Source: Prevotella sp. (lineage in GTDB: Bacteria > Bacteroidota > Bacteroidia > Bacteroidales > Bacteroidaceae). From it: a DNA stretch of 64,000 nt. This document shows positions 1 to 64,000 of this stretch, in pieces (within the stretch, counting starts at the first letter, position 1; each line of letters begins with the position of its first letter). The translations under genes and the position numbers were made by a program. The stretch covers positions 1 to 64,000 of the forward strand of contig JAFTGB010000052.1 in NCBI GenBank assembly GCA_017458125.1, written 5' to 3'. Below the pieces are notes generated by a model. The model did no database searches, was not told the DNA's origin, and saw only the letters and a program-made list of their open reading frames with translations.

Positions 1-112
1 AACTCCCCTCCTTGGAAAGGAGGGGCTGGGGGTGGTTGATAATTCGCAGGTAAATATAATATATTCGTCGATGAAATCAACCCCTCCTAACCTCCCCTTT
101 CCAAGGGGAGGA
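1..112. repeat. Inverted intergenic repeat, REP-like
   Basis: Bases 1-40 and 76-112 are imperfect inverted copies of each other: a C/G-rich block around TTGGAAAGG, followed by GGTTGAT, reappears reversed as ATCAACC. The RNA would fold into a long stem around an AT-rich loop. The left end touches the window edge, so the unit may be longer. Similar 'CCCCTCC' palindromes are scattered in many Bacteroidetes genomes (known in general, not checked). No gene is visible here. Confidence 0.6.
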
Positions 113-183
113 ATTAATTAGCCCATTTTGACACACCCTCGTTTACTTTCCACTCCCTACAAAAATTTTTCGCCAAAAAAATG

Positions 184-420
184 CCATTTTGCAAGACTTA
201 CTGATATTCAGCAAGATACGTATGGCATTATCGGTGGCAACACATTCGTTGATTACACTGCAACATGTACGGCAGATTTTCCCATGGTTGGAAAAAATTT
301 TTCCCGCCATGGGAATTTTCATGGTGATGACTAACGGCCAACGCCTCATCGGAAAATACCATATTGCCATACATTTTGCCACACGTATCTCATTGAATAT
401 CAGCAAGTCTTGCAAAATGG
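184..420. repeat. Long imperfect palindrome (MITE-like)
   Basis: The 44-base left arm (184-227) matches the reverse complement of the right arm (377-420) at 39 of 44 positions. A second inverted pair (CCCATGG at 281-287, CCATGGG at 307-313) lies near the centre, so the whole 237 bases could fold as one hairpin. Because the arms are complementary, both strands carry short open frames with similar peptide starts (MQDLLIF...). I read those as by-products of the palindrome, not genes. A non-autonomous transposable element is the best guess. No target-site duplication was identified. Confidence 0.6.
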
Positions 421-486
421 AATTTTAAAACGCAAAAAAATCACCGGGTGATGGCTGCACGCGAAGGGAAAAAAGTAAGAAGGAAA

Positions 487-518
487 TTTGGCTGAACGGA
501 AAAAAGTTCGTACCTTTG
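487..518 (+). promoter_or_regulatory. Promoter of rpmE2
   Basis: TTTG (487-490), 20 bases, then TAccTTTG (511-518): a full match to the Bacteroidetes primary sigma factor consensus. Transcription would start near 523, giving a leader of roughly 47 bases before the ribosomal protein gene. Confidence 0.85.
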
Positions 519-569
519 CAGCCCGTAATGTGAAAATACATCAAGTAACAATTAATAATAAAAAGTAAA

Positions 570-824
570 ATGAAAAAAGGTATTCATCCTGAAAACTATC
601 GCCCCGTCGTGTTCAAGGACATGTCCAACGGCGATATGTTCCTTTCGCGTTCCACCGCAAAGACTAACGACACCGTGGAATTCGAGGGCGAGACTTACCC
701 CGTGGTAAAGATTGAAATTTCGAGCACTTCTCACCCGTTCTACACTGGTAAGAGCAAGCTCGTCGACACCGCCGGTCGCGTCGACAAGTTCATGAGCCGC
801 TACGGTAAGGCTGCGAAAAAGTGA
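570..824 (+). CDS. rpmE2: 50S ribosomal protein L31, type B
   Basis: Structural protein of the large ribosomal subunit, 84 residues, the usual length. The family signature [17 protein letters not shown] at the start, the central [10 protein letters not shown] and the [14 protein letters not shown] tail are all present. It has no cysteines and so is the zinc-independent type B form (bL31B); type A uses a four-cysteine zinc site. The start is the ATG right after an AT-rich leader from a strong promoter. The next 75 bases hold an in-frame relic (843-899) ending in almost the same KAAKK tail, described separately. A terminator follows at 927. Confidence 0.95.
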
Positions 825-842
825 GAATAAACGAAATCTTGA

Positions 843-899
843 TTTCAGTTTATCGAGCGTAAGCAGGCTCGACTGAAAGTCAAGGCTGCGAAGAAATAA
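843..899 (+). other. In-frame relic and hairpin after rpmE2
   Basis: In the same frame as L31, but beyond its stop and two further stops, the bases encode FQFIERKQARLKVKAAKK and then TAA. The final KAAKK repeats the true L31 C-terminus (KAAKK). TCGAGC (853-858) and GCTCGA (867-872) form a perfect 6-bp hairpin inside it. It could be the remains of a longer ancestral C-terminus or of a partial duplication. No start codon or promoter belongs to it. Confidence 0.45.
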
Positions 900-926
900 G
901 ATATTCTAAGCCTAAGAAAAATTTTG

Positions 927-969
927 AAGGCGCGTCCAAGGTAGTTGCATATGCCTGTGGGCGCGCCTT
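927..969 (+). terminator. Intrinsic terminator after rpmE2
   Basis: AAGGCGCGTCC (927-937) pairs with GGGCGCGCCTT (959-969) with one mismatch, and the 3' side runs into TTTAT. The stem is GC-rich with a loop of about 21 bases. It separates L31 from the nuclease gene. Confidence 0.75.
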
Positions 970-998
970 TATCGTCTAAAATCCTAAACCACAACACA

Positions 999-1958
999 AT
1001 GAAGAAAACAACCGTCGTACTGCTCACACTGGTTTCCCTGCTGGCCTTCGCCGCATGTGGCGGCGATGGCGACGACATCGTCATCGAACGGAAACCGCAG
1101 CCCGTCACCCCCGACGCGTCCGCCGGCAACAGCAACCGCAACACCACCGGCGGCACGGAGGCGCAGACACGCCTGGAGTTCCCGCGCCTGAAGAACAACG
1201 GCAGTGTGGTCGTTGTCCACCGGGCACAGCTGAACAAGACGCAGGAGGGCGTCAACTACTGCGTGGAGTGGGACCCCGCCATCAACGCCCAGCGGTGGAG
1301 TTGCTACCAGATGTATAGCACCGTCAACTACCACTCCAGCTACAATGTGGCCCGTTACAAAGCAAACAACGACGGCTCGCTGTCGCCGCAATGCCAGTAT
1401 CCGAACGACGCCGACCTGCCCGTGGCGTACCAGATGACCGCTGACCCCTACAAATACAACGGCTACGACCACGGCCACATCTGTCCGTCGGCAGACCGCC
1501 TGCGCTCCTCGGAGTCGAACTACCAGACTTTCTACATCACCAACATGCAGCCGCAGCTGAAAGTCTTCAATTCCGGCATCTGGGATAGTATAGAAAACCA
1601 AGTGCGCACATGGGCCTCGCTGTGCGACACGCTCTTCGTGTGCAAAGGCGGCACCATCGACAAAGACGAGCACATCATCAAGTACATCACCGACCATGTC
1701 ACGGGTACAAACAGAATTCCCGTGCCCCGCTATTTCTTCACGGCCATGCTCGCCAAGAAAGGAACCACCTACAAGGCTCTGGGCTTATGGGTGGAGCAGT
1801 TGAACGAGGACCACAGGAGGGACGCGCTGAAAGACTATGTGGTGAGCATCGACCAACTGGAAGAGCTGACGGGCATCGACTTTTTCTGCAACCTGCCTGA
1901 CGAGACGGAGGTCATCGTAGAAGCCACGTTGACACTGAACGACTGGAATTTGAAATAA
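999..1958 (+). CDS. DNA/RNA non-specific endonuclease, lipoprotein
   Basis: Secreted NUC1/NucA-type nuclease that cleaves DNA or RNA with a metal ion, 319 residues. Residues 1-20 form a lipoprotein signal (LLAFAACGG, lipidated Cys near 20), so it should be anchored in the envelope. The catalytic core includes DHGHICPSADR, where His160 is the expected general base of the DRGH-type motif, followed by YITNMQPQ, which should supply the metal-binding Asn. An acidic and Asn/Thr-rich linker joins signal and core. The start is the ATG giving MKKTT; the in-frame extension further upstream would run back through the preceding terminator. No clear own promoter is visible. Likely role: nucleotide scavenging or extracellular DNA degradation. 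Confidence 0.88.
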   Translation: MKKTTVVLLTLVSLLAFAACGGDGDDIVIERKPQPVTPDASAGNSNRNTTGGTEAQTRLEFPRLKNNGSVVVVHRAQLNKTQEGVNYCVEWDPAINAQRWSCYQMYSTVNYHSSYNVARYKANNDGSLSPQCQYPNDADLPVAYQMTADPYKYNGYDHGHICPSADRLRSSESNYQTFYITNMQPQLKVFNSGIWDSIENQVRTWASLCDTLFVCKGGTIDKDEHIIKYITDHVTGTNRIPVPRYFFTAMLAKKGTTYKALGLWVEQLNEDHRRDALKDYVVSIDQLEELTGIDFFCNLPDETEVIVEATLTLNDWNLK

Positions 1959-1969
1959 ATCCTAAAACT

Positions 1970-2001
1970 TTTGGCCGTCACGAGGTTTTTTCGTATCTTT
2001 G
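1970..2001 (+). promoter_or_regulatory. Promoter of the glutathione peroxidase gene
   Basis: TTTG (1970-1973), 20 bases, TAtcTTTG (1994-2001). It begins 11 bases after the nuclease stop codon and ends 38 bases before the next ATG. Confidence 0.85.
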
Positions 2002-2039
2002 CCATAGTAACTTCTAACACAACAAATAAAAAAAACAAA

Positions 2040-2594
2040 ATGAAGACTGTTTATGATTTCTCTGTCAAGGACAGAAAAGGAAAGGACGTATCGCTCAAGG
2101 AGTATGCCAACGAGGTACTGCTGATTGTCAACACAGCCACCAAGTGCGGCTTCACACCACAGTACGACGAGCTGGAGAAACTCTACAAAGACTACCACAG
2201 CGAGGGCTTTGAAATCCTCGACTTCCCCTGCAACCAGTTCGGACAGCAGGCTCCCGGCACTGACGAGAGCATCCACGAGTTCTGCAAGATGAACTTCGGC
2301 ACGGAGTTCCCGCGGTTCAAGAAGGTGAAGGTCAACGGCGAAGACGCCGACCCGCTGTTCAAGTTCCTGCAGGAGCAGAAGGGCTTTGCCGGATGGGACC
2401 CCGACCACCAGCTCAGTGCCCTGTTGGACGACATGCTGTCGAAGGCCGACCCTGACTACAAGCAGAAGCCCGACATCAAGTGGAACTTCACCAAATTCCT
2501 CATCAACAAGAAGGGACAGGTGGTCGCCCGCTTCGAGCCTACCACCAAGGCTGAGGTCATTGAGGAAGCTGTAAAGACTGAACTTAGTAAATGA
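2040..2594 (+). CDS. Glutathione peroxidase-family thiol peroxidase
   Basis: Reduces hydrogen peroxide and organic hydroperoxides in the cytoplasm; bacterial enzymes of this type usually take electrons from thioredoxin rather than glutathione. The 184-residue protein has the family motifs VNTATKCGFTPQY with peroxidatic Cys36 (Cys in place of selenocysteine), LDFPCNQFG and WNFTKFLI, which supply the catalytic Gln, Trp and Asn. The ATG at 2040 follows an A-rich leader from its own promoter. Thioredoxin reductase lies just downstream on the same strand, which fits a thioredoxin-linked peroxidase. Confidence 0.93.
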   Translation: MKTVYDFSVKDRKGKDVSLKEYANEVLLIVNTATKCGFTPQYDELEKLYKDYHSEGFEILDFPCNQFGQQAPGTDESIHEFCKMNFGTEFPRFKKVKVNGEDADPLFKFLQEQKGFAGWDPDHQLSALLDDMLSKADPDYKQKPDIKWNFTKFLINKKGQVVARFEPTTKAEVIEEAVKTELSK

Positions 2595-2755
2595 GAAATG
2601 AGAAATGAGTAATGAGTAATGTAAATGAAAAATGAAAAATGACTGTGTATTGAGATAACGTATATAAGAGATGACAGTAACACCATCTCTTCATTATTCA
2701 CTTTTCATTTACATTACTCATTTCTCATTACTCATTACTCACTTAATAAAAGAAT
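2595..2755. repeat. Heptamer repeats arranged as an inverted pair
   Basis: Directly after the stop codon come heptamers of the type GAGAAAT, GAGTAAT and GAAAAAT on the plus strand (2595-2640). After about 50 bases the same words follow in reverse complement (2690-2745: TCATTTACATTACTCATTTC and onward). The RNA would form a long A/U-rich stem between glutathione peroxidase and trxB. It belongs to a family of heptamer arrays seen at many places in this window. Confidence 0.7.
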
Positions 2756-3688
2756 ATGGAACACGTAAAATGCTTAATCATAGGCAGCGGCCCCGCAGGG
2801 TACACCGCTGCCATTTATGCTTCAAGAGCCAACTTGCAGCCCGTGGAATACTGCGGACTGCAGCCCGGCGGTCAGCTGACGCAGACCACGGAGGTGGAGA
2901 ACTTCCCCGGTTATCCGCAAGGCGTGGACGGCAACCAGATGATGATGGACCTGCGCGAACAGGCCGAGCGCTTCGGCACGGACATCCGCGACGGCAGCAT
3001 CACGAAGGTGGACTTCTCGCAGCGTCCCTACAGGCTCTGGGCTGAGGACGGCACGGAATTGGAAGCCGACACCGTCATCATTGCCACCGGTGCCAGCGCC
3101 AAATACTTAGGCTTGGACGACGAGCGCAAATACAACGGACAGGGCGTATCGGCCTGCGCCACGTGCGACGGCTTCTTCTACCGCAAGAAGACGGTGGCCG
3201 TCGTCGGAGGAGGCGACACGGCCTGCGAGGACGCCCTCTATCTGGCCGGTCTGGCCAAGAAGGTCTACATGATAGTGCGCAAGCCCTTCCTGCGCGCCTC
3301 CAAGGTGATGCAGCAGCGCGTCATGGAGCGCGAGAACATCGAGATACTGTTTGAGCACAACACATTAGGACTGTTCGGCGAAAACGGCGTCGAGGGTGCC
3401 CACCTCGTCAAGCGCAAGGGCGAAGCCGACGAACAGCTGGTCGACATCCAGATTGACGGCTTCTTCCTCGCCATAGGCCATAAGCCCAACACCGACATCT
3501 TCCGCGAGTGGCTCGACACTGACGAGGTAGGCTACCTCAAGAAGACGGACGGCACACCGCGCACCAAGCTCCCCGGCATCTTCGTCGCCGGCGACTGCGC
3601 CGACCCCGTCTACCGTCAGGCTATCTCTGCTGCCGGCACGGGATGCCAGGCCGCCATCGAGGCCGAACGCTTCCTGCTGAACCAGTAA
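2756..3688 (+). CDS. trxB: Thioredoxin reductase
   Basis: NADPH-dependent flavoprotein that reduces thioredoxin in the cytoplasm. The 310 residues match the low-molecular-weight bacterial type. Seen: FAD-binding GSGPAGYTAAIYASRA near the N-terminus, redox pair CATC at residues 134-137, NADPH-binding VVGGGDTACEDA, and the C-terminal FAD segment GIFVAGDC. The start is the first ATG after the inverted heptamer repeat. The preceding peroxidase gene is a plausible functional partner. A strong hairpin terminator follows 18 bases after the stop. Confidence 0.95.
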   Translation: MEHVKCLIIGSGPAGYTAAIYASRANLQPVEYCGLQPGGQLTQTTEVENFPGYPQGVDGNQMMMDLREQAERFGTDIRDGSITKVDFSQRPYRLWAEDGTELEADTVIIATGASAKYLGLDDERKYNGQGVSACATCDGFFYRKKTVAVVGGGDTACEDALYLAGLAKKVYMIVRKPFLRASKVMQQRVMERENIEILFEHNTLGLFGENGVEGAHLVKRKGEADEQLVDIQIDGFFLAIGHKPNTDIFREWLDTDEVGYLKKTDGTPRTKLPGIFVAGDCADPVYRQAISAAGTGCQAAIEAERFLLNQ

Positions 3689-3706
3689 TGCTGCATGAAC
3701 ACCATC

Positions 3707-3739
3707 AAAAAAGGCCTCGCTTCCCAGCGCGGCCTTTTT
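3707..3739 (+). terminator. Terminator of trxB
   Basis: AAAAAAGGCC pairs with GGCCTTTTT; the loop holds a further CGC/GCG pairing. Poly-A on one side and poly-T on the other make it usable in both directions. Confidence 0.85.
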
Positions 3740-4034
3740 CTAAAAACTAAATTAATCAACCATAAACCTTAACCATTAAAAATCATTGCTTAAATCTTAT
3801 GAAGTATCACACCTCTTACATTTAAGTAAAGGAAACAAATTCTTCCTATTTTAAGACACTGCAAAATTATCATATTCCGTACACTTCTTGGTTCACGATA
3901 GGTTATTAAAGGTTTAAAATGCATGATTTTGGCGATTAGCAAACTCTTAATAACGAAAATCAAACTATTTTTTGCCTTTTTGCATACTTTCACTATGAAA
4001 ATTAGCGATATTTGGAAGAAAATATTTATCTTTG
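3740..4034 (+). promoter_or_regulatory. AT-rich upstream region and -7 box of the hybrid kinase
   Basis: About 300 AT-rich bases without a convincing gene. At the end sits TAtcTTTG (4027-4034), only four bases before the ATG at 4039, so the transcript would begin at or next to the start codon (leaderless). No clear TTTG was found 20 bases upstream. A minus-strand open frame here (3790-4062) has no family features. Confidence 0.6.
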
Positions 4035-4038
4035 CCGC

Positions 4039-5772
4039 ATGTTTGTACCGAATCTTAACCACATCGACATTGCTTTATTAAGCATCATCGCACTGCTCAT
4101 TGCCATCATTCCTGTGGTGAGATGGCTCTACGTGCGCAGCCTGCGCATCAGGAACAGGCTACAAATGAGCTACATCTACACCAACATCACCCACGAACTG
4201 CTGACACCGCTCACCATCCTGGCGGCGTCGGTTGAGCACCTGCGCATGACGAGGCCCGAAGGAAAACGGGAATACGACCTGATGGACCTGAACATTCAGC
4301 GTGCCGTCAGGCTGCTGCAACAGATTTTAGAGACCAGCAAGCAGCAAGAGGGCGGACTGAAGCTGCGCGTCAGCCACGGCGACGTCATGAAGTACATTAT
4401 GGACACGGCCCGCTGCATGGAGCCGCTGATGGACAGCAAGAAGCTGCGGTTTGAGGCGGTCTGCAGGCCGGAGAGCATGATGGGCTGGATAGACACGGAC
4501 AAGTTAGACAAGATTATCTTCAACCTGCTGTCCAACGCCGCCAAGTATACGCCCGAGGGCGGTCATGTGATTATTGACGTGACCACCAGCGCCCACTACG
4601 ATAAAATCATCATACGAGTGGGCGACACGGGAAAGGGCATCCCCAAAGAGCACATGAAACAGTTGTTCAGCCGTTTCCACGACGGCGAGTACCGCAGCAG
4701 CCAGACCTTCGGCACGGGCTTGGGCCTGTCGCTGACGCGCGACTTGGTGTACCTGCACAAGGGCACCATCAAGTGCAAGAGCATGGAGGGACAAGGCACC
4801 ACGTTCTTCGTCACCCTGCCCATCAACAAGGAGGCCTTCGCCGCCTCGCAGCGTGACGAGAACAACAAGGTACGCATCGACACGGCCAGCAGCGTAATTG
4901 CCGACATCCCGCAGGAGACGTTAGACATGCTGACAGGCTTCCCCACGGCTGAGACATTAGACGACAACGCCTACACGCTGCTCATCGTGGAGGACAACAA
5001 GGAGCTGCTCATGCTGATGACGCAGCTGCTCCGTCCCCGATACCACATCCTGACGGCATCCAACGGCGTGGAAGCCTTGAATGCCGTCCGCAGCAACGAT
5101 GTCGACCTGATTGTCTCCGACGTGATGATGCCCGAGATGGACGGCTACGAACTGACGGCCAAGCTCAAGCAAGACCCGGAATACAGCCACCTGCCCATCA
5201 TCCTGCTGACGGCCAAGACGCAGGAGGAAGACCACGAGCGCGCCCTCACCGTCGGTGCCGACAGCTACATCACCAAGCCGTTCAGGTTAGGCGACCTGCA
5301 GCTGAACATCGACAACATTGTGGCCAACCGGCAACGCATACGCAGCACGGCGCAGGCGAAAGAGGAAGAGCTGACGGACGTGACGGCCAGCAAACAGTTC
5401 AAGTCGATGGACCAGGAGTTTCTGGAGCGCGCCATGCAGTGCATCAACGAGCACATCGACGACTCCGACTACAACCGCGACACCTTTGCCGCCGACATGG
5501 GAGCCAGTGCCAGCACGCTCTACAACAAGCTGCGCCTGCTGACGGGCATGAACGTCACGGCCTTCATCCGCGACGTACGCATCAAGACGGCCTGCCGCAT
5601 GGCTAAGGAAAACCCTGACCTGCGCGTCAGCGACATTGCCTACCGCGTGGGTTTCAAAGACCCGAAATACTTCGCCACAACGTTCAAGAAGCAGATGGGC
5701 ATCCAGCCCAAGGAATACTTTGACCGCATCAGGAGCGACAACGCCCAGACAGCCAAAGTCCAGCAAACGTAA
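4039..5772 (+). CDS. Hybrid histidine kinase-response regulator-AraC, no sensor domain
   Basis: One-protein two-component system, 577 residues. Order: one N-terminal membrane helix (about 8-30); HisKA with THELLTPLTIL (phospho-accepting His52); HATPase with NLLSNAAKYT, GDTGKGIP and GTGLGLSLT; a receiver with LLIVEDN, phospho-accepting Asp361 in VSDVMMPEMDG, and KPF; then an AraC-type double helix-turn-helix ending in VGFKDPKYFATTFKKQMG. Canonical Bacteroidales hybrid regulators carry a large periplasmic beta-propeller and Y_Y_Y sensor of some 700-800 residues; here it is absent. The ATG at 4039 directly follows the -7 box, so an upstream in-frame start is unlikely. The 3' end overlaps the convergent symporter gene by 44 bases. 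The signal sensed is unknown. Confidence 0.85.
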   Translation: MFVPNLNHIDIALLSIIALLIAIIPVVRWLYVRSLRIRNRLQMSYIYTNITHELLTPLTILAASVEHLRMTRPEGKREYDLMDLNIQRAVRLLQQILETSKQQEGGLKLRVSHGDVMKYIMDTARCMEPLMDSKKLRFEAVCRPESMMGWIDTDKLDKIIFNLLSNAAKYTPEGGHVIIDVTTSAHYDKIIIRVGDTGKGIPKEHMKQLFSRFHDGEYRSSQTFGTGLGLSLTRDLVYLHKGTIKCKSMEGQGTTFFVTLPINKEAFAASQRDENNKVRIDTASSVIADIPQETLDMLTGFPTAETLDDNAYTLLIVEDNKELLMLMTQLLRPRYHILTASNGVEALNAVRSNDVDLIVSDVMMPEMDGYELTAKLKQDPEYSHLPIILLTAKTQEEDHERALTVGADSYITKPFRLGDLQLNIDNIVANRQRIRSTAQAKEEELTDVTASKQFKSMDQEFLERAMQCINEHIDDSDYNRDTFAADMGASASTLYNKLRLLTGMNVTAFIRDVRIKTACRMAKENPDLRVSDIAYRVGFKDPKYFATTFKKQMGIQPKEYFDRIRSDNAQTAKVQQT

Positions 5773-7150
5773 GCAGCCCGTTCAGCATCAGCAGCTCGTA
5801 GCCGAAGCGGTAGCCAAACTGTCCGACCGTCCAGTCCAGCGCATAGCACAGCAGTGGCGACGCAACGGCCACGCAGGGCACCCAGCGGTCGTTGACGCCC
5901 CGGCGCGTCAGCAGGCCGTAAGCGAACAGGCCGAGCAGCGGACCGTAGGTATAGGAAGCTATGATGTAGACGGCATCAATCAGACTGGTCGAGTTCACCG
6001 CACGGAACAGCAGGATAACCTGCACAAAAATCACACAGATGGCCAGATGCACGCGCTTGCGCAGCTGTTCGTCGGCAGGCTTCTCGCAGATGTCGACACA
6101 GTAGATGGTGGTCAGCGAGGTCAGCGCCGAGTCGGCACTGGAGAACGAGGCGGCCACGATGCCTAACACAAACAGTACGGTGGTCAGCGGCGAGAGGTCT
6201 GCCGTCTGCAAGACATACTGCGGCAACAGTTCGTCACCCGTCGCCGGCACCGCCGCCCCCTGCTGCTGATACCACAGCGTGAGCAGCACGCCTAACGAGA
6301 GGAACAGCAGGTTGGCGGGCAGGAACGCCACGCCGTAGGTGCACATGTCCTTCTGCGCGTCGCGCAGCGTCTTGCACGTCAGGTTTTTCTGCATCATGTC
6401 CTGGTCGACGCCCGTCATGACGATGACGATGAACACACCGCTCAGAAACTGTTTCCAGAAATTCTGCTTCGACACCCAGTCGTCCATGACGAACACCCGC
6501 GAGAGGTCGCTGCCGCTGACGGCCGTCACGGCCTCCGGAACGGTCAGCCCTAAGTCCGTCACCACCTTATATATAATAAGGAGCAGGGCCGTGAACAGGC
6601 AGACGGTCTGCAGCGAGTCCGTCCACACCAGCGTCTTGATGCCGCCCCGCCGCGTGTAGAGCCATATCAGGGCCACCATGGCCGTCACCGTGACGGTAAA
6701 AGGCACGCCTACCGGGTCGCACACAAAGCGCTGCAGTATCATGCACACCACGTAGAACCTGACGGCGGCACCCATCATCTTCGACAACAGGAAGAACGAC
6801 GCTCCCGTCTTGTACGAGCTGCGCCCGAAGCGCTGGTTCAGATAGCCGTATATGCTGGTCAGGTTCAGCCGGTAATAGAGTGGCAGCATGACGAAAGCCA
6901 CGACGACATAGCCCAGGATGAAGCCCATGCACGTCTGCAGGTATGTCATCTGCGTCTTCAGCACCATGCCCGGAACAGAGACGAAGGTGACGCCCGAGAT
7001 GCTTGCACCCACCATGCCGAAGGCCACCATATACCACGGCGAGCGTCGCTCAGCACGGTAGAAAGCCTCGTTCGTCGCCCCTCTGCCCGTCCAGCGACTG
7101 ACGGCCAGCAACATTCCAAAATACGCAATAATAAGAATAACTATCAGCAT
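5729..7150 (-). CDS. Sodium:solute symporter family protein
   Basis: Inner-membrane Na+-coupled transporter of the SSS family, 473 residues with about 13 hydrophobic segments. The N-terminal block (YFGMLLAVSRWTGRGATNEAFYRAERRSPW in pieces, then GMVGASISGVTFVSVPG) is characteristic, as is the SSADSALTSLTT segment. The substrate cannot be told. I chose the ATG at 7150, because the upstream in-frame TTG at 7162 lies inside the promoter -7 box. The C-terminal 14 codons overlap the convergent hybrid kinase gene. Confidence 0.85.
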   Translation of the reverse strand: MLIVILIIAYFGMLLAVSRWTGRGATNEAFYRAERRSPWYMVAFGMVGASISGVTFVSVPGMVLKTQMTYLQTCMGFILGYVVVAFVMLPLYYRLNLTSIYGYLNQRFGRSSYKTGASFFLLSKMMGAAVRFYVVCMILQRFVCDPVGVPFTVTVTAMVALIWLYTRRGGIKTLVWTDSLQTVCLFTALLLIIYKVVTDLGLTVPEAVTAVSGSDLSRVFVMDDWVSKQNFWKQFLSGVFIVIVMTGVDQDMMQKNLTCKTLRDAQKDMCTYGVAFLPANLLFLSLGVLLTLWYQQQGAAVPATGDELLPQYVLQTADLSPLTTVLFVLGIVAASFSSADSALTSLTTIYCVDICEKPADEQLRKRVHLAICVIFVQVILLFRAVNSTSLIDAVYIIASYTYGPLLGLFAYGLLTRRGVNDRWVPCVAVASPLLCYALDWTVGQFGYRFGYELLMLNGLLTFAGLWLSGRCRS

Positions 7151-7159
7151 AACGGCGTG

Positions 7160-7167
7160 CAAAGTTA
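7160..7167 (-). promoter_or_regulatory. -7 box of the symporter gene
   Basis: TAacTTTG on the minus strand. The ATG at 7150 begins nine bases downstream, leaving a leader of only a few bases. Confidence 0.7.
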
Positions 7168-7222
7168 CTATTTTCCGGCGGCGAAAGCAAATTTTTCACT
7201 TTTCACTTTTCACTTTATTTAT

Positions 7223-7230
7223 TACCTTTG
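7223..7230 (+). promoter_or_regulatory. -7 box of the trpB2 gene
   Basis: TAccTTTG. The ATG at 7265 lies 34 bases downstream. Just upstream, TTTCACT is repeated three times (7195-7216), one of the heptamer repeats found throughout this window. Confidence 0.75.
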
Positions 7231-7264
7231 CAAGCGGTAATTATTCACCAACAACTAAACAACA

Positions 7265-8623
7265 ATGGCAAAACAAAAGAAATTCATCCTCCAGGAGAGT
7301 GAGATTCCCACACAATGGTACAACATTCAGGCCGACATGAAGACCAAGCCCATGCCGCCCATCCACCCGGCCACCAAGCAGCCCCTCGGCGTTGACGACC
7401 TGGCGCACATCTTCCCCCGCGAATGCTGCGTTCAGGAGTTAGACACCGAGCACCGCTGGATAGACATCCCCGAGGAGGTGCTTGACAAGTACAAGTTCTA
7501 CCGCTCTACCCCACTCGTCCGCGCCTACGGACTGGAGGAGGCACTGGGCACACCCGCCCATATCTACTTCAAAAACGAGTCGACCAACCCGTTAGGTTCA
7601 CATAAGATTAACTCTGCCCTGCCCCAGTGCTACTACGCCAAGCAGGAGGGTACCACCAACGTGACCACCGAGACGGGCGCCGGCCAGTGGGGCGCCGCCC
7701 TGTCGTACGCCGCCAAGATTTACGGACTGGACTGCGCCGTCTATCAGGTGAAGATCACCATGCAGCAGAAGCCCTACCGCTCCAGCATCATGCGCACCTT
7801 CGGCGCCGTCGTCACCGGTTCGCCCTCCATGTCGACACGTGCCGGAAAGAACATCCTGACCAAGGACCCCACACACAGCGGCTCACTCGGCACCGCCATC
7901 AGCGAGGCCGTCGAACTGGCCACCACCACACCCCACTGTAAGTACACCCTCGGCTCCGTACTCAACCACGTCGCCCTGCACCAGAGCATCATCGGCTTGG
8001 AGGCCGAGAAGCAGATGGAGATGGCTGGCGAATACCCTGACATGGTGATTGCCTGCTTCGGCGGCGGCTCCAACTTCGGCGGCATAGCCTTCCCCTTCAT
8101 GCGCCACAACCTGCTTGACGGCAAGACGACGGAGTTCATCGCCGCCGAGCCCGACAGCTGTCCTAAGCTGACGCGCGGCCAGTTCCGCTACGACTTCGGC
8201 GACGAGGCTGGCTACACGCCGCTGCTGCCCATGTATACACTGGGCCATAACTTCAAGCCCTCCAACATCCACGCCGGAGGTCTGCGCTACCACGGCGCCG
8301 GCATGATTGTGTCGCAGCTCATCAAGGACGGCCTCATGCACGGCGTGGACATCCCGCAGTTAGAGACCTTCGAGGCTGGTCTGCTGTTTGCCCGCACCGA
8401 GGGCATCATCCCCGCTCCTGAAAGCACGCACGCCATCGCCGCCACCATCCGCGAGGCCAAGAAGTGCATTGAGACGGGCGAGGAGAAGGTCATCCTCTTC
8501 AACCTCTCGGGTCATGGACTCATCGACATGCCCAGCTACGAGTCGTACATCAAGGGCGACCTGCAGAACTACACCGTCACCGACGAGATGATAGCCCAGA
8601 ACCTGGCCGAGCTGGACAAGTAA
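7265..8623 (+). CDS. trpB: TrpB-like tryptophan synthase beta chain (TrpB2 type)
   Basis: Pyridoxal-phosphate enzyme that joins indole and serine to make tryptophan. The 452-residue length, the long N-terminal extension and the motif KNESTNPLGSHKINSAL (PLP lysine in the HKIN context) mark the TrpB2 subfamily, which often works without TrpA. Also seen: ETGAGQWG, CFGGGSNFGG (phosphate-binding loop) and a C-terminal LSGHGLIDM. No other trp gene is near, which fits a solitary TrpB2 used for indole salvage. It has its own promoter and a strong terminator. Confidence 0.9.
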   Translation: MAKQKKFILQESEIPTQWYNIQADMKTKPMPPIHPATKQPLGVDDLAHIFPRECCVQELDTEHRWIDIPEEVLDKYKFYRSTPLVRAYGLEEALGTPAHIYFKNESTNPLGSHKINSALPQCYYAKQEGTTNVTTETGAGQWGAALSYAAKIYGLDCAVYQVKITMQQKPYRSSIMRTFGAVVTGSPSMSTRAGKNILTKDPTHSGSLGTAISEAVELATTTPHCKYTLGSVLNHVALHQSIIGLEAEKQMEMAGEYPDMVIACFGGGSNFGGIAFPFMRHNLLDGKTTEFIAAEPDSCPKLTRGQFRYDFGDEAGYTPLLPMYTLGHNFKPSNIHAGGLRYHGAGMIVSQLIKDGLMHGVDIPQLETFEAGLLFARTEGIIPAPESTHAIAATIREAKKCIETGEEKVILFNLSGHGLIDMPSYESYIKGDLQNYTVTDEMIAQNLAELDK

Positions 8624-8650
8624 CAAGCCACCATCCGACCATTTACCAAC

Positions 8651-8690
8651 AAAAAACGGGCACCGGCTAATGCGCCGATGCCCGTTTTTT
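8651..8690 (+). terminator. Terminator of trpB2
   Basis: AAAAAACGGGCACCGGC pairs with GCCGATGCCCGTTTTTT around a short loop, with a six-T tail. Confidence 0.9.
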
Positions 8691-8703
8691 GCTGCGGTCA
8701 TTA

Positions 8704-8879
8704 GAATTTGATGCCCCGCGGCACCGAATTTGATGCCCCGCGCTACCAAAAAGTATCACCCGTTTTGGTAAATCGGCTAATCAAATTTGGTAGCGCGGGC
8801 AATCAAATTCGCTACCGCCGCTGATGCTTTTTACCACCGCCGCTGATACTTTTTGATTGCAACGCTGATACAAACAACG
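8704..8879. repeat. Mosaic array of eight 22-bp units between two terminators
   Basis: Units start at 8704, 8726, 8748, 8770, 8792, 8814, 8836 and 8858, a constant 22-base step. Units 1 and 2 share GAATTTGATGCCCCGCG; units 6 and 7 share ACCGCCGCTGAT and CTTTTT. The middle units reuse the same words in reverse complement: CGCTACC/GGTAGCG, AATTTGAT/ATCAAATT and AAAAAGTATCA/TGATACTTTTT. No reading frame or promoter is evident. See the finding for discussion. Confidence 0.65.
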
Positions 8880-8916
8880 AAAGAGGGTGCACGGATGCAC
8901 CCTCTTTCGTTGTTTG
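8871..8916 (-). terminator. Terminator of the hsp20 gene
   Basis: Perfect 21-bp stem (8871-8891 with 8896-8916) closed by a 4-base CGGA loop, located 19 bases after the Hsp20 stop codon on the minus strand. Confidence 0.85.
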
Positions 8917-8935
8917 TCGGCATGGTTTCCGCCGC

Positions 8936-9361
8936 TTAACCTATCTCAATCTGGCGCGACAGCTTGACCTTCTCCTCCACCAGCTTCGGCAGCTCCACGG
9001 TCAGCACACCATGCTCCACCTTGGCCGAAATAGCATCCTTCTTGACGTCGTCGGGCAGAATGAGCGTCTGCTCAAACTTGGAGTAGCTGAACTCGCGGCG
9101 CAGGTAGCGTGTCGACTTGTCCTCCTCCTTGTGCTCCTGCTTCTGCTCCATCTTGATGATGAGGTTGCCGTCGTCGTTGATATGCACGTTGAAGTCCTCC
9201 TTCTTCATACCCGGTGCAGCCAGTTCTACGGTGTAAGCCTTGTCCGATTCTTTCACATTGATAGCGGGAGCCGTGCAGTTAGCTTTCGGCATGAAGTCCG
9301 TATCAAACAAATCGTTGAACACAGCGGGAATCCAGTTGTTACTTCTCATCATTGGCATCAT
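8936..9361 (-). CDS. Hsp20/alpha-crystallin small heat shock protein
   Basis: ATP-independent cytoplasmic chaperone that holds unfolding proteins; 141 residues, typical size. The alpha-crystallin domain covers about residues 32-135, with VELAAPGMKKEDFNV and the late beta-strand motif AKVEHGVLTVELPK (G-x-L). An N-terminal WIPAVFNDLFD segment is typical of Bacteroidetes members. Unusually for this genome the start (9361) has a strong Shine-Dalgarno, AGGAGGT, a few bases upstream. No clear TAnnTTTG promoter was found, which might reflect stress-specific control (inference). Confidence 0.92.
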   Translation of the reverse strand: MMPMMRSNNWIPAVFNDLFDTDFMPKANCTAPAINVKESDKAYTVELAAPGMKKEDFNVHINDDGNLIIKMEQKQEHKEEDKSTRYLRREFSYSKFEQTLILPDDVKKDAISAKVEHGVLTVELPKLVEEKVKLSRQIEIG

Positions 9362-9520
9362 AATTGTTACCTCCTAATTCTATTTTAAGTTATACATGTT
9401 GTTGATTTCTTTCGATTGCCTTTCGGCTTTCACCAAAGAATAAGCAACAACGATGCCAAAGCAAAACATGCTGTCAATTTGTCTGAAACAGCTGCCAATC
9501 TGTCAACCTGCACCCGAAAA

Positions 9521-10483
9521 TCAGTGCTTCCGCCACTCGCTGATGCGCAACGCTATGTTGCGTTTCAGACAGTCGCTGTATAGCCACGGTTCGCAGCTGT
9601 GTATGTCGCCCACGTTCAGGAAACCCTTGTAGGGCGGATACTCCGAGGCACTGTAACCTTTGACCACCAGCACATGCTCGGTGGTGTCGACGGCCACGGT
9701 GATGGTGTCGTGCAACATGGCAGGCGTGGCGTCGGTGCGCCAGTTGACGGGATTGATGCACAGGACGGTGCCCTTGATGAACTGCGGCACATACCGGACG
9801 GCCTTGACGGTGTTGTAGCAGATGGTGACACCCACGTCTGCCGAGTCCTTGGCCGCACGTATGCGGCAGCAGTCCAGCGTGTCCTGCGCCGTCACCCTGT
9901 AGCCCAGCACGTAGCAGGCCACCAGCTGGCGGTAGTCGTCGTCGGTCATGTGCTTCAGCAGCTCCACCATGGCCATGCCGCCTTGGCTGAAACCAGCCAT
10001 CACGAAGGGGCGCCGACGGTCGCGATGCTGCTGGAAGTGGTCGTAGGCGCGCTTCACGTCGTCCATCGACAGGCGCACGCGGTGGCTGATGGTATCGCTG
10101 TTGCGCGTCATCCAGCCGTCAATGGTCATGTGGCGGTAGAAGGGTGCATAGAAGTTGTTACCCTCGCCCATATAGGCTGCCACGCGGTTTATCTCTATGC
10201 CCATGTGCTCACGGTGGGCGGCATTCCACACGTCGGCATAGTGGCAGAGGCGTCCGTCCTCCGTCTGCCAGTCCTTCTCCCACGTCGACACCACATAGAA
10301 CACGTCAGCCCCGGTGCCGGCGCTGTCGTTTTCGGCGGTTATCCACATCGTCGGGTTGGCATAGTCAGGAGCCTCAGGGACGTATGCCGACCGGACGTCA
10401 CTTCTGCCCATACGGTAACCAGCCACCATTACGAGACACAATACGCTGGCAACGCCAACAAAAACTTCTTGCTTCTTCATCAT
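9521..10483 (-). CDS. DUF3089 alpha/beta-hydrolase-like secreted protein
   Basis: A 320-residue protein with an N-terminal hydrophobic signal or anchor (about 6-26). The core fits DUF3089: ADVFYVVSTW near the start, MDDVKRAYDHF, and VMAGFSQGGMAMVELL, where G-F-S-Q-G is a serine-hydrolase nucleophile elbow. Substrate unknown; an esterase or lipase-like activity in the envelope is likely. It starts 12 bases after the end of mfd on the same strand and may be co-transcribed with it. Confidence 0.75.
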   Translation of the reverse strand: MMKKQEVFVGVASVLCLVMVAGYRMGRSDVRSAYVPEAPDYANPTMWITAENDSAGTGADVFYVVSTWEKDWQTEDGRLCHYADVWNAAHREHMGIEINRVAAYMGEGNNFYAPFYRHMTIDGWMTRNSDTISHRVRLSMDDVKRAYDHFQQHRDRRRPFVMAGFSQGGMAMVELLKHMTDDDYRQLVACYVLGYRVTAQDTLDCCRIRAAKDSADVGVTICYNTVKAVRYVPQFIKGTVLCINPVNWRTDATPAMLHDTITVAVDTTEHVLVVKGYSASEYPPYKGFLNVGDIHSCEPWLYSDCLKRNIALRISEWRKH

Positions 10484-10495
10484 ATTACACCTTAT

Positions 10496-13400
10496 TTATA
10501 TATCAGACAACAGTTGAAAGGCGGCTTCCACCGTTGGCACGTCGGCAATCACCATGGAGCGTTTGCCGTTTTGCTCGCGGAAGTTGCATCGTCGCGGGTT
10601 TCGCGCCACATAGGAGAGTATGCGGTCGAAGGCTTCGCTCTGGTAGTAGGGACTGTCGGCCTGGGTGACGAAGAAGAGCGACATGCGTCCCTGCTTGAGC
10701 ATGATTTTCTCGCACCCTAACTGCTTAGCTACACGCCGCAGGGGCACCACCCGCATCAGTTCCTCGCCCATTTGGGGCACGGGGCCGAAGCGGTCGATGA
10801 GTCGCGCACGGTAGGCAGCCAGCTGCTCGTCGGTCTGCAGCCCGTCCAGCTCGCGGTAGAGCAGCATGCGCTCCGAGTCGGAGGGCACGTACTGGTCGGG
10901 GAAGTACATCTCCAGGTCGCTCTCTAACGAACAGTCGGAGACGTACTCTAAATGAGAGGTGAGAGATGAGAGATGAGAGGTATGATTACCTTTCTTCTGA
11001 GCATTCGCGCCTTGAGCGTTATCATATCTCTCATCTTTCATCTCTAATCTTTCATCTCCCTCATTTCGCAGTTCCACCACTGCCTGCTGCAAAATCTTGA
11101 CGTAGGTCTCGTAGCCCAGGTCGGCAATAAAGCCAGACTGCTCGGCACCCAGCAGGTTGCCGGCACCACGGATGTCGAGGTCCTGCATGGCGATGTGGAT
11201 GCCCGACCCTAAGTCGCTGAACTGCTCCAGCGCCTCCAGTCGGCGACGGCTCTCGACGGGCAGTGCGGCAAGCGGCGGCGCTAACAGGTAGCAGAACGCC
11301 TTGCGGTTGCCACGGCCCACGCGCCCGCGCATCTGGTGCAAGTCGGAGAGTCCGAAGTGGTGCGCCCCGTTGATGATGATGGTGTTGGCATTGGGAATGT
11401 CGATGCCGTTCTCAATGATGGTGGTCGAGAGCAGCACGTCGTAGTCGTAGTTCTGAAAGTCGAGGATGATTTGCTCCAGTTCTTCGGGCTTCATCTGTCC
11501 GTGTCCCACGGCGATGCGCACGTCGGGCACGTACTTCTGTATGACCTCGCGGATGCGCTGCAGGTCGTTGATGCGCGGACTGACGAAGTAGACCTGTCCG
11601 TTGCGCGACATCTCGAAGTTGATGGCATCGGCAATGATTTCGGCACCGAAGGTGTGAATCTCCGTCTGTATGGGGTAGCGGTTGGGCGGCGGCGTCTGGA
11701 TGATACTCAGGTCGCGGGCACCGACCAGCGAGAACTGCAGCGTGCGCGGGATGGGTGTGGCCGACATGGTCAGCGTGTCGACATTGGTTTTCATCTGGCG
11801 CAGCTTCTCCTTTGTAGAGACGCCGAACTTCTGCTCCTCGTCGATGATGAGCAGTCCCAGGTCGCGGAACTTCACCGACTTGCCGATGAGCTTATGAGTT
11901 CCGATAATGATGTCCACCTTGCCGTCGGCCAAGTCCTTCAGAATGGCCGTGGTCTGCTTGGCCGAGCGGGCCCGCGAGAGGTATTCCACGCGCACAGGCA
12001 TGTTCTTCAGACGCGACGTGAACGTCTGGTAGTGCTGGTAGGCCAGCACCGTCGTAGGCACCAACACAGCCACCTGCTTGGAGTCGCAGGCAGCCTTGAA
12101 GGCGGCGCGCACGGCCACCTCGGTCTTGCCGAAGCCCACGTCGCCGCACACCAGACGGTCCATGGGCTGCGCCCGCTCCATGTCGGCTTTGACGTCGTTG
12201 GTGGCCTTCAGCTGGTCCGGCGTGTCTTCATAGAGGAACGAGGCCTCCAGCTCGTGCTGCATGAAGCTGTCGGCAGAGAAGGCGAAGCCCTTCTGCTGTC
12301 GGCGGGCGGCATAGAGTTTGATGAGGTCGCGGGCTATGTCCTTCAGCTTCTGCTTGGTGCGCTCCTTCATGCGCTCCCACTGTCCGGTGCCGAGGTGCGA
12401 CAGGCGGGGCGGTTCGCCACCGTCCTGGGCCTTGTACTTCGACACCTTATATAAAGAATGTATAGAGACGTAGATGGTGCCGCCACCCTCGTACTGTATC
12501 TTTATCATCTCCTGATAGCCCGTGCCCTGCGGCATCCTGACCAGTCCACCGAAGCGACCGATGCCGTGGTCGATGTGTACCACGTAGTCGCCGATTTCAA
12601 ACTGCTGTATCTCCTTCAGCGTCAGCGCTACCTTGCCGGAACGGGCCTTGTCGGACCGCAGGTTGTACTTGTGGAAACGGTCGAACATCTGGTGGTCGGT
12701 AAACACGCAGAGCTTCAGGTCGTGATCCGTGAAACCGGCATGCAACGTGTGCTCAACGCCGTCGAAGACAATATTCTTCTGCTTGCTGTCGTCGCCGTTG
12801 AAGATGTCACGCAGGCGTTCCAGCTGCTTGGTGCTGTCGGCCAGGATGCACAGGCGGTAACCGTCCTTCAGGCTCTGTGCCAGCGACTGCTCAAGGAGTT
12901 CAAAGTTCTTGTGGAACTGGGGCTGCGGGGCAGTGTGGAAGGTGATGGTGACATCGGGCACCCCCGTGGGATGACTGCCTATCTCCACGCGCTGGAAGCG
13001 TTGCAGGTCGGCGGCCAGGTGCTGACCGCTGATAAGCTGCTGCTCTCTGCGCATTTGCTGCATGATATCGTGCTGCTCCTGCTCGGTGGCTCCCTCCAGA
13101 CGCTCCTGCATGGCTTGCGACGAAAAGCCTTCCTGATAGGTACGGTCGACAGCGTCGCGGACAAACAGGAAGTCGCGCGCCACCAACAGCGACGTGTCGG
13201 AAAGAAACGAGAGGAAGGACACCTTCTCCTCGGCTACTGCCAGCTCGGGCACAATCTCCACACGCTCACGCATGTCCTTCGACAACTGGGTTTCCACCTC
13301 AAAAGTGCGTATGCTGTCTATGTCGTCGCCAAAGAAGTCGATGCGGAAAGGCAGCTCACTGCTAAACGAATAGATGTCGAGGATGCTGCCGCGCAAGGCA

Positions 13401-13975
13401 AACTGGCCGGGTTCGTAGACGTAGTCGACCTCATGGAAACCCAACTGGCGCAGCGTCTCCATCACCCCGTCGACCTCAACGCTGTCGCCCCGCTGAAGCA
13501 CCAGCATGCGCTGGTCCAGCTGCCGCTTGGAGATGACCAATTCGGCCATGGCCTCCGGGTAAGTAACGATATATAATGAGGAATGAGGAATGTGGAGTGT
13601 GGAATGGGCTTCACTATTGCTCAGCTCTGACAAGCGGGCCAACACCTCAGTGCGGAGTATCTCGTTTGCGGCGTCGCGCTGCGCATACTTGATGGCGCGG
13701 CGGTAGCTGCTGGGAAAGAACAGCACACCACCCTCGCCTAACAGCTGCACCAGGTCGTGGTAGAAGTAGCCCGCATCGTCGGCATCCTGCAGGATGAACA
13801 CCGTGACAGGCGGCGAAGAGCGGCGATGGGCAAGGGCAGCAAACAACATGGGAGCCGACGAACACATTAGTCCATCGAGGAAAACCGTCTTTACCGAATG
13901 TTTTCCCCACGTATCGGCCAGCGCGGCAACCTGCGGCAGCGCGGCATACGATTTCAACAAGTCTTGTATGTTCAT
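10496..13975 (-). CDS. mfd: Transcription-repair coupling factor Mfd
   Basis: ATP-driven DNA translocase that removes stalled RNA polymerase and recruits UvrA; 1,159 residues. Order: UvrB-like module; RNA-polymerase-interaction domain (FEIGDYVVHIDHGIGRFGG); RecG-like helicase with GDVGFGKTE, DEEQKFG and TMSATPIPRTL; QMRGRVGR; and the C-terminal TRCF domain. I chose the ATG at 13975 because the in-frame ATG at 13999 lies upstream of the promoter box (13989-13996). Two stretches are encoded by in-frame heptamer repeats: about residues 122-134 (13575-13608) and about 970-1008 (10951-11067). Both lie at domain edges where length variation may be tolerated. Confidence 0.95.
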   Translation of the reverse strand: MNIQDLLKSYAALPQVAALADTWGKHSVKTVFLDGLMCSSAPMLFAALAHRRSSPPVTVFILQDADDAGYFYHDLVQLLGEGGVLFFPSSYRRAIKYAQRDAANEILRTEVLARLSELSNSEAHSTLHIPHSSLYIVTYPEAMAELVISKRQLDQRMLVLQRGDSVEVDGVMETLRQLGFHEVDYVYEPGQFALRGSILDIYSFSSELPFRIDFFGDDIDSIRTFEVETQLSKDMRERVEIVPELAVAEEKVSFLSFLSDTSLLVARDFLFVRDAVDRTYQEGFSSQAMQERLEGATEQEQHDIMQQMRREQQLISGQHLAADLQRFQRVEIGSHPTGVPDVTITFHTAPQPQFHKNFELLEQSLAQSLKDGYRLCILADSTKQLERLRDIFNGDDSKQKNIVFDGVEHTLHAGFTDHDLKLCVFTDHQMFDRFHKYNLRSDKARSGKVALTLKEIQQFEIGDYVVHIDHGIGRFGGLVRMPQGTGYQEMIKIQYEGGGTIYVSIHSLYKVSKYKAQDGGEPPRLSHLGTGQWERMKERTKQKLKDIARDLIKLYAARRQQKGFAFSADSFMQHELEASFLYEDTPDQLKATNDVKADMERAQPMDRLVCGDVGFGKTEVAVRAAFKAACDSKQVAVLVPTTVLAYQHYQTFTSRLKNMPVRVEYLSRARSAKQTTAILKDLADGKVDIIIGTHKLIGKSVKFRDLGLLIIDEEQKFGVSTKEKLRQMKTNVDTLTMSATPIPRTLQFSLVGARDLSIIQTPPPNRYPIQTEIHTFGAEIIADAINFEMSRNGQVYFVSPRINDLQRIREVIQKYVPDVRIAVGHGQMKPEELEQIILDFQNYDYDVLLSTTIIENGIDIPNANTIIINGAHHFGLSDLHQMRGRVGRGNRKAFCYLLAPPLAALPVESRRRLEALEQFSDLGSGIHIAMQDLDIRGAGNLLGAEQSGFIADLGYETYVKILQQAVVELRNEGDERLEMKDERYDNAQGANAQKKGNHTSHLSSLTSHLEYVSDCSLESDLEMYFPDQYVPSDSERMLLYRELDGLQTDEQLAAYRARLIDRFGPVPQMGEELMRVVPLRRVAKQLGCEKIMLKQGRMSLFFVTQADSPYYQSEAFDRILSYVARNPRRCNFREQNGKRSMVIADVPTVEAAFQLLSDI
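10951..11067 (-). repeat. Inverted heptamer repeats inside mfd
   Basis: On the plus strand GAGAGGT/GAGAGAT heptamers (10951-10981) are followed after about 55 bases by ATCTCTC/ATCTTTC heptamers (11036-11065), their reverse complement. The mfd mRNA would form a hairpin within its coding region. Encoded residues are of the type ERLEMKDERYD and HTSHLSSLTSHLE. The reading frame stays open throughout. Confidence 0.75.
13575..13608 (-). repeat. Heptamer repeats inside mfd, N-terminal part
   Basis: Plus-strand units AATGAGG, AATGAGG, AATGTGG, AGTGTGG in tandem. On the coding strand they give the insert HSTLHIPHSSL, between ELSNSEA and YIVTYPEAMAELV. Confidence 0.7.
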
Positions 13976-13988
13976 AAGAATGAGCATG

Positions 13989-13996
13989 CAAAGGTA
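13989..13996 (-). promoter_or_regulatory. -7 box of mfd
   Basis: TAccTTTG on the minus strand, 13 bases before the chosen ATG at 13975. Its position excludes an upstream start codon. Confidence 0.8.
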
Positions 13997-14040
13997 CAAA
14001 TAAATTTAGAATTAAGAATTTAGAATTAAGAATTATTTAG

Positions 14041-14048
14041 TACCTTTG
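14041..14048 (+). promoter_or_regulatory. -7 box of the glycosyltransferase gene
   Basis: TAccTTTG, 28 bases before the ATG at 14077. Directly upstream are AGAATTA/AGAATTT heptamers (14006-14035), so the divergent mfd and glycosyltransferase promoters are separated by a heptamer array. Confidence 0.8.
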
Positions 14049-14076
14049 CAGGCAGAATACAAAAAACATCAGCACT

Positions 14077-14829
14077 ATGCACGCAAGTGACAGCATCGTC
14101 ATCATTCCGACGTACAACGAAAAGGAAAACATAGAGAAAATCATCCGGGCCATCAGCAGTCTGGACAAGTGTTTCCACATACTGGTCATCGACGACGGCT
14201 CGCCCGACGGTACCGCCTCCATTGTCAAGACGCTATCGACACAACCCGAGTTCAGCGACCGCCTGTTCCTCATCGTACGCTCCAGCAAGCTGGGACTGGG
14301 CACTGCCTACATCACGGGGTTCAAGTGGGCTTTGGAGCACGACTACGAGTACATCTTCGAGATGGACGCTGACTTCAGCCACGACCCCAACGACCTGCCG
14401 CGCCTATACAGCGCCTGTGCCGACGAGGGTTACGACGTGGCCATAGGCTCGCGTTACGTCAGCGGTGTCAACGTGGTCAACTGGCCTATAGGCCGCGTGC
14501 TGATGTCGTACTTTGCCTCTAAGTACGTACGGGTAGTGACAGGTTTCCAGGTACACGACACGACGGCCGGCTTCGTATGTTACCGTAGGAGGGTGTTGGA
14601 AACCATCGAGTTAGACAAGATACGATTTAAGGGCTATGGTTTCCAGATAGAGATGAAGTACACGGCCTTTAAGATTGGCTTCAAAATCAAGGAAGTGCCT
14701 GTCGTCTTCGTCAACCGCCGCGAAGGCACCAGCAAGATGTCTGGCGACATCTTCGGCGAGGCATTCTTCGGTGTCATGCGCCTGCGCTGGGACGGTTGGA
14801 CGAGACGGTATCCTCAAATTGAGAAGTGA
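14077..14829 (+). CDS. Polyprenol-phosphate mannosyltransferase-like, GT2
   Basis: Membrane-associated GT2 glycosyltransferase that moves a sugar, probably mannose, from a nucleotide donor to polyprenyl phosphate. The 250 residues cover the DPM1-type catalytic domain: IVIIPTYNEKENIEKII at the start, VIDDGSPDG, EMDADFSHDP (DxD metal site), GSRYVSG, and HDTTAGFVCYRR. There is no C-terminal membrane domain, so it resembles the soluble-type DPM1/Ppm1 catalytic unit. Its stop codon lies inside a long palindrome shared with the convergent plsC gene. Confidence 0.88.
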   Translation: MHASDSIVIIPTYNEKENIEKIIRAISSLDKCFHILVIDDGSPDGTASIVKTLSTQPEFSDRLFLIVRSSKLGLGTAYITGFKWALEHDYEYIFEMDADFSHDPNDLPRLYSACADEGYDVAIGSRYVSGVNVVNWPIGRVLMSYFASKYVRVVTGFQVHDTTAGFVCYRRRVLETIELDKIRFKGYGFQIEMKYTAFKIGFKIKEVPVVFVNRREGTSKMSGDIFGEAFFGVMRLRWDGWTRRYPQIEK

Positions 14830-14869
14830 GAGATGAGAAGTGAGAATATTCTCACTTCTCATTTCTCAC
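14826..14869. terminator. Palindromic bidirectional terminator made of heptamer words
   Basis: The 28 bases at 14834-14861 are a perfect palindrome centred on AATATT, with arms of GAGAAGTGAG type. Pairing continues outward to 14826 and 14869 with one wobble, so it includes the stop codon of the glycosyltransferase and ends just before the stop of plsC. There is no T-run; the A/U-rich symmetric stem between convergent genes suggests termination (inference). Confidence 0.6.
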
Positions 14870-14873
14870 ATAA

Positions 14874-15635
14874 CTATTGATCAGGGTTCTCCACATATCC
14901 TTGGTATTCAGGTACTAAAGATGACATGACGCTGTCGTAAGCCTGACGCATGGTGGCCTGCACGTTCTGCGTGCCCTGACCGACAGGATAGATGGGGGCG
15001 TGAATAGTCAGACTGAGGGGATGCCAGTTGACGAAATGCCAGTCACGGGTGCGCGGCATCACGTTGAACGAGCCGTTGATGGTCAGCGGTACGACGGGCA
15101 GCTGCAACTCGTCGGCAAGGGCAAAGGCACCCTTACGGAAAGTTCCCATGTGGCCCGTGAACGAACGGGCGCCCTCGGGGAACACCACTACCGAGCAGTT
15201 GCCGGTCTCCAGGATATGGCGCGCCGTCGTGTAAGTGCGCCGCACGGCACCCACCCCGCGCTTGTCGACCATTATCTGGTGTGACTTACGGCAGGCATAG
15301 CCCACAAAGGGTATCTGCTGTATCTGGTATTTCATCATCCACTTGAAGTTACGCCCTAAATGGCCATAGATGAGGAAAATGTCGAAAGCGCCCTGATGGT
15401 TGGCCACAAAGACGTAGGACTGGTTTGGCTCCAGATGCTGACGCCCCTCGACTTTGACGGGCAACAGGAATATACGGGTGATGACACGGGCCCACCAGCG
15501 GCCGGGATAGTAGCCCCAGTAGTGGCCATTGCCTAACGTACAACCGAGTCCCACAAGAATGGCCGTCCAGATGGTCATCAGCACGGTGATGGGGATGGCA
15601 ACGAAAATCTGATAGATGCGATAAAGAATCTTCAT
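14874..15635 (-). CDS. plsC: 1-acyl-sn-glycerol-3-phosphate acyltransferase (PlsC family)
   Basis: Membrane enzyme that adds the second acyl chain to lysophosphatidic acid in phospholipid synthesis. The 253-residue protein has an N-terminal hydrophobic stretch (about 10-35), the catalytic H-x4-D motif NHQGAFD (His80, Asp85), and the acceptor-binding FPEGARS motif. The next gene upstream ends six bases before this start, so the two are probably co-transcribed. An acyltransferase with a different acceptor cannot be excluded. Confidence 0.85.
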   Translation of the reverse strand: MKILYRIYQIFVAIPITVLMTIWTAILVGLGCTLGNGHYWGYYPGRWWARVITRIFLLPVKVEGRQHLEPNQSYVFVANHQGAFDIFLIYGHLGRNFKWMMKYQIQQIPFVGYACRKSHQIMVDKRGVGAVRRTYTTARHILETGNCSVVVFPEGARSFTGHMGTFRKGAFALADELQLPVVPLTINGSFNVMPRTRDWHFVNWHPLSLTIHAPIYPVGQGTQNVQATMRQAYDSVMSSLVPEYQGYVENPDQ

Positions 15636-15641
15636 GGCATT

Positions 15642-16637
15642 TTATTTTTCTACCTTCTTACTTCTTAACGTTATCACCACAATTTCGCCCGGCATGTTGA
15701 GTCGGAAAGGAATGAGACCGCCCACGCCAGTTGATACATACATGGCTCGGGAACCCTCGCGGTCCCAGCCACCCCAGACATCGTAGGTAAACGACGAAGG
15801 CGACCAGCCGAAGAGCGAGAACTGTCCGCCATGGGTGTGACCACTGAGCGTCAGCTGGGCGTGACACTCGGGCAGAATCTTCTTGCGCCAAGCCGTGGGG
15901 TCGTGCTGCAACATCAGGATGAAAGGCTGACTGAGCGCTGGCGTCGGGTGAGTGACGTGCAGGCCGGCCAACGTCTTCTTGACATCGCCCAGACGCGGCA
16001 TACGCTTCAACGTGCCCCAGTTCTCCATGCCGGCAATGACAATGGAGTCGGTGTCGCGGCGCAGCACCCGGTGTTCGTTGAGCAAGAGGGTCCATCCCAC
16101 TTGACGTTCGTACTGTTCGGTCTGCTGGACCATGTGGGCCTTAGTGCGCTCGTCGCAGTCGAGATAGGTGGGGTAGTCGTGGTTGCCCATGATGCTGAAA
16201 ACGCCGTCAGGGGCATGGAGCTGTCGCAGGATGGACAGCTGGGGGCGCAGCTCGTCAGGGCGCAAGTTCTCCAAGTCGCCGGTGAAGACAATGGCATCGG
16301 CCCGCTGGGCGTTGATGCTATCGACAACCCGTTGCAGCAGTCGCTGGCGGCTGCCCTCGTAGCTGCCCACATGAGCGTCGGAGAACTGTACGATGCGGTA
16401 GCCGTCGAACGAGGCGGGCAGGTCGGCACTGGCGAACTCGATGTGGCGGACTTCCAACTGTGCGAAGCCCACGAAGTGGCCATAGAGCACGAGGCTCCAT
16501 ATCAGCAACGCGCAGGCACCGGCACAGCGGCGCCAATAGCGTCGCGGAGCAAGCCAGCGGCAAAGGAGTGCGAAGACCAGGGGGACGACGACGAGTCCCA
16601 TGATGAAGAAAAACGGTATGGCGTAACGAGCTATCAT
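15642..16637 (-). CDS. Membrane-anchored metallophosphoesterase
   Basis: Calcineurin-like phosphoesterase with two divalent metals, 331 residues. Two N-terminal membrane helices (about 7-55) precede the catalytic domain, which shows all blocks in order: FSDAHVGS, VFTGDLENL, MGNHDYP, LMLQHDP and LSGHTHGGQ. The arrangement matches the YkuE/YaeI type, in which lipid-linked phosphates are candidate substrates. Its neighbours plsC and the polyprenol glycosyltransferase make a lipid role plausible (inference). Confidence 0.85.
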   Translation of the reverse strand: MIARYAIPFFFIMGLVVVPLVFALLCRWLAPRRYWRRCAGACALLIWSLVLYGHFVGFAQLEVRHIEFASADLPASFDGYRIVQFSDAHVGSYEGSRQRLLQRVVDSINAQRADAIVFTGDLENLRPDELRPQLSILRQLHAPDGVFSIMGNHDYPTYLDCDERTKAHMVQQTEQYERQVGWTLLLNEHRVLRRDTDSIVIAGMENWGTLKRMPRLGDVKKTLAGLHVTHPTPALSQPFILMLQHDPTAWRKKILPECHAQLTLSGHTHGGQFSLFGWSPSSFTYDVWGGWDREGSRAMYVSTGVGGLIPFRLNMPGEIVVITLRSKKVEK

Positions 16638-16676
16638 GTTTATTTACGATTTAACGATTTACTATTTACGATTTAA
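16638..16676. repeat. Heptamer repeats TTTACGA between operon genes
   Basis: Units TTTACGA, TTTAACGA, TTTACTA and TTTACGA follow each other between the stop of the MetH activation-domain gene and the phosphoesterase start. It is the same word family (AAATCGT/AAATAGT) that is inserted in frame in rsgA and mnmA. Confidence 0.7.
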
Positions 16677-17488
16677 AGGTTAGAGGCCAGAAACTTGCGC
16701 ACGACTTCAAGAGGCAGTCCGCGACGGCGGGCATAGTCGACGAGCTGGTCCTGTCCTATTCTGCCCAACGTGAAGTAACGGGCAGCGGGGTGAGCCATCA
16801 GCAGTCCTGACACACTGGCATGGGGTTTCATGGCACCACTCTCGGTGAGCCGGATACCGATCTGGCGCATACCAATCAGCTCGTCAAGCAGGAAGTTCAG
16901 ACTGGTGTCAGGCAACGACGGATAACCTACGGCAGGACGGATGCCCTGAAACTTCTCGACGTGCAACTCCTGCATGGACAACTGTTCGTCAGGAGCATAG
17001 CCCCAGTAGGTCTTACGCACCTGCTCGTGCATGCGCTCGGCCATGGCCTCAGCTAACCTGTCGGCCAAGAGCTGGACCATCATGCGCTGGTAGTCGTCGC
17101 GGTTGAAGTCGGTCTCTAACCCATGGTCAACGCTGGTGGCAAAAACGCCTATTCTGGCGGTAAGGGATTGCAGACGGGCATCGGAATGGCCGTCACGGGG
17201 AGCAATGAAGTCGGACAGGCACAGGAAGTCGCTGTCTTCCTGCTGCTGGCGAAGCATGGGTAGCCGATGGGTACCCACCACTATGTCGTCACCCTCGGCG
17301 TATGCCTCAAAGAGTTCAAAGAGCGCATAGACATGGTAACGGCCCTGCAACCGAGTGAGCGTCTGTTCGGCTTCCTGACGCAGAGACTGCTTGTCGGCCT
17401 CGGACTTGTTGTGCATTCCCCAGGCGTAGAAGAAGTAGTCCCAGTTGATGTAGGGAGCCACATCGCTGATGTCGCAGGTGATGGTCAT
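16673..17488 (-). CDS. Stand-alone methionine synthase reactivation domain (MetH C-terminal)
   Basis: A 271-residue protein equal to the B12-dependent methionine synthase activation domain alone. Seen: GIRPAVGYPSLPD, IRLTESGAMKPHASVSG, HPAARYF, and GRIGQDQLVDYARRRG, which bind AdoMet and contact cobalamin during reductive methylation. In canonical MetH this is the last module of a roughly 1,200-residue chain; here it is separate, so it should serve a shortened MetH encoded elsewhere. Its ATG overlaps the dihydroorotase stop codon (ATGA), implying translational coupling. An upstream in-frame extension would be inside the pyrC coding region and is rejected. Confidence 0.85.
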   Translation of the reverse strand: MTITCDISDVAPYINWDYFFYAWGMHNKSEADKQSLRQEAEQTLTRLQGRYHVYALFELFEAYAEGDDIVVGTHRLPMLRQQQEDSDFLCLSDFIAPRDGHSDARLQSLTARIGVFATSVDHGLETDFNRDDYQRMMVQLLADRLAEAMAERMHEQVRKTYWGYAPDEQLSMQELHVEKFQGIRPAVGYPSLPDTSLNFLLDELIGMRQIGIRLTESGAMKPHASVSGLLMAHPAARYFTLGRIGQDQLVDYARRRGLPLEVVRKFLASNL

Positions 17489-18879
17489 AGGTCGTGACTG
17501 AAACTGATTTCCTCGCCCGTCACGCCTGGCACGACATGGCCGTCGGCATAAACCGTCCGGCCGTTGCAGAGCGTACGCTCCACACGCCACTGGTACTGGT
17601 GGTCCTCAACGGGACTCCACTGGCACTTGCTCAGGATGATGTCCTTGGTAACCGTCCAAGGTGCATGGGGACGCACAATAGTCAGGTCGGCCTTGTAGCC
17701 CTTACGGATAAAGCCACGCTGGCAAACGCCGAACAGGCGGGCGGGGTTATGGCACATCAGTTCGACAAGACGTTCTAACGACAGCACACCGGCATCCACC
17801 AGTTCGAGCATCGTCACTAACGAGAACTGCACCATCGGCATGCCGCTGGCTGCACGGGCACAGCCGCCCTGCTTCTGAGACAAGAGGTGGGGGGCATGGT
17901 CGGTAGCAACGACGCTGATGCGCCCGTCGGTAAGTGCCTGACGCAACAGGAACTGGTCGACGGGTGTCTTGATGGCGGGGTTCACCTTGATGCGCGCCCC
18001 TAACTGCTCGTGGTCGAGTTGGGTAAAGAACAGATGACCGACACAGGCTTCGGCAGTAACCATAGGAAGCGGGGTGTCTGACGCAGCACTTCCATGGGCA
18101 GGCTGAGGGTCAAACAGTTCTAACTCTTCTGCCGTAGAGACATGGGCTACATGCAGGCGCGTATCATACTGACGAGCCAGCTGGACGGCCTTACGGGTAG
18201 AAGCCAGACAAGCCTCCTCGCTGCGTATCATGGCGTGGAGACTGACAGGCGGGTCTTCGCCCCAGGCCTCTTGCGCGGCAGCCATGTTGCGGTTGATGAT
18301 GGCGGTATCTTCGCAGTGTACCATCAGCGGCAGTTTGCAGGTTTTGAAGATGCGCTCCAGCGACTGCTGCCTGTCAACAAGCATATTGCCCGTCGAGGAA
18401 CCCATGAAAAGTTTCACACCCGGAATGCGGCTGGCATCCAACAGGCGGAAGGTGTCGGCATTGTCGTTGGTGGCTCCATAAAAAAAGGAGTAGTTGACGA
18501 CACTGTGCTGACGGGCACGCTCGAACTTGTCGGCAAGGGTTTCAAGCGTTGTGGTCTGGGGCACACAGTTGGGCATGTCGAAATAGCAGGTGACACCACC
18601 GGCTGCTGCGGCACGGCTCTCAGAGGCTATGTCGGCCTTCTGAGTGAGTCCGGGCTCACGGAAATGCACATGGTCGTCAATGATGCCGGGTAAGACGTAG
18701 CAGCCTGAGGCATCAATCGTGTCGTCGAACGATGCTTCAGGCTGTTCTTTCGTGATATCAATGATGTTACCGTCCTGAATGACGATGTTGGCATCCTGCA
18801 CATGACCGTCACTGACAAGCCGTCCTCCACGGACAAGCGTACGGCAACCTTGAGACTTGGGCACGTCACCTGTCTTCAT
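17485..18879 (-). CDS. pyrC: Dihydroorotase
   Basis: Zinc-dependent amidohydrolase that closes carbamoyl-aspartate to dihydroorotate in pyrimidine synthesis. The 464 residues fit the class I type. Seen: DDHVHFREPGLTQKADI with the metal-binding HxH, a central HCED and HVST, and VATDHAPH with the catalytic Asp. Both ends are coupled by four-base ATGA overlaps: to the lipoprotein gene upstream and the MetH activation-domain gene downstream. An allantoinase or hydantoinase is the main alternative, but the HFREPG context favours dihydroorotase. Confidence 0.9.
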   Translation of the reverse strand: MKTGDVPKSQGCRTLVRGGRLVSDGHVQDANIVIQDGNIIDITKEQPEASFDDTIDASGCYVLPGIIDDHVHFREPGLTQKADIASESRAAAAGGVTCYFDMPNCVPQTTTLETLADKFERARQHSVVNYSFFYGATNDNADTFRLLDASRIPGVKLFMGSSTGNMLVDRQQSLERIFKTCKLPLMVHCEDTAIINRNMAAAQEAWGEDPPVSLHAMIRSEEACLASTRKAVQLARQYDTRLHVAHVSTAEELELFDPQPAHGSAASDTPLPMVTAEACVGHLFFTQLDHEQLGARIKVNPAIKTPVDQFLLRQALTDGRISVVATDHAPHLLSQKQGGCARAASGMPMVQFSLVTMLELVDAGVLSLERLVELMCHNPARLFGVCQRGFIRKGYKADLTIVRPHAPWTVTKDIILSKCQWSPVEDHQYQWRVERTLCNGRTVYADGHVVPGVTGEEISFSHDL

Positions 18880-19646
18880 GGCTGGGGAGCATTCGTCAAG
18901 GGCGCAGGCTTTGGCGGTGCCACACTGTCAGCAGGCGCCGCGGCCGTCTCGCTCAGTCCGTTCATGCGGTTCTCGTTCTCCTGCGCGGCACGATAGTATT
19001 CGCGGACGTATGGATCGTCCTTGAATTTCTGGGTTGCCTTCGACATGATGTACTCTATCTGCGGCGTCAAGACGGGAAAACGATACTGGCTGGTAATCAT
19101 CATGAAGACACCCGGGCCCAGAACGTTGTCGAAATTGGCCTCGATGAACTTGGTCACCAGGTCGTCTTCGGCTGCAGTGATTTGTGCGGCCTCGGCATTG
19201 AGCTGCTCAGCGATGGACTGTTCGTCAATGCCATCCAGAATCATCTGGTTCTGCTTGTGGCCAAGTTCGTTCATCTGATTGATGAGCTGGTTGTGACGGT
19301 CTATGAACTTGTAAAGGCTGTCGTTAAGCGGAGTGCCGCCAACACTGGGGCCGGCAGGACCTATCTTCACCGTGATGTCGCCTTCCTCCAGCACAACAGG
19401 CATGATACTCTCGTCGTCCATAAAGAGGTTGGCCATGCGCACGGAGTCCAGCAGACCGGCAAAGTGGAACTCGCCGTGAACGACGTCGCAGGAGTCAATG
19501 TTTCTCACCTCTCCCGACTTGACTGCCTTGAGGTAGAGTTTGCTTCCGTCAAGTGCTGTGACCGATGACGAACCGGTCACATTATAGGAGCTTGCACAGG
19601 ATGTCAAAGCCATCACGATGACAGAAGCACAAAGTATCTTGTTCAT
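18876..19646 (-). CDS. DUF4369 lipoprotein
   Basis: A 256-residue envelope lipoprotein: signal ending in MALTSC, with the lipidated Cys near 17. The N-terminal half fits the DUF4369 beta-domain common in Bacteroidetes (LYLKAVKSGEVRNIDSCDVVHGEFHFAG); in longer relatives this domain precedes a thioredoxin fold, absent here. The rest is helical and acidic, with a C-terminal Pro/Ala-rich tail. Function unknown. It is the first gene of the operon with pyrC, with a promoter box 36 bases upstream. Confidence 0.8.
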   Translation of the reverse strand: MNKILCASVIVMALTSCASSYNVTGSSSVTALDGSKLYLKAVKSGEVRNIDSCDVVHGEFHFAGLLDSVRMANLFMDDESIMPVVLEEGDITVKIGPAGPSVGGTPLNDSLYKFIDRHNQLINQMNELGHKQNQMILDGIDEQSIAEQLNAEAAQITAAEDDLVTKFIEANFDNVLGPGVFMMITSQYRFPVLTPQIEYIMSKATQKFKDDPYVREYYRAAQENENRMNGLSETAAAPADSVAPPKPAPLTNAPQP

Positions 19647-19681
19647 AAACCGTATTTGTTTTCTTTAGTTTTTTCTGCCGA

Positions 19682-19689
19682 CAAAAGTA
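19682..19689 (-). promoter_or_regulatory. -7 box of the DUF4369-pyrC operon
   Basis: TActTTTG on the minus strand, 36 bases before the ATG at 19646. Confidence 0.7.
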
Positions 19690-19748
19690 CAACGTAATAT
19701 CGAAATAAGAAAAAATATTTGCGCAATTTAAAACATTTGCGCAAATAT

Positions 19749-20150
19749 TTAGCGTTTTTTTGCCTCTTTTTCCAATTCGTTAGCAATTCGGTGGCTTGTG
19801 TAAAGCTGCAAGATGGCTGCGACAAGCAGCACGACAATCCAATTGTTGTGCACATATTTGATGTAGGACAGATAGTCGAGTCCCAGAAAATTGGACTGAC
19901 CGGCAAGCATCAGCAGGGCGGCTACCAAGAAGAGAACGTCGCTGACAAGCACCATGCGGCGCAAGCGGCGGATGACAAAGTTACGGCCATTGTAGCGCTG
20001 CCGCATCTGAACAGCAGCAAACAGCACGGCACCAGGGGCAAAGAGATAGGGTGCCCACGACTGAAGAAACAGGCTGGCACCAGAGCCTGCCACCATCAGC
20101 AGCCCGCCTAAAAGCATCAGGAGCGTCTCCCACTTACTCAGCTGTTCCAT
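19749..20150 (-). CDS. Small four-helix membrane protein
   Basis: 133 residues with four strongly hydrophobic segments (about 9-30, 33-46, 68-85 and 102-120) and a basic, coiled C-terminus (RIANELEKEAKKR). I do not recognise a named family. It overlaps the 3' end of the DivIC/FtsB-like gene by 17 bases and must be translated from the same transcript. In Bacteroidales such a protein is often found beside the septum initiator gene (general impression, unverified). Confidence 0.7.
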   Translation of the reverse strand: MEQLSKWETLLMLLGGLLMVAGSGASLFLQSWAPYLFAPGAVLFAAVQMRQRYNGRNFVIRRLRRMVLVSDVLFLVAALLMLAGQSNFLGLDYLSYIKYVHNNWIVVLLVAAILQLYTSHRIANELEKEAKKR

Positions 20151-20475
20151 TGGTCAACGTGTTTCGGGGGTCATCGCTGAGCACGAAGATGTCCTCATCG
20201 TCAGCTTTCATGAAATATCGTTCGCGAGCTATCTTCTCCATGGCCTTAGGGTCGCTGTCCAACATGCGGATGCGCTCCAGGTTGCGCTTGTTCTGCTCAA
20301 CATACTTGTCTATCTCGACCTGAAGCTCGCCAATGCGCTGCTTGTTCTGGAAATGATGCCACACGCTGCTCTCGTCCACGAAACCGATAAGCACCACGGC
20401 AAAAAGGGCCACTACAACGTATTTGAGAGCCTTGATGCGGGCTATGCGCCCTAAAAACGACTTTAGTTTTTTCAT
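20134..20475 (-). CDS. Septum formation initiator family protein (DivIC/FtsB-like)
   Basis: Bitopic cell-division protein, 113 residues: a short basic N-terminus, one membrane helix (about 18-36: YVVVALFAVVLIGFV), then a coiled coil (about 45-80: RIGELQVEIDKYVEQNKRN) and the family ending ARERYFMKADDEDIFV. Known members bridge FtsL and FtsQ at the septum. The ATG at 20475 is chosen because the next upstream in-frame start is TTG. The promoter box lies at 20496-20503. Confidence 0.88.
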   Translation of the reverse strand: MKKLKSFLGRIARIKALKYVVVALFAVVLIGFVDESSVWHHFQNKQRIGELQVEIDKYVEQNKRNLERIRMLDSDPKAMEKIARERYFMKADDEDIFVLSDDPRNTLTNGTAE

Positions 20476-20495
20476 CTTCAATGTCTTTTCGGTTG

Positions 20496-20503
20496 CAAAA
20501 ATA
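20496..20503 (-). promoter_or_regulatory. -7 box of the DivIC-like gene
   Basis: TAttTTTG on the minus strand, 20 bases before the ATG. It is divergent from the dnaX promoter, with GTTTAGA heptamers (20510-20545) between them. Confidence 0.7.
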
Positions 20504-20546
20504 CAAAAAGTTTAGAGTTTAACGTAAAGAGTTTAGAGAAATTTAG

Positions 20547-20554
20547 TACCTTTG
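20547..20554 (+). promoter_or_regulatory. -7 box of dnaX
   Basis: TAccTTTG, 21 bases before the dnaX ATG. Confidence 0.8.
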
Positions 20555-20575
20555 TAGGCAAATTCTAAAAAAAAC

Positions 20576-22357
20576 ATGGAAGAATATATCGTATCAGCGC
20601 GAAAATACCGCCCTACTTCCTTTGACACCGTTGTAGGGCAACAAGCGCTCACCACCACGCTGAAGAATGCCGTCAAGAGCGGTAAGCTGGCTCACGCCTA
20701 CCTGTTCTGCGGTCCGCGTGGCGTTGGCAAAACCACCTGCGCACGTATCTTCGCCAAAGCTATCAATTGCATGACACCCACCAACGACGGGGAAGCATGC
20801 GGCCACTGCGAAAGCTGTCAGGCGTTTAACGAGCAACGGTCGTTCAACATCTTTGAACTTGACGCCGCCTCCAACAATAGCGTTGAGCACATCAAGACGC
20901 TGATGGAGCAGACACGCATACCGCCGCAGGTCGGCAAATACAAAGTGTTTATCATCGACGAGGTGCACATGCTGTCTACAGCGGCCTTCAACGCCTTCCT
21001 TAAAACACTCGAAGAACCGCCTGCACACGTCATCTTCATTCTCGCCACCACCGAAAAGCACAAAATACTGCCTACCATCCTGAGTCGCTGCCAGATTTAC
21101 GACTTTGAACGGATGACGGTGCGCAACACCATCGATCACCTGAAGTCTGTGGCCAAACAGGAAGGCATCACCTACGAGGAAGAGGCTCTCGCTGTCATCG
21201 CCGAGAAGGCTGACGGCGGCATGCGCGATGCCCTCAGCATCTTTGACCAGGCAGCATCGTTCTGTCAAGGCAACATCACGTATCAAAAGGTGATTGAAGA
21301 CCTGAACGTGCTGGACTCCGAGAACTACTTCCAAATTATTGACCTTGCCCTGGATAACAAGGTCAGCGACATCATGGTGCTTCTTAACAGCATCATCAAC
21401 AAGGGATTTGACGGCGGACTGCTCATACAAGGCCTGGCCAAGCACGTCCGTAACGTGATGATGGCCAAGGACGAACAGACATTGCCGCTGCTGGAGGTGA
21501 GCGACCAACAGCGTGAACGCTACCGCCTACAAGCAGGCAAGTGCCAACAACCGTTCCTCTACCAGGCACTGAGACTGATGAACCAGTGCGACATTCAGTA
21601 TCGGCAGTCCTCCAACAAGCGTTTGCTGGTGGAACTGACGCTCATCGAGATTGCTCAGATTACCCAGCCCGAGCAGATGCCCGGAGAGGGTAAATCGCAG
21701 GATGTGCCTGGCAGTGGGCGTAGGCCCAGAAGATTGAAATCCCTGTTTAAGCACCTGATGCAACAGCCTCAGCCCAAGAAAGCAGCCCCGCAGGTAGCTG
21801 CGGCTGAGCCTGTGCACCAACCCCAAGTGAACGTTCCCCAATCCGCCCCAACTGCTACTCCTCCTACAGCAGCACGCCCAAGACTCAAGAACAGCATCAG
21901 TTTCTCATGGAACAACATAAGAAACACTGGAAACAAGAACAGCTCCACCGGCACGGAGGATGCTAAAAGCAACAACACGACCAACAACGAGCAACGCAAC
22001 TTCGACCAGCAGGAACTGGAACTGGAATGGCTCTCCATGTGCAACCGGATGCCTCATCACCTCAGTGGCATAGCAACGCGCATGAAGAACATGAGCCTCA
22101 CCATTCTGGACTTTCCAGCCATTGAGGTTGTAGTGGAAAACCAGCTCGCCATGGAACAGATGGAGCAGATTAAAGCCAAAATCGTCAACACGCTGAAGCT
22201 GCATCTTCACAATGACGGCATCACCATGACCATGCGCGTTGCCGAACACCAGGAGGCGGAAAAGATTCTTAACCGCAGGGAACAGTATGAGGTGATGGAA
22301 AAAGAAAATCCCTCAGTCGCTAAACTGAGGGAACTCCTTGATTTACAGCTGGCATAA
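20576..22357 (+). CDS. dnaX: DNA polymerase III subunit gamma/tau
   Basis: ATPase of the clamp loader that also ties together the replicative polymerases; 593 residues. Walker A GPRGVGKT (46-53); zinc-binding cysteines 65, 75, 78 and 81; Walker B-type IIDEVHML; and sensor region LSRCQIYDF. Domain III covers about 240-365. A Pro/Gln/Ala-rich linker (about 370-440) precedes a C-terminal domain of about 130 residues (ELEWLSMCNRMPHHLSG onward), so this is the tau form. I saw no obvious slippery A-run that would produce a gamma form. Confidence 0.94.
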   Translation: MEEYIVSARKYRPTSFDTVVGQQALTTTLKNAVKSGKLAHAYLFCGPRGVGKTTCARIFAKAINCMTPTNDGEACGHCESCQAFNEQRSFNIFELDAASNNSVEHIKTLMEQTRIPPQVGKYKVFIIDEVHMLSTAAFNAFLKTLEEPPAHVIFILATTEKHKILPTILSRCQIYDFERMTVRNTIDHLKSVAKQEGITYEEEALAVIAEKADGGMRDALSIFDQAASFCQGNITYQKVIEDLNVLDSENYFQIIDLALDNKVSDIMVLLNSIINKGFDGGLLIQGLAKHVRNVMMAKDEQTLPLLEVSDQQRERYRLQAGKCQQPFLYQALRLMNQCDIQYRQSSNKRLLVELTLIEIAQITQPEQMPGEGKSQDVPGSGRRPRRLKSLFKHLMQQPQPKKAAPQVAAAEPVHQPQVNVPQSAPTATPPTAARPRLKNSISFSWNNIRNTGNKNSSTGTEDAKSNNTTNNEQRNFDQQELELEWLSMCNRMPHHLSGIATRMKNMSLTILDFPAIEVVVENQLAMEQMEQIKAKIVNTLKLHLHNDGITMTMRVAEHQEAEKILNRREQYEVMEKENPSVAKLRELLDLQLA

Positions 22358-22390
22358 GCCCCAGAGGACAGTCCGTACTGCCTCATCCTA

Positions 22391-23428
22391 TTATATAAGC
22401 TGCATGCCTAACTTCTTGCACTCGGCACGCATGTCGTCGGGCCAGATAGAGGCCTGTATCTCGCCTATATGCCCTTTATGCAGCAACACCATGCAAAGAC
22501 GACTCTGCCCAATGCCGCCTCCGATGGTCAGAGGAAGCTCGTCATTCAGCAGCTTCTGATGGAAGTAGAGCGACTTACGCTCCTCCTTTCCCTCAATCTG
22601 CAGCTGGCGCAGCAACGACTCCTTGTCGACACGGATACCCATGGACGACAGCTCGAACGAGCGGCCTAACACCGGATACCATATCAGAATATCACCATTC
22701 AGCCCGGCAAGTCCATTCTCGCCGACAGTCGACCAGTCGTCGTAGTCAGGCGCACGGCCGTCGTGCTTTTCGCCATTGGCCAATTTGCCACCAATACCTA
22801 TTATAAATACGGCACCGTATTTCTCGCAGATAGCATCCTCACGCTCCTTGGGCGACTTGTCCGGATACATCTGAAGCAGTTCCTCAGCATGGATGAAGGT
22901 AATCTTCTCAGGCAAGAAAGGCTTGATTTGAGGATAGGTCTCACAGGTGAGGTACTCCGTACGCCGAATAGCGGCATAGATGCGCTCTACCACATTCTTC
23001 AGATAAGCCACCGTGCGCTGCTCACGCGTAATCACGGCTTCCCAGTCCCACTGGTCGACATACAGCGAATGCAGGTTGTCCAACTCCTCGTCGGCACGGA
23101 TGGCATTCATGTCAGTGTATATGCCATAACCGGGTTCAATCTTATACTCTGCTAACGTAAGACGCTTCCATTTGGCCAAAGAATGAACCACCTCGGCACG
23201 GGCATCACCCAAGTCCTTGATGGGAAAGCTGACAGCACGCTCCACACCGTTCAGGTCGTCGTTGATGCCTAAGCCCTGAAGCACGAAAAGCGGTGCCGTC
23301 ACCCTGCGCAGGCGCAATTCCGTAGATATGTTCTGTTGAAAGAATTCCTTAATCAGCTTAATGCCCTGCTCTGTCTGCTTTGTATCCAGCAGGGGCTCAT
23401 AACCCAGAGGTTTAATCAGTTGACTCAT
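22391..23428 (-). CDS. asnA: Aspartate-ammonia ligase (asparagine synthetase A)
   Basis: Makes asparagine from aspartate, ammonia and ATP in the cytoplasm; the fold resembles a class II aminoacyl-tRNA synthetase. The 345 residues match AsnA along the chain: VTAPLFVLQGLGINDDLNGVE in pieces, EVVHSLAKWKR, GIYTDMNAIRADE, DQWDWE, and the late GIGQSR. It is convergent with dnaX and has its own promoter, which diverges from the tRNA gene. Confidence 0.94.
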   Translation of the reverse strand: MSQLIKPLGYEPLLDTKQTEQGIKLIKEFFQQNISTELRLRRVTAPLFVLQGLGINDDLNGVERAVSFPIKDLGDARAEVVHSLAKWKRLTLAEYKIEPGYGIYTDMNAIRADEELDNLHSLYVDQWDWEAVITREQRTVAYLKNVVERIYAAIRRTEYLTCETYPQIKPFLPEKITFIHAEELLQMYPDKSPKEREDAICEKYGAVFIIGIGGKLANGEKHDGRAPDYDDWSTVGENGLAGLNGDILIWYPVLGRSFELSSMGIRVDKESLLRQLQIEGKEERKSLYFHQKLLNDELPLTIGGGIGQSRLCMVLLHKGHIGEIQASIWPDDMRAECKKLGMQLI

Positions 23429-23475
23429 CGATACTAATTTCTATTTAACGCATTGTTATTTACTATTTGTGCGTG

Positions 23476-23483
23476 CAAAGGTA
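23476..23483 (-). promoter_or_regulatory. -7 box of asnA
   Basis: TAccTTTG on the minus strand, 47 bases before the ATG at 23428. Confidence 0.75.
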
Positions 23484-23634
23484 CTACTTTTATATTAAAA
23501 CGCAAGCAGAAAACCCGATTATTTTTGCAAAACGTCACAAACTCGCCCCCTTTCGTATCACTTTGTCCCTTCAGCCCCTCGTTAACAAATCATAATTCTA
23601 CGCTTCTTCGTTCTCTATTCTCAACTAAATATAG

Positions 23635-23642
23635 TAACTTTG
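23635..23642 (+). promoter_or_regulatory. -7 box of tRNA-Arg
   Basis: TAacTTTG, 19 bases before the first base of the tRNA. Confidence 0.8.
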
Positions 23643-23661
23643 CACCTGCTTTTTCAAAACA

Positions 23662-23735
23662 GGTCCCGTAGCTTAGCTGAATAGAGCGTCAGATTCCGGT
23701 TCTGAAGGTCTTGGGTTTGAATCCCAACGGGATCA
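23662..23735 (+). tRNA. tRNA-Arg (anticodon CCG)
   Basis: Complete cloverleaf. The acceptor stem GGTCCCG pairs with CGGGATC (one G-T pair). There is a D-arm with GAGC-type pairing; the anticodon stem TCAGA/TCTGA encloses the loop TTCCGGT, so the anticodon is CCG and it reads CGG. The T-arm TTGGG/CCCAA encloses TTTGAAT. The discriminator is A, and CCA is not encoded. Its 3' 45 bases are duplicated at 32057, marking it as the integration site of the island. Confidence 0.93.
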
Positions 23736-23736
23736 C
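23691..23736 (+). other. attL, 46-bp direct repeat (tRNA 3' part)
   Basis: Runs from the anticodon stem of tRNA-Arg through the discriminator base plus one. It is identical to 32057-32102. Confidence 0.95.
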
Positions 23737-23744
23737 AACCATTT

Positions 23745-23786
23745 GATTATCGAGAATCCCAGTAAATAAAGGGCTTCTCGATAATT
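23745..23786 (+). terminator. Terminator of tRNA-Arg (element-side copy)
   Basis: ATTATCGAGAA pairs with TTCTCGATAAT, followed by TTTTC. It resembles the hairpin at 32109-32147 beyond attR closely, with scattered differences, so the element supplies a replacement terminator for the tRNA. Confidence 0.8.
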
Positions 23787-23845
23787 TTCATTCAGGGGTA
23801 TGGGCTTCCAACTTTTTGGTCTCAGTCCAACTTTTAGGGTGAAAA

Positions 23846-23897
23846 ATCGGCGCAAAATCAGCGCAAAATGCCAAAATCGGCGCAAAATCGGCGCAAA
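23846..23897 (+). repeat. Four arm-type repeats ATCRGCGCAAA before the integrase
   Basis: Copies start at 23846, 23857, 23876 and 23887 (two pairs, each with an 11-base step). A fifth copy lies at 31983-31993 near the right end. Spacing and position match arm sites bound by the N-terminal domain of tyrosine integrases. Their presence argues for the integrase start at 23910, not the in-frame ATG at 23868 that lies within them. Confidence 0.75.
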
Positions 23898-23909
23898 TTT
23901 TTAGTTAAA

Positions 23910-25094
23910 ATGGCAACGATTACAACTGAGTACGGAAAGCTAAGTAGCAACAAGACGAGAACCGTTTATCTGAGAATCAGAAGCGGCAAGACAGAGAAGC
24001 GTATCAACACGCAAGTCAAAGTATTGGAATCCGAGATCTCGCCTCGCACCAAAAAGATTAAAGACTTTAGCAAGGCGAGGCAGATAGAGATGATGCGTCT
24101 GGATTGGGAAAACAAAATCAACCAATTAGGAATTGAAGCTTTAGGTGTCAAAGTGGATGCTCAAGACATCACTTCTGCCATCAGCAAGAAAAAAGAGGAA
24201 ACAGACTTCTTTGCCTTTGCCAAGAACTGGTTGGCACACACCAGCATCAAAGGCAAGAAGAACTACAAATGTATGCTCAACACCTTTTCCTCATTTCTTG
24301 GCAAGGAGAATCTTCTCTTTTCTGACCTAACCTACACCCTACTGAAAGAGTTCGAGAATCATCTGTCAAAGAAACCCAGAGCACAATCGCTCTACTTGGG
24401 CGAACTACGTCATCTGTTCCGTGAGGCGATGCTTGAATTCAACACAGAAGAAAAGAACATCATCAAAAGCGATCCATTCATCCGCTACAAAGTACCTAAA
24501 CAAGTAATGAAGAAAGGTGTCCGTGCACTCACCTTGGAAGAGCTGATGAAAGTCTATCACTATCAAGGCAAACCAGGAAGCCGTTCCCAACTTGCGCGTG
24601 ATACCTTTATACTATCGTTCTGCCTGATGGGAATGAACTCGGTAGATTTGTTCTCAGCAACGAACTACAAGAACGGCTTCATCAAGTACAACAGAACGAA
24701 GACCAAAGATCGCAGAAATGATGAAGCTTACATCGAGGTAAAAGTACACCCGTTTATCAAGCCACTTATGAAGAAGTATGCCGGCACGAAAACCGTCTTC
24801 AATTTCTGCTCACGTTACAACGACTACGAAGGCTTCAACAAGAACCTGAACATCGGTCTGAAAACTGTTGGCAAAGCTGTCGGCATTAGCGACCTCGAAT
24901 TTTATCAGGCTCGCCACACTTTTGCCACCCTATCCAGAAACCTGATGAAGTTCAGCAAAGGAGACGTTGATGAAGCGCTCAACCACGTTGGTAGTTTTGA
25001 AGTGGCCGATATCTACATCGCCAAGGACTTTTCCATCATCAACGACAACAACTTTAAGCTCATCAAACGAGTCTTCAAAAAAGAGCTTGCTTGA
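23910..25094 (+). CDS. int: Tyrosine recombinase/integrase of the element
   Basis: Catalyses integration and excision at the tRNA site. 394 residues: an N-terminal arm-binding domain (about 1-90), a SAM-like core-binding domain (about 95-190: DFFAFAKNWLAH, YTLLKEFENHL), and a catalytic domain. Box II reads YQARHTFATLS, and the nucleophile is probably the Tyr in ADIYIAKD. Box I reads LSFCLMGMNSVDLF, the variant seen in many Bacteroidetes integrases, without the usual T-G-x-R. It is the first gene of the element. No TAnnTTTG promoter is visible between tRNA and ATG, so expression may depend on circularisation or readthrough. Confidence 0.9.
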   Translation: MATITTEYGKLSSNKTRTVYLRIRSGKTEKRINTQVKVLESEISPRTKKIKDFSKARQIEMMRLDWENKINQLGIEALGVKVDAQDITSAISKKKEETDFFAFAKNWLAHTSIKGKKNYKCMLNTFSSFLGKENLLFSDLTYTLLKEFENHLSKKPRAQSLYLGELRHLFREAMLEFNTEEKNIIKSDPFIRYKVPKQVMKKGVRALTLEELMKVYHYQGKPGSRSQLARDTFILSFCLMGMNSVDLFSATNYKNGFIKYNRTKTKDRRNDEAYIEVKVHPFIKPLMKKYAGTKTVFNFCSRYNDYEGFNKNLNIGLKTVGKAVGISDLEFYQARHTFATLSRNLMKFSKGDVDEALNHVGSFEVADIYIAKDFSIINDNNFKLIKRVFKKELA

Positions 25095-25117
25095 GTGTAT
25101 CGTTTTTTCGATGGGGC

Positions 25118-25162
25118 AGCCTAATACCCCTGAAAGTAACATTTCAGGGTTTGGGTGGGCTG
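25118..25162. other. Hairpin after the integrase gene
   Basis: CCCTGAAA and TTTCAGGG form a perfect 8-bp stem with a 6-base loop, and CAGCC/GGCTG pairs further out. There is no T-run. It may be a weak terminator or a protein-binding site. Confidence 0.45.
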
Positions 25163-25298
25163 TTAAAGAGCAAGCTCTGCCCTGTGTTTATAGGCATTTC
25201 CGCCAATCAGTCTGATGTATCATTCCTTTAAAACAAGAAAGTCAGCATTAGACAGAAAAATAATCTGAAAAGACGGCCAATATTTGCCAAATTATTAG

Positions 25299-25306
25299 TA
25301 ACTTTG
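25299..25306 (+). promoter_or_regulatory. -7 box of the Abi gene
   Basis: TAacTTTG, 18 bases before the ATG at 25325. Confidence 0.8.
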
Positions 25307-25324
25307 CACTAAAATATAGAGCAT

Positions 25325-26014
25325 ATGAAGTATTCAGAATTCGAAGATATCATCTCAAAACAGCGCATGCGCAAGTACCTACAAGCGTGCAACAACGAAA
25401 GCAAAAGAGCAATGACGCTCTATCGTTACAACCTGAAATTGTCTCAGGAAATGTTTGCCCTCATTAGCTGTTTTGAGGTCACGTTACGCAATCGTATTGA
25501 CAAGGAAATGAAGGTTCATTTTGGCAATGACTGGCTACGAGATTTCATCCTTCCCGGAGGCCAATTCCACTATGATCCACGTGTAGAAGGGACACGAAAA
25601 ATCATCGAAAAAGCATACAATGGGCTCATGAGAACACATACCTATTCCCATTCCAAATTACTTTCCGAATTAGAGTTTGGGGTATGGAAATTTATGTTCA
25701 ACAATGTGCAATATCGTTTGGGAGGCCGCTGCTTACTTCACATATTTCCTAACAAACCGAGGTCAACCAGGACTAATCGTATCGACAATTCCAGGATCTT
25801 TCTTGAACTGGATTACATCAACAATATCCGTAACCGCATAGCCCACCACGAGCCAATTTGCTTTGGCTATCCGATATGCATTGACACCACATACACCCTC
25901 AATAACTACACAAGGATGATGACATTATTCCAATGGATGGGTATAGATACCAACGACTTCCTATATGGTATAGACCATGTTGGCAGAGAATGCGGAAAAA
26001 TCATGTGTATATAG
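25325..26014 (+). CDS. Abi-like protein with HEPN RNase motif
   Basis: 229 residues resembling the Abi family (AbiD/AbiF-type, 'Abi-like'). Seen: an early FEVTLRNRIDKEMK block, LEFGVWKFMF in the middle, and NNIRNRIAHHEPI at 167-179, which contains the HEPN catalytic motif R-x4-H (Arg169 to His174). HEPN proteins of this kind are RNases that block phage growth by stopping the infected cell. It has its own promoter and sits directly after the integrase, a usual place for defence cargo. No partner toxin or antitoxin gene overlaps it; the nearest neighbour is a probable small RNA 100 bases downstream. Anti-phage activity is inferred. Confidence 0.8.
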   Translation: MKYSEFEDIISKQRMRKYLQACNNESKRAMTLYRYNLKLSQEMFALISCFEVTLRNRIDKEMKVHFGNDWLRDFILPGGQFHYDPRVEGTRKIIEKAYNGLMRTHTYSHSKLLSELEFGVWKFMFNNVQYRLGGRCLLHIFPNKPRSTRTNRIDNSRIFLELDYINNIRNRIAHHEPICFGYPICIDTTYTLNNYTRMMTLFQWMGIDTNDFLYGIDHVGRECGKIMCI

Positions 26015-26056
26015 TATCCGAGTGACGAAATTGACAAGAAAAGAGAAAAAATGATG

Positions 26057-26076
26057 GCATATATGCAAATATATGC
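26057..26076. promoter_or_regulatory. Palindromic operator-like site
   Basis: GCATATAT and ATATATGC flank a GCAA spacer, a perfect 8-bp inverted repeat centred about 50 bases upstream of the predicted start of the small RNA. Confidence 0.5.
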
Positions 26077-26083
26077 GGAATTA

Positions 26084-26115
26084 TTTGCATATTTCAGATT
26101 TTATTTCTACCTTTG
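26084..26115 (+). promoter_or_regulatory. Promoter of the small RNA
   Basis: TTTG (26084-26087), 20 bases, TAccTTTG (26108-26115): a full-consensus promoter with no reading frame behind it. Confidence 0.75.
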
Positions 26116-26119
26116 CATC

Positions 26120-26168
26120 GTTCAGTCCTGGTAGTCCCTGAAGCGATTCAAACTATCAGGTGTTTTTT
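26120..26168 (+). ncRNA. Probable small RNA of about 50 nt in the island
   Basis: The transcript predicted from the full promoter ends at a T7 run (26162-26168). Before it, CCTGGTAGT pairs with ACTATCAGG (one G-T), and an inner TGAA/TTCA stem is capped by a GCGA (GNRA) tetraloop, so nearly the entire RNA is one hairpin with a terminator tail. No open frame fits. It could be a regulatory RNA for the neighbouring Abi gene or for plasmid-like functions; the alternative is a terminator with a spurious promoter. Confidence 0.55.
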
Positions 26169-26261
26169 TGCCCATAGGTGAACAGAGCCCCCCACTAAAC
26201 ATACAAGAAGGCTCGCTTAAAAAACCGACGTCTATCCATATATCATCAATACTACTTTTTA

Positions 26262-26990
26262 TTATTTACTTCCCACATAATACTTGTTTTTCACTTCGTA
26301 AGATGAGGGACTGAAATAAATACCCATCAAATCGAGTGAACTAGCAATAAACCAAACACCTTCAGGCATTAGAGTTATATCTCTTTCGAGTGTTTTATAG
26401 ACATTCTTCTTTAACTTCTTAGAGTAATTTTTCTCCCTATGAAATACCTTCACATCATAAGCGAAGTTTTTATCTATATTGTGAAACACTATAAATTTAA
26501 TGCCATTGAGGTTATACTCAGTGAGTACAATGTTATCTTTGGAATCAAATCGGATTACTTTATTGCCATAAAGACCATAATCGGATTCTATGTTCATCCA
26601 ATAGACTCTATCAAGTGACTCAAAACTTGGACCAAGAAATCCTTGCAATGCTTTGTAAGTAAATGCTATCCTAAAAATAAGGCTATTAAGTTCGTACTCT
26701 TCATCCTGCGTAGTTGCTTTTACCCTACTTGCATAGCTTGCGTACTTCTGTTCTGCATCCATAGCTGTCATTCCCAGCCACCTTCCAAGGTAATACATAT
26801 TCCATAGTGCGGTAACCACATCATCTCTTGTTACGTTTTGCTTATAAACTATACTTCGGCAACTTTGATAGTATGACTTTGCATCCTGAATAGTTTTTAT
26901 ACCGCTGAGATCTGGCTCTTCTGGTAAAGCAAAGACTGATGTAATGAAGAGTGAACATAAAAAAAGTGTTATAAGTCTATAATTGTTCAT
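26262..26990 (-). CDS. Unknown secreted protein of the island
   Basis: 242 residues, not recognised. Signal peptide at 1-21 (LFLCSLFITSVFA, cleavage before LPEEP). The mature part begins with a helical region (PDLSGIKTIQDAKSYYQSCRS) and continues with a beta-rich segment (NKVIRFDSKDNIVLTEYNLNG, short pieces). Tyr, Lys and Asn are frequent and the DNA is AT-rich, unlike the chromosome around the island. It is the last gene of the minus-strand cluster. Periplasmic or outer-membrane location is likely; no enzyme motif was seen. Confidence 0.65.
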   Translation of the reverse strand: MNNYRLITLFLCSLFITSVFALPEEPDLSGIKTIQDAKSYYQSCRSIVYKQNVTRDDVVTALWNMYYLGRWLGMTAMDAEQKYASYASRVKATTQDEEYELNSLIFRIAFTYKALQGFLGPSFESLDRVYWMNIESDYGLYGNKVIRFDSKDNIVLTEYNLNGIKFIVFHNIDKNFAYDVKVFHREKNYSKKLKKNVYKTLERDITLMPEGVWFIASSLDLMGIYFSPSSYEVKNKYYVGSK

Positions 26991-27049
26991 CGATCTTTTG
27001 AATATACTAGTGCTGTGATTTGATTATTAACAATTCTCCCAAAATGTAA

Positions 27050-27754
27050 TCAGAAATCGACATTTTTATTCAAATGCAAAAATTGCCCAGGGCCACTTAT
27101 AGGACCATCAATATTGTATGACACGTCACTATGAGTTAGTATAACATCGGGGCGATCCATTACTACAAGACATTCTCGTGGGCCACCATAGAATAGAACA
27201 TTCATATATTTATCCTTTGCCACAAATTGTATAAAAATATAACTATCGTCATCACCATCCTTATATGCTTTCATCGCTAAAGGGGTCATGAATACATCAG
27301 CCACAAGCTCTTTCCCAATAGTGAGATTAACCAATGCCCAATCACCATATTTCTCATTATGTCTTTTACTCGCTATTTCTATATTGTCTTCTCTTTTTAA
27401 AACACGGGCATAACGAATGGTTCCTATTCCAGTAATAAAGAAGTCCTCATTGCATCCATTAAACAAGCGTATGTCTTCACCATAATTGAAGAAGGAAAAT
27501 TCACAGCAAAAATTATAACTGATGGAGTTTGTAATAGTATATGGAACTGCAATATTCCCCTTAATGTCATATCTCATATGTTCTCGATATATAATCGATT
27601 GTCTCTTTGTATCAAATTCAGGTGTAGTATTATCGAACCACTCAGAATCATAGCCAACAGTTTTCCCATTACTGTCTTTGCACGATATACAGCACAAAAT
27701 AAATATTGCACATATGATGAATGGTACAAATATCCGTCTCATAAGCCTCTTCAT
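27050..27754 (-). CDS. Unknown lipoprotein of the island
   Basis: 234 residues, not recognised. Basic start MKRLMRR, a hydrophobic stretch and a lipobox near ILCCISCKDS make it a lipoprotein. The mature region looks beta-rich, with regular aromatic residues (ISYNFCCEFSFFNYGED) and YIFIQFVAKDKYMNVLFYGG. It follows the 104-residue gene without any gap (start at 27754, neighbour stop ends at 27755), so the two are surely co-expressed. Confidence 0.65.
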   Translation of the reverse strand: MKRLMRRIFVPFIICAIFILCCISCKDSNGKTVGYDSEWFDNTTPEFDTKRQSIIYREHMRYDIKGNIAVPYTITNSISYNFCCEFSFFNYGEDIRLFNGCNEDFFITGIGTIRYARVLKREDNIEIASKRHNEKYGDWALVNLTIGKELVADVFMTPLAMKAYKDGDDDSYIFIQFVAKDKYMNVLFYGGPRECLVVMDRPDVILTHSDVSYNIDGPISGPGQFLHLNKNVDF

Positions 27755-28069
27755 TTATTTGTTTCTCTCTATTGATTTCTTCAATTGAATTGCTTTATCT
27801 ATGTCCTGACTACGACCAGGCTGTGTATATGTACTACGAATGTAATACAACTTTGAGTAATCATCTAGCTGCTGACGAGAAGCTATACGAATAATGTTAT
27901 CGTATATCTCACATTCATTAAGGTACTTGTCACGATAATACTCGAAGTTGTATTCATATTTTTTCACCTTCTTTTTCATTGGGAAGTATCCAATGCAATA
28001 ACCGCCAATTAAACCTATCAGTAAAGATGATATGGCAGTTATAATCAATTTTGTTTTTACATTTTTCAT
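27755..28069 (-). CDS. Small membrane-anchored coiled protein of the island
   Basis: 104 residues: an N-terminal membrane helix (about 6-28, LIITAISSLLIGLIGGYCIGY) followed by a charged region rich in Lys, Tyr and Asp that may be helical (KKKVKKYEYNFEYYRDKYLN). Not recognised. It sits in the same strand cluster, 15 bases after the 74-residue gene and abutting the lipoprotein gene. Confidence 0.6.
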   Translation of the reverse strand: MKNVKTKLIITAISSLLIGLIGGYCIGYFPMKKKVKKYEYNFEYYRDKYLNECEIYDNIIRIASRQQLDDYSKLYYIRSTYTQPGRSQDIDKAIQLKKSIERNK

Positions 28070-28084
28070 ATTTTTGCGCTATAA

Positions 28085-28309
28085 TTACTTTCGTGGAGCA
28101 TCGTAATAATCGTAAGAAGGCCCGTCATTGTTACTACAACTCTTAAAAGCGCCTAAAATCGTTAAAAGAAAACCTAGAACGAATACTAATGCCATAACAG
28201 TACATCCAGTATTTTGCTTAATACTATTACTGGACTCAGACCAATCTGCGGATTTGATGATTAAATAAAAGACAAGGAAGCAAATCCCGAAAAAAAGAAG
28301 AATTTTCAT
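28085..28309 (-). CDS. Small two-helix membrane protein of the island
   Basis: 74 residues, hydrophobic at 2-17 (ILLFFGICFLVFYLII) and 36-55 (CTVMALVFVLGFLLTILGAF), with a short polar tail (SNNDGPSYDYYDAPRK). Not recognised. Five bases separate it from the lipoprotein gene upstream. Confidence 0.55.
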   Translation of the reverse strand: MKILLFFGICFLVFYLIIKSADWSESSNSIKQNTGCTVMALVFVLGFLLTILGAFKSCSNNDGPSYDYYDAPRK

Positions 28310-28314
28310 ACACT

Positions 28315-28680
28315 TTATTGTTTTTTGTATCCATTAGGAAAGAAACGATTATTCCATTCTGTTATTAAATCATCTGACATACAGGCACTACAAAAGGTGT
28401 TGTGATATGGATCTATCTTATAACAATTTCTTTGAACGCCATTATGAATTACCGGGCAATTCAAATTTGAGTGTTGTATGTAAACTTCGTTAATGTATGT
28501 ACCAGAACTACCCAAGAAGGCAGGCTCTGCATAAAAATTGGCACCAGAGCCTTTAACAACAGATAAATGAGTGCTTGCAGACTTCAATTCAGCAACAATC
28601 TCTTCCTTAAGTTCTTCTTTATTTATATTGTCACATGCAGCAAAGCAACAAATAGCAAATAGTAACAGAATCTTCTTCAT
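28315..28680 (-). CDS. Small cysteine-containing lipoprotein of the island
   Basis: 121 residues. The signal MKKILLLFAICCFAAC gives a lipidated Cys at 16. A short acidic helix (INKEELKEEIVAELKSA) is followed by a region with four further cysteines (LNCPVIHNGVQRNCY, FCSACMSDD), where CSAC is a CxxC pair that could hold a metal or a disulphide. The ATG at 28680 is preferred to that at 28689 because it starts the signal peptide cleanly. Family not recognised. Confidence 0.6.
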   Translation of the reverse strand: MKKILLLFAICCFAACDNINKEELKEEIVAELKSASTHLSVVKGSGANFYAEPAFLGSSGTYINEVYIQHSNLNCPVIHNGVQRNCYKIDPYHNTFCSACMSDDLITEWNNRFFPNGYKKQ

Positions 28681-28717
28681 AGGACACATATTATTTCATA
28701 ATGATATCAAATAGAGT

Positions 28718-30064
28718 TTATAAATAGAGTCTCTTTCCATAGGGAGCATTCCAAGTTCTCCCACACTCATTACATTCAAGACCATAATCTATATCATCCG
28801 TTATATTGGTGCTTCCGCATGAAGGACAACGATGTCTTGTTATAACAGGCTTGTCTGGGTAATTGTAATATTCAATACACTCTTGTAGGAACACATGGCA
28901 ATACTTCTTTGTCACCTTTTCCGTTTCCTCAACAATAATCTGCATGTATTTATTCCATAAGCCTTGCTTTTCTGCTTCAGCTTTTAGTTCTGCATTACGC
29001 AAATGCTGATACATTATATACATTAGCTCATGTGCTATAGGGGAATCATAGCCGTGACAGAATAATGGAATATTTGCATTGCTTCCTATCTTGTTTATCA
29101 ATTTATCTCTGTATTCTTTACGAAACTTATCCTCTGGTGATAGTAATCTATCAGCATTGTTTTCTTTGTATTCTTGAATCCATTGTTTAGCGTAATTATA
29201 CACAGAATTAAACAAGCTCACATTAGCCCTATTATTCTCATCTAATAAGATTGAAGAAATTACTTTCAATGCTTCTTCCTCACCAAGGTTTTCTGAAAAA
29301 CTAGCATAAGATGACACATAATAGTCCTTTATGTCCATCCAATCTTCCAGATTGTGCTTTTCTGCAACACTACTAAAGGCTTTTATAGTCTGTTTTACGT
29401 CCATTGTAGACATTTCATTAAAATCCCTTTCAGTTAATGTTTCCAAAGCTTTTGCCTTTTCCGGATTCTGATTTTTCCATGTCTCCCAATAGCTTTCATC
29501 ATTTGGTTCATTCTGCTGTCGCTCTTTCAGCCATTCTATCATCAGAGCAGAACAAGTGTTGCCTTCCAATACGTGGAACATGTTAACTTCGTTTACCATT
29601 TCCCTTGTTGTCGATTCAATCATTTGCGAAATGAGTCTTGTTGGGTATTGTTCCATTTCTGTCTGAGAGATGGAACAGCCCAAGCTCTTGCTGAATCTAT
29701 CCAGCATTTGAATTTTCTCTTTTGCGTCTCTGTTTGATAACTTTGACATATCTATCCTGAGCAATTCTTCAATTTCCTTTGCTTTACTGGGATTGGTATC
29801 CTTGTAGTTTTCCCAATATGTCTTTTGCCTTATTGGTTCTGTAACCTGAACAGGCTTATTTTCAATAATTGGAGTCAGTTTCGGTTTTGATGTAGATGCT
29901 GCTTCATTCTTTTTCTTTTCTTCCTCTTTCTGATTACCAAGGTAAACCAATGCAATACCCAAAGCCAACCAAAAAACTGGACCAAAAACATTATGCCCTG
30001 CTGATGCAGCTCCTATAAAACTCAAACCACCTAATACGACGCAAATCCATCCAAATGTTTTCAT
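28718..30064 (-). CDS. Membrane-anchored repeat protein with C-terminal zinc ribbon
   Basis: 448 residues. Two membrane helices at about 3-22 and 26-43, then a long cytoplasmic part. Two related stretches of about 48 residues, near 83-130 and 192-240, share YWE-x2-K-x2-NP-x-KAK-x2-E-x-L and a following S-x2-D-x-K-x2-I, so there was an internal duplication. A helical region ends in HRCPSCGS...CNECGRTW: cysteines 413, 416, 431 and 434 form a zinc ribbon. Not recognised as a known family. It is the second gene of the cluster, 13 bases after a 59-residue membrane protein. Confidence 0.65.
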   Translation of the reverse strand: MKTFGWICVVLGGLSFIGAASAGHNVFGPVFWLALGIALVYLGNQKEEEKKKNEAASTSKPKLTPIIENKPVQVTEPIRQKTYWENYKDTNPSKAKEIEELLRIDMSKLSNRDAKEKIQMLDRFSKSLGCSISQTEMEQYPTRLISQMIESTTREMVNEVNMFHVLEGNTCSALMIEWLKERQQNEPNDESYWETWKNQNPEKAKALETLTERDFNEMSTMDVKQTIKAFSSVAEKHNLEDWMDIKDYYVSSYASFSENLGEEEALKVISSILLDENNRANVSLFNSVYNYAKQWIQEYKENNADRLLSPEDKFRKEYRDKLINKIGSNANIPLFCHGYDSPIAHELMYIMYQHLRNAELKAEAEKQGLWNKYMQIIVEETEKVTKKYCHVFLQECIEYYNYPDKPVITRHRCPSCGSTNITDDIDYGLECNECGRTWNAPYGKRLYL

Positions 30065-30077
30065 AAGATTTCCTCCC

Positions 30078-30257
30078 TCAAGTATTTGATTCTACACTAT
30101 CTAATTTCTTGGAACATAGCACTACAATCAATCCCACAATAACGTTGAGAAGCGAGATGATAAACGCAAGCCAGAAGCCAATTTTACGTGAACGTCCCAT
30201 GCATCCAACAGCGTATGCAAGACCAACAGCAATTAACAAGAAAAATAGTTTGTCCAT
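30078..30257 (-). CDS. 59-residue two-helix membrane protein
   Basis: A small gene that begins the minus-strand cluster. ATG at 30257, stop at 30078-30080. Two hydrophobic segments (LFFLLIAVGLAYAVG and FWLAFIISLLNVIVGLIVVL) are joined by a basic turn, CMGRSRKIG. The pattern G-R-x-R-K-I-G-F-W is common in small Bacteroidetes membrane proteins of unknown role. A clear GGAGG Shine-Dalgarno inside its 3' end serves the next gene. Confidence 0.6.
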   Translation of the reverse strand: MDKLFFLLIAVGLAYAVGCMGRSRKIGFWLAFIISLLNVIVGLIVVLCSKKLDSVESNT

Positions 30258-30320
30258 ATCAATTTGTTTTTAGTCCGTTTTTAATCCACGTCAAAACATA
30301 AAGAAGCGTGAACCTTCCAT

Positions 30321-30456
30321 TATCTGATTCGGAGGCTGTAGGAAATGCCCATAACACAAGATAAGTAAAGCCCACGCTATCGCGCAAGCATTCACTCTAT
30401 CTATCGTTTGTGTTATGCACAGATTCTTGAACTTCCTACATTCCCGAATCTCGATA
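30321..30456 (-). ncRNA. Structured leader RNA of the island cluster
   Basis: Three nested inverted pairs fold this region: GATTCGG (30326-30332) with CCGAATC (30444-30450), TGTAGGAA (30337-30344) with TTCCTACA (30433-30440), and CATAACACAA (30350-30359) with TTGTGTTATG (30408-30417). It lies between a minus-strand -7 box (30517-30524) and the first gene of the cluster. It could be a cis-regulatory RNA or a separate structured RNA. No known riboswitch was recognised. Confidence 0.55.
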
Positions 30457-30516
30457 AACAGCTGAACGCCAGTTTATGACCAACAATGTAATTGTGTCTC
30501 TTACGAAAACACGTTG

Positions 30517-30524
30517 CAAATATA
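30517..30524 (-). promoter_or_regulatory. -7 box before the structured leader
   Basis: TAtaTTTG on the minus strand, about 260 bases before the first start codon of the cluster. No good TTTG at 20 bases. Confidence 0.5.
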
Positions 30525-30606
30525 GCAAATATTTTGCAAATATGTTATCGTTTATCGAAAAAACAACAAAAAAGTATGCAAAAAGTGGCTAAAGGCCAAC
30601 AGAGAA

Positions 30607-31170
30607 CTACATATTTCGCTCTTGCACTGCAATAGTCAACGCTCGTTCTTCAAGAAATGCCTTGAAACTCCTGATGATGGTCTGAGTATCGAAGTAACTA
30701 TAGAACCGCTCATAGAAGCCTGCCTTGAAGTTGAAGAAGAACAACATCACTTCACTGGCCTTTAGCCAACGAAATCTGCTGAAGATTGCCATTGCTGTGA
30801 ACTGAAGTTGATCCCCTGTCACATCTTCCTTTAATCCACAGCTCAGACTGGCATCCGCAATCAATGGAATAAGCCACTTGGCAGAAGTGAACGGACCATA
30901 CATGATATCAACCTCTGTCAGCGTTGGTGAGGGACCGAAGAAGCAATATGTTGGATCCTGGCAAATAAGCAGTTGCCTTTGTGGACTAAAAATGCCAAAG
31001 AAATATTCAACTGTCGGAAATCTCTGTAGCAACCACTGTCTCTGCTGGGATAATTGCGGTTTCTGTGGCAAAGTTGAGACCGGCAATTGCTTTGACTGCG
31101 TTTTGATATACGTCCCGTTTTCTTCTTTCCGTTCCGTTAAGAGCTGGGTAAGTGTTTCTGGTTGTTTCAT
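30607..31170 (-). CDS. DUF6633-like protein of mobile elements
   Basis: 187 residues. The layout MKQPETLTQLLTERK, QSKQLPVSTLPQKPQLS, and a C-terminal helical half (FFNFKAGFYERFYSYFD) resembles the DUF6633 proteins I associate with Bacteroidales mobile elements (from memory, moderate certainty). No enzyme motif. Its first 164 bases overlap the 3' end of the DUF6291-like gene in another frame, and no later start codon would avoid the conserved N-terminal part. Confidence 0.6.
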   Translation of the reverse strand: MKQPETLTQLLTERKEENGTYIKTQSKQLPVSTLPQKPQLSQQRQWLLQRFPTVEYFFGIFSPQRQLLICQDPTYCFFGPSPTLTEVDIMYGPFTSAKWLIPLIADASLSCGLKEDVTGDQLQFTAMAIFSRFRWLKASEVMLFFFNFKAGFYERFYSYFDTQTIIRSFKAFLEERALTIAVQERNM

Positions 31171-31825
31171 TTTGAATGGTGTTTATGTTTAATGGATGTG
31201 TCTCCCAGTATCGCTCTGAGAGGAATTTTTCAAAATTCTTTCTGTATCTGACTTCTGGCGTAGATGCGACATACAAAGGGATGTATGCAAGGATACTATC
31301 CCTATTCTTGGCAGACAGGGAATTCCATTTCTCTTTTAGGACTTCAACGTTCCCTACCGGCTTTCCATACATCTCCCAGACTCTTTCAAAAGAATAGTCC
31401 GCCCCACTCCCCTCAGTGATGATAAGAGCGTTAGCGTTATCATCATCTGTATCAGTCTTATTATCAGTCTCAGTGTCATTATCACTATTATTATCATTAT
31501 GGCATGCGTTCGGATGCGGTGGCATGCGATCGCATGCAATCGCAGGTGGTTGCTCTTCCTGATGCTGCTTCTCATACCTTTTCTTGGCATTTGTAACATT
31601 ACGTTCACAACGTTCTTCATACTTCTTGTGGTCACGATCTATCTGTGCACACATGATTGTAAAGAGTGCTATAAGTGCTGTGTCAGACGATTCGAGCTTT
31701 TGGCCTGTTCTCGCATAGCGAAAAACGGCTTTCATCAAAATACCTGTTTGCTCGTTAGTCAGATACTCGATAGCTTCGGCACTGTCGAGATAGAGGATAA
31801 TACTCTTAATTTCCCTTTTTGTCAT
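31007..31825 (-). CDS. DUF6291-like replication-associated protein
   Basis: 272 residues. The N-terminal domain (about 5-85) has the pattern SAEAIEYLTNEQTGILMKAVFRYARTG in pieces, then FTIMCAQIDRDHKKYEERCERNVTNAKKR, typical of DUF6291/phage replisome-organiser-like proteins. The middle is a low-complexity linker of Asn, Asp and Thr (NDNNSDNDTETDN), followed by a second domain (about 145-215). It is the first gene of a two-gene unit with the DUF6633-like gene. It may help replicate the excised circle (inference). Confidence 0.65.
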   Translation of the reverse strand: MTKREIKSIILYLDSAEAIEYLTNEQTGILMKAVFRYARTGQKLESSDTALIALFTIMCAQIDRDHKKYEERCERNVTNAKKRYEKQHQEEQPPAIACDRMPPHPNACHNDNNSDNDTETDNKTDTDDDNANALIITEGSGADYSFERVWEMYGKPVGNVEVLKEKWNSLSAKNRDSILAYIPLYVASTPEVRYRKNFEKFLSERYWETHPLNINTIQNETTRNTYPALNGTERRKRDVYQNAVKAIAGLNFATETAIIPAETVVATEISDS

Positions 31826-31851
31826 CCTGATTAAAATTATAATTGAGGCTG

Positions 31852-31859
31852 CAAAAGTA
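31852..31859 (-). promoter_or_regulatory. -7 box of the DUF6291-like gene
   Basis: TActTTTG on the minus strand, 26 bases before the ATG at 31825. Confidence 0.7.
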
Positions 31860-31944
31860 AACCAATAAAGCGACGATACAAGTGATTATAGCAAAATCTC
31901 AAAAATTTAACATTTCAAGGCGATATTGTTTGCCATAAAATGAT

Positions 31945-31952
31945 TACCTTTG
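31945..31952 (+). promoter_or_regulatory. Outward -7 box at the right end of the element
   Basis: TAccTTTG pointing toward attR. Behind it is only a 16-codon frame, which spans the fifth arm site. In the excised circle it would face the integrase gene. Confidence 0.5.
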
Positions 31953-32056
31953 CAACCGACAAGAGAGTATTAACAATGCCGAATCGGCGCAAATGCGTTT
32001 TTGAGGAAAGCCGAAGATGCCCATAAACAAAGGGGTACTCAAAGAAATTGAATGAT

Positions 32057-32102
32057 AGATTCCGGTTCTGAAGGTCTTGGGTTTGAATCCCAACGGGATC
32101 AC
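32057..32102 (+). other. attR, 46-bp direct repeat
   Basis: Exact copy of 23691-23736. It lacks the acceptor 5' strand and D-arm, so it is not a second tRNA gene. Confidence 0.95.
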
Positions 32103-32108
32103 TTCTTA

Positions 32109-32147
32109 AAAATTATCGAGAAACCCAGTAAGCAAAGGGTTTCTCGA
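32109..32147 (+). terminator. Original tRNA-Arg terminator beyond attR
   Basis: ATTATCGAGAA pairs with TTTCTCGATAT-type bases. It is the counterpart of the hairpin at 23745. Confidence 0.65.
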
Positions 32148-32192
32148 TATAATGCGACTGGAATTGGAAATCTACATTTTACCACGCTGAAT

Positions 32193-32335
32193 CTACAGTG
32201 AGTTCATCATCAGGTCGCAGTGGATAATGGCATTCGTAAAGGCTTCGCGCACAGCCTCGCATTGTGGCGTATTATCATTCCTTTTCCAGCCTTTCTCCAG
32301 TTTCATGTTTGTCAGCCAACTGGCGGTGTAGAGGT
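32193..32335 (-). pseudogene. Fragment of an AlbA_2-type ATP-binding/DNA-binding protein
   Basis: The minus strand encodes ...NDNTPQCEAVREAFTNAIIHCDLMMNSL and then TAG. The string EAVREAFTNAIIH is typical of the GHKL-like C-terminal part of AlbA_2 ('putative DNA-binding') regulators, normally in the middle of a protein of 400 or more residues. Both ends are missing here. It lies just outside attR, so it is chromosomal debris next to the insertion site. Confidence 0.6.
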
Positions 32336-32341
32336 TGTCAG

Positions 32342-32377
32342 AAAAAAAAGTTCACCGCGTTATCGCAACGCAGTGAA
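32342..32377 (-). terminator. Terminator of the HU-smalltalk operon
   Basis: GTTCACCGCGTT (32350-32361) pairs with AACGCAGTGAAC (32366-32377) with one mismatch. On the minus strand the stem is followed by eight T. Confidence 0.85.
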
Positions 32378-32448
32378 CTGTCAAATCATTTTCAAAAAAC
32401 TACTAACCTAAACCGAAGAAAAATGAAAAAGAATATCATTTAGAGCGT

Positions 32449-32568
32449 TCAGAACAGCTCAAGCGGTCCGCGGCCCATGCACGATGTCGTCGTAATGGCC
32501 GTAAGGAAAGCGGTGAGCGCGGCTACTATGACCTTCGCCACAATCTCCATGACGTTGCGTCCCTTCAT
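32449..32568 (-). CDS. Smalltalk protein
   Basis: 39 residues: MKGRNVMEIVAKVIVAALTA followed by FLTAITTTSCMGRG and a short tail. One hydrophobic helix with a TTTSCM ending matches the 'smalltalk' peptides that follow HU-like genes in Bacteroidales. It starts six bases after the HU-like stop codon and is followed by the operon terminator. Function unknown. The cysteine could be lipidated or simply membrane-embedded. Confidence 0.8.
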   Translation of the reverse strand: MKGRNVMEIVAKVIVAALTAFLTAITTTSCMGRGPLELF

Positions 32569-32574
32569 AAGCCG

Positions 32575-33087
32575 TTAGGGAGTCACCTGATGTTCTGCAA
32601 CGTAGGTGTCGATAGGCACCAGTTTCTTGTACTTCTCGCCGTCAATGACGACCTCGTCGATGACGTTGCGCAGCTCCAGCGTGCAGCGGTCCTTGAAGGC
32701 CGGTCCCGAGAGGTCGCCCAGCTTCGAGGCGTTGGGCAGGAAGCGCAGGTGGACGGCCTTCACCAGCGCGCGGGGGTCAAGACCCGGAGTGACGTTGTTG
32801 ATGCCCTCGGCCTGGATGCTGGGGTAGAAGATGCCCAGCTCGCCCAGCTGGATGGGGATGCCCTGGGCGACGAGTTCAGGCAGACACTCGGTCACCTTGA
32901 TAAGGATGGACTCGATGTCGCCGCGGTCGTAGACGCAGCCGTGCGAAATCATGTGTTCTGCGAAGCCGCGGATGTTGAGCGTCTTCTGACGGTCTACCTC
33001 GGCGTAGTATTTGCCGAAGGCCAGACTTTTGCTGTTTTGGTTCTTGCGGAGGTTCACTCCGAGAACGGGATTGCTTACTAATGCCAT
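32575..33087 (-). CDS. HU-like DNA-binding protein
   Basis: 170 residues with the HU/IHF-like fold used by Bacteroidales 'HU-like domain' proteins: MALVSNPVLGVNLRKNQNSK at the start (reminiscent of the viral-type HU family), YAEVDRQKTLNIRGFAEHM, ILIKVTECLPELVAQGIPIQ, and the LGELGIFYPSIQ arm. It binds and bends DNA. I chose the ATG at 33087 because the longer in-frame version would run through the promoter at 33205 and the repeats before it. The smalltalk peptide follows. Upstream are three 22-bp repeats in the leader and phased A/T tracts behind the promoter. Confidence 0.88.
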   Translation of the reverse strand: MALVSNPVLGVNLRKNQNSKSLAFGKYYAEVDRQKTLNIRGFAEHMISHGCVYDRGDIESILIKVTECLPELVAQGIPIQLGELGIFYPSIQAEGINNVTPGLDPRALVKAVHLRFLPNASKLGDLSGPAFKDRCTLELRNVIDEVVIDGEKYKKLVPIDTYVAEHQVTP

Positions 33088-33134
33088 AATGAATAAAAAG
33101 TTTCCTTGAGAGTTGATAATGTTGTTTGCTGATG

Positions 33135-33200
33135 AGCTCCGTGCTCGTTGACGTTTAGCTCCGTGCTCGTGGCCACTTAGCTCCGTGCGGAACGTCTTCG
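33135..33200 (-). repeat. Three 22-bp repeats in the HU-like leader
   Basis: AGCTCCGTGC begins at 33135, 33157 and 33179 on the plus strand, an exact 22-base step; the first two units also share TCGT. They lie between the promoter -7 box (33205-33212) and the start codon, so they are transcribed in the 5' leader. Confidence 0.75.
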
Positions 33201-33204
33201 GGTG

Positions 33205-33212
33205 CAAAGATA
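33205..33212 (-). promoter_or_regulatory. -7 box of the HU-like operon
   Basis: TAtcTTTG on the minus strand, giving a leader of about 110 bases. Confidence 0.75.
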
Positions 33213-33243
33213 CGACCTCGCCGTGGGACGGATGCGCCAAAAC

Positions 33244-33308
33244 GCGCTTTTCGGTGCTTTTCGGTGCCAAAAGGTGCCAAATGGTGCTTTTTTGCGCCAA
33301 AAGGTGTA
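33244..33308. promoter_or_regulatory. Helically phased A/T tracts upstream of the HU-like promoter
   Basis: GTGC-type words recur with a 10-base step (33244, 33254, 33264, 33274, 33284), each followed by TTTT or AAAA. A/T tracts in phase with the helix turn are expected to curve DNA. The stretch lies directly upstream of the -33 region of the HU-like promoter. Confidence 0.6.
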
Positions 33309-33322
33309 TATTTTTTCGTATC

Positions 33323-33544
33323 TCATTGTGTGTCAAAGGGTTCTCCCACTATCTCTACGATTTTCCGTACATCCCTCGGCGTGAAGTAGCCGCCTCGCTT
33401 GCGCAGCAGGTAGCGCAGCGTGGGGGCAGCTCTGAGCCATGTGCGCAGCTGTCGGAGTGCCGTCTTTTTGCTGAGGTGTGGCAGGTAGAGCATGGCCAGC
33501 TCCGACTTGCCGTAAGCCTTGATGGTGAAAGGTTTGTCGTTCAT
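33323..33544 (-). CDS. DUF4248 protein
   Basis: 73 residues: FTIKAYGKSELAMLYLPHLS, then KTALRQLRTWLRA and GYFTPRDVRKIVEIVGEPFD. This is the DUF4248 pattern of small Bacteroidales proteins often found near HU-like genes. Basic helical character suggests nucleic-acid binding, but the function is unknown. Its ATG overlaps the stop of the gene upstream (ATGA). Confidence 0.8.
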   Translation of the reverse strand: MNDKPFTIKAYGKSELAMLYLPHLSKKTALRQLRTWLRAAPTLRYLLRKRGGYFTPRDVRKIVEIVGEPFDTQ

Positions 33545-33834
33545 GTCGTTTTGTCGCTATCCTTGGGGTTTTCCTTCTTCTGACGCTCGCGCTGCAGACG
33601 GGCCAGCAGGCCGTCGGGGTTTCGGGTCATCACGTCCTCCAAGCCTCCTTTTTCGCGGCGGCCTTCCTCCACGTTCGTCTCGCGCTCCCGGTTGGCCTGT
33701 TCGCGCTCGACGGCGGCTGTCCTGTCACGCTCCTCGGCGGCGGCTTCGTCGGCCAGCCGCTTGCGGGCTTTGCGCAGACGGATGGCAGCAGCGGTGTCGG
33801 CGGCGGCGTACTGGTTATTCATCCACCGTGCCAT
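33541..33834 (-). CDS. Hypothetical charged coiled-coil protein
   Basis: 97 residues, very rich in Arg, Glu, Ala and Lys (RLRKARKRLADEAAAEERDR, EREQANRERETNVEEG); probably one long charged helix. No family recognised. The ATG at 33834 is preferred because the next upstream in-frame start is TTG at 33846, at the junction with the transposase remnant. It is coupled to the DUF4248 gene by a four-base overlap. Its promoter may have been altered by the insertion at about 33850. Confidence 0.6.
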   Translation of the reverse strand: MARWMNNQYAAADTAAAIRLRKARKRLADEAAAEERDRTAAVEREQANRERETNVEEGRREKGGLEDVMTRNPDGLLARLQRERQKKENPKDSDKTT

Positions 33835-33857
33835 GCGTTTTTCCAAGTTCCAGAAGC

Positions 33858-34102
33858 GCTGCAGCTCCTTTGAGCATGCCTACAGGGTAATAGAGCGCTA
33901 CATCCACTTCTACAATTACCGGCGCCCCCACATGAGCATCGGCTACAAGATACCGGCCGTGGTGCATCTGGAGCAGGGAGAGCAGAAAAAGATGTGGAAA
34001 AACAAAATTTATCCTAAAAAACAGACCGAGGATGAAAACAAAACCGTATCTTTGCCCAGCCGAACAAACAGTCCGGGCGACGGCGTATGCCTGCGCACCT
34101 GA
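33858..34102 (+). pseudogene. 3' remnant of an IS3-family transposase (OrfB)
   Basis: The plus strand encodes EHAYRVIERYIHFYNYRRPHMSIGYKIPA, the C-terminal end of an IS3/IS150-type OrfB (pattern R-x2-RYIHFYN-x-RRPH-x-x-x-GYK-x-P), followed by VVHLEQGEQKKMWKNKIY and a stop at 34100-34102. The DDE catalytic residues, except perhaps the last helix, are missing. The 5' side is cut at about 33850, next to the charged-protein gene. Confidence 0.8.
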
Positions 34103-34105
34103 CGA

Positions 34106-34140
34106 AAAACTGAATGCCCCGTCGAGGGGCATCCAGTTTT
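34106..34140. terminator. Hairpin after the IS remnant
   Basis: AAAACTGAATGCCCC (34106-34120) pairs with GGGGCATCCAGTTTT (34126-34140) at 14 of 15 positions with a GTCGA loop. T-runs on both strands suggest a bidirectional terminator. From 34141 to 34420 I see no gene, only leftover insertion-sequence DNA. Confidence 0.7.
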
Positions 34141-34424
34141 GCCGAACAAAACTGCCCGGGCTCTGCGTGTCCAGCATGGCCGGAGTGTCAACAAATACAG
34201 CACGGCTTTTTCGCTTGTGTCTATCGATTCAGTAAGACTCTAAAACAACTGTCTACTGTTTCAGCTAATGAAGAGAAAAAATGTCTAGTGAAATCAGGAA
34301 AAGTCATAAAGCAGCAGGCTGTCTGAATTTCCCGAAATCTTTTGGCGTTTCATCCGACTTTTCGTAACTTTTCCTTCTGAGAAGTTACTATCACTCGGAA
34401 ATGAAAAGAAAAGCTAGCTTTCCT

Positions 34425-34455
34425 TTTGCATTTCTCTCGTTTTTTCGTAACTTTG
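34425..34455 (+). promoter_or_regulatory. Promoter of bcp
   Basis: TTTG (34425-34428), 19 bases, TAacTTTG (34448-34455), 28 bases before the ATG. Confidence 0.85.
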
Positions 34456-34483
34456 CCGTCAAAACTTAAAACTACATACGACT

Positions 34484-34942
34484 ATGAATATCGGAGACAA
34501 AGCTCCTGAGGTGTTAGGACACGACGAACAGGGGCGCGAAATCAGGCTGAGCGACTACCGCGGCCGAAAACTCATTCTCTACTTCTACCCCAAGGACAAC
34601 ACCAGCGGATGTACGTCGGAAGCCTGCTCGCTGCGCGACCACTACGAGGAGCTGCAGGAGGCCGGCTACGAGGTGGTGGGCGTGAGCAGGGACTCGGCTG
34701 CGTCGCACGTCAAGTTCAAGGAAAAGCACGAGCTGCCCTTCCCGCTGATTGCCGACGTGGACCACACACTATTAGAGGCCATGGGTGCATGGGGCGAGAA
34801 AAACATGTACGGCCGAAAGACGATGGGCACCATACGCACCACCTTCGTCATCGACGAGGAGGGCCGCATAGCCAGCATCATGGCCGGTAAGCAAATCAAG
34901 ACCAAGGAGCACGCGAAACAAATACTGAACAACGGAAAATAG
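34484..34942 (+). CDS. bcp: Thioredoxin-dependent thiol peroxidase (Bcp/PrxQ)
   Basis: Peroxiredoxin that reduces hydrogen peroxide and lipid peroxides in the cytoplasm; 152 residues, standard length. Seen: LYFYPKDNTSGCTSEACSLRD with peroxidatic Cys43 and resolving Cys48, the two-Cys PrxQ arrangement, then VVGVSRDS and TTFVIDEEG. It is the first gene of a plus-strand run of five, and the next starts 13 bases after its stop. Confidence 0.94.
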   Translation: MNIGDKAPEVLGHDEQGREIRLSDYRGRKLILYFYPKDNTSGCTSEACSLRDHYEELQEAGYEVVGVSRDSAASHVKFKEKHELPFPLIADVDHTLLEAMGAWGEKNMYGRKTMGTIRTTFVIDEEGRIASIMAGKQIKTKEHAKQILNNGK

Positions 34943-34955
34943 CATAAAGAGAACC

Positions 34956-35576
34956 ATGGGACTAAGAGACAAAAAGGCAATGCCAAAGTTTGACCTCATG
35001 TCAAAGAAATCGGCCTGGGCCGCACTGGCCACGTTAGGAGTGACCGCCATAGCGGCAGGAGCCACGGCCATAGTGAAGATGCGCGAGAAGCGCCGCGCCA
35101 GCGAGAAGACGGAGCCGAAGGCCGAGGGAGCCCTGCACCTGAGTGCGGAGCAGATGATGGTCTACAACGAGGCCGTCAGCAACTTCCGCGCGCTGAACAA
35201 GCGCATCTTCGAGCTGCGCCGCCAACGCGAGCAGCTGCAGCCGCTCATCCACTGGCTGGCCACTGACGGCGAGAAGCCGCAAACGGAGAGCGACAACGCC
35301 GACATCGCCCAGTTGGCGAAAGACATTGAGCACTTCCTGACGACGCAGGTGCCCTTCATCAACGCCAGCCTGAGCACCATCAGCGACGACGGCACCAGCT
35401 ACGAAGACTACGTGCGCGGAGCTGTCGGCGGCACCTTCGACGACAGTCTGGACGAGGAGCCCACGGGCTCTGAGGTGAAGAACGGCACGCCCATCAAGTA
35501 CGTACTGAAGCTGGGGTACTATTTCCCTGAGTCGACAGAAGCGCAGTATCCCGTGAAATCCATCGTCATCGTATGA
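34956..35576 (+). CDS. Hypothetical membrane-anchored protein
   Basis: 206 residues. One hydrophobic segment at about 20-40 (AALATLGVTAIAAGATAIV) follows a basic N-terminus. A helical region with many Arg and Gln residues (LNKRIFELRRQREQLQPLIHW, in pieces) and an acidic second half follow. No family recognised. The stop overlaps the start of the acyl-CoA synthetase gene (ATGA at 35573), so the two are translationally coupled. Confidence 0.65.
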   Translation: MGLRDKKAMPKFDLMSKKSAWAALATLGVTAIAAGATAIVKMREKRRASEKTEPKAEGALHLSAEQMMVYNEAVSNFRALNKRIFELRRQREQLQPLIHWLATDGEKPQTESDNADIAQLAKDIEHFLTTQVPFINASLSTISDDGTSYEDYVRGAVGGTFDDSLDEEPTGSEVKNGTPIKYVLKLGYYFPESTEAQYPVKSIVIV

Positions 35577-37633
35577 TTAACCGCGAACTACTGGAACCCC
35601 GCTCCATTGTGGTCATCGGCGGTTCCAACAACGTGCACAAACCGGGTGGCGCCGTGGTGCGCAACATACTGCAGGGCGGCTACAGCGGCACGCTGCGCGT
35701 GGTCAACCCCAAGGAGACGGAGGTGCAGGGCATCAAGGTGTTTCGGGACGCACGCGAGCTGCCGCCCACAGAACTGGCCGTGCTGGTGATACCCGCCAAG
35801 CTCTGCGCTGACACGGTGGAGCTACTGGCGCGCGACAAGCAGACGCGGGCCTTCATCATCATCTCAGCAGGCTTTGGCGAGGAGACCCACGAGGGCGCAC
35901 TGATGGAACGGCGCATCGTGGAGCTGTGCGAACAGTACGGCGCGTCGCTCATCGGCCCCAACTGCATCGGACTGCTGAACCGCCACCACCACTCAGTGTT
36001 CACCCAGCCCATACCGAAGCTGGACCCCAAGGGTGCCGACTTCATCAGCGGTTCTGGAGCCACGGCGGTCTTCATACTGGAGAGTGCCGTCATCAAGGGA
36101 CTGCAGTTCAACAGTGTGTGGAGCATTGGCAACGGCAAGCAGATAGGCATTGAGGACGTGCTGCAACACATGGACGAGCACTTCGATGCCGAGCGCGACT
36201 CGCGCGTGAAACTGCTCTACATCGAAAACATAGCCAACCCTGACAAACTGCTGTTCCACGCTGCAAGCCTCATCCGCAAAGGCTGCCGCATAGCCGCCAT
36301 CAAGGCGGGCAGCAGCAAGAGCGGCAGCCGGGCGGCCAGCAGCCACACGGGAGCCATAGCCAGCAGCGACTCCGCCGTCGAGGCCTTGTTCCGCAAGGCC
36401 GGCATCGTGCGCTGCCACAGCCGCGAGGAGCTGACCACCGTGGGCTGCATCTTCACGCTGCCCCCGCTGACGGGTCGCCGCTTTGCCATCGTCACCCATG
36501 CCGGCGGACCTGGCGTCATGCTGACCGACGCCCTGTCGAAAGGCGGGCTGGAGGTGCCCAAGCTGGAGGGTCCTGCCGCCGAGGAGCTGAAGCAGGAACT
36601 GCTGCCGGGAAGCAGCGTGGCCAATCCCATTGACATATTAGCCACCGGCACACCAAAGCTGTTAGGACTCGCCATCGACTACTGCGAGAAACGCTTTGAC
36701 GACATCGACGCCATAGCCGTCATCTACGGCACACCAGGACTCACCACCCTCTACGAGGCTTACGACGTGCTGCACCAGAAGATGCTGGAGTGCCGCAAGC
36801 CCATCTTCCCCATCCTGCCCAGCCTATACACTGCCGGTTCCGAGGTGGCCGACTTTCTGGAGAAGGGACACGTGAACTTCTCGGACGAGGTGACACTGGC
36901 CACGGCACTGAGCCAAATCATGCGCACGCCGGCTCCCGCGCCCTTGGAGGTACAGCTATACGGCATCAACATCCCGAGACTGAACAGCATTATCTACGGC
37001 ATCAAAGAGAACGGCTACGTCGACCCCAAGACGGTGCGCTCGCTGCTGGAATGTGCCGGAATACCCATGGTGCCCGAAATGGTCAGCGACAACAAGGACC
37101 AGCTGGCAGACTTCGCCCAGCATGTGGGCTATCCCGTAGTGGCCAAGGTGGTAGGTCCGGTTCACAAGAGCGACGTGGGCGGGGTGACGCTGAACATCCG
37201 CACGCCCGAACACCTGGCCTTGGAGTTCGGCCGCATGATGCAAATACCCGGTGCCCAGGGCGTCATGGTGCAGAAGATGCTGAAGGGCACGGAGCTCTTC
37301 ATCGGCGCCAAATACGAGGAGCGCTTCGGCCACGTGGTGCTCTGCGGACTGGGCGGCATCTTCGTCGAGGTGCTGAAGGATGTGCAGTCGGGACTGGCGC
37401 CGCTGAGCTACGGCGAAGCCTACTCCATGATTCACTCGCTGCGCGGCTACAAGATTATCAAAGGCACGCGGGGACAGAAGGGGCTCAACGAGCAGAAGTA
37501 CGCCGAAATCATAGTCCGGCTGTCAACGCTCCTGCGCTTTGCCACGGAAATCAAGGAGATAGACATCAACCCGCTGCTGGCCGACGACCACAACGTGGTG
37601 GCCGTTGACGCCAGAATACTGATAGAAAAATAG
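35573..37633 (+). CDS. ADP-forming acyl-CoA synthetase (acetate-CoA ligase family)
   Basis: 686 residues with alpha and beta parts fused: CoA-binding domain (SIVVIGGSN, IPAKLCADTVELL), ligase-CoA domains with GPNCIGLLN and SSHTGAIA (His258 is the expected phosphohistidine), and a C-terminal ATP-grasp domain (about 475-686: ECAGIPMVPE, VAKVVGP.HKSDVGGV, EIKEIDINPLL). It turns acetyl-CoA or another acyl-CoA plus ADP and phosphate into acid, CoA and ATP, or the reverse. A protein lysine acetyltransferase fusion is excluded because no GNAT domain follows. Confidence 0.88.
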   Translation: MINRELLEPRSIVVIGGSNNVHKPGGAVVRNILQGGYSGTLRVVNPKETEVQGIKVFRDARELPPTELAVLVIPAKLCADTVELLARDKQTRAFIIISAGFGEETHEGALMERRIVELCEQYGASLIGPNCIGLLNRHHHSVFTQPIPKLDPKGADFISGSGATAVFILESAVIKGLQFNSVWSIGNGKQIGIEDVLQHMDEHFDAERDSRVKLLYIENIANPDKLLFHAASLIRKGCRIAAIKAGSSKSGSRAASSHTGAIASSDSAVEALFRKAGIVRCHSREELTTVGCIFTLPPLTGRRFAIVTHAGGPGVMLTDALSKGGLEVPKLEGPAAEELKQELLPGSSVANPIDILATGTPKLLGLAIDYCEKRFDDIDAIAVIYGTPGLTTLYEAYDVLHQKMLECRKPIFPILPSLYTAGSEVADFLEKGHVNFSDEVTLATALSQIMRTPAPAPLEVQLYGINIPRLNSIIYGIKENGYVDPKTVRSLLECAGIPMVPEMVSDNKDQLADFAQHVGYPVVAKVVGPVHKSDVGGVTLNIRTPEHLALEFGRMMQIPGAQGVMVQKMLKGTELFIGAKYEERFGHVVLCGLGGIFVEVLKDVQSGLAPLSYGEAYSMIHSLRGYKIIKGTRGQKGLNEQKYAEIIVRLSTLLRFATEIKEIDINPLLADDHNVVAVDARILIEK

Positions 37634-37657
37634 AAGTTTACTTATAAGCATAATAAC

Positions 37658-40099
37658 ATGGAACAGCAGAAACGCTACGGTCATTTCGATGACCAACACC
37701 GCGAGTATGTCATCACAGACCCGCAAACCCCGTGGCCCTGGATAAACTACCTGGGCAACGAGGATTTCTTCTCACTCATCTCCAACACCGCCGGCGGCTA
37801 CAGCTTCTACAAAGACGCCAAGTTCCGCCGCATCACACGCTACCGCTACAACAACGTGCCCATGGACAATGGCGGACGCTACTTCTACATCAAAGACGGC
37901 GACACGGTGTGGAACCCGGGATGGAAACCCTGCAAGACGCCGCTCGACTTCTACGAGTGCCGCCACGGCATGAGCTACACACGCATCACGGGACGCAAAC
38001 AGGGCGTAGAAGCCTCGGTGCTTTTCTTCGTGCCCCTGAAACGGTGGTGCGAGGTGCAGAAGCTGACACTGAAGAACGACTCGCAGGAGGTGAAAAACCT
38101 GAAACTCTTCTCCTTCGAGGAGTGGTGCCTGTGGAACGCTGCCACTGACATGGAGAACTTCCAGCGCAACTTCTCGACCGGCGAGGTGGAGATAGAAGGG
38201 GCCACCATCTACCACAAGACGGAGTACCGCGAGCGCCGCAACCACTACGCCTTCTACCACGTCAACACCGAGATACAGGGCTACGACACCGACCGCGAGA
38301 CCTTCGTGGGACTCTACAACGAGTTTGCCAACCCGCAGGCCGTCATGGAGGGGCACCCGCGCAACTCGCACGCCCACGGATGGAGCCCCATAGCCTCGCA
38401 CTACATCGAGGTGACTCTGCAGCCTGGCGAACAGAAGGACTTCATATTCCTATTAGGATACGTGGAAAACGAACAGGACCGGAAGTTCAGTGCCCCACAG
38501 GTCATCAACAAGGAGAAGGCTCACGCCCTCATTGACGAGCTGAACACCACGGAGAAGGTGGACAAGGCCTTCGCCGAACTCTGCCTGTACTGGGATGCCC
38601 TGCTTAATATATATAAGGTACGCACGGGCAACGACAAGCTGGACCGCATGGTCAACATCTGGAACCAGTACCAGTGCATGGTGACGTTCAACTTCTCGCG
38701 CTCGGCCAGCTTCTTCGAGAGCGGCATAGGGCGCGGTATGGGTTTCCGCGACAGCAACCAGGACCTGGTGGGCTTCGTGCACCAGATACCGGCGCGAGCC
38801 CGCCAGCGCATCATCGACATTGCCTCCACCCAGTTCCCCGACGGCGGCTGCTACCACCAGTACCAGCCGCTGACCAAGCGCGGCAACAACGACATCGGAG
38901 GCGGCTTCAACGACGACCCCTGCTGGCTCATCTTCGGCACCGTGGCCTACATCAAGGAGACGGGTGACTTCAGCATACTGGACGAGATGGTGCCCTTCGA
39001 CAACCAGCCGGGTACGGAGGTGACGCTCTTCGAGCACCTGCGAGTGTCGATGGACCACGTCACGTGCAACCTCGGCCCTCACCTGCTGCCGCTCATAGGC
39101 CGTGCCGACTGGAACGACTGCCTGAACCTGAACTGTTTCTCGTGGGACCCCAACGAGTCGTTCCAGACCACGGAGAACAAGAGCGAGGGCTCGAAAGCCG
39201 AGTCGCTCATGATTGCCGGACTCTTCGTCGTCACGGGCAAGGACTACGTGGCCCTCTGCCGTAAGATTGGCAAAGATGCCGAAGCCGACCGTATGCAGCA
39301 GGCCGTCGACGCCATGACAGAGGCGGTGAAGAAACACGGCTGGGACGGCGAGTGGTACCTGCGCGCCTACGACTTCTACGGCCGTAAGATCGGCTCTAAC
39401 GAGTGCGACGAGGCCAAGATATTCATCGAGTCGCAGGGCTGGTGCACCATGGCCGGGATTGGTGCCGATGAGGGCATGGTGGCCAAGTCGCTGGACTCCT
39501 GCAAGAAGTACCTGGAGTGCGAACACGGCATGGTGCTCAACAACCCCGCCTTCTCGCGCTACGTCTACGAGTACGGCGAAATCTCCAGCTACCCCGAAGG
39601 CTACAAGGAGAACGCCGGCATCTTCTGCCACAACAACCCGTGGGTCATCATCGGCGAGTGCATGGCAGGCCGCGGCAACGACGCCTGGAGCCACTACACC
39701 AAGATACTGCCGTCATACGTCGAAGATAAATACCAGACACTGCACAAGGTGGAGCCGTACGTCAACTGCCAGATGGTGGCAGGCAAGGACGCCGCGCGCC
39801 CCGGCGAAGGCAAGAACTCGTGGCTTACGGGCACGGCGGCATGGATGTGGTACACCGTGTCGGAGTTCATTCTGGGCATCAAGCCCGACTACGACGGCCT
39901 GCGCATAGACCCGTGTCTGCCCGAGACCGCTGGCGACTACACCGTGCAGCGCCGTTTCCGCGATGCCGAATACAGCATCACCATCCACCCCAACGGCTCG
40001 CAGAAGGGTGTGAAGCAAATCGTGCTCGACGGCACCCCCGTCGAGGGAAGCGTCATCCCCTACACCCCAGGCCAGCACAGCGTGGAAGTGACGATGTGA
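37658..40099 (+). CDS. Cellobiose phosphorylase (GH94)
   Basis: 813 residues, the length of single-chain GH94 enzymes, which split cellobiose with phosphate into glucose 1-phosphate and glucose in the cytoplasm. N-terminal beta-sandwich: [28 protein letters not shown], in pieces. The (alpha/alpha)6 domain shows [40 protein letters not shown], in pieces, and [11 protein letters not shown] (about 481-491), which holds the catalytic Asp. Related cellodextrin or laminaribiose phosphorylases cannot be fully excluded. It lies 24 bases after the synthetase gene. Confidence 0.9.
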
Positions 40100-40150
40100 A
40101 ACAAAAAAGAATAAAAATAGTAAATCGAAAATAGTAAATCGTAAATAACA

Positions 40151-41497
40151 ATGATGTCAACACTATCAATCTGCATCGTCATCCTCTTCTGCGTCGGCTA
40201 CCTCTGCATAGCCATTGAGAGCGTGACAAAAATCAACAAGGCAGCCATTGCGCTGCTGATGTTTGTGGGCTGCTGGACACTCTTCATGATTGACCCGGCC
40301 AGCTATCTGGCGGCAGCCATCGGCGACATGAAGGCCGCCGTGGTGAGTCAGGAGATAGAACGCCACCTGGGTTCCACCTCCACAACACTGTTCTTCCTCA
40401 TGGGCGCCATGACCATCGTAGAGCTGGTGGACCAGAACGGGGGCTTCAACTTCGTGCGCGACACGCTGCAGACCAAGTCGAAACGCGGACTGCTATGGCG
40501 CATCGCCTTCATGACGTTCATCCTGTCGGCCATCCTCGACAACCTGACCACCAGCATCGTAATGATCATGATACTGCGCAAGCTGGTCAGCGACCAAAAG
40601 GACCGCCTCATCTATGCCGCACTGGTGGTCATCGCTGCCAACAGCGGCGGTGCTTTCTCGCCCATCGGCGACGTCACCACCATCATGCTCTGGAACAAGG
40701 GCGTCATCACCGCCGCAGGCGTCATCAGCGAAATCTTCATCCCTTCGTTGGTGTCGATGGTCATTCCCGCCTACATCCTGTCGCTGTCGCTGAAGGGCGA
40801 GCTCACGTTCACCGCACAGCAGGCACAGACGGTGAGCGCCAGCGAACTGACGACGTCGCAGCGTAAGGTCATCTTCTTCCTCGGCGTCGGCGGACTCATC
40901 TTCGTTCCCATCTTCAAAACCATTACCCACCTGCCGCCGTTCGTGGGCATCCTGCTGGTGCTCGGCGTGCTGTGGACCGTCACCGAGGTGTTCTATGCCA
41001 ACCTGAAGGAGGCGGAGGAGAAAGGTGCCATGCAGAAGCGCGTCACTAACATGCTGACACGCATCGACATGTCAACCATCCTCTTCTTCCTCGGCATCCT
41101 CATGGCCGTGGCCTGTCTGGAGACCATCGGCGTGCTGACGCTGTTAGGCAAGTCGCTCGACGTAGTCTTCGAAGGCAACCACTACATGGTGACCGGCATC
41201 ATCGGCGTACTCTCCAGCATCGTCGACAACGTGCCCCTCGTGGCCGGCTGCATGGGCATGTACCCCGTACAGGCCGCAGGCGACATGGCTGTGGACGGCA
41301 TCTTCTGGCAGTTGCTGGCTTACTGCGCCGGTGTGGGCGGCTCGATGCTTATCATCGGCTCCGCCGCCGGTGTCGTTGTCATGGGACTGGAGAAGATTAC
41401 CTTCGGCTGGTACATGAAAAAGATTACGTGGATAGCCTTCGTTGGCTACCTGGCCGGTATCCTGTGCTACTGGCTGGAGAAGACCTTCATCTTCTGA
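40151..41497 (+). CDS. nhaD: Na+/H+ antiporter NhaD
   Basis: Inner-membrane sodium:proton antiporter of the IT superfamily; 448 residues with about 12 hydrophobic segments. Seen: VTKINKAAIALLMFVGCW, ILDNLTTSIVMIMIL, NSGGAFSPIGDVTTIMLW, and VGGSMLIIGSAAGV, typical NhaD blocks. ATG codons at 40151 and 40154 are adjacent and either may be used. The spacer before it (40105-40150) contains AAATAGT/AAATCGT heptamers. A strong terminator follows. Confidence 0.92.
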   Translation: MMSTLSICIVILFCVGYLCIAIESVTKINKAAIALLMFVGCWTLFMIDPASYLAAAIGDMKAAVVSQEIERHLGSTSTTLFFLMGAMTIVELVDQNGGFNFVRDTLQTKSKRGLLWRIAFMTFILSAILDNLTTSIVMIMILRKLVSDQKDRLIYAALVVIAANSGGAFSPIGDVTTIMLWNKGVITAAGVISEIFIPSLVSMVIPAYILSLSLKGELTFTAQQAQTVSASELTTSQRKVIFFLGVGGLIFVPIFKTITHLPPFVGILLVLGVLWTVTEVFYANLKEAEEKGAMQKRVTNMLTRIDMSTILFFLGILMAVACLETIGVLTLLGKSLDVVFEGNHYMVTGIIGVLSSIVDNVPLVAGCMGMYPVQAAGDMAVDGIFWQLLAYCAGVGGSMLIIGSAAGVVVMGLEKITFGWYMKKITWIAFVGYLAGILCYWLEKTFIF

Positions 41498-41530
41498 GGT
41501 TATGCGGCGTAAGCCCAAAGGGACAGATAA

Positions 41531-41570
41531 AAAGAGCCGTCCTCGCAATCACTGCGGGGACGGCTCTTTT
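41531..41570 (+). terminator. Terminator of nhaD
   Basis: AAAGAGCCGTCC and TCGCA pair with TGCGGGGACGGCTCTTTT around an ATCA-type loop. Confidence 0.9.
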
Positions 41571-41698
41571 CAGATTAACAGTCGGTGACGCTTGTGTCAA
41601 CAGGTTTTGCGACTTTCTCTATAGAAATCATTTGCCCCCAACCTACTTGCAATGACCACTTTTTTACTTAACGAACATTGACTTTGAAATTTTTTGTG

Positions 41699-41706
41699 TA
41701 AATTTG
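41699..41706 (+). promoter_or_regulatory. -7 box of the truncated XRE gene
   Basis: TAaaTTTG, 18 bases before the ATG at 41725. ATTG lies 18 bases upstream. The promoter of the lost regulator appears to be intact. Confidence 0.6.
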
Positions 41707-41724
41707 TAGCCAATATAGCATGGA

Positions 41725-41801
41725 ATGGAACGTAAACGAATAAACCGTCTGAAGGTGGTACTTGCAGAGAAAGACAGCACCAGAAAATACATCCCCGTTG
41801 C
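41725..41801 (+). pseudogene. 5' fragment of an XRE-family regulator
   Basis: Encodes MERKRINRLKVVLAEKDSTRKYI, which matches the first helix of Bacteroidales XRE-type helix-turn-helix proteins (usually NRLKVVL-x-EK-x-x-T-x-KWLA...). After about 23 codons the similarity stops and the frame continues as antisense of the neighbouring kinase gene up to 41943. This looks like a deletion that fused the regulator 5' end to the kinase 3' end. Confidence 0.6.
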
Positions 41802-43844
41802 TCATCCTTCCACCGGCTGGACAGGTATCCAGAACCAGAAAGTGGAGCCCTTGCCCTCCTCGCTGTCGACGCTGATGACACCGCCGCACTTCTCGATGAT
41901 GATCTTGCAGATGGAAAGGCCGAGGCCAGTGCCCTGTACGTAGTCGTTGAGTTTGACGAAGCGCTCGAAGATGCGTTCGCGCTGGTCGGCAGGAATGCCC
42001 GTGCCGGTGTCCTCGCAGTAAACGCGAATGCCCTGCCGGGCGTTGCACTCCTCCATGCGATAGCCAACGGTGATGTGTCCCTGCTGGGTGTACTTGACGG
42101 CATTGGTGACAAAGTTGGTGAGCACCTGCTGTATGCGCCCGTAGTCGACGTGCAGGCGCAGGCTGGCGTAGGGGTTGTCCTTGCGGAACTCGACGGCTGG
42201 CGACTCTATGCGCTTCGCCAGCGACACGCAGCTGTTGTCGAACTCGCGTGCGAAGTCCACCTCGCGGGTGACTATCTGCACGGCGTTGGAGTCTACGTTC
42301 GAGAGCACCAGCATGTCGTTGATGAGCCGCAGCAGCATGTCGCAGTTGTTGTGGATGACCCGTATCATCTCGCGACGCTCCTCGGGAGCCTCTATCATCT
42401 GCAGCAGGTCCGAGAAACCCACGATGGCATTGAGCGGCGTGCGTATTTCGTGCGTCATGTTGGCCAGGAACACCGACTTCAGGCGTCCAGAGTCGTTGGC
42501 GCGCTCGGTCTCGCGCTTCAGCTGCTCCTGCTTGCGCATCATGCCGGTGATGTTGCGCCACACGCCGAAGCTGCCCTTCAACCGTCCGTGTTCGTCGTAC
42601 TCGGGGATGCTGTTGATTTGTACCCACTGCGCCTCAGCCTTACCCGACACCATGGGGTGCACCTGCCCGATGTAGAACAGGGGATGGTCGATGGCTGCCG
42701 AGGGGTGCTCCAAGTCGCGCACAAAGCCGTCGTCCTGATTGACGAAAATCTGCGAGAGCTGCTCTAAGGGGAATGAATGGGTGATGACGCTGAGCCCCTG
42801 GTAGAACTCAATGATGTTGCGCTGCAGCGATATGCGCCACGACTGCATGTCGCAACTCTCCATCATGTAGCGCAGCTCCTGCTCCAGACGCTGTATCTGC
42901 GCATTGGCCGCTATGATCTGCCGGTCGTTCAGGCGTGCCTGCAGGTACATGTCGCGCTCCTCCGAGATGTTACGCGCGGCAATGGCCAGATAGATGAGCT
43001 TACCCTGATCGTCATAAATAGGATGCAGGCGGATTTCCAAAAAGTCGCGCATCTTACGCTCGGGCACCACGCTCTCGGCACATATCCACAGCTCCTCGAT
43101 GTTAGTTCTGTCCACGCACTCGCGGAAGGGAGACATCTCAAACAGGTTGGCCTGCGAGAAGAAGGCATCGCCGTCGTCGCTGTCGAAATGACATATCTCG
43201 CGCATAATCTTGTTGGCGTCCAACAGCCAGCCGTCGGGTGTGTAGAAGGACTGGCCGATGATGGAGTTCTCGAAGATGAGCTTGTACTTGCCGGTCAGCT
43301 CGCTCTCCTCCTGTTCCTGACGCCGCATCTCGGTCTCATCGCGCAGCGTACTGATGATGCTGGTAGGACGCCTGACACCCGGCAGACGCTCCACCACGCT
43401 GACGTTGTGCATGTAGCCCCAACGGGGCGAGCCACCGCTGAAGTCGAAGTTCCAGCGATAGAAGAATTCGTCGCGCTCCACATTGCCAGCCATCATCTCG
43501 CGGAAATGACGGAGCGTGGTTTCCAGGTCGTCGGGGTGGACATGGCGCTTCCATTCCTCCTTCGACACGCCCCCCTCAGGAAACAGTTTCCCGTAGAGTT
43601 GGTAGACGTGTGACTCGCGCAGGTCGAAGCGCACCACATTGTTGGTGCTGTCCTTCAGTGCCTGCTGCATCAGGGCACCCGTAGCGTCGGCATCCTGCAT
43701 GCGCTTTCTGACGCGGCGGTAGACGATGCGGTTGGACACCAGCACCGCGGCAAAGACAACGATGATGAGCAACGTGACTAAAACGGGGAAGACGTCCGGA
43801 CTGCCGATGGCGTTAAGAAGGGGGATGTATAGGAGTGTTGTCAT
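41802..43844 (-). CDS. PAS-domain sensor histidine kinase
   Basis: 680 residues: one N-terminal membrane helix (about 18-40), several PAS-like domains (about 60-450; conserved NISEERD and GSFGVWRNITG ends), HisKA with ANMTHEIRTPLNAIVGF (phospho-accepting His465), and HATPase with NFVTNAVKYT, DTGTGIP and GTGLGLSI. It lacks a receiver, so the response regulator must be elsewhere. A second kinase gene lies 36 bases upstream on the same strand, with no promoter seen between them. Confidence 0.88.
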   Translation of the reverse strand: MTTLLYIPLLNAIGSPDVFPVLVTLLIIVVFAAVLVSNRIVYRRVRKRMQDADATGALMQQALKDSTNNVVRFDLRESHVYQLYGKLFPEGGVSKEEWKRHVHPDDLETTLRHFREMMAGNVERDEFFYRWNFDFSGGSPRWGYMHNVSVVERLPGVRRPTSIISTLRDETEMRRQEQEESELTGKYKLIFENSIIGQSFYTPDGWLLDANKIMREICHFDSDDGDAFFSQANLFEMSPFRECVDRTNIEELWICAESVVPERKMRDFLEIRLHPIYDDQGKLIYLAIAARNISEERDMYLQARLNDRQIIAANAQIQRLEQELRYMMESCDMQSWRISLQRNIIEFYQGLSVITHSFPLEQLSQIFVNQDDGFVRDLEHPSAAIDHPLFYIGQVHPMVSGKAEAQWVQINSIPEYDEHGRLKGSFGVWRNITGMMRKQEQLKRETERANDSGRLKSVFLANMTHEIRTPLNAIVGFSDLLQMIEAPEERREMIRVIHNNCDMLLRLINDMLVLSNVDSNAVQIVTREVDFAREFDNSCVSLAKRIESPAVEFRKDNPYASLRLHVDYGRIQQVLTNFVTNAVKYTQQGHITVGYRMEECNARQGIRVYCEDTGTGIPADQRERIFERFVKLNDYVQGTGLGLSICKIIIEKCGGVISVDSEEGKGSTFWFWIPVQPVEG

Positions 43845-43880
43845 AAAAATGGATGTACGGGGAATGGTTATTGACTGAGG

Positions 43881-46028
43881 TTATAGTAGCATGTCGCGAC
43901 GCTTCTCAATGGTCTGCGCTTCGCACGGGATGATGACCCAGGCCGTGGAGCCTTTGCCCAGCTCGGACTGTATCTCGATAGTGCCGCCCATCTGCTGTAC
44001 CAGCGTCTGCACAATGGGCAGATCGAGACCAGTACCGCAGAGCTTCTGCTGGCCGTTACGGGCGAAGCGGTCGAAGACGTGGGGCAGCGTGGCTTCGTCG
44101 ATGCCTGCCCCCGTGTCTTCGATGCTGAACGTCAGCTCGCCGTGCCTGTACTCGTACTTGGCGCGAATGGTACCCTCGTCGGTGTAGCTGACGGCATTGG
44201 CACAGAGTTTCTCTATCACCTTGCCCAGCTGCTCCTGGTCGATGTTGACCACCAAGTGCTCGTAAGGGTTCTCAATGATGGTCTTTACCGTCGGCTTGAC
44301 ACCGCTCCACCCCATCTGGCAGTGACTGTCGAAGACCAGTGCAAAGTCGAAGGGCGTCTTGTTGTACTCTATCATGTGAGCGTCTAAGCGCGACAGGAAC
44401 AGAATGTCGTTGACCAGTTGCAGTAGCGAGTTGGAGTTGCGCTTGATCTCCTCGACAAACAGCGGCTCGTCGGCCTCGTCGTGCTCGGTCTCGAAGAGCT
44501 CGGCAAAGCCTACCACCGTGTTCAGCGGCGTGCGTATCTCGTAGCTCATGTTGGTGAGGAACGACTGTTTCAGTTCCTCCGTCTCCTGAGCCTTCTTGGT
44601 CTCCACGGCCAGCCGCTGCTCGGTCTCCACCATGTCGGTCATGTTGCGGCACAGTCCGAAGTAGCGTACCACGCGCCCCTGCTCATCCTTCAACGGCACC
44701 ATGCTGAACAGCAGCCACAGCTGGCGCCCTTTCTTGTCGCGCAGCTCGGTCTCGACGTTCAGCTCTATGGGGCGGGTGGTCAGATGGTCCATACGGTTCA
44801 GCGCACTCGATATCTGGCGGTGGAAGCGCGGCGTGCCCAGCCGGATGCAGCGCAGCTGCGACATGCGCAGCTGTGAGCGGTTGATGTCGTTGGACACCTC
44901 TAAGGTGTAGGTCGAAGGATTGTAGTTGACCAGCAGCACACCGCTGACCTGCAGCGCGTAGTTGATGTTGTCCACATACTTCTGTATGCTGTTCGTGGCC
45001 TCGCGCAGCTGGCGGATAGTCTCCTGTTGGCGGTGGAACGACTCCACCATCTCCGTCACGTTGCGTCCTGCCATGTAGACACCCTCCAGACGGCCATGCT
45101 CGTCACGTATGGGGTTGATGGTCGACTCGTAGTATATCTTGCCGCTCAGACGGAAGTCGTCCAACTGGTAGACGTTGTCCTGGAAGTCCCTGAAATTGAT
45201 AATGGTAGAGGTGCGCGAGTTCTCCAACTTGTCCAACGGGATGCCGTTATACATGGGATTGTTCTCCAACAGGAAGCTGCCATTGAGCACATACTCACGG
45301 TTGGGGACGTTGAAGGCCTGGCATGCTCGCTCGTTGATGTCCCTCAGCACGCCCTGTTTGTCGTAGTACAGCATGTCGACCAGCGACGAGTTGAACACAG
45401 TATGGTAGCGCATCAGCGTCTGGTTGACGGTCTCCTTGCGCGTCACCTCGCTCGTCACGTCGTGCTGAACGCACAACAGCGTGACCGGACGGCCTTGGGC
45501 GCCACGCGCAGCCACGGTGACACTGAACTCATAGTAGTGCACCGGCTCGTCGCCTTCGGCAGCACTGCGCAGGGAGGCCGATGACGACAGGCTGCGCTTA
45601 TCGCACAGGTCGAAGATGCCCTTGCGTAACGACTCGAAGTCGTCGCGGTTGAAGAAGCGCGCGAAATCGATGGGGTCATACTCGGCTCCCTGTCCCTTCG
45701 TCTCAGTCAACTCTATGTAGTGGCGCTTGCCTACGTCGTAGAGCCAGAGCTTCAGATGGCCCGTCTGGAGCACCAGCGACAGGCGGAGGTACTGGCTGCG
45801 GTTGCGTGCCGCAGCGTCCTGCTCGCGATAGTGATAGATAAAGCTAAGGAAAAAGAGAATCAAAACACCTATCAGGAACCCCGCCGCGGTGTAGGCCAGC
45901 AAGTGGTTGGCATCATAGACGTGGCCGGTATCCGTGGCTTGGGCAAAAATCATTTGCGGGACCAGAAAGGTGCAACCCCACATCAACGCACGGAAAACGT
46001 TGTTGCCTTTTGATTTCAGGTTCTTCAT
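43881..46028 (-). CDS. PAS-domain kinase homologue lacking the phospho-accepting histidine
   Basis: 715 residues: signal peptide (1-30), membrane helix (about 45-67), PAS-like domains (about 75-470), HisKA-like and HATPase domains. The H-box reads TNMSYEIRTPLNTVVGF: Tyr496 (TAC) stands where the phospho-accepting His belongs. The ATPase domain keeps an N-box (KLCANAVSYTDEG) and DTGAGI, but the G2 box reads GTGLDLP instead of GTGLGLS. It cannot autophosphorylate in the normal way and may be a pseudokinase partner of the adjacent kinase. Confidence 0.85.
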   Translation of the reverse strand: MKNLKSKGNNVFRALMWGCTFLVPQMIFAQATDTGHVYDANHLLAYTAAGFLIGVLILFFLSFIYHYREQDAAARNRSQYLRLSLVLQTGHLKLWLYDVGKRHYIELTETKGQGAEYDPIDFARFFNRDDFESLRKGIFDLCDKRSLSSSASLRSAAEGDEPVHYYEFSVTVAARGAQGRPVTLLCVQHDVTSEVTRKETVNQTLMRYHTVFNSSLVDMLYYDKQGVLRDINERACQAFNVPNREYVLNGSFLLENNPMYNGIPLDKLENSRTSTIINFRDFQDNVYQLDDFRLSGKIYYESTINPIRDEHGRLEGVYMAGRNVTEMVESFHRQQETIRQLREATNSIQKYVDNINYALQVSGVLLVNYNPSTYTLEVSNDINRSQLRMSQLRCIRLGTPRFHRQISSALNRMDHLTTRPIELNVETELRDKKGRQLWLLFSMVPLKDEQGRVVRYFGLCRNMTDMVETEQRLAVETKKAQETEELKQSFLTNMSYEIRTPLNTVVGFAELFETEHDEADEPLFVEEIKRNSNSLLQLVNDILFLSRLDAHMIEYNKTPFDFALVFDSHCQMGWSGVKPTVKTIIENPYEHLVVNIDQEQLGKVIEKLCANAVSYTDEGTIRAKYEYRHGELTFSIEDTGAGIDEATLPHVFDRFARNGQQKLCGTGLDLPIVQTLVQQMGGTIEIQSELGKGSTAWVIIPCEAQTIEKRRDMLL

Positions 46029-46146
46029 TACGGTAAGGTCTTAGTTGTTATTAGCCCTTATTGCCTACAAAGATAGCGAAAATATATCCTTCTGCCAAAT
46101 ATTTCCATCTTTTTCCTCCTTTTTTGAACTAATTTACAACAAATAC

Positions 46147-46177
46147 TTGCACATTCAAATTAAAACCACTATCTTTG
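46147..46177 (+). promoter_or_regulatory. Promoter of frr
   Basis: TTG (46147-46149), 20 bases, TAtcTTTG (46170-46177), 30 bases before the ATG. The divergent kinase gene starts 119 bases to the left. Confidence 0.8.
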
Positions 46178-46207
46178 TCGGAAGAAACAATCAAACCCAT
46201 AACAACT

Positions 46208-46768
46208 ATGATAGACGTAAAACAGACATTGGCTGCCGCCGAGGAGCGCATGGAGATGGCAGCACTCTACTTAGAGGAAGAACTGAACCGCATCCGTGCC
46301 GGACGTGCCAACGTGGCCATATTGAGTGGTGTACGCGTGGAGTCATACGGACAGAAAGTACCCCTGAACCAGGTGGCCAACGTGTCGACGCCTGACGCCC
46401 GCACCATCGCCATCAAGCCCTGGGACCGTAAGCAGATACGCGACATCGAGAAAGCCATCATGGACTCTGACGTAGGCATCACGCCCGAGAACAACGGAGA
46501 AATCATCCGCTTAGGCATCCCCCAGCCCACCGAGGAGCGCCGCCGCGACCTGGTGAAGCAGTGCAACAAGATTGCCGAGAAGGCCAAGGTGGAGGTGCGC
46601 AACGTTCGTGCCGACATCAAGGACAAGCTGAAGAAAGCCATCAAGGACGGACTTTCGGAGGACAACGAGAAGGATGCCGAGCTGGAGCTTCAGAAGGTTC
46701 ACGACAAATACATCAAAAAGCTGGACGAGCTGATTGAGGCCAAGAACAAGGAGATTATGACTGTTTAA
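46208..46768 (+). CDS. frr: Ribosome recycling factor
   Basis: Splits post-termination ribosomes together with EF-G. 186 residues, standard length. Seen: LEEELNRIRAGRANVAILSGVRVESYG, in pieces, PLNQVANVSTPDARTIAIKPWD, and the C-terminal helix DELIEAKNKEIMTV. The ATG at 46208 is chosen because the upstream in-frame extension would begin before a leader of plausible length and lacks conservation. rsgA follows after an inverted heptamer repeat. Confidence 0.95.
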   Translation: MIDVKQTLAAAEERMEMAALYLEEELNRIRAGRANVAILSGVRVESYGQKVPLNQVANVSTPDARTIAIKPWDRKQIRDIEKAIMDSDVGITPENNGEIIRLGIPQPTEERRRDLVKQCNKIAEKAKVEVRNVRADIKDKLKKAIKDGLSEDNEKDAELELQKVHDKYIKKLDELIEAKNKEIMTV

Positions 46769-46771
46769 ACG

Positions 46772-46828
46772 AAAATGAGAAATGAGGAATGTAAATGAAA
46801 AAATGAAGAAATCCCTCATTTCTCATTT
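46772..46828. repeat. Inverted heptamer repeat between frr and rsgA
   Basis: ATGAGAAATGAGG and CCCTCATTTCTCAT form a 13-bp stem with an A-rich loop. It contains the heptamer words GAGAAAT and GTAAATG also found before trxB. Confidence 0.7.
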
Positions 46829-46837
46829 GTGAAAGCC

Positions 46838-47785
46838 ATGAAAGGACTGGTCATTAAAAATACAGGAAGCTGGTACACCGTCCTCACGGACGAGAACCAG
46901 CTTCTTGACTGTAAGGTGAAGGGTAACTTCCGCATCAAGGGAATACGCTCCACCAATCCCGTTGCCGTAGGCGATCGCGTCACCGTTGACGAGGCAGGCT
47001 GGATTACCGAGATAGCAGACCGCCGCAACTACATCATCCGCAAGAGCATCAACCTGTCGAAGCAGAGCCACATACTGGCAGCCAACGTCGACCAGGCCAT
47101 GCTGGTTGTCACCATCGTAAAGCCAGAGACATCCACCACCTTCATCGACCGTTTCTTAGCGTCGGCAGAGGCCTACCGTGTGCCCGTCATCCTCATCTTC
47201 AACAAAACCGACATGCTCAGCGACGACGAACTGCGCTACCAGCAGCTGATGATACAGCTCTACGAGACCATCGGCTATGAGTGTCGCGCCATCTCGGCTG
47301 TGACGGGTGACGGCGTGGAGGCCCTGCGCCCTCTGTTAGAAGGCAAGATAACCCTGCTGAGCGGCAACAGCGGCGTGGGCAAGTCTACGCTCATCAACCG
47401 TCTGGTGCCCACGGCCAACCAGCGCGTGGCAGACATCAGCGATGCTCACCAGACAGGCATACACACCACCACTTTCTCGGAGATGATTCCCCTTCAAATA
47501 GTAAATAGTAAATCCGTAAATAGTAAATCCTCCTGGCTTATCGACACCCCGGGCATCAAGGGTTTTGGCACCTTCGACATGGAACGCAGTGAGCTGACCA
47601 GCTATTTCAAGGAGATTTTCGAGTTCTCCAAGCAGTGCCGCTTCTCTGACTGCACCCACACCCACGAGCCGGGCTGCGCTGTGCTCAAAGCCATAGAAGA
47701 CCACTACATCGCCCAAAGCCGATACCAGTCGTACCTCTCCATGCTGGACGACAAAGACGAAAACAAATACCGCGAAGCCTATTAA
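46838..47785 (+). CDS. rsgA: Ribosome small-subunit GTPase RsgA
   Basis: Circularly permuted GTPase that assists late maturation of the 30S subunit; 315 residues. OB-fold at the start, G4 NKTD (122-125), G1 GNSGVGKST (176-184), G3 DTPG (236-239), and a C-terminal zinc knuckle (Cys267, Cys272, His274, Cys280). The ATG at 46838 is preferred to a GTG nine bases upstream. Between switch I (TTTFSEM) and G3 lies an insert [12 protein letters not shown] (221-232) encoded by heptamers at 47496-47530. The 3' end overlaps the terminator stem. Confidence 0.93.
47496..47530 (+). repeat. In-frame heptamer insert in rsgA
   Basis: AAATAGT, AAATAGT, AAATCCGT, AAATAGT, AAATCC in tandem. It encodes [12 protein letters not shown] just before the G3 motif. 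Confidence 0.8.
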
Positions 47786-47800
47786 TGCCTCGCGGTATTT
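47765..47800 (+). terminator. Terminator overlapping the end of rsgA
   Basis: AAATACCGCGA (47765-47775) and TCGCGGTATTT (47790-47800) form a perfect 11-bp stem; the left arm lies inside the last codons of rsgA. Confidence 0.7.
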
Positions 47801-47824
47801 GCTTTCATTCTAACAACCACATCG

Positions 47825-48688
47825 CTACCCTATCGTTATCGTGTATTTCGACATGAAGCTGGAGCCGGGCTGAAGGTGGTTCATCAAGGGTTTGTCTTTG
47901 AACTCTCCTGCAAAGCCGCGCGGGTCGCCGATGCCATACCACGGCTCTATGCACACAAAGGGGGCATGCTTGTCGTAGGGACTCCAGAAGGCACAGACGG
48001 GAGTCTTGTAGTCCACCGTCACGGCCGGTTCGCCGTCAGTGTCCATCAGCATGGCGCGGTGCGTCTGGCTTTTATGGATTTTCACCGAGTCGTTGCGGAA
48101 GAAGTTGTTGTTGATTTCCATGATACCCATGTCAGCCTCCAAAGGCACCTCCGCCATGTCGTGACTGCCGTCGGCATAGCTCTTCAGCGCATCCATCGGT
48201 TCCTCGTTGTCTAACTTGATGACACCCTCCAACTTTCCGCCGGGCACGTTGAAGGCCGGATGACCGCCTATCTGGAAGTGTATCTCGCGAGTGTCGGTGT
48301 TCTCCACATGCCAGATGACGTTAATCTTGTTTCCTTCCAGCCGGTAGGTAATAGCCAGATTGAAGTGATAGGGATACACCTTTAAAGTCTCCTCAGAGTC
48401 ATGCAATGCCAAGGTCACCTTCTCCGGCGTATGGCTGATAACGGTAAACTCCTTGTCACGCGCAAAACCGTGACGCGGCAGGTGGTACTCCTTGCCATCC
48501 ACACGGTAGGTCTCATCGTTGACGCTGCATACCAGCGGGAACAGGATGGGTGAATGGCGCGGCCACTCCGGACCGGCCTGCCACATGTATTCCCTACCCT
48601 CACTATCTTTCACACTCTGGAGCTCGGCTCCTTTCTCAGCGACACGGATGGTCAGCTGTTCGTTCTTCAGTTCTATCATGTTACTCAT
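47825..48688 (-). CDS. Aldose 1-epimerase family protein
   Basis: 287 residues of the galactose-mutarotase fold, close to the LacX/YeaD-type branch. Seen: EKGAELQSVKD, WQAGPEWPRHSPILFP, RHGFARDKEF, QIGGHPAFNVP with the catalytic His, and a late CIEPWYGIGD. It interconverts sugar anomers or sugar phosphates in the cytoplasm. Its start overlaps the sugar mutarotase gene by eight bases. ATG codons at 48688 and 48679 both fit. Confidence 0.87.
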   Translation of the reverse strand: MSNMIELKNEQLTIRVAEKGAELQSVKDSEGREYMWQAGPEWPRHSPILFPLVCSVNDETYRVDGKEYHLPRHGFARDKEFTVISHTPEKVTLALHDSEETLKVYPYHFNLAITYRLEGNKINVIWHVENTDTREIHFQIGGHPAFNVPGGKLEGVIKLDNEEPMDALKSYADGSHDMAEVPLEADMGIMEINNNFFRNDSVKIHKSQTHRAMLMDTDGEPAVTVDYKTPVCAFWSPYDKHAPFVCIEPWYGIGDPRGFAGEFKDKPLMNHLQPGSSFMSKYTITIG

Positions 48689-49064
48689 ATAAATAAAATA
48701 TACGCTCCATCAGCTGCCATTTCTGGTCGCTGGTGGCTCCGGGCATACAATCCTGAAACAAGGCGACATATGCCTCCCACTCCTCCTGTCGAGGCAGCGT
48801 GGCCAGCCGGGCCATTGCCGTGTCCCAGTCGAAGTCGAGGGCAGTCTCTACTATCATGAACAGGCGGTTGCCCAGGATGTAAATCTCCATCTCCAGAATG
48901 CCCACCTCTTGTATGCCGGCCTTGATTTCTGGCCAGAAGTGGAACCGGTCGTGCGCCTCCCTGTACTTTGCTATCAGCGCGGCGTCATTCTTCAGGTCAA
49001 GGGTCTGGCAGTAGCGTTTCACCGCCTGCCCATACTTCTTTTGTCTGTATCCTTCCGTTTTCAT
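48681..49064 (-). CDS. L-rhamnose/L-fucose mutarotase-family protein
   Basis: 127 residues of the RhaM-like ferredoxin fold: YREAHDRFHFWPEI with the catalytic His, EMEIYILGNRLFMIVE, FDWDTAMARLATLPRQEEWEAYV, and KWQLMERIF at the end. It speeds the alpha-beta interconversion of a deoxy-sugar. Together with the overlapping epimerase gene it suggests handling of plant- or host-derived sugars such as rhamnose, which also occurs in pectin (inference). Confidence 0.87.
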   Translation of the reverse strand: MKTEGYRQKKYGQAVKRYCQTLDLKNDAALIAKYREAHDRFHFWPEIKAGIQEVGILEMEIYILGNRLFMIVETALDFDWDTAMARLATLPRQEEWEAYVALFQDCMPGATSDQKWQLMERIFYLYE

Positions 49065-49078
49065 ATATAATAAGGTGG

Positions 49079-50284
49079 TTATTTCAGCATTGTCAGCCAG
49101 TCTGCCATGTCCTGCAGCACCTCTTCCGAGATGGTCTCCTCTATCTCTCCGTACTCCGCCGGCATGCCCGTCCGGCAGTGCTGGAACAGATGATTGAGTC
49201 CCGGATACTCTTTAATGACGGTCGAACGGCTGTTCGGTAACCACCGGCGTAAGGCTTCCATGTTCTGCGAAGCCACTACCTGACGGTCCTTGCTTCCGTT
49301 CAACGCCATCACGGGACAGCTTATGCGTGCTATGTCTGGTTGCGGGTCGTAGTCCATGAAGAAGCTGTACCATGGGTTCTGCATGGCTGCCACTTGGGCG
49401 CGGACGGTTTCAAGGGTCAGGTTCCTGCCCGCATCGCCTAACAGGGCTTTGTTCTGTTCCAGCAGCACACTGTCCCCCTTGACAGCGGGACCTGCCATAC
49501 AGACTATCAGGTCGACCTTATGCTGCGCCCCCAGCATAAAGGCAATGCTCCCGCCCTCACTATGTCCAAGGACGCCTACCTTCCCGAAGCGGCCGCTATG
49601 GCGCAGCCACTCTATGCCCGCCAAGGCATCGTCGGCATAGTCTTTCGTCGTGGCACGCTTCACCTCACCACCCTTTGACTGTCCCGTGGCACGGTCGTCA
49701 TAGCGCAGCGTGGCAATGCCGCGACGCGCCAGATAGTCAGCAATCACGGCAAAAGGCTTATGCCCGAACAGTTCCTCATCGCGGTTCTGCTGTCCGCTGC
49801 CCGTCACCATCAGCAATACCGTCGTTGCTCCTTTGGGCATTGTCAGCGTACCTGCCAAGGCCGCCCCAGCCTGCTCATTGACGAAAGTCACCTCCTCTGT
49901 CTGATAAGGGAATGGCGGCTGTGGTGTCTGTGGCCGTTTCCGTGCCAACTTCCCTTGCTTCAGCGTCAGCGGCAGCGCACTCAGCCCTTGCACAAAGGTG
50001 CCTCGCAGTTCGCCGTTCACCAGTCGTCCGCCATACAGTGCCACCAACTGTGGCATTCTGACGAGTATCGAGTCAGCCGAGATGTAGGCCACTTGTCCCG
50101 CAAGGTCCTCTGCCCCTTGGTCTGGACTGTCCAACCTACACGTGCTGTCGTTATCGACATGCAGCACCAGCGCCAGCTTCATTACGCCCGCATCCAGTTC
50201 TCCACTCCACGTCCCGCGTATGTTTTGTGCCGGGGCAGTCATGGCTGTCGCCACAAGCATCAAGGTTACCAGTCCGTTTTTCAT
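49079..50284 (-). CDS. Secreted alpha/beta hydrolase
   Basis: 401 residues. Signal peptide 1-19 (cleavage after TAPAQ). An N-terminal beta-rich domain of about 115 residues (GTWSGELDAGVMKLALVLHV) precedes the hydrolase domain: VTGSGQQNRDEELFGHKPF (oxyanion region), YDDRATGQSKGG, and VLGHSEGGSIAFML with the nucleophile Ser in GHSEGG; a late GLNHLFQHC should supply the catalytic His. This matches Bacteroidetes S9-like/acyl esterase proteins. Substrate unknown. Confidence 0.82.
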   Translation of the reverse strand: MKNGLVTLMLVATAMTAPAQNIRGTWSGELDAGVMKLALVLHVDNDSTCRLDSPDQGAEDLAGQVAYISADSILVRMPQLVALYGGRLVNGELRGTFVQGLSALPLTLKQGKLARKRPQTPQPPFPYQTEEVTFVNEQAGAALAGTLTMPKGATTVLLMVTGSGQQNRDEELFGHKPFAVIADYLARRGIATLRYDDRATGQSKGGEVKRATTKDYADDALAGIEWLRHSGRFGKVGVLGHSEGGSIAFMLGAQHKVDLIVCMAGPAVKGDSVLLEQNKALLGDAGRNLTLETVRAQVAAMQNPWYSFFMDYDPQPDIARISCPVMALNGSKDRQVVASQNMEALRRWLPNSRSTVIKEYPGLNHLFQHCRTGMPAEYGEIEETISEEVLQDMADWLTMLK

Positions 50285-50293
50285 GGTCTGAAG

Positions 50294-50761
50294 TCAGTTT
50301 TTTAATCTCATGATAAGGTATATGAATGCCACACAGACCAGCACCATGACCGCTATCATTATCGGTATAAACAGGATGTGGCCACGCAGCATGTCCAGGG
50401 CAATGGCTCCGGCCAACAGCAGAAACAGGATGCCTAAGACACGCGCGAGTCTGGTACTCCATGCCGCCTGACGCTCGCTGACCAGATAGACACCGGGCAA
50501 GTTGACCGTATGTGGGAAGTAAACCCCCACCATCATGCAGGCACCAATGACCGTTATGATGACGCAAGGGATAAACATACGAGTCTTAGGGCCGAAGGCA
50601 TCAGCTGCGCCAGTCGGTCCGAAATGTGTGGGTATGATGTCCGGTGCCTGACGGTAGAACATCACAATGGTCGCCCACACGACGACGGCCAACAGCACAA
50701 AGGCGAGTTCAAACGCGGTGCCCTCCGTACTCCGCTCCGCTTTAAACTTTTGTTTCTTCAT
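50294..50761 (-). CDS. DUF1648 membrane protein
   Basis: 155 residues with four hydrophobic segments. The signature PTHFGPTGAADAFGPK (about 45-60) is the DUF1648 motif, also found in SdpI-type immunity proteins. It overlaps the ribbon-helix-helix gene by 20 bases and precedes the hydrolase by nine. Function unknown; envelope-stress or immunity-like roles are known for relatives. Confidence 0.8.
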   Translation of the reverse strand: MKKQKFKAERSTEGTAFELAFVLLAVVVWATIVMFYRQAPDIIPTHFGPTGAADAFGPKTRMFIPCVIITVIGACMMVGVYFPHTVNLPGVYLVSERQAAWSTRLARVLGILFLLLAGAIALDMLRGHILFIPIMIAVMVLVCVAFIYLIMRLKN

Positions 50762-50936
50762 CGACAGTTCCTTTCTTCTTTTTTGGCAGGCGCTTGGCTT
50801 TTCGCAATGCCTCGGTGATAATCCACTGCAGCTGGCCGTTGGTGCTGCGGAACTCGTCCGCAGCCCAAGCCTCTATGGCATTCATGGTGTCAGCATCAAC
50901 GCGCAGGATAAAGCTCTTGGTAGTCTTTTCTGCCAT
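50742..50936 (-). CDS. Arc-like ribbon-helix-helix DNA-binding protein
   Basis: 64 residues: KSFILRVDADTMNAIEAWAADEFRSTNGQLQWIITEAL, in pieces, fits a ribbon-helix-helix dimer with a basic tail (RKAKRLPKKKKG). This is the usual small protein between SPFH and DUF1648 genes in Bacteroidales. It could autoregulate the operon. The last 20 bases overlap the DUF1648 gene. Confidence 0.8.
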   Translation of the reverse strand: MAEKTTKSFILRVDADTMNAIEAWAADEFRSTNGQLQWIITEALRKAKRLPKKKKGTVDEETKV

Positions 50937-50950
50937 CAGTTATACATTAA

Positions 50951-51916
50951 TCAATGGTTCAGCGTTCCTGTGTTCACCACCGGTTGCGCATTGTCGTCCC
51001 CGCAGAGCACGACGAGCAGATTACTGACCATAGCCGCTTTCTTGTCGTCGTCCAGTTCCACGATGTTCTCGTCGGACAGCTTGTCGAGTGCCATCTTCAC
51101 CATCGACACAGCACCCTCCACTATCTTCTCACGGGCCTGGATGATGGCGTCGGCCTGCTGACGGCGCAGCATGACGGCAGCAATCTCCGGAGCGTATGCC
51201 AGATAGTTGATGCGGGCCTCCACGACCTCGATGCCCGCCAAGGCCAGACGTTCGTCCAGTTTCTGCTCCAACTGCTCGTTGATTTCATCCGCACTCGACC
51301 GCAGCGTGGGCTCACCGCTCTTGCCGTCCTCGTCGTCGTAGGCATACTGGCCTGCCACCTGACGCAGGGCAGCGTCGCTCTGCACGCGGACAAAGCTCTC
51401 CAAGGCCTTCATCAGTCCCTTCGTGTCAGCACCCACAGCGTTAGGCACGGCGGCCATCGTCTGCGTGTCCACCTCAAACAGGGCTTTGTAGGTGTCTTGC
51501 AGTTTCCACACCAGCACCAAGCCTATCATCACCGGATTGCCCGTCTTGTCGTTCACCTTGATGGGTTCAGCGTCCAGGTTGCGGGCGCGCAGACTCACCT
51601 TCTTGGTTCCGTAGAACGGGTTAATCCAGTAGAAACCCGTCTCGGAGAACGTTCCGCTATACTTGCCGAACCACGTAATGACACGTGCCTCGTTAGGTTC
51701 CAACTGCAAGAAACTGCACATGCAGATGATGTCGCAAATAAGCAATACGATGCTGCCGGCCAACAGCCAACCGCCACAACTGCCATCGGTTTCATCCAGC
51801 TGGATAATGCCATAGACAATGCCTGCCAGCGAAACTACGCACAAAGCCAAAACGATGAACAGCATGACGAAGCCGTTCACCACTACTCCTTTAAACTTAA
51901 ACTCCTTTGATTCCAT
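50951..51916 (-). CDS. SPFH-domain membrane protein
   Basis: 321 residues: two N-terminal membrane helices (about 13-35, 48-70), then an SPFH/Band 7 domain (LEPNEARVITWFGKYSGTF, NDKTGNPVMIGLVLVWKL) and a coiled C-terminal part (LEQKLDERLALAGIEVVEARI, LRRQQADAIIQAREKIVEGA). Such proteins organise membrane domains. It is the first gene of the operon reading down to the epimerase, with a -7 box 39 bases upstream. Confidence 0.87.
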   Translation of the reverse strand: MESKEFKFKGVVVNGFVMLFIVLALCVVSLAGIVYGIIQLDETDGSCGGWLLAGSIVLLICDIICMCSFLQLEPNEARVITWFGKYSGTFSETGFYWINPFYGTKKVSLRARNLDAEPIKVNDKTGNPVMIGLVLVWKLQDTYKALFEVDTQTMAAVPNAVGADTKGLMKALESFVRVQSDAALRQVAGQYAYDDEDGKSGEPTLRSSADEINEQLEQKLDERLALAGIEVVEARINYLAYAPEIAAVMLRRQQADAIIQAREKIVEGAVSMVKMALDKLSDENIVELDDDKKAAMVSNLLVVLCGDDNAQPVVNTGTLNH

Positions 51917-51954
51917 AATGCAATCGTTTATTAGTTGATATCATTTTGATATCG

Positions 51955-51962
51955 CAAAGATA
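51955..51962 (-). promoter_or_regulatory. -7 box of the SPFH operon
   Basis: TAtcTTTG on the minus strand, followed by GATATCAAAATGATATC, a palindrome (51937-51953) in the early leader that may be an operator. Confidence 0.7.
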
Positions 51963-52016
51963 TGCATTCCGTTTGAAATAGCAATGGATTTATTTGTGTA
52001 TTTAATAATATTTAAG

Positions 52017-52024
52017 TAATTTTG
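52017..52024 (+). promoter_or_regulatory. -7 box of mnmA
   Basis: TAatTTTG, with five bases between it and the ATG at 52030. The transcript should be leaderless or nearly so. Confidence 0.75.
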
Positions 52025-52029
52025 CAGCC

Positions 52030-53133
52030 ATGGATGATTTAGCAAGCAAGAATATAGCCCTGCTGCTCTCTGGCGGCGTGGACTCCAGTGTAGCCCTCTA
52101 TGAACTGGTGCGCCAGGGTGTGCGCCCCGACTGCTTTTACATCAAGATAGGCCCGGAGGAAGAAGAGGAGTGGGACTGCTCTTCTGAGGAGGACTTGGAG
52201 ATGGCAACAGCCGTCAGCCGCAAGTACGGCTGCAAGTTGGAGGTCATAGACTGCCACCGCGAATACTGGGAGCAGGTGACGACCTATACTATGAGTAAGG
52301 TACGCGCAGGATTGACGCCCAATCCCGATGTCATGTGCAACCGCCTCATCAAGTTTGGTGCTTTCCACGAGAAGCAAGGCCACGCCTACGACCTCATTGC
52401 CACTGGCCACTATGCCCAGACGGAGGAGGAGGAAGAAAAAATAGTAAATAGTAAATCGTCAAATCGTAAATTAACCTGGCTTTGCACCAGCCCTGACCCC
52501 GTGAAAGACCAAACGGACTTTCTGGCGCAAATCTACGACTGGCAGTTGGCGAAAGCCCTCTTTCCCATTGGCCACATGATGAAGGAAGAGGTGCGCCTGA
52601 TAGCCGAGCGTGAGCACTTGGCTCCTGCCCACCGCCGCGACTCGCAGGGCATCTGCTTCTTAGGCAAAATCAACTACAACGACTACCTGCGCCGCTACTT
52701 AGGCGAACAGCCCGGCGACATCGTCGAGTTGGAGACGGGACGTAAGATTGGACAGCACCGCGGCCACTGGTTTCACACCATCGGCCAGCGCAAGGGACTC
52801 GGACTCGGCGGCGGACCATGGTTCATCGTCAAGAAGGACATCAACGAGAACATCCTCTACGTCTCCCACGGCTACGACCCCGCCACAGCCTACCGGCAGG
52901 TGTTTTCCATCCGCGACTTCCACAGCCTCAACGGCCAGCTGCCCCCGGCCAGCGTGACGCTGAAGATACGCCACACGCCCGAGTTCCTGCCTGCACGGTT
53001 AGAGGCTTCAGGCAACGGCCAGTACACCGTTCGCGCTGAAGCCCCCATTCATGGTGTCGCCCCGGGCCAGTTCTGTGTCATCTATGACGCCGACCACCAC
53101 CGCTGCTATGGTTCGGGCGAGATTTCACTATAA
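52030..53133 (+). CDS. mnmA: tRNA-specific 2-thiouridylase MnmA
   Basis: Inserts sulphur at the wobble uridine of tRNA-Lys, -Glu and -Gln. 367 residues: PP-loop SGGVDSS (14-20), catalytic cysteines Cys103 (NPDVMCNRLIKFG) and Cys209 (DSQGICFLG), and the C-terminal beta-barrel (IGQRKGLGLGGGPWFIVKK, in pieces). Residues about 136-149 (EKIVNSKSSNRKL) are encoded by heptamer repeats at 52438-52472 and are extra relative to the family. The IVNSKS string is the same as in rsgA. The start directly follows the -7 box. Confidence 0.93.
   Translation: MDDLASKNIALLLSGGVDSSVALYELVRQGVRPDCFYIKIGPEEEEEWDCSSEEDLEMATAVSRKYGCKLEVIDCHREYWEQVTTYTMSKVRAGLTPNPDVMCNRLIKFGAFHEKQGHAYDLIATGHYAQTEEEEEKIVNSKSSNRKLTWLCTSPDPVKDQTDFLAQIYDWQLAKALFPIGHMMKEEVRLIAEREHLAPAHRRDSQGICFLGKINYNDYLRRYLGEQPGDIVELETGRKIGQHRGHWFHTIGQRKGLGLGGGPWFIVKKDINENILYVSHGYDPATAYRQVFSIRDFHSLNGQLPPASVTLKIRHTPEFLPARLEASGNGQYTVRAEAPIHGVAPGQFCVIYDADHHRCYGSGEISL
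52438..52472 (+). repeat. In-frame heptamer insert in mnmA
   Basis: AAATAGT, AAATAGT, AAATCGTC, AAATCGT, AAATT in tandem, encoding KIVNSKSSNRKL within the catalytic domain surface. Confidence 0.8.
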
Positions 53134-53142
53134 GCCGGAACA

Positions 53143-54612
53143 CTACTTTTTGTCCATGGCAATCCTCTCGCCCATAAGCGAACAGAGGTAGACTTCTAAA
53201 GCCGTGTAGCCCTCTTTCGACACGACCCTATTGCCATCCTGCGCATCGGCAGGGCTGAAGCCGTGCTTCAGTTCCCAGTCATCAGCCATGCCGTCGTGAT
53301 CACGGTCTGCGGCAGGCGTAGCTGTTGCATACTGCGGCCACCCCTCGGCATCAGCCTGCGAGTCGATGATGCCCGCCTTGCCTGCACTCTTGCCCTGGTA
53401 GCGCGGTCTGCCAGTGCGCACGTCGTCGATGATGCGTTGCTCCACGACGTCACGCCTGATGGTTCCCGCCCGTTTCAGCACCTGCTTGTAAGCCTTCTTC
53501 GCCGACTCGGCCGGCGTAAGGTAAGCCTCATAGCCGGCCTTGACGAGAGGCTGCGCGGCCTTCATCTGTTCTTCGGCGAACCCCGTCTTGTTGCTGACGA
53601 GCTGCCAGTCGTCGGCACCCTTCTGCCCCTCCATCACGTTGCCGCTGAAGTACCACAGCGAGGGGCCCGTCAGCTGCTTGCCCTTACGGGCTGCGGAAAG
53701 TTCGATGAACACGTTGTCCTCGGGATGGGCCGGTCCGGGCTTGTAGTAGTTGCCCACGAAGTTGCACTCATGGCTGCTGCCCTCGCCAGCCTCGTTCTCG
53801 CCACCGTAGCATGAGTTGCGGCGCCCCCAGTTGAAGTTGACGTTGTTCTGGTATTCCAGAAACACGTTCTTGTCCACCTTCGGGTTGGTGGCTCCGTTGA
53901 TGCGTGCCGAACGGCTGTCGTTGCTGCACAGCAGATTGTGGTGGAACGTGGCCGGCGAACCGCCCCACTGCGCACCGTAGCCGCGCACACCCTTGTGATG
54001 ACCGGCATCGTGCAGTCCCTCGTGCACGATGCACCACTGCACGGTGGTGTAGTGGTTGTCGTACATGGTCATGTTCTCCTCGCCGCTCCAGCCGAAACAG
54101 CAGTGGTCGATGATGATGCGCTGCGCATTCTCTATGCCGATGGTTCCACCCTCTATGAAGTTCTCCTTCTTCGTCTTCCCGGGGTCTCCCTTGGTGCCTA
54201 AGCGCGCGCGTATGTTGCGGATGATGACATTCTCCGACCCGCCCAAGTTCAGCTTGCCGCCGCGCAGCAGAATGCCCTCGCCGGGAGCCGTCTGGCCCGC
54301 TATGGTGACATTCTTCAGCTTGGCGCGGATGCTGCGCTCACCCTTGCGCTGCGGGTTGGGGCCTATGTCGATGATGCCCGAGACGCGGAAGACGATGGTG
54401 GCATTCTCTTTGCCTGCCTCGGTCAGTGCCCAGCGCAGCGAGCCCTCACCCGCATCGTTGAGGTTGGTCACCTCCACCACCTTGCCGCCCCGTCCGCCCG
54501 AGGCGTATTTGCCGAATCCCTCAGCCGTGGGGAATGCCAGCGTCGGCTGCTCCTGCGCCAATGTGCTCACGACCCATGTCAGGGCCATGAGCAAAAGGGA
54601 TTGTCTCTTCAT
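53143..54612 (-). CDS. Secreted pectate lyase (PL1-like)
   Basis: 489 residues with a signal peptide (1-19, ending TLAQ). Beta-helix features: FPTAEGFGKYASGGRGGKV, VFRVSGIIDIG, TIAGQTAPGEGILLRGG, IIIDHCCFGWSGEENMT, and a WGGSPATFHHNLL stretch; this is the PL1-type pattern of Bacteroidetes. It ends with ADRDHDGMADDWELKHGFSPADAQDG, in pieces, a calcium-binding thrombospondin-3-like segment. It cleaves polygalacturonate by beta-elimination. Its ATG overlaps the stop of the multidomain pectinase upstream (ATGA), so both are made together. Confidence 0.87.
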   Translation of the reverse strand: MKRQSLLLMALTWVVSTLAQEQPTLAFPTAEGFGKYASGGRGGKVVEVTNLNDAGEGSLRWALTEAGKENATIVFRVSGIIDIGPNPQRKGERSIRAKLKNVTIAGQTAPGEGILLRGGKLNLGGSENVIIRNIRARLGTKGDPGKTKKENFIEGGTIGIENAQRIIIDHCCFGWSGEENMTMYDNHYTTVQWCIVHEGLHDAGHHKGVRGYGAQWGGSPATFHHNLLCSNDSRSARINGATNPKVDKNVFLEYQNNVNFNWGRRNSCYGGENEAGEGSSHECNFVGNYYKPGPAHPEDNVFIELSAARKGKQLTGPSLWYFSGNVMEGQKGADDWQLVSNKTGFAEEQMKAAQPLVKAGYEAYLTPAESAKKAYKQVLKRAGTIRRDVVEQRIIDDVRTGRPRYQGKSAGKAGIIDSQADAEGWPQYATATPAADRDHDGMADDWELKHGFSPADAQDGNRVVSKEGYTALEVYLCSLMGERIAMDKK

Positions 54613-57600
54613 TTTGCCACAATTTTAAGGATTTGCACCGTACCGTCAGCCAAGGTTTCGCGCACAATGTTCACACCGTGCTGCAGACGCTGCACCTGCT
54701 TGCCGTCGGCAGTGAAATACTGTCGGCTGACCACCTGAACGCCCGTCGTGAGCTGGCTGATGCCAGTGGAAGTGTCCGACGATGCACGCTCGCCCAGCAC
54801 GCCGTAGGCACTGACGGCCTGCACCGTCACCAGCTTGGCACCACCGGTGCTGATGCTGTTATCGGCGGTGATGACGGCCTTGCCGTCCAGCGTCACCATG
54901 TAGCACCGTGCGTAGCCCGTATGGTCGGTCCAAGAGGCCGTGGTGCCGCTCATCGCCAGCTGCGGCGCGGGCAGGATGAAGCCCTGCCAGTCGGCGTCCC
55001 ACTCATCATCGCCGCGCAACACGTAGTCGAGCTTGTAGCTGTCGGCCTCCACCTTGCCTATGACGGCCTTGCTGCTGCGCGTCGTTCCGGCATCGTTGGT
55101 GAACGACGTCTTGCGCTGGCTCAGGTCCACGGCGTTGCCGTTAGCGTCCGTCGTGTTGTATTCGGCCATCTGCGTGGGCAGTCCGTCCATGTCGCGCCAT
55201 CCCTCGGCGGCTATGGTCACACCCTCGGCCAGCCGGGTGTTGAGGAACGAGGCCTTCGGCGTGTCGCCCCACGGCCGTCCCAAGTGGGTCTGCGCCGTGG
55301 CTGCGGCTGCCGTGATGACGCAGTTGCTGAACACATAGCCGTAGTTGGGTCTGACGTGGTCGGGGGCTATGATGACGTTCTTCGGTTGCAGCACGTGCAG
55401 GGTGTCGCTGTCGAAGAACACCTCGCCTCGGTTGTAGATGAAGTCGGTGGTTCCCGTCAGCTTGCAGTTGCGCACCAAGTGGCGCTGGCCGTCGTTGCCC
55501 GTGCGGTAGGTGTCCTGCCACCCCTCCACATTGCAGCTGGTCAGCACGATGCGGTCGCCACGGGTGTAAAGGGCCAAGGCCTGCCCGGCATTCTGGCGCG
55601 TGTTGCGTATGGTCAGGTTGTCGAACGACACGTCGTTGGCCGTCACGTTGACGGTGGCGTTCTTGTCCACGTTGCCGCCATCCTCGTTATACACCTTGTT
55701 CCAGGTGACGATGGTGTTCTGCTTCGACTGGCCCGTCAGGTGCACGTTGGGGCGGTTGATCTGCACATGTCCCTCGTAGGTACCGGCTTTTATAAATATA
55801 TAATAAGGTGTAGCATCGGCGGGGGCTGCGTCGACGGCCTCCTGTATGGTGGCAAAACCGCCCTCGCCCACCGTGGCGTTGAAGCCGTCCATCCGGGTGA
55901 CGCTCTGGTGGCGGGTGTACTGCTTGGCGTCAATCGCGCCGTCGGCCACGCCGTTGAGGTACTCCTCCAAGTTAGAATATCCGCTCTCGGCCAGCCGCAT
56001 GCCGTCGCTGCCGTCGGCGGGGTCTAAGCCCACGCTGGCCTCGTAGTCGTCAGGCAGTCCGTCGCTGTCGCTGTCGACGACGGCCATGTCGTAGCCGTCA
56101 GCCTGCAACAGGGGGAAGCAGGTGACGTCGATTTCCTTGTTGTCTTCGGCCTTGTCGCCCTCGTAGAGGGCTGCAAACTGGTCGTGCCGTTGCAGGGTGA
56201 TGTCGTAGGGCGTGTTGATGATGCCCATGCCTCTGGACAGCGACGTGCGCGCTGCATTCTCATAGCCCGCAAACTGCGGGTCAAGGGTGCCGGCGGCCTC
56301 AGCCAGTATGCGGGCGTCGACCTCGTCGTAGCGGGGCAGCGAGGCTCCGGCGCGCTGCACGACGGCCTTGAAGGCGTCGTCAGCACTCTCGTACTGCAGT
56401 CCGCTCCACTCCACGATGTCCTTCAGGACGTACTGGTTGTAGGTGCTCTGCGAGTTGCCCACGCTCTCCAGGTCAAGGGCGCGCTCGCTGCTGTTGCTCG
56501 TGAAACCGTGCAGATTGTCGGCGTTCACCTTGTCGAGCACGCTCTTGTTCCACACGGCGTTGGACGGGCGCCACTTGCCGTCGACCTCGAACTTGTTGCC
56601 TTTCAGGTACCACTGGCCCACGCCGTTGCTGTTGGAGGCACCCACGAAGAAGCGCGTGCTGCCCAGGCATTTCTGCGTGGCAGGACCGGGACGGAAGTAG
56701 TTGTTAATCATATAGGTGCGGTTGTAGCCGTTGCAGCTCTTGTCGTTCTCGCCGCCATAGATGCTGTTGGGCTTGCCCCAGTTGTAGACGACGTTGTTGA
56801 CAAACTCGTTGTCCACATGGCGGTCGTTGGTACTGGCACGCACGCCGTTGAAGCGCGGCGAGCGGTTGTTGCAACTGGCAAAGAGGCAGTGGTGCAGCGT
56901 GCCGTGCTCGCCACCCCACTGGGCGGCGTAGGAGCGTGCACCCTTGGCGTTGCGCGAGTTGTAGAGTCCCTCGGAGAAGATGCACCACTGCACAGTGGTG
57001 TAGTCGGTGTCGTACATAGTGAGGTTCTCCTCCATGGACCACGAGAAGGTGCAGTGGTCCAGAACGATGTGGTCGCAGTTTTCGACGTCGAGCATCGACA
57101 TGCTGTTTTTGGGCAGGTCGCCGGCGCGGAAGCGCAGGTGGCGCACGATGCTGTTGGAGGCGAGCTTCATCTGGTAGCCTGCCAGACAGATGCCGCCGCC
57201 GGGTGCCGTTTGTCCGGCTATGGTGATGTTGGGCTTGCAACTCAGGCGCGACGTCAGGTAGATGGTGCCTGCCACCTTGAAGAGCACCGTGCGCGGCGTG
57301 TCGTCGCCCGTAGTGACGGCCCAGCGGAACGAGCCTTCGGCACCTGTGTCGTCAAGCCGCGTGACGTAGTAGACCCGTGCACCGCGGCTGTCCACCATGC
57401 GCCCGCCCGTGGTGAGGCGGCCGTAGCCCTCGGCCCCGGGGAAGGCGGGCTGGTCGGCATGGTAGTGCTCGATGGGCTCAAAGACGGCGTAGACGGTCAT
57501 GTCGGCGTCTATGTTGCTGATGGTCAGCACACTGAGGTCGCTGGTGTTGCCGCCGGGCAGTTCCCAGCGCACAAAGCGGTAGCCCTTGTTGGCCGTGGCC

Positions 57601-58046
57601 GTCAGCGTGACGTCGGAGTAGGCGTTGATGACGTGGGCATTGCCGCTCACCGTGCCTTCGGGCGACACGCTCACCGTGCCCATGCCCTCGCAACCGGGCT
57701 TCACGGCGCAGGTCAGCGTGATGGCGGGGACGGCGCGGAACTGTGCCGTGACCGTCACGTCGGCGGTCAGTTTGAACTTGTGGGGGTTCTCCGTCGACAC
57801 CAACTCGCCGTTAATGTACCAGCCCTCGAACGTGTAACCGGCATTGGACTTGGCGGTGATGGCCGACGTCTCAGTGCCGGCCAGTGCCTTGGCGGAGGTG
57901 GGAGTGACGCTACCGGCGCCCTCGGGAGCCACCACGAACGTGGCCTGATACTGCACGAAAGCCTGAATGCCGGGCAGCGTGGCCAGTGCAATGGCCGTGG
58001 TGCACGTCAGCAGTACGGCCAGCAGTAGAGTGAGTTGTCTCTTCAT
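54609..58046 (-). CDS. Pectate lyase-pectin methylesterase fusion
   Basis: 1,145 residues, secreted (signal 1-28). Order: two InlB B-repeat-like modules (about 33-105 and 108-192, each with GYTFEGW or GYRFVRWEL); PL1-type beta-helix (about 200-600: FPGAEGYGRLTTGGR, DHCTFSWSMEENLT); a Ca-binding segment (DSDSDGLPDDYEASVGLDP, about 658-676); CE8 pectin methylesterase (about 725-1000) with GWQDTYR (Asp845), TTDFIYNRG (Asp868) and LGRPWG (Arg924); and a C-terminal domain ending in a bacteroidal sorting-like tail. The esterase would remove methyl groups and the lyase then cuts the chain. It is the first gene of the pectin operon. Confidence 0.88.
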   Translation of the reverse strand: MKRQLTLLLAVLLTCTTAIALATLPGIQAFVQYQATFVVAPEGAGSVTPTSAKALAGTETSAITAKSNAGYTFEGWYINGELVSTENPHKFKLTADVTVTAQFRAVPAITLTCAVKPGCEGMGTVSVSPEGTVSGNAHVINAYSDVTLTATANKGYRFVRWELPGGNTSDLSVLTISNIDADMTVYAVFEPIEHYHADQPAFPGAEGYGRLTTGGRMVDSRGARVYYVTRLDDTGAEGSFRWAVTTGDDTPRTVLFKVAGTIYLTSRLSCKPNITIAGQTAPGGGICLAGYQMKLASNSIVRHLRFRAGDLPKNSMSMLDVENCDHIVLDHCTFSWSMEENLTMYDTDYTTVQWCIFSEGLYNSRNAKGARSYAAQWGGEHGTLHHCLFASCNNRSPRFNGVRASTNDRHVDNEFVNNVVYNWGKPNSIYGGENDKSCNGYNRTYMINNYFRPGPATQKCLGSTRFFVGASNSNGVGQWYLKGNKFEVDGKWRPSNAVWNKSVLDKVNADNLHGFTSNSSERALDLESVGNSQSTYNQYVLKDIVEWSGLQYESADDAFKAVVQRAGASLPRYDEVDARILAEAAGTLDPQFAGYENAARTSLSRGMGIINTPYDITLQRHDQFAALYEGDKAEDNKEIDVTCFPLLQADGYDMAVVDSDSDGLPDDYEASVGLDPADGSDGMRLAESGYSNLEEYLNGVADGAIDAKQYTRHQSVTRMDGFNATVGEGGFATIQEAVDAAPADATPYYIFIKAGTYEGHVQINRPNVHLTGQSKQNTIVTWNKVYNEDGGNVDKNATVNVTANDVSFDNLTIRNTRQNAGQALALYTRGDRIVLTSCNVEGWQDTYRTGNDGQRHLVRNCKLTGTTDFIYNRGEVFFDSDTLHVLQPKNVIIAPDHVRPNYGYVFSNCVITAAAATAQTHLGRPWGDTPKASFLNTRLAEGVTIAAEGWRDMDGLPTQMAEYNTTDANGNAVDLSQRKTSFTNDAGTTRSSKAVIGKVEADSYKLDYVLRGDDEWDADWQGFILPAPQLAMSGTTASWTDHTGYARCYMVTLDGKAVITADNSISTGGAKLVTVQAVSAYGVLGERASSDTSTGISQLTTGVQVVSRQYFTADGKQVQRLQHGVNIVRETLADGTVQILKIVAK

Positions 58047-58230
58047 TTCGTTTTCTGTTTCTTTTATGTCTATTAATAATAAGACGGACGACCGCCCGGA
58101 TTGTCACCTGCAACGGACTGTAAACTATGGCCGCCCGTACCGCACGGGACGGCTGACAACCATGACAAACAGAGGCCGCCGTCATGACAAACTACCCCCC
58201 CGGCGTTGACAACTATCGCCCACAGTGTTG

Positions 58231-58313
58231 CAATTTAAATTAAATTGCGCAGTAATTTAAATTAAATTGGTGAGCAATTTAAATTAAATTGGTCTGCAAT
58301 TTAAATTAAATTG
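58231..58313. repeat. Four 17-bp palindromes with a 22-bp step
   Basis: CAATTTAAATTAAATTG at 58231, 58253 (first base T), 58275 and 58297, separated by 5-base spacers. Each is an 8-bp inverted repeat around a central A. The 22-base step is two helical turns, so all four sites face the same side of the DNA. They lie 185-267 bases upstream of the pectin operon start. The rest of 58047-58230 holds several TGACAA words (58154, 58163, 58185, and TTGACAA at 58206) but no recognisable TAnnTTTG box. Confidence 0.85.
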
Positions 58314-58400
58314 CAAAGCCGCTGACGGCTAATGTCAAAGCAGGAAGCCTTGTCTGGCACGATTTTCCGCCGTTTCTGTCAAAGCTGTCGGACAAAGAAA

Positions 58401-58430
58401 AGGGGGCGCGCCCTCATGGCGCACCCCCTA
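58401..58430 (-). terminator. Terminator after the secreted-protein gene
   Basis: AGGGGGCGCGCC pairs with GGCGCACCCCCT (one G-T pair), followed on the minus strand by TTTTC. It lies 24 bases after the stop codon at 58455. Confidence 0.8.
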
Positions 58431-58454
58431 AAGACCATTGTTTAAAGGGAAATA

Positions 58455-59426
58455 TCAAAAGAACTTGCGACCGTTCTGCACCTTCACACCCTTGAAGTCC
58501 TTGCTGACCTGCTGACCAGCGAGGTTGAAGATGGGAGCGTCGGCATCAAGTTCGGCCTTCACGTTGGCAATGCCAGTGCCTTCGCCGGGAGCGAAATAGA
58601 AACCGTAGATACCAATCTGGCTCTTGGGGTTGAACAGCCAGTAGGTCTTGCCAGCCTCAACGGCAAAGTCAATGAAGCCCAACACGGGACGATTCTGCGT
58701 AATGCTGTTGGTGTGCTGCAGAACGTAGTCGGCAGCCATCGGGCCTACGTTGAAGTATTTTGCCGTGCCCTCCTCAGCGTTGCCCTCGTAGGCAAAGCCC
58801 GTGTTCTGGTAGTAGATGCTTACCGTAACGGTGGCAGGATCCAGAGGCTGCTTGGTGGTCTCGTCCACTATATAAGTGGGGTTCTGATTCTTGTTGCCAT
58901 AGATAGCTACACGCAAGTCGCCGCTCTTGGTGACAGCAAACTTATAGTAGGCACCCTTAGCAGGCATAGCCGTTGCGCCCGGCTCCCAGTAGGTGCCATA
59001 CACGCGGTGCGAGGTACCGTTGTCCGTCTCCTCGTCAAACTCCCAGTGGGTAAACTCGGGGTTGCCCTGAGGCATCAGGTACTTGGCAAACTGCGGCGTG
59101 CAGTCAGCGGTAATCAATGCGTCGTTGCCGTCAACACTACCCTTCAGTTCCCAAGCCTTGTCGGCGGTCTCAAGGTTCTTGTCGCCATTGGGTGTCGACT
59201 CGCCCGTCATCTCGATGCCGTCTAACGTCACCTTGATGGTCGACGAGTTCAGCGAACCGGGCACACTGGTATCGGGGGCCTCGGCAGTTCCTGCGCCATA
59301 GATGCCCTCAGTCAGGGTGGTCATGGTAGCGGTAGAAAGGTCGAACTCTGCGGCTTTCCACGTCACCTGTGCATTCATACTCATGGCAACGAAAGCCATG
59401 CTAACAAGGGTAAAAATTTTCTTCAT
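58455..59426 (-). CDS. Secreted protein with C-terminal sorting-like tail
   Basis: 323 residues. Signal peptide MKKIFTLVSMAFVAMSMNAQ. A beta-rich mature part with aromatic-rich strands (KGAYYKFAVTKSGDLRVAIYG, GKTYWLFNPKSQIGIYGFYF, in pieces) and the ending NLAGQQVSKDFKGVKVQNGRKFF, in pieces, a tail typical of secreted Prevotella proteins and related to type IX secretion C-terminal domains. No catalytic motif. A carbohydrate-binding or surface role beside the pectin operon is possible. The ATG at 59426 is preferred to an upstream TTG. Confidence 0.75.
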   Translation of the reverse strand: MKKIFTLVSMAFVAMSMNAQVTWKAAEFDLSTATMTTLTEGIYGAGTAEAPDTSVPGSLNSSTIKVTLDGIEMTGESTPNGDKNLETADKAWELKGSVDGNDALITADCTPQFAKYLMPQGNPEFTHWEFDEETDNGTSHRVYGTYWEPGATAMPAKGAYYKFAVTKSGDLRVAIYGNKNQNPTYIVDETTKQPLDPATVTVSIYYQNTGFAYEGNAEEGTAKYFNVGPMAADYVLQHTNSITQNRPVLGFIDFAVEAGKTYWLFNPKSQIGIYGFYFAPGEGTGIANVKAELDADAPIFNLAGQQVSKDFKGVKVQNGRKFF

Positions 59427-59465
59427 AATCAATTGTTTTTAAGTTAATGAAACAGTATCTGCGTG

Positions 59466-59473
59466 CAAATTTA
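59466..59473 (-). promoter_or_regulatory. -7 box of the secreted-protein gene
   Basis: TAaaTTTG on the minus strand, 39 bases before the ATG. Confidence 0.7.
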
Positions 59474-59616
59474 GGGCTTTTTTGACAAATATCCAAATTT
59501 TTTGTCAATTAGTTGTAGATTAGACGGTTATTTAACCTGCACAAGGTTCGGAATGCAAATAGAATGAATGATTATACGGCAAAAGTGAATTAATGCTAAA
59601 ATAATGGGCCGAACTA

Positions 59617-59647
59617 TTGCAAATATCATTTTTTTTCTTTATATTTG
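59617..59647 (+). promoter_or_regulatory. Promoter of the 35-residue gene
   Basis: TTG (59617-59619), 20 bases, TAtaTTTG (59640-59647). Confidence 0.75.
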
Positions 59648-59699
59648 CTGCGTGATTGTAAACTTATGCCTAACTAACTAAAATACGGAGGACACAACT

Positions 59700-59807
59700 A
59701 TGAGAACTCAAAAAATGTTTAACGAAGAGGCCTATGACCTCGACAACCAGTACAACGAAGAGGACGAGCGCTACATGCGCAACGACACCAGCATCTGGTA
59801 CAACTAA
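59700..59807 (+). CDS. 35-residue acidic protein of unknown function
   Basis: Encodes MRTQKMFNEEAYDLDNQYNE then EDERYMRNDTSIWYN. It is acidic, rich in Asn and Tyr, with no hydrophobic segment, so probably cytoplasmic. It is framed by every element of a gene: a promoter with correct spacing, a strong Shine-Dalgarno (GGAGG, nine bases before the ATG), and a terminator 30 bases after the stop. Codon use matches the GC-rich neighbours (GACGAGCGC, AACGACACC). No homologue is recognised. Confidence 0.75.
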   Translation: MRTQKMFNEEAYDLDNQYNEEDERYMRNDTSIWYN

Positions 59808-59837
59808 AGTCTGAGCGCAAAAGGAAAAGAAAAAAAC

Positions 59838-59887
59838 TGCTGCCGCCTGCCCGGAAGACCGTCCAAGGCAAGGCGGCAGTAATTTTT
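59838..59887 (+). terminator. Terminator of the 35-residue gene
   Basis: CTGCCGCCT pairs with AGGCGGCAG, with an inner TGCC/GGCA, followed by TAATTTTTT. Confidence 0.85.
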
Positions 59888-59922
59888 TCGGCTTTTCACT
59901 GCTCACTTCTCACTTTTTTTCG

Positions 59923-59930
59923 TACCTTTG
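59923..59930 (+). promoter_or_regulatory. -7 box of the DUF6621-like gene
   Basis: TAccTTTG, with five bases between it and the ATG at 59936, so a leaderless transcript is likely. Confidence 0.75.
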
Positions 59931-59935
59931 CAACT

Positions 59936-60523
59936 ATGAACGACACGAAATGGACGGAGAACATCATACTGGTTGACGCTGACTACGTGGACGGCGTTGC
60001 CTTTAACCTCATTGTCAACTTTGAGCGCATGCTGGGACGACGCATACCACAGGCCGACATGGCACGGTGGATAGAGTGCGTGGCACTGGACGGCGGGCTG
60101 AAGCCGCAGGCTGACGGCAGCAACGTGACGCAGGTGGTGCTGGTGCACGAGAAAGCACAAATGGACAATTTCCTGCCAGGCATGCTGGAAGAGTTGGACG
60201 GCAAGGCGTTCAAGGGAGACGTGGGCGAGTTCCTCATCAGCTGCGTCAAAGTGGAGGAGATGGTGACCAAGGACGACCTGTTCGCCGACTCGCTGCGCAT
60301 CGTCAGCAGCGCCCCGGAGGTGCGCCGCCTGATGGTGGTGCCTGACGCGGAACACGACTACGACAAGGTGCGCCAGACACTGCGTCATGCCGACGACGAG
60401 AAGCGCATCACCGTCTTTGCCATGCAGCCCATGACGGGCGGACAGTTCCGTCAGGAGATACTCGGCTACTCGCTGATGGCTGCACTCGGCATCAGGGGGG
60501 AGGAGTTGAGAATTGAAAATTGA
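59936..60523 (+). CDS. DUF6621-like cytoplasmic protein
   Basis: 195 residues. ENIILVDADYVDGVAFNLIVNFERMLGR, in pieces, at the start, VALDGGL, VVLVHEKAQMDNFLPG in the middle and a GYSLMAALGI end resemble DUF6621 of Bacteroidales (from memory, moderate certainty). No signal peptide and no catalytic motif. It precedes the carboxynorspermidine dehydrogenase gene, with a spacer filled by heptamers (60505-60567). Confidence 0.65.
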   Translation: MNDTKWTENIILVDADYVDGVAFNLIVNFERMLGRRIPQADMARWIECVALDGGLKPQADGSNVTQVVLVHEKAQMDNFLPGMLEELDGKAFKGDVGEFLISCVKVEEMVTKDDLFADSLRIVSSAPEVRRLMVVPDAEHDYDKVRQTLRHADDEKRITVFAMQPMTGGQFRQEILGYSLMAALGIRGEELRIEN

Positions 60524-60570
60524 AAATTACAAATAGTAAATCGTAAATCAGTAAATCGTAAATAACAAAG

Positions 60571-61839
60571 ATGAGTAGGGTTTTAATGATTGGCGCCGGT
60601 GGCGTCGCAACAGTGGCAGCGTTCAAGATAGCACAGAACGCTGACGTGTTCACAGAGTTTATGATTGCAAGTCGCAGAAAGGAGAAATGCGACGCCATTG
60701 TGGAGGCGATAAAGAAGAAGCAGGAAGCAAACTCTTCACTCTTCACTCTTCACTCTTCAATTAACATCCAGACCGCCCAAGTGGACGCTGACGACGTGGA
60801 ACAGCTCAAGGCACTGTTCAACGACTTCAAGCCCGAACTGGTCATCAACCTGGCACTGCCCTATCAGGACCTGACCATCATGGAAGCCTGTCTGGCTTGC
60901 GGATGCTCCTACCTGGACACGGCAAACTACGAGCCGAAGGACGAGGCACACTTTGAATACTCATGGCAGTGGGCCTACCGCGAACGGTTCAAGGAGGCCG
61001 GACTGACGGCCATACTGGGATGCGGCTTCGACCCAGGCGTGACCAGCATCTACACGGCATACGCCGCCAAGCACCACTTCGACGCCATAGAGTATCTGGA
61101 CATCGTAGACTGTAATGCCGGCGACCACCACAAGGCGTTCGCCACTAACTTCAATCCCGAAATCAACATCCGCGAGATTACCCAGAAGGGACTCTACTGG
61201 GAGAACGGCAAGTGGGTGGAGACGGAACCGTTAGAGATTCACAAAGACCTCACCTACCCCAACATCGGACCGCGCGACAGCTACCTGCTGCACCATGAGG
61301 AGATAGAGTCGCTGGTGCTGAACTTCCCCACCATCAAGCGCGCCCGCTTCTGGATGACCTTCGGGCAGCAGTACCTGAAGCACCTTGAAGTGATACAGAA
61401 CATCGGCATGAGCCGCATCGACGAGATAGAGTATGAGGCACCGCTGGCCGACGGTACAGGCACAGCCCGGGTAAAGATTGTGCCCCTGCAGTTCCTGAAG
61501 GCTGTGCTGCCCAACCCGCAGGACTTGGGCGAGAACTACGAGGGCGAGACTTCGATAGGCTGTCGCATACGCGGCATAGGAAAGGACGGCAAGGAGCACA
61601 CCTATTATATATATAACAACTGTTCGCACCGCGCGGCCTACGAGGAGACAGGCATGCAGGGCGTCAGCTACACCACGGGCGTGCCGGCCATGATTGGCGC
61701 CATGATGTTCTGCAAAGGACTGTGGAAGAAGCCCGGCGTCTTCAACGTCGAGGAGTTCGACCCCAACCCCTTCATGGAACAGCTCAACCAGCAGGGCCTG
61801 CCGTGGAACGAACAATTCGATATGGATATCGAATTGTAG
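60571..61839 (+). CDS. Carboxynorspermidine/saccharopine dehydrogenase family
   Basis: 422 residues. NAD(P)-binding start VLMIGAGGVATVAAFKIA; ALPYQDLTIMEACLACGCSYLDTANYE, in pieces, and GCGFDPGVTSIYTAYA are diagnostic for the carboxynorspermidine dehydrogenase branch, which condenses a diamine with aspartate semialdehyde on the way to spermidine or norspermidine. The insert NSSLFTLHSSI (about residues 53-63) is encoded by four CTCTTCA heptamers (60730-60759), in a loop after the second Rossmann helix. The matching decarboxylase is not in the window. Confidence 0.88.
   Translation: MSRVLMIGAGGVATVAAFKIAQNADVFTEFMIASRRKEKCDAIVEAIKKKQEANSSLFTLHSSINIQTAQVDADDVEQLKALFNDFKPELVINLALPYQDLTIMEACLACGCSYLDTANYEPKDEAHFEYSWQWAYRERFKEAGLTAILGCGFDPGVTSIYTAYAAKHHFDAIEYLDIVDCNAGDHHKAFATNFNPEINIREITQKGLYWENGKWVETEPLEIHKDLTYPNIGPRDSYLLHHEEIESLVLNFPTIKRARFWMTFGQQYLKHLEVIQNIGMSRIDEIEYEAPLADGTGTARVKIVPLQFLKAVLPNPQDLGENYEGETSIGCRIRGIGKDGKEHTYYIYNNCSHRAAYEETGMQGVSYTTGVPAMIGAMMFCKGLWKKPGVFNVEEFDPNPFMEQLNQQGLPWNEQFDMDIEL
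60730..60759 (+). repeat. In-frame heptamer insert in the carboxynorspermidine dehydrogenase gene
   Basis: CTCTTCA repeated four times in tandem, encoding NSSLFTLHSS. The frame is kept. Confidence 0.85.
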
Positions 61840-61869
61840 AAGCAAGAGGCAAGAAGCAAGAAGCAAGAG
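61838..61869. repeat. Left inverted repeat of the four-helix-bundle cassette
   Basis: 32 bases of AGAAGCA/AGAGGCA heptamers beginning on the last base of the dehydrogenase stop codon. They match the reverse complement of 62313-62344 at 28 of 32 positions. Confidence 0.75.
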
Positions 61870-61896
61870 AAGAGAATAGTCGCATAACGGGAAATA

Positions 61897-62274
61897 ATGG
61901 ACGACTTCTATTATAGAAAGCTAAAGGTGTACCACATCTCAAAACAATTGGTAGCTGACATCTACCAGTTGCTTGACCATTTCCCACCGAAAGAACGACA
62001 GGCTCTTACAAATCAACTTCAAAGAGCTGCCATTTCTATTCCTTCAAATATCGCAGAGGGCATGGGACGGTTTTCTATCAAGGAGAGAATTCGTTTTATA
62101 GAAATTGCTTTTGGTTCATTAACTGAAACCATGTGCCAATTGGAACTTGCTGAAACCTTGAAATACATTACTCCAGAGCAGTTACATACACAAGAAATTA
62201 AGATAAAAGAAATTGCTCGCATGCTATTAGGACTCAAAAAGACATTAGAAGACAAACAAAATAAAATAAATTAA
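61897..62274 (+). CDS. Four-helix-bundle protein (23S rRNA IVS/S23 family)
   Basis: 125 residues of the TIGR02436 'four helix bundle' family: YYRKLKVYHISKQLVADIYQ, LTNQLQRAAISIPSNIAEG, GRFSIKERIRFIEIAFGSL, in pieces, and a C-terminal helix. Members are encoded inside 23S rRNA intervening sequences and as stand-alone genes, and resemble the avd proteins of diversity-generating retroelements. Codon use is AT-rich, unlike dehydrogenase and recA on either side. Imperfect 32-bp inverted repeats flank it (61838 and 62313), suggesting an inserted cassette. Confidence 0.88.
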   Translation: MDDFYYRKLKVYHISKQLVADIYQLLDHFPPKERQALTNQLQRAAISIPSNIAEGMGRFSIKERIRFIEIAFGSLTETMCQLELAETLKYITPEQLHTQEIKIKEIARMLLGLKKTLEDKQNKIN

Positions 62275-62312
62275 ATTAATAACTAAAGGAAAGAACATGT
62301 GGCATAAGTAAT

Positions 62313-62344
62313 CTCTTGCTTCTTGCCTCATGCTTCTTGCCTCT
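62313..62344. repeat. Right inverted repeat of the four-helix-bundle cassette
   Basis: CTCTTGC/TTCTTGC heptamers, the reverse complement of 61838-61869. It ends 16 bases before the recA ATG, so it forms the recA leader. Confidence 0.75.
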
Positions 62345-62360
62345 AAAAGAAGCAACTACT

Positions 62361-63392
62361 ATGGCAAAAAAAGAAACAGAAGGCGAGGCCCTAAGCCCGC
62401 AACAGGAGAAGATGAAAGCCCTGCAGGCTGCCATGTCGAAGATTGAGAAAGACTTCGGCAAGGGAAGCATCATGCGCATGGGCGACGAACAGATAGAGAA
62501 CGTGGAGGTCATACCCACGGGAAGCATAGGGCTGAACGCCGCACTCGGCGTAGGCGGATACCCCAAGGGACGCATCATAGAAATATACGGCCCGGAGTCG
62601 AGCGGTAAGACGACACTGGCCATTCACGCCATTGCCGAGGCACAGAAGGCGGGCGGCATTGCGGCATTCATAGACGCTGAGCATGCCTTCGACCGCTTCT
62701 ACGCACAGAAGTTGGGCGTGGACATTGACAACCTCTACATATCGCAGCCCGACAACGGCGAGCAGGCTCTGGAGATTGCTGACCAGCTGATCCGTTCAAG
62801 TGCCATCGACATCCTGGTGGTTGACTCGGTGGCCGCACTGACTCCGAAGAAGGAGATAGAGGGCGACATGGGTGACTCGGCCGTGGGTCTGCACGCCCGT
62901 CTGATGTCACAGGCACTGCGCAAACTGACGGCAACCATCGCCAAGACCAACACAACGTGCATCTTCATCAACCAGCTGCGCGAGAAAATCGGCGTCATGT
63001 TTGGCAATCCCGAAACGACAACGGGTGGTAACGCCCTGAAGTTCTATGCTTCAGTGCGCTTGGACATCCGCCGCGTTACCAGCATCAAGGACGGCGACCA
63101 GGTCATCGGCAACCAGGTGCGCGTAAAGGTGGTGAAGAACAAGGTGGCTCCCCCCTTCCGCAAGGCGGAGTTTGAAATCACCTTCGGCGAAGGCATCTCG
63201 AAGATTGGAGAGATTGTGGACTTGGGCGTGGAGTACGGCATCATCAAGAAGAGCGGCTCGTGGTTCTCGTACGGAGACTCGAAACTGGCTCAGGGGCGCG
63301 ACGGCACCAAGCAGCTGCTGAAGGACAATCCTGAGCTGTGCGAGGAACTGGAAGAGAAAATCATGCAGGCCATCTCGGACAAAGAGGAATAA
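62361..63392 (+). CDS. recA: Recombinase RecA
   Basis: ATP-dependent strand-exchange protein and SOS co-protease; 343 residues. Seen: [20 protein letters not shown] (Walker A at 77-84), [19 protein letters not shown], in pieces, [10 protein letters not shown]-type Walker B ([18 protein letters not shown]), and [17 protein letters not shown]. The ATG at 62361 is chosen; the upstream in-frame TTG (62316) would translate the repeat. No SOS box is obvious in the short leader, which is the right repeat of the neighbouring cassette. Confidence 0.96.
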
Positions 63393-63410
63393 GCTGAAAG
63401 GCAACAGACG

Positions 63411-63455
63411 AAAGCAGCCGCCCGCTTCCGGTAAGGAAACGGGCGGCTGTTTGTG
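63411..63455. terminator. Terminator between recA and the convergent gene
   Basis: CAGCCGCCCGCTTCC pairs with GGAAACGGGCGGCTG (short loop), followed by TTTG. It serves recA and possibly the convergent lipoprotein gene. Confidence 0.8.
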
Positions 63456-63466
63456 CTTAGCATGAC

Positions 63467-64000
63467 TTAATCGGGGAACAGCATGCTGTCGCCGGGCTTG
63501 ACGCCGAAGGAGCCTTTGGTAGGCGATACGGTCTGCTTGCTGCCACCCGTACTCCACTTGAGGGCACGTCCGCCGGCTTTCTTCACCAGTCCCTCGCTGT
63601 CAAACTGCACAACGAGCGTCACACCATTAGAACGGTTGTAGAGCCATTCTGTCAGTCCACCACTGCCGGTAATGACAGAGACTGGCTCGCCGACGGCCAG
63701 CTTCACCTCCTCTTTCGTCATGCCGGGGATGACACGGCCCTCACGGATGGCGGCACGGGTCTCCATGGTTGTGGCCAGGTCCTGACCTTCGCCCATGCCG
63801 AACAGCACTCCGAAATAGTCGTCCTTGTTGCCGCTGGCTGCTGCCGTCGACTGGTTGAAGGTGACATCCTTGTAATAGATGCGGCGACTCTCGGTCTCGC
63901 GCAGCGTAAGGGTGAAGTAGTCCTTGTTTTTGACTGGGCGAATTTCGTCGATGATGAAGCCGGTAAAGCGGGGCACCTTGACATCGCGAACCTTTCCGGC
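63467..64000 (-). CDS. SmpA/BamE-like domain protein, partial
   Basis: The 5' end lies outside the window; the frame is open to base 64000. The visible 178 residues contain IREGRVIPGMTKEEVKLAVGEP, in pieces, followed by LTEWLYNRSNGVTLVVQFDSEGLV, the SmpA/OmlA (BamE-like) fold found in envelope lipoproteins, and a beta-rich region before it (DYFTLTLRETESRRIYYKDVTF, in pieces). Probably a periplasmic or outer-membrane protein; its start cannot be judged. Confidence 0.65.
   Translation of the reverse strand, partial: AGKVRDVKVPRFTGFIIDEIRPVKNKDYFTLTLRETESRRIYYKDVTFNQSTAAASGNKDDYFGVLFGMGEGQDLATTMETRAAIREGRVIPGMTKEEVKLAVGEPVSVITGSGGLTEWLYNRSNGVTLVVQFDSEGLVKKAGGRALKWSTGGSKQTVSPTKGSFGVKPGDSMLFPD

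Follow-up and report, generated by a model that had tools for sequence, protein, structure and literature searches.

Heptamer arrays in the window

The window, a stretch of 64,000 nucleotides from a rumen Prevotella genome, carries mfd, rsgA, mnmA and a carboxynorspermidine synthase-type gene (an assignment scoring below its NCBIfam cut-off), with 7-base tandem arrays lying both between genes and inside these four. All arrays described in this section were detected with Tandem Repeats Finder (TRF), which returned a period-7 row at or within ~10 bp of each of the 16 coordinates at which the initial annotation had placed recurrent 7-base arrays. The mate arms at 2692–2744, 11026–11066 and 14849–14869 and the array at 59892–59915 had not been listed there. 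Rfam at gathering scores found one tRNA only over the window, and the arrays matched no known RNA family.

One element is palindromic, with a left arm of (AAATGAG/TAATGAG)n followed by TAATGTAAATGAAA (2586–2642, plus strand), an inner sequence also found at other loci, and a right arm that is its inverted copy with the same register break (2692–2744, minus strand; pairing); as DNA, 2586–2744 folds with z = −11.0. A GTGAAAA array at 7193–7216 (minus) is followed by an ATTTGCT.. inner sequence resembling that of the AGTGAAG family (family comparison). Further inverted pairs are a short one of TGAGAAG/CTTCTCA at 14818–14872 (fold z −7.28) and one of AAATGAG at 46773–46828, upstream of rsgA (fold z −5.95), neither assigned to a strand. 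Single arrays comprise AATTTAG/AATTAAG between mfd and the ORF at 14077 (14003–14035, plus; family comparison), CGTAAAT/AGTAAAT at a gene junction (16642–16675, minus), a weak AGTTTAG array with 65% matches (20509–20538, plus), AAATAGT/AAATCGT immediately upstream of the ORF start at 40151 (40115–40147, plus) and TGAGAAG upstream of the ORF starting at 59936 (59892–59915, minus). Upstream of the start codon at 60571, a TTGAAAA array and an AAATAGT/AAATCGT array are joined end to end (60506–60564, plus). An AGAAGCA array at 61838–61868 (plus) overlaps the stop codon at 61837–61839, and an array of the same family lies in reverse orientation at 62313–62344 (minus), both assigned by family comparison.

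Within genes, mfd contains an inverted pair in its C-terminal linker, with a first arm at 10950–10980 (minus), pyrimidine-rich in the sense strand (pairing; fold z −4.69), and a second at 11026–11066 (minus; pairing, fold), in which, by eye, one unit supplies the codon TTA in place of the TGA expected from the usual word. An AATGAGG/TCCACAT array occupies an N-terminal loop of mfd (13575–13606, minus; comparison of mfd from 81 species). The AAATAGT array inside rsgA (47496–47530, plus; homologue and 30-species comparison) is now a 15-base (5-codon) repeat, the AAATCGT array inside mnmA (52439–52471, plus; homologue comparison) has one extra base, and the ACTCTTC array inside the carboxynorspermidine synthase-type gene (60731–60759, plus) is a 14-residue insert relative to a solved homologue.

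Abundance and period specificity

Period-7 arrays in this genome far exceed chance and are specific to 7. Period segments were scored +1 for each match and −2 for each mismatch and retained at a score of at least 12. By this rule the window held 10 period-7 segments, none of period 4, 6, 8, 9 or 13, one of period 5 and two each of periods 10, 11 and 12. A sample of 1.132 Mb from the same genome, partly picked from contigs known to hold arrays, contained 173 period-7 arrays versus 36 of period 8, 20 of period 9 and 13 of period 6, 36 being the maximum among periods 4–20 other than multiples of 7. The initial annotation had raised a random expectation yielding as many arrays; 464 kb of the genome held 72, and five block-wise Markov shuffles held 0 each. 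One contig (C5) had zero arrays at threshold over 100 kb.

The arrays are widespread in this genome and many relatives, between genes and in frame in genes of core function, and period 7 predominates in many species. The mfd loci of 80 relatives contained 206 period-7 arrays versus at most 19 for any other period within 5–12; arrays were present at 59 of the 80 loci, and the exact AATGAG pattern occurred in 8 of 59 relatives. None were found in 100 kb of relative G024 nor in 80 kb of relative G010. Most of the compared genomes are metagenome assemblies, and an assembly artefact was partly ruled out by Prevotella sp. tc2-28 (L018), whose record is not labelled as such: 308 kb of it contain 13 period-7 arrays, five of them of GTTTAC type, although in this stretch period 12 (13) equals period 7 and period 6 (9) nearly does so.

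Word composition, families and inverted pairs

The GC content of the arrays was 31% versus 54% for the genome, and 145 of 173 arrays showed strong purine/pyrimidine asymmetry, versus 23% of 2449 intergenic 30-mers. The A/T-rich purine/pyrimidine bias that had been described as constant therefore holds within this genome; it does not extend across species, where words include AACACCC, CTCCTTC and AGAGGAG.

The arrays are not independent microsatellites: many form word families with fixed inner sequences, and 59/173 are paired. An inverted partner lay within 220 bp of these 59, versus 11/173 in the control, in agreement with the earlier description of frequent inverted pairs; the other 114 were unpaired at that distance. 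Paired arms have one word in common. TGAAGAATTTNCTNCCG, allowing one mismatch, had 36 matches in the genome (reversed control, 0), and GTAATCATA lay within 30 bp of 9 arrays, a copy between two arrays being scored twice, in a sample that holds only 16 copies. One inner sequence was found with two different arm words (L084:32 and L084:15881). By eye, GTAG, which like CGTC tags the hairpin foot of REP/REPIN elements, is present inside some AGTGAAG-family elements only.

Arrays inside genes

In-frame arrays in four genes had been claimed from the window alone, and comparison with other proteins agreed. Solved homologues show gaps at the array of 9 residues in RsgA, about 11 in MnmA and 14 in the carboxynorspermidine synthase-type enzyme, and both array places in mfd are length-variable among 81 species. 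These mfd genes contain 54 period-7 arrays, and no other period between 5 and 12 exceeds 2. Of 30 species compared, 13 have the RsgA loop bare, 9 carry an array in it and 8 a different insert. The inverted pair sits in frame in mfd; rsgA and mnmA hold single arrays.

Coding arrays bear the mark of selection. The mfd frame is open in each of the 81 species, and the rsgA and mnmA frames stay open because the array became a 15-base repeat in the former and holds an extra base in the latter, so that the question posed earlier, whether coding insertions keep the frame, is answered positively for these genes. Among the 54 mfd array words, a stop triplet occurs on the antisense strand only in 26, on the sense strand only in 10, on neither in 15 and on both in 3.

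Comparison of the same sites between relatives

The same-locus comparison proposed in the initial annotation was run between close species and revealed whole-unit changes, presence or absence of arrays, and differing words. Length changes were multiples of 7 at several sites. Examples are changes of 21 bp, at sites within mfd and a second open frame, and of 42 bp between L060 and L066, a 6-unit difference where the sister has about 1.6 units. The suggestion that selection or a mechanism of unit gain and loss is at work is supported by these changes and by the open frames. At the site common to L060 and L066 (position 11204), part of an old array remains. In L034 an array lies between two genes that overlap in L033, L036 and L037, and the region is 34 bases longer; an in-frame insertion at L034 position 6400 was ruled out, this being the gene junction with its 34 bases.

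Array sites can persist among close relatives even as the heptamer word changes. Words were compared at fixed sites in 29 directional comparisons with flanks at least 90% identical, for which random words would centre on three differences: no array above threshold was present in 9, the word was the same in 7, and it had one difference in 3 and two or three in 10. Between L011 and L013 the words at one site are three letters apart, with flanks 97.5% identical. In sister species G098 and G101 words differ at 6/6 sites where both carry arrays. G098 has TTCCACA-like words there, and G101 has words resembling CTCCTTC, CTCGTTC or CTCCTCC; in G098 each of the six sites lies within an open frame of at least 933 bases, and at one of them both arms differ around a common core. 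Only two of the seven letters separate the sister words, which may therefore also be related by descent with change. One word had 264 pattern matches in one sister genome versus 4 in the other, and CTCCTTC was less skewed (54 in G101 versus 26 in G098); matches overlap within arrays and therefore are not array counts, and CTCCTTC is so nearly symmetric that its backward control gives a similar score. The sister lacked an array above threshold at 6 of 9 mapped sites, so that arrays are gained or lost as often as they are replaced; read by eye, some of these sisters retain degenerate period-7 sequence.

Origin of the arrays

With confidence that is about even, we read the arrays as parts of non-coding and in some cases palindromic repeats; slippage would lengthen their heptamer arms, copies from other loci would overwrite them, and selection would keep reading frames open. 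Each array would be the arm or tail of a short dispersed non-coding repeat of about 40–200 bp. Several families of such repeats would exist in rumen Prevotella, each family consisting of a heptamer array and a fixed inner sequence, single or as two inverted copies able to form a hairpin. Slippage in 7-base steps would add and remove units. New words would arrive when an array from elsewhere in the genome is copied over an existing one, through short-homology template switching or ectopic conversion, and template switching at the hairpin would then match the second arm to the first. Selection would retain only frame-open copies, in spacers or tolerant protein loops, and a cellular function would not be required. 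Copying between loci is suggested by the sharing and replacement of words in the sequences compared. Counting against this reading as a whole are the unpaired arrays, the part of the old array surviving at L060/L066, which also fits stepwise change in place, the two-letter sister difference, the mapped sites without an array in the sister, the weaker skew of CTCCTTC and the empty C5 stretch.

Dispersed copies with common inner sequences and inverted pairs, together with presence or absence at orthologous sites (L034 versus L033, L036 and L037), are also consistent with mobile palindromes of REP/REPIN or MITE type moved by a transposase, with slippage-prone heptamer arms and word change by excision and new insertion at a favoured site. 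We consider this rather unlikely. Arrays occurred at 26/29 loci with PF01797 versus 12/20 without (Fisher p = 0.033), but the rank correlation was 0.25 (p = 0.083), a weak association with the transposase. Those 12 of 20 genomes without a match still carry arrays, and array-rich G035 lacks PF01797. The Y1 (RAYT-type) transposase had two matches in G000 and none in these 20 of the 49 relatives scored, drafts that are possibly incomplete. Target-site duplication was not evident by eye among the presence/absence pairs listed, and words differ at fixed sites while the core stays. Repeats written by a reverse transcriptase of DRT10 or telomerase type were not supported, 30 of 43 genomes, including G000, G098 and G101, having no RVT_1 match (drafts, one model); the DRT10 product consists of 9-nt repeats.

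Replication slippage alone, in which seven-base duplications arise anywhere, grow by slippage and drift by point mutation, would explain the length changes in multiples of 7, the dominance of period 7 in many species and the 6-unit difference at L060/L066. Period 7 would then reflect the polymerase, a proposal of Mrazek et al. (via PMC4679880 and PMC4692102), and in the excerpts of these papers the bacterial preference for a unit of seven is unexplained beyond this polymerase-contact proposal. Such an origin is distinctly unlikely given the same word and inner sequence at many loci of one genome, the word common to both arms of a pair and the three-letter difference between L011 and L013. Least probable, and in our judgement very unlikely, are selected binding sites or expression elements (for example start-codon leaders or gene-end hairpins) whose words would follow changes in a binding protein. 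Outside ORFs, 14.8% of 122 arrays lay at most 5 bp upstream of a start, versus 3.4% of random intergenic segments (distances are rough because starts were taken from the longest ORFs), and paired arrays lay between convergent genes in 12/43 cases versus 52/318 intergenic regions. Single arrays, however, were not enriched there (7/68), arrays also occur within proteins, and presence varies among close species. A promoter link was rejected as well: several window arrays adjoin TAnnTTTGC boxes, yet such boxes were not enriched nearby, 7/122 arrays lying at most 40 bp upstream of one versus 10.9% of random segments.

It is conceivable, although we lean against it, that words turn over genome-wide: a set of dispersed sites, of which many lie in protein loops or at gene ends, would persist while the dominant heptamer is rewritten at many of them in one lineage, both hairpin arms together. 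If true, such turnover would amount to concerted evolution of a dispersed satellite in bacteria, through a copying mechanism with a fixed seven-base step. Close species pairs of Prevotella let the evolution of seven-base repeats be watched: units have been added, a given site may hold an array or none, and the word at a single site may differ, and the coding sites in mfd and rsgA are a frame-filtered record of it. Low-complexity loops of Prevotella proteins can be in-frame repeat DNA and not conserved protein sequence, which calls for caution.

Comparison with known repeats

The statement in the initial annotation that no named element fits did not stand: heptanucleotide repeats are abundant in cyanobacteria, Xanthomonas, Beggiatoaceae and some Bacteroidetes, and the Prevotella arrays are best read as belonging among them. 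The STRR sequences of heterocystous cyanobacteria are families of heptamer words dispersed in one genome, as the Prevotella arrays are; one STRR word was looked for in the Prevotella sequences and is absent. Rickettsia palindromic elements are palindromic repeats in frame inside protein genes, and the mfd pair, likened to them by description, is such an insert; the Rickettsia elements are not known to be built of tandem heptamers. REP/REPIN sequences with TnpA-REP (RAYT) transposases are likewise short dispersed units, single or in inverted pairs, whereas the Prevotella arms are tandem heptamers and a consistent Y1 transposase was not found among the draft genomes scored. With regard to terminal inverted repeats, as in MITEs, 59/173 arrays were paired versus 11/173 in the control, the rest being single.

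No paper on heptamer arrays in Prevotella was among the matches listed in the open-licence literature. A 188-bp repeat of the Prevotella intermedia/nigrescens group (PMC4755523) is alike in its high-copy intergenic placement; heptamer structure is not mentioned in the excerpt, and we set it apart by description. As excerpted, the GGGAATC and GGGGA(C/T)T repeats of Xanthomonas and Nostoc, G-quadruplex words (PMC4692102), are abundant heptamers that occupy the same gene junctions in two species with varying length and sequence and are fewer between divergent genes, all as in Prevotella. Two-unit GGGAATC had 0 copies here, where arrays are of low GC and not G-rich, and in-frame insertion at one loop across a genus, as in Prevotella, is not described for GGGAATC repeats in that excerpt. 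The TAACTGA direct repeats of Beggiatoaceae, Cyanobacteria and some Bacteroidetes (PMC4679880, in part) similarly lie between genes, many near start codons and some inside ORFs, with 7-nt indels; two-unit TAACTGA had 0 copies in the 1.13-Mb sample and the 80 relative loci, and the Prevotella genome, unlike those described, holds many words. The nearest general class is the heptanucleotide long simple sequence repeats (LSSRs) of prokaryotes (Mrazek et al. 2007, via the excerpts of PMC4679880 and PMC4692102), in which period 7 dominates and occurrence is patchy across species. Here too, unit-7 arrays were longer and more frequent than chance (72 versus 0 in five shuffles) and patchy among related species (59/80 loci, exact AATGAG pattern in 8/59 relatives, none in the G024 and G010 stretches). 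To this class, as there described, the Prevotella arrays add inverted pairs, dispersed families with fixed inner sequences and different words at orthologous sites, one sister pair differing at every site where both carry arrays.

Abundance of period-7 arrays

Arrays were scored as seven-base tandem repeat runs (match +1, mismatch −2, score ≥12) except where stated. The window covers bases 1–64000 of contig C25 in a genome that comprises 3.37 Mb in 86 contigs and is 88% complete. The nearest mfd relatives (81–82% identity) belong to Prevotellaceae; most of these records are metagenome assemblies, and many come from rumen samples. The initial annotation had placed heptamer arrays between and inside genes of the window, and this was borne out, with Tandem Repeats Finder (TRF) returning a period-7 row at or near each one. 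When all periods were scored under a single rule, period 7 was unmatched within the window. A 464 kb sample of the genome contained 72 period-7 arrays and five shuffles none, while 1.132 Mb, drawn partly from contigs with prior pattern matches so that array density is not unbiased, contained 173 arrays of period 7, 20 of period 9 and 13 of period 6, periods 14 and 21 in this spectrum being multiples of 7. No period-7 array reached a score of 12 in positions 1–100000 of contig C5 of the same genome (L089–L093), and other contigs carried several per 20 kb; the array-free stretch reflects either genuine variation between regions or the inclusion of a foreign contig.

The mfd surroundings of 80 relatives (1.62 Mb) contained 206 period-7 arrays and at most 19 of any other period from 5 to 12, with at least one period-7 array at 59 of the 80 loci. 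Other families of the order yielded nine in 20 stretches (273 kb); as eight of these fell within a single 20 kb stretch (L166, genome G059), the trait is patchy and extends beyond the genus. The L166 arrays have their own words (GTTGATG, AATCTGA, CCTTAAA), indicating that the trait arises in other lineages of the order as well.

Element families and inverted pairs

The period-7 arrays of the genome are not independent of one another. When those listed were grouped by word on one strand, many had a common sequence on the inner side: AATTTGCTGCCG or AATTTCCTACCG beside AGTGAAG, GAATACTC or GA(A/T)ATG..GGTAAAC beside AGAAGCA, and TAAATGAAA beside AATGAG. AATTTGCTGCCG had 36 matches genome-wide and its reversed control none. 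For 119 of the 173 arrays, the surrounding sequence resembled three or more places in the sample, a count inflated by the heptamers themselves. An inverted partner lay within 220 bp of 59 of the 173 arrays, compared with 11 of 173 in a control using the flanks of other arrays, and the paired arrays of the 1.132 Mb sample merged into 33 elements. In the pair at 2586–2744 of the window, both arms share an inner register break and the fold is strong; three further pairs in the window outperformed shuffles in folding, and little or no fold was seen in two single arrays. At L084, in the same genome, one inner core occurs at two places with two different arm words.

Other repeats were also observed. 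Among periods shorter than 14, period 8 ranked second in the genome sample (36 arrays), and period-8 ACACAAAG runs were located at L088:1051–1229, L099:7409–7593, L103:15759–15927 and L105:14302–14468, those of L088 flanking an AGAAGCA heptamer element on both sides. Positions 58230–58314 of the window contain about four copies of the 22-bp repeat GCAATTTAAATTAAATTG(C), within a dispersed element of roughly 230 bp that recurs at several further positions of the genome sample. A GC-rich palindrome family of CCTCCCCTTTCCAAGGGGAGG type lies at 1–120, and two more dispersed families of about 170–280 bp lie at 166–441 and 8700–8870.

Arrays inside mfd and rsgA

For mfd, the gene of the window was compared with the 80 best of 431 matches. 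The reading frame was open in all 81 species, and 34 of the genes contained a total of 54 period-7 arrays, mostly at about 0.1, 0.3–0.4 and 0.85 of gene length; the remaining periods from 5 to 12, among which 9 and 12 are codon multiples, gave five arrays together. The heptamer step thus arises from the mutation process, and the open mfd frame from selection. Among the 30 best-scoring RsgA sequences of 60 genomes searched (the window's own included), one loop stretch spanned 20–23 residues in 13, contained a period-7 array in nine (score ≥8, looser than elsewhere and with no control run; words included AAATAGT, ACTCAAC, TCTCACC, CTCAACT, AACACCC and CATTGAC) and held another insert in eight, of which several were GC-rich palindromes. 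Other species translate GC-rich palindromes resembling the CCTCCCCTTTCCAAGGGGAGG type in frame, within loops of Mfd and RsgA.

Change between close species

Array sites were followed in 117 directional comparisons between the members of 24 species pairs; most sites were counted both ways and some species belong to more than one pair, so the number of independent sites is well below these counts. The partner had no array above threshold in 64 (a class that includes some degenerate sub-threshold arrays, as in L042/L041), the same word in 17, and a word differing by one, two, three or four letters in 12, 10, 12 and two, respectively. In the 29 comparisons whose flanks were ≥90% identical, the partner had no above-threshold array in nine and the word was the same in seven, or differed by one letter in three, two in four, three in six and four in none. 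Two sites in the L011/L013 pair showed three-letter differences (GGTTAGT/AATTGAT and TCTTCAC/AATTGTC) between flanks 97.5% and 96.3% identical. Lengths differed by 21 bases at sites within both mfd and a second open frame, and a third open frame showed a difference of 42 bases.

Sister genomes G098 and G101 (mfd 96% identical) both carried arrays at three mfd-locus sites (flanks 77–93% identical) and at three of nine mapped sites of a 33 kb stretch (flanks 90–96%); the remaining six had no above-threshold array in G101. Words were TTCCACA-like in G098 at all six doubly arrayed sites. G101 had CTCCTTC- or CTCGTTC-like words at five of them; the remaining one had CTCCTCC/CTCCTCA, with its first units common to both genomes. 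Allowing two mismatches, ATTCCAC x3 had 264 matches in G098, four in G101 and four in the genome of the window. CTCCTTC x3 had 54 in G101 and 26 in G098; matches overlap within arrays, and the near symmetry of CTCCTTC gave its backward control a similar number of matches.

Mechanism

Slippage, by gain or loss of units, would account for changes in array length. It leaves unexplained how dozens of loci come to have one word together with one inner sequence, why both arms of a pair have the same word, and why very close species have unlike words at one site. All three would follow from the copying of another array, whether through conversion or template switching, and hairpin template switching would make the two arms match. 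The main rival is that a transposase-driven route moved the arrays: PF01797, the Y1 transposase model, was somewhat commoner with arrays, which occurred at 26 of 29 loci with a match and 12 of 20 without (p = 0.033), although 12 array-bearing genomes had no PF01797 match. With one Pfam model, reverse transcriptase was not found in G098, G101 or the genome of the window.

Genomic position and relation to known repeats

Arrays outside ORFs lay within 5 bp upstream of starts in 14.8% of cases (background 3.4%) and within 20 bp in 32% (background 13%), and were not enriched near TAnnTTTGC boxes; ORFs were called mechanically, so all position figures, including those on divergent genes, are rough. 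By their defining features, the Prevotella arrays are heptanucleotide repeats, an already known kind. In the available portions of PMC4679880, PMC4692102, PMC12632851 and PMC4755523, we found no description of a tie to dispersed palindromic families, of in-gene sites common across a genus, or of sister species with unlike words at fixed sites. Divergent gene pairs rarely flanked the Prevotella arrays (1 of 43 paired and 9 of 68 single, versus 88 of 318 of all intergenic regions). The Xanthomonas and Nostoc heptamer repeats (PMC4692102) are likewise under-represented between divergent genes.
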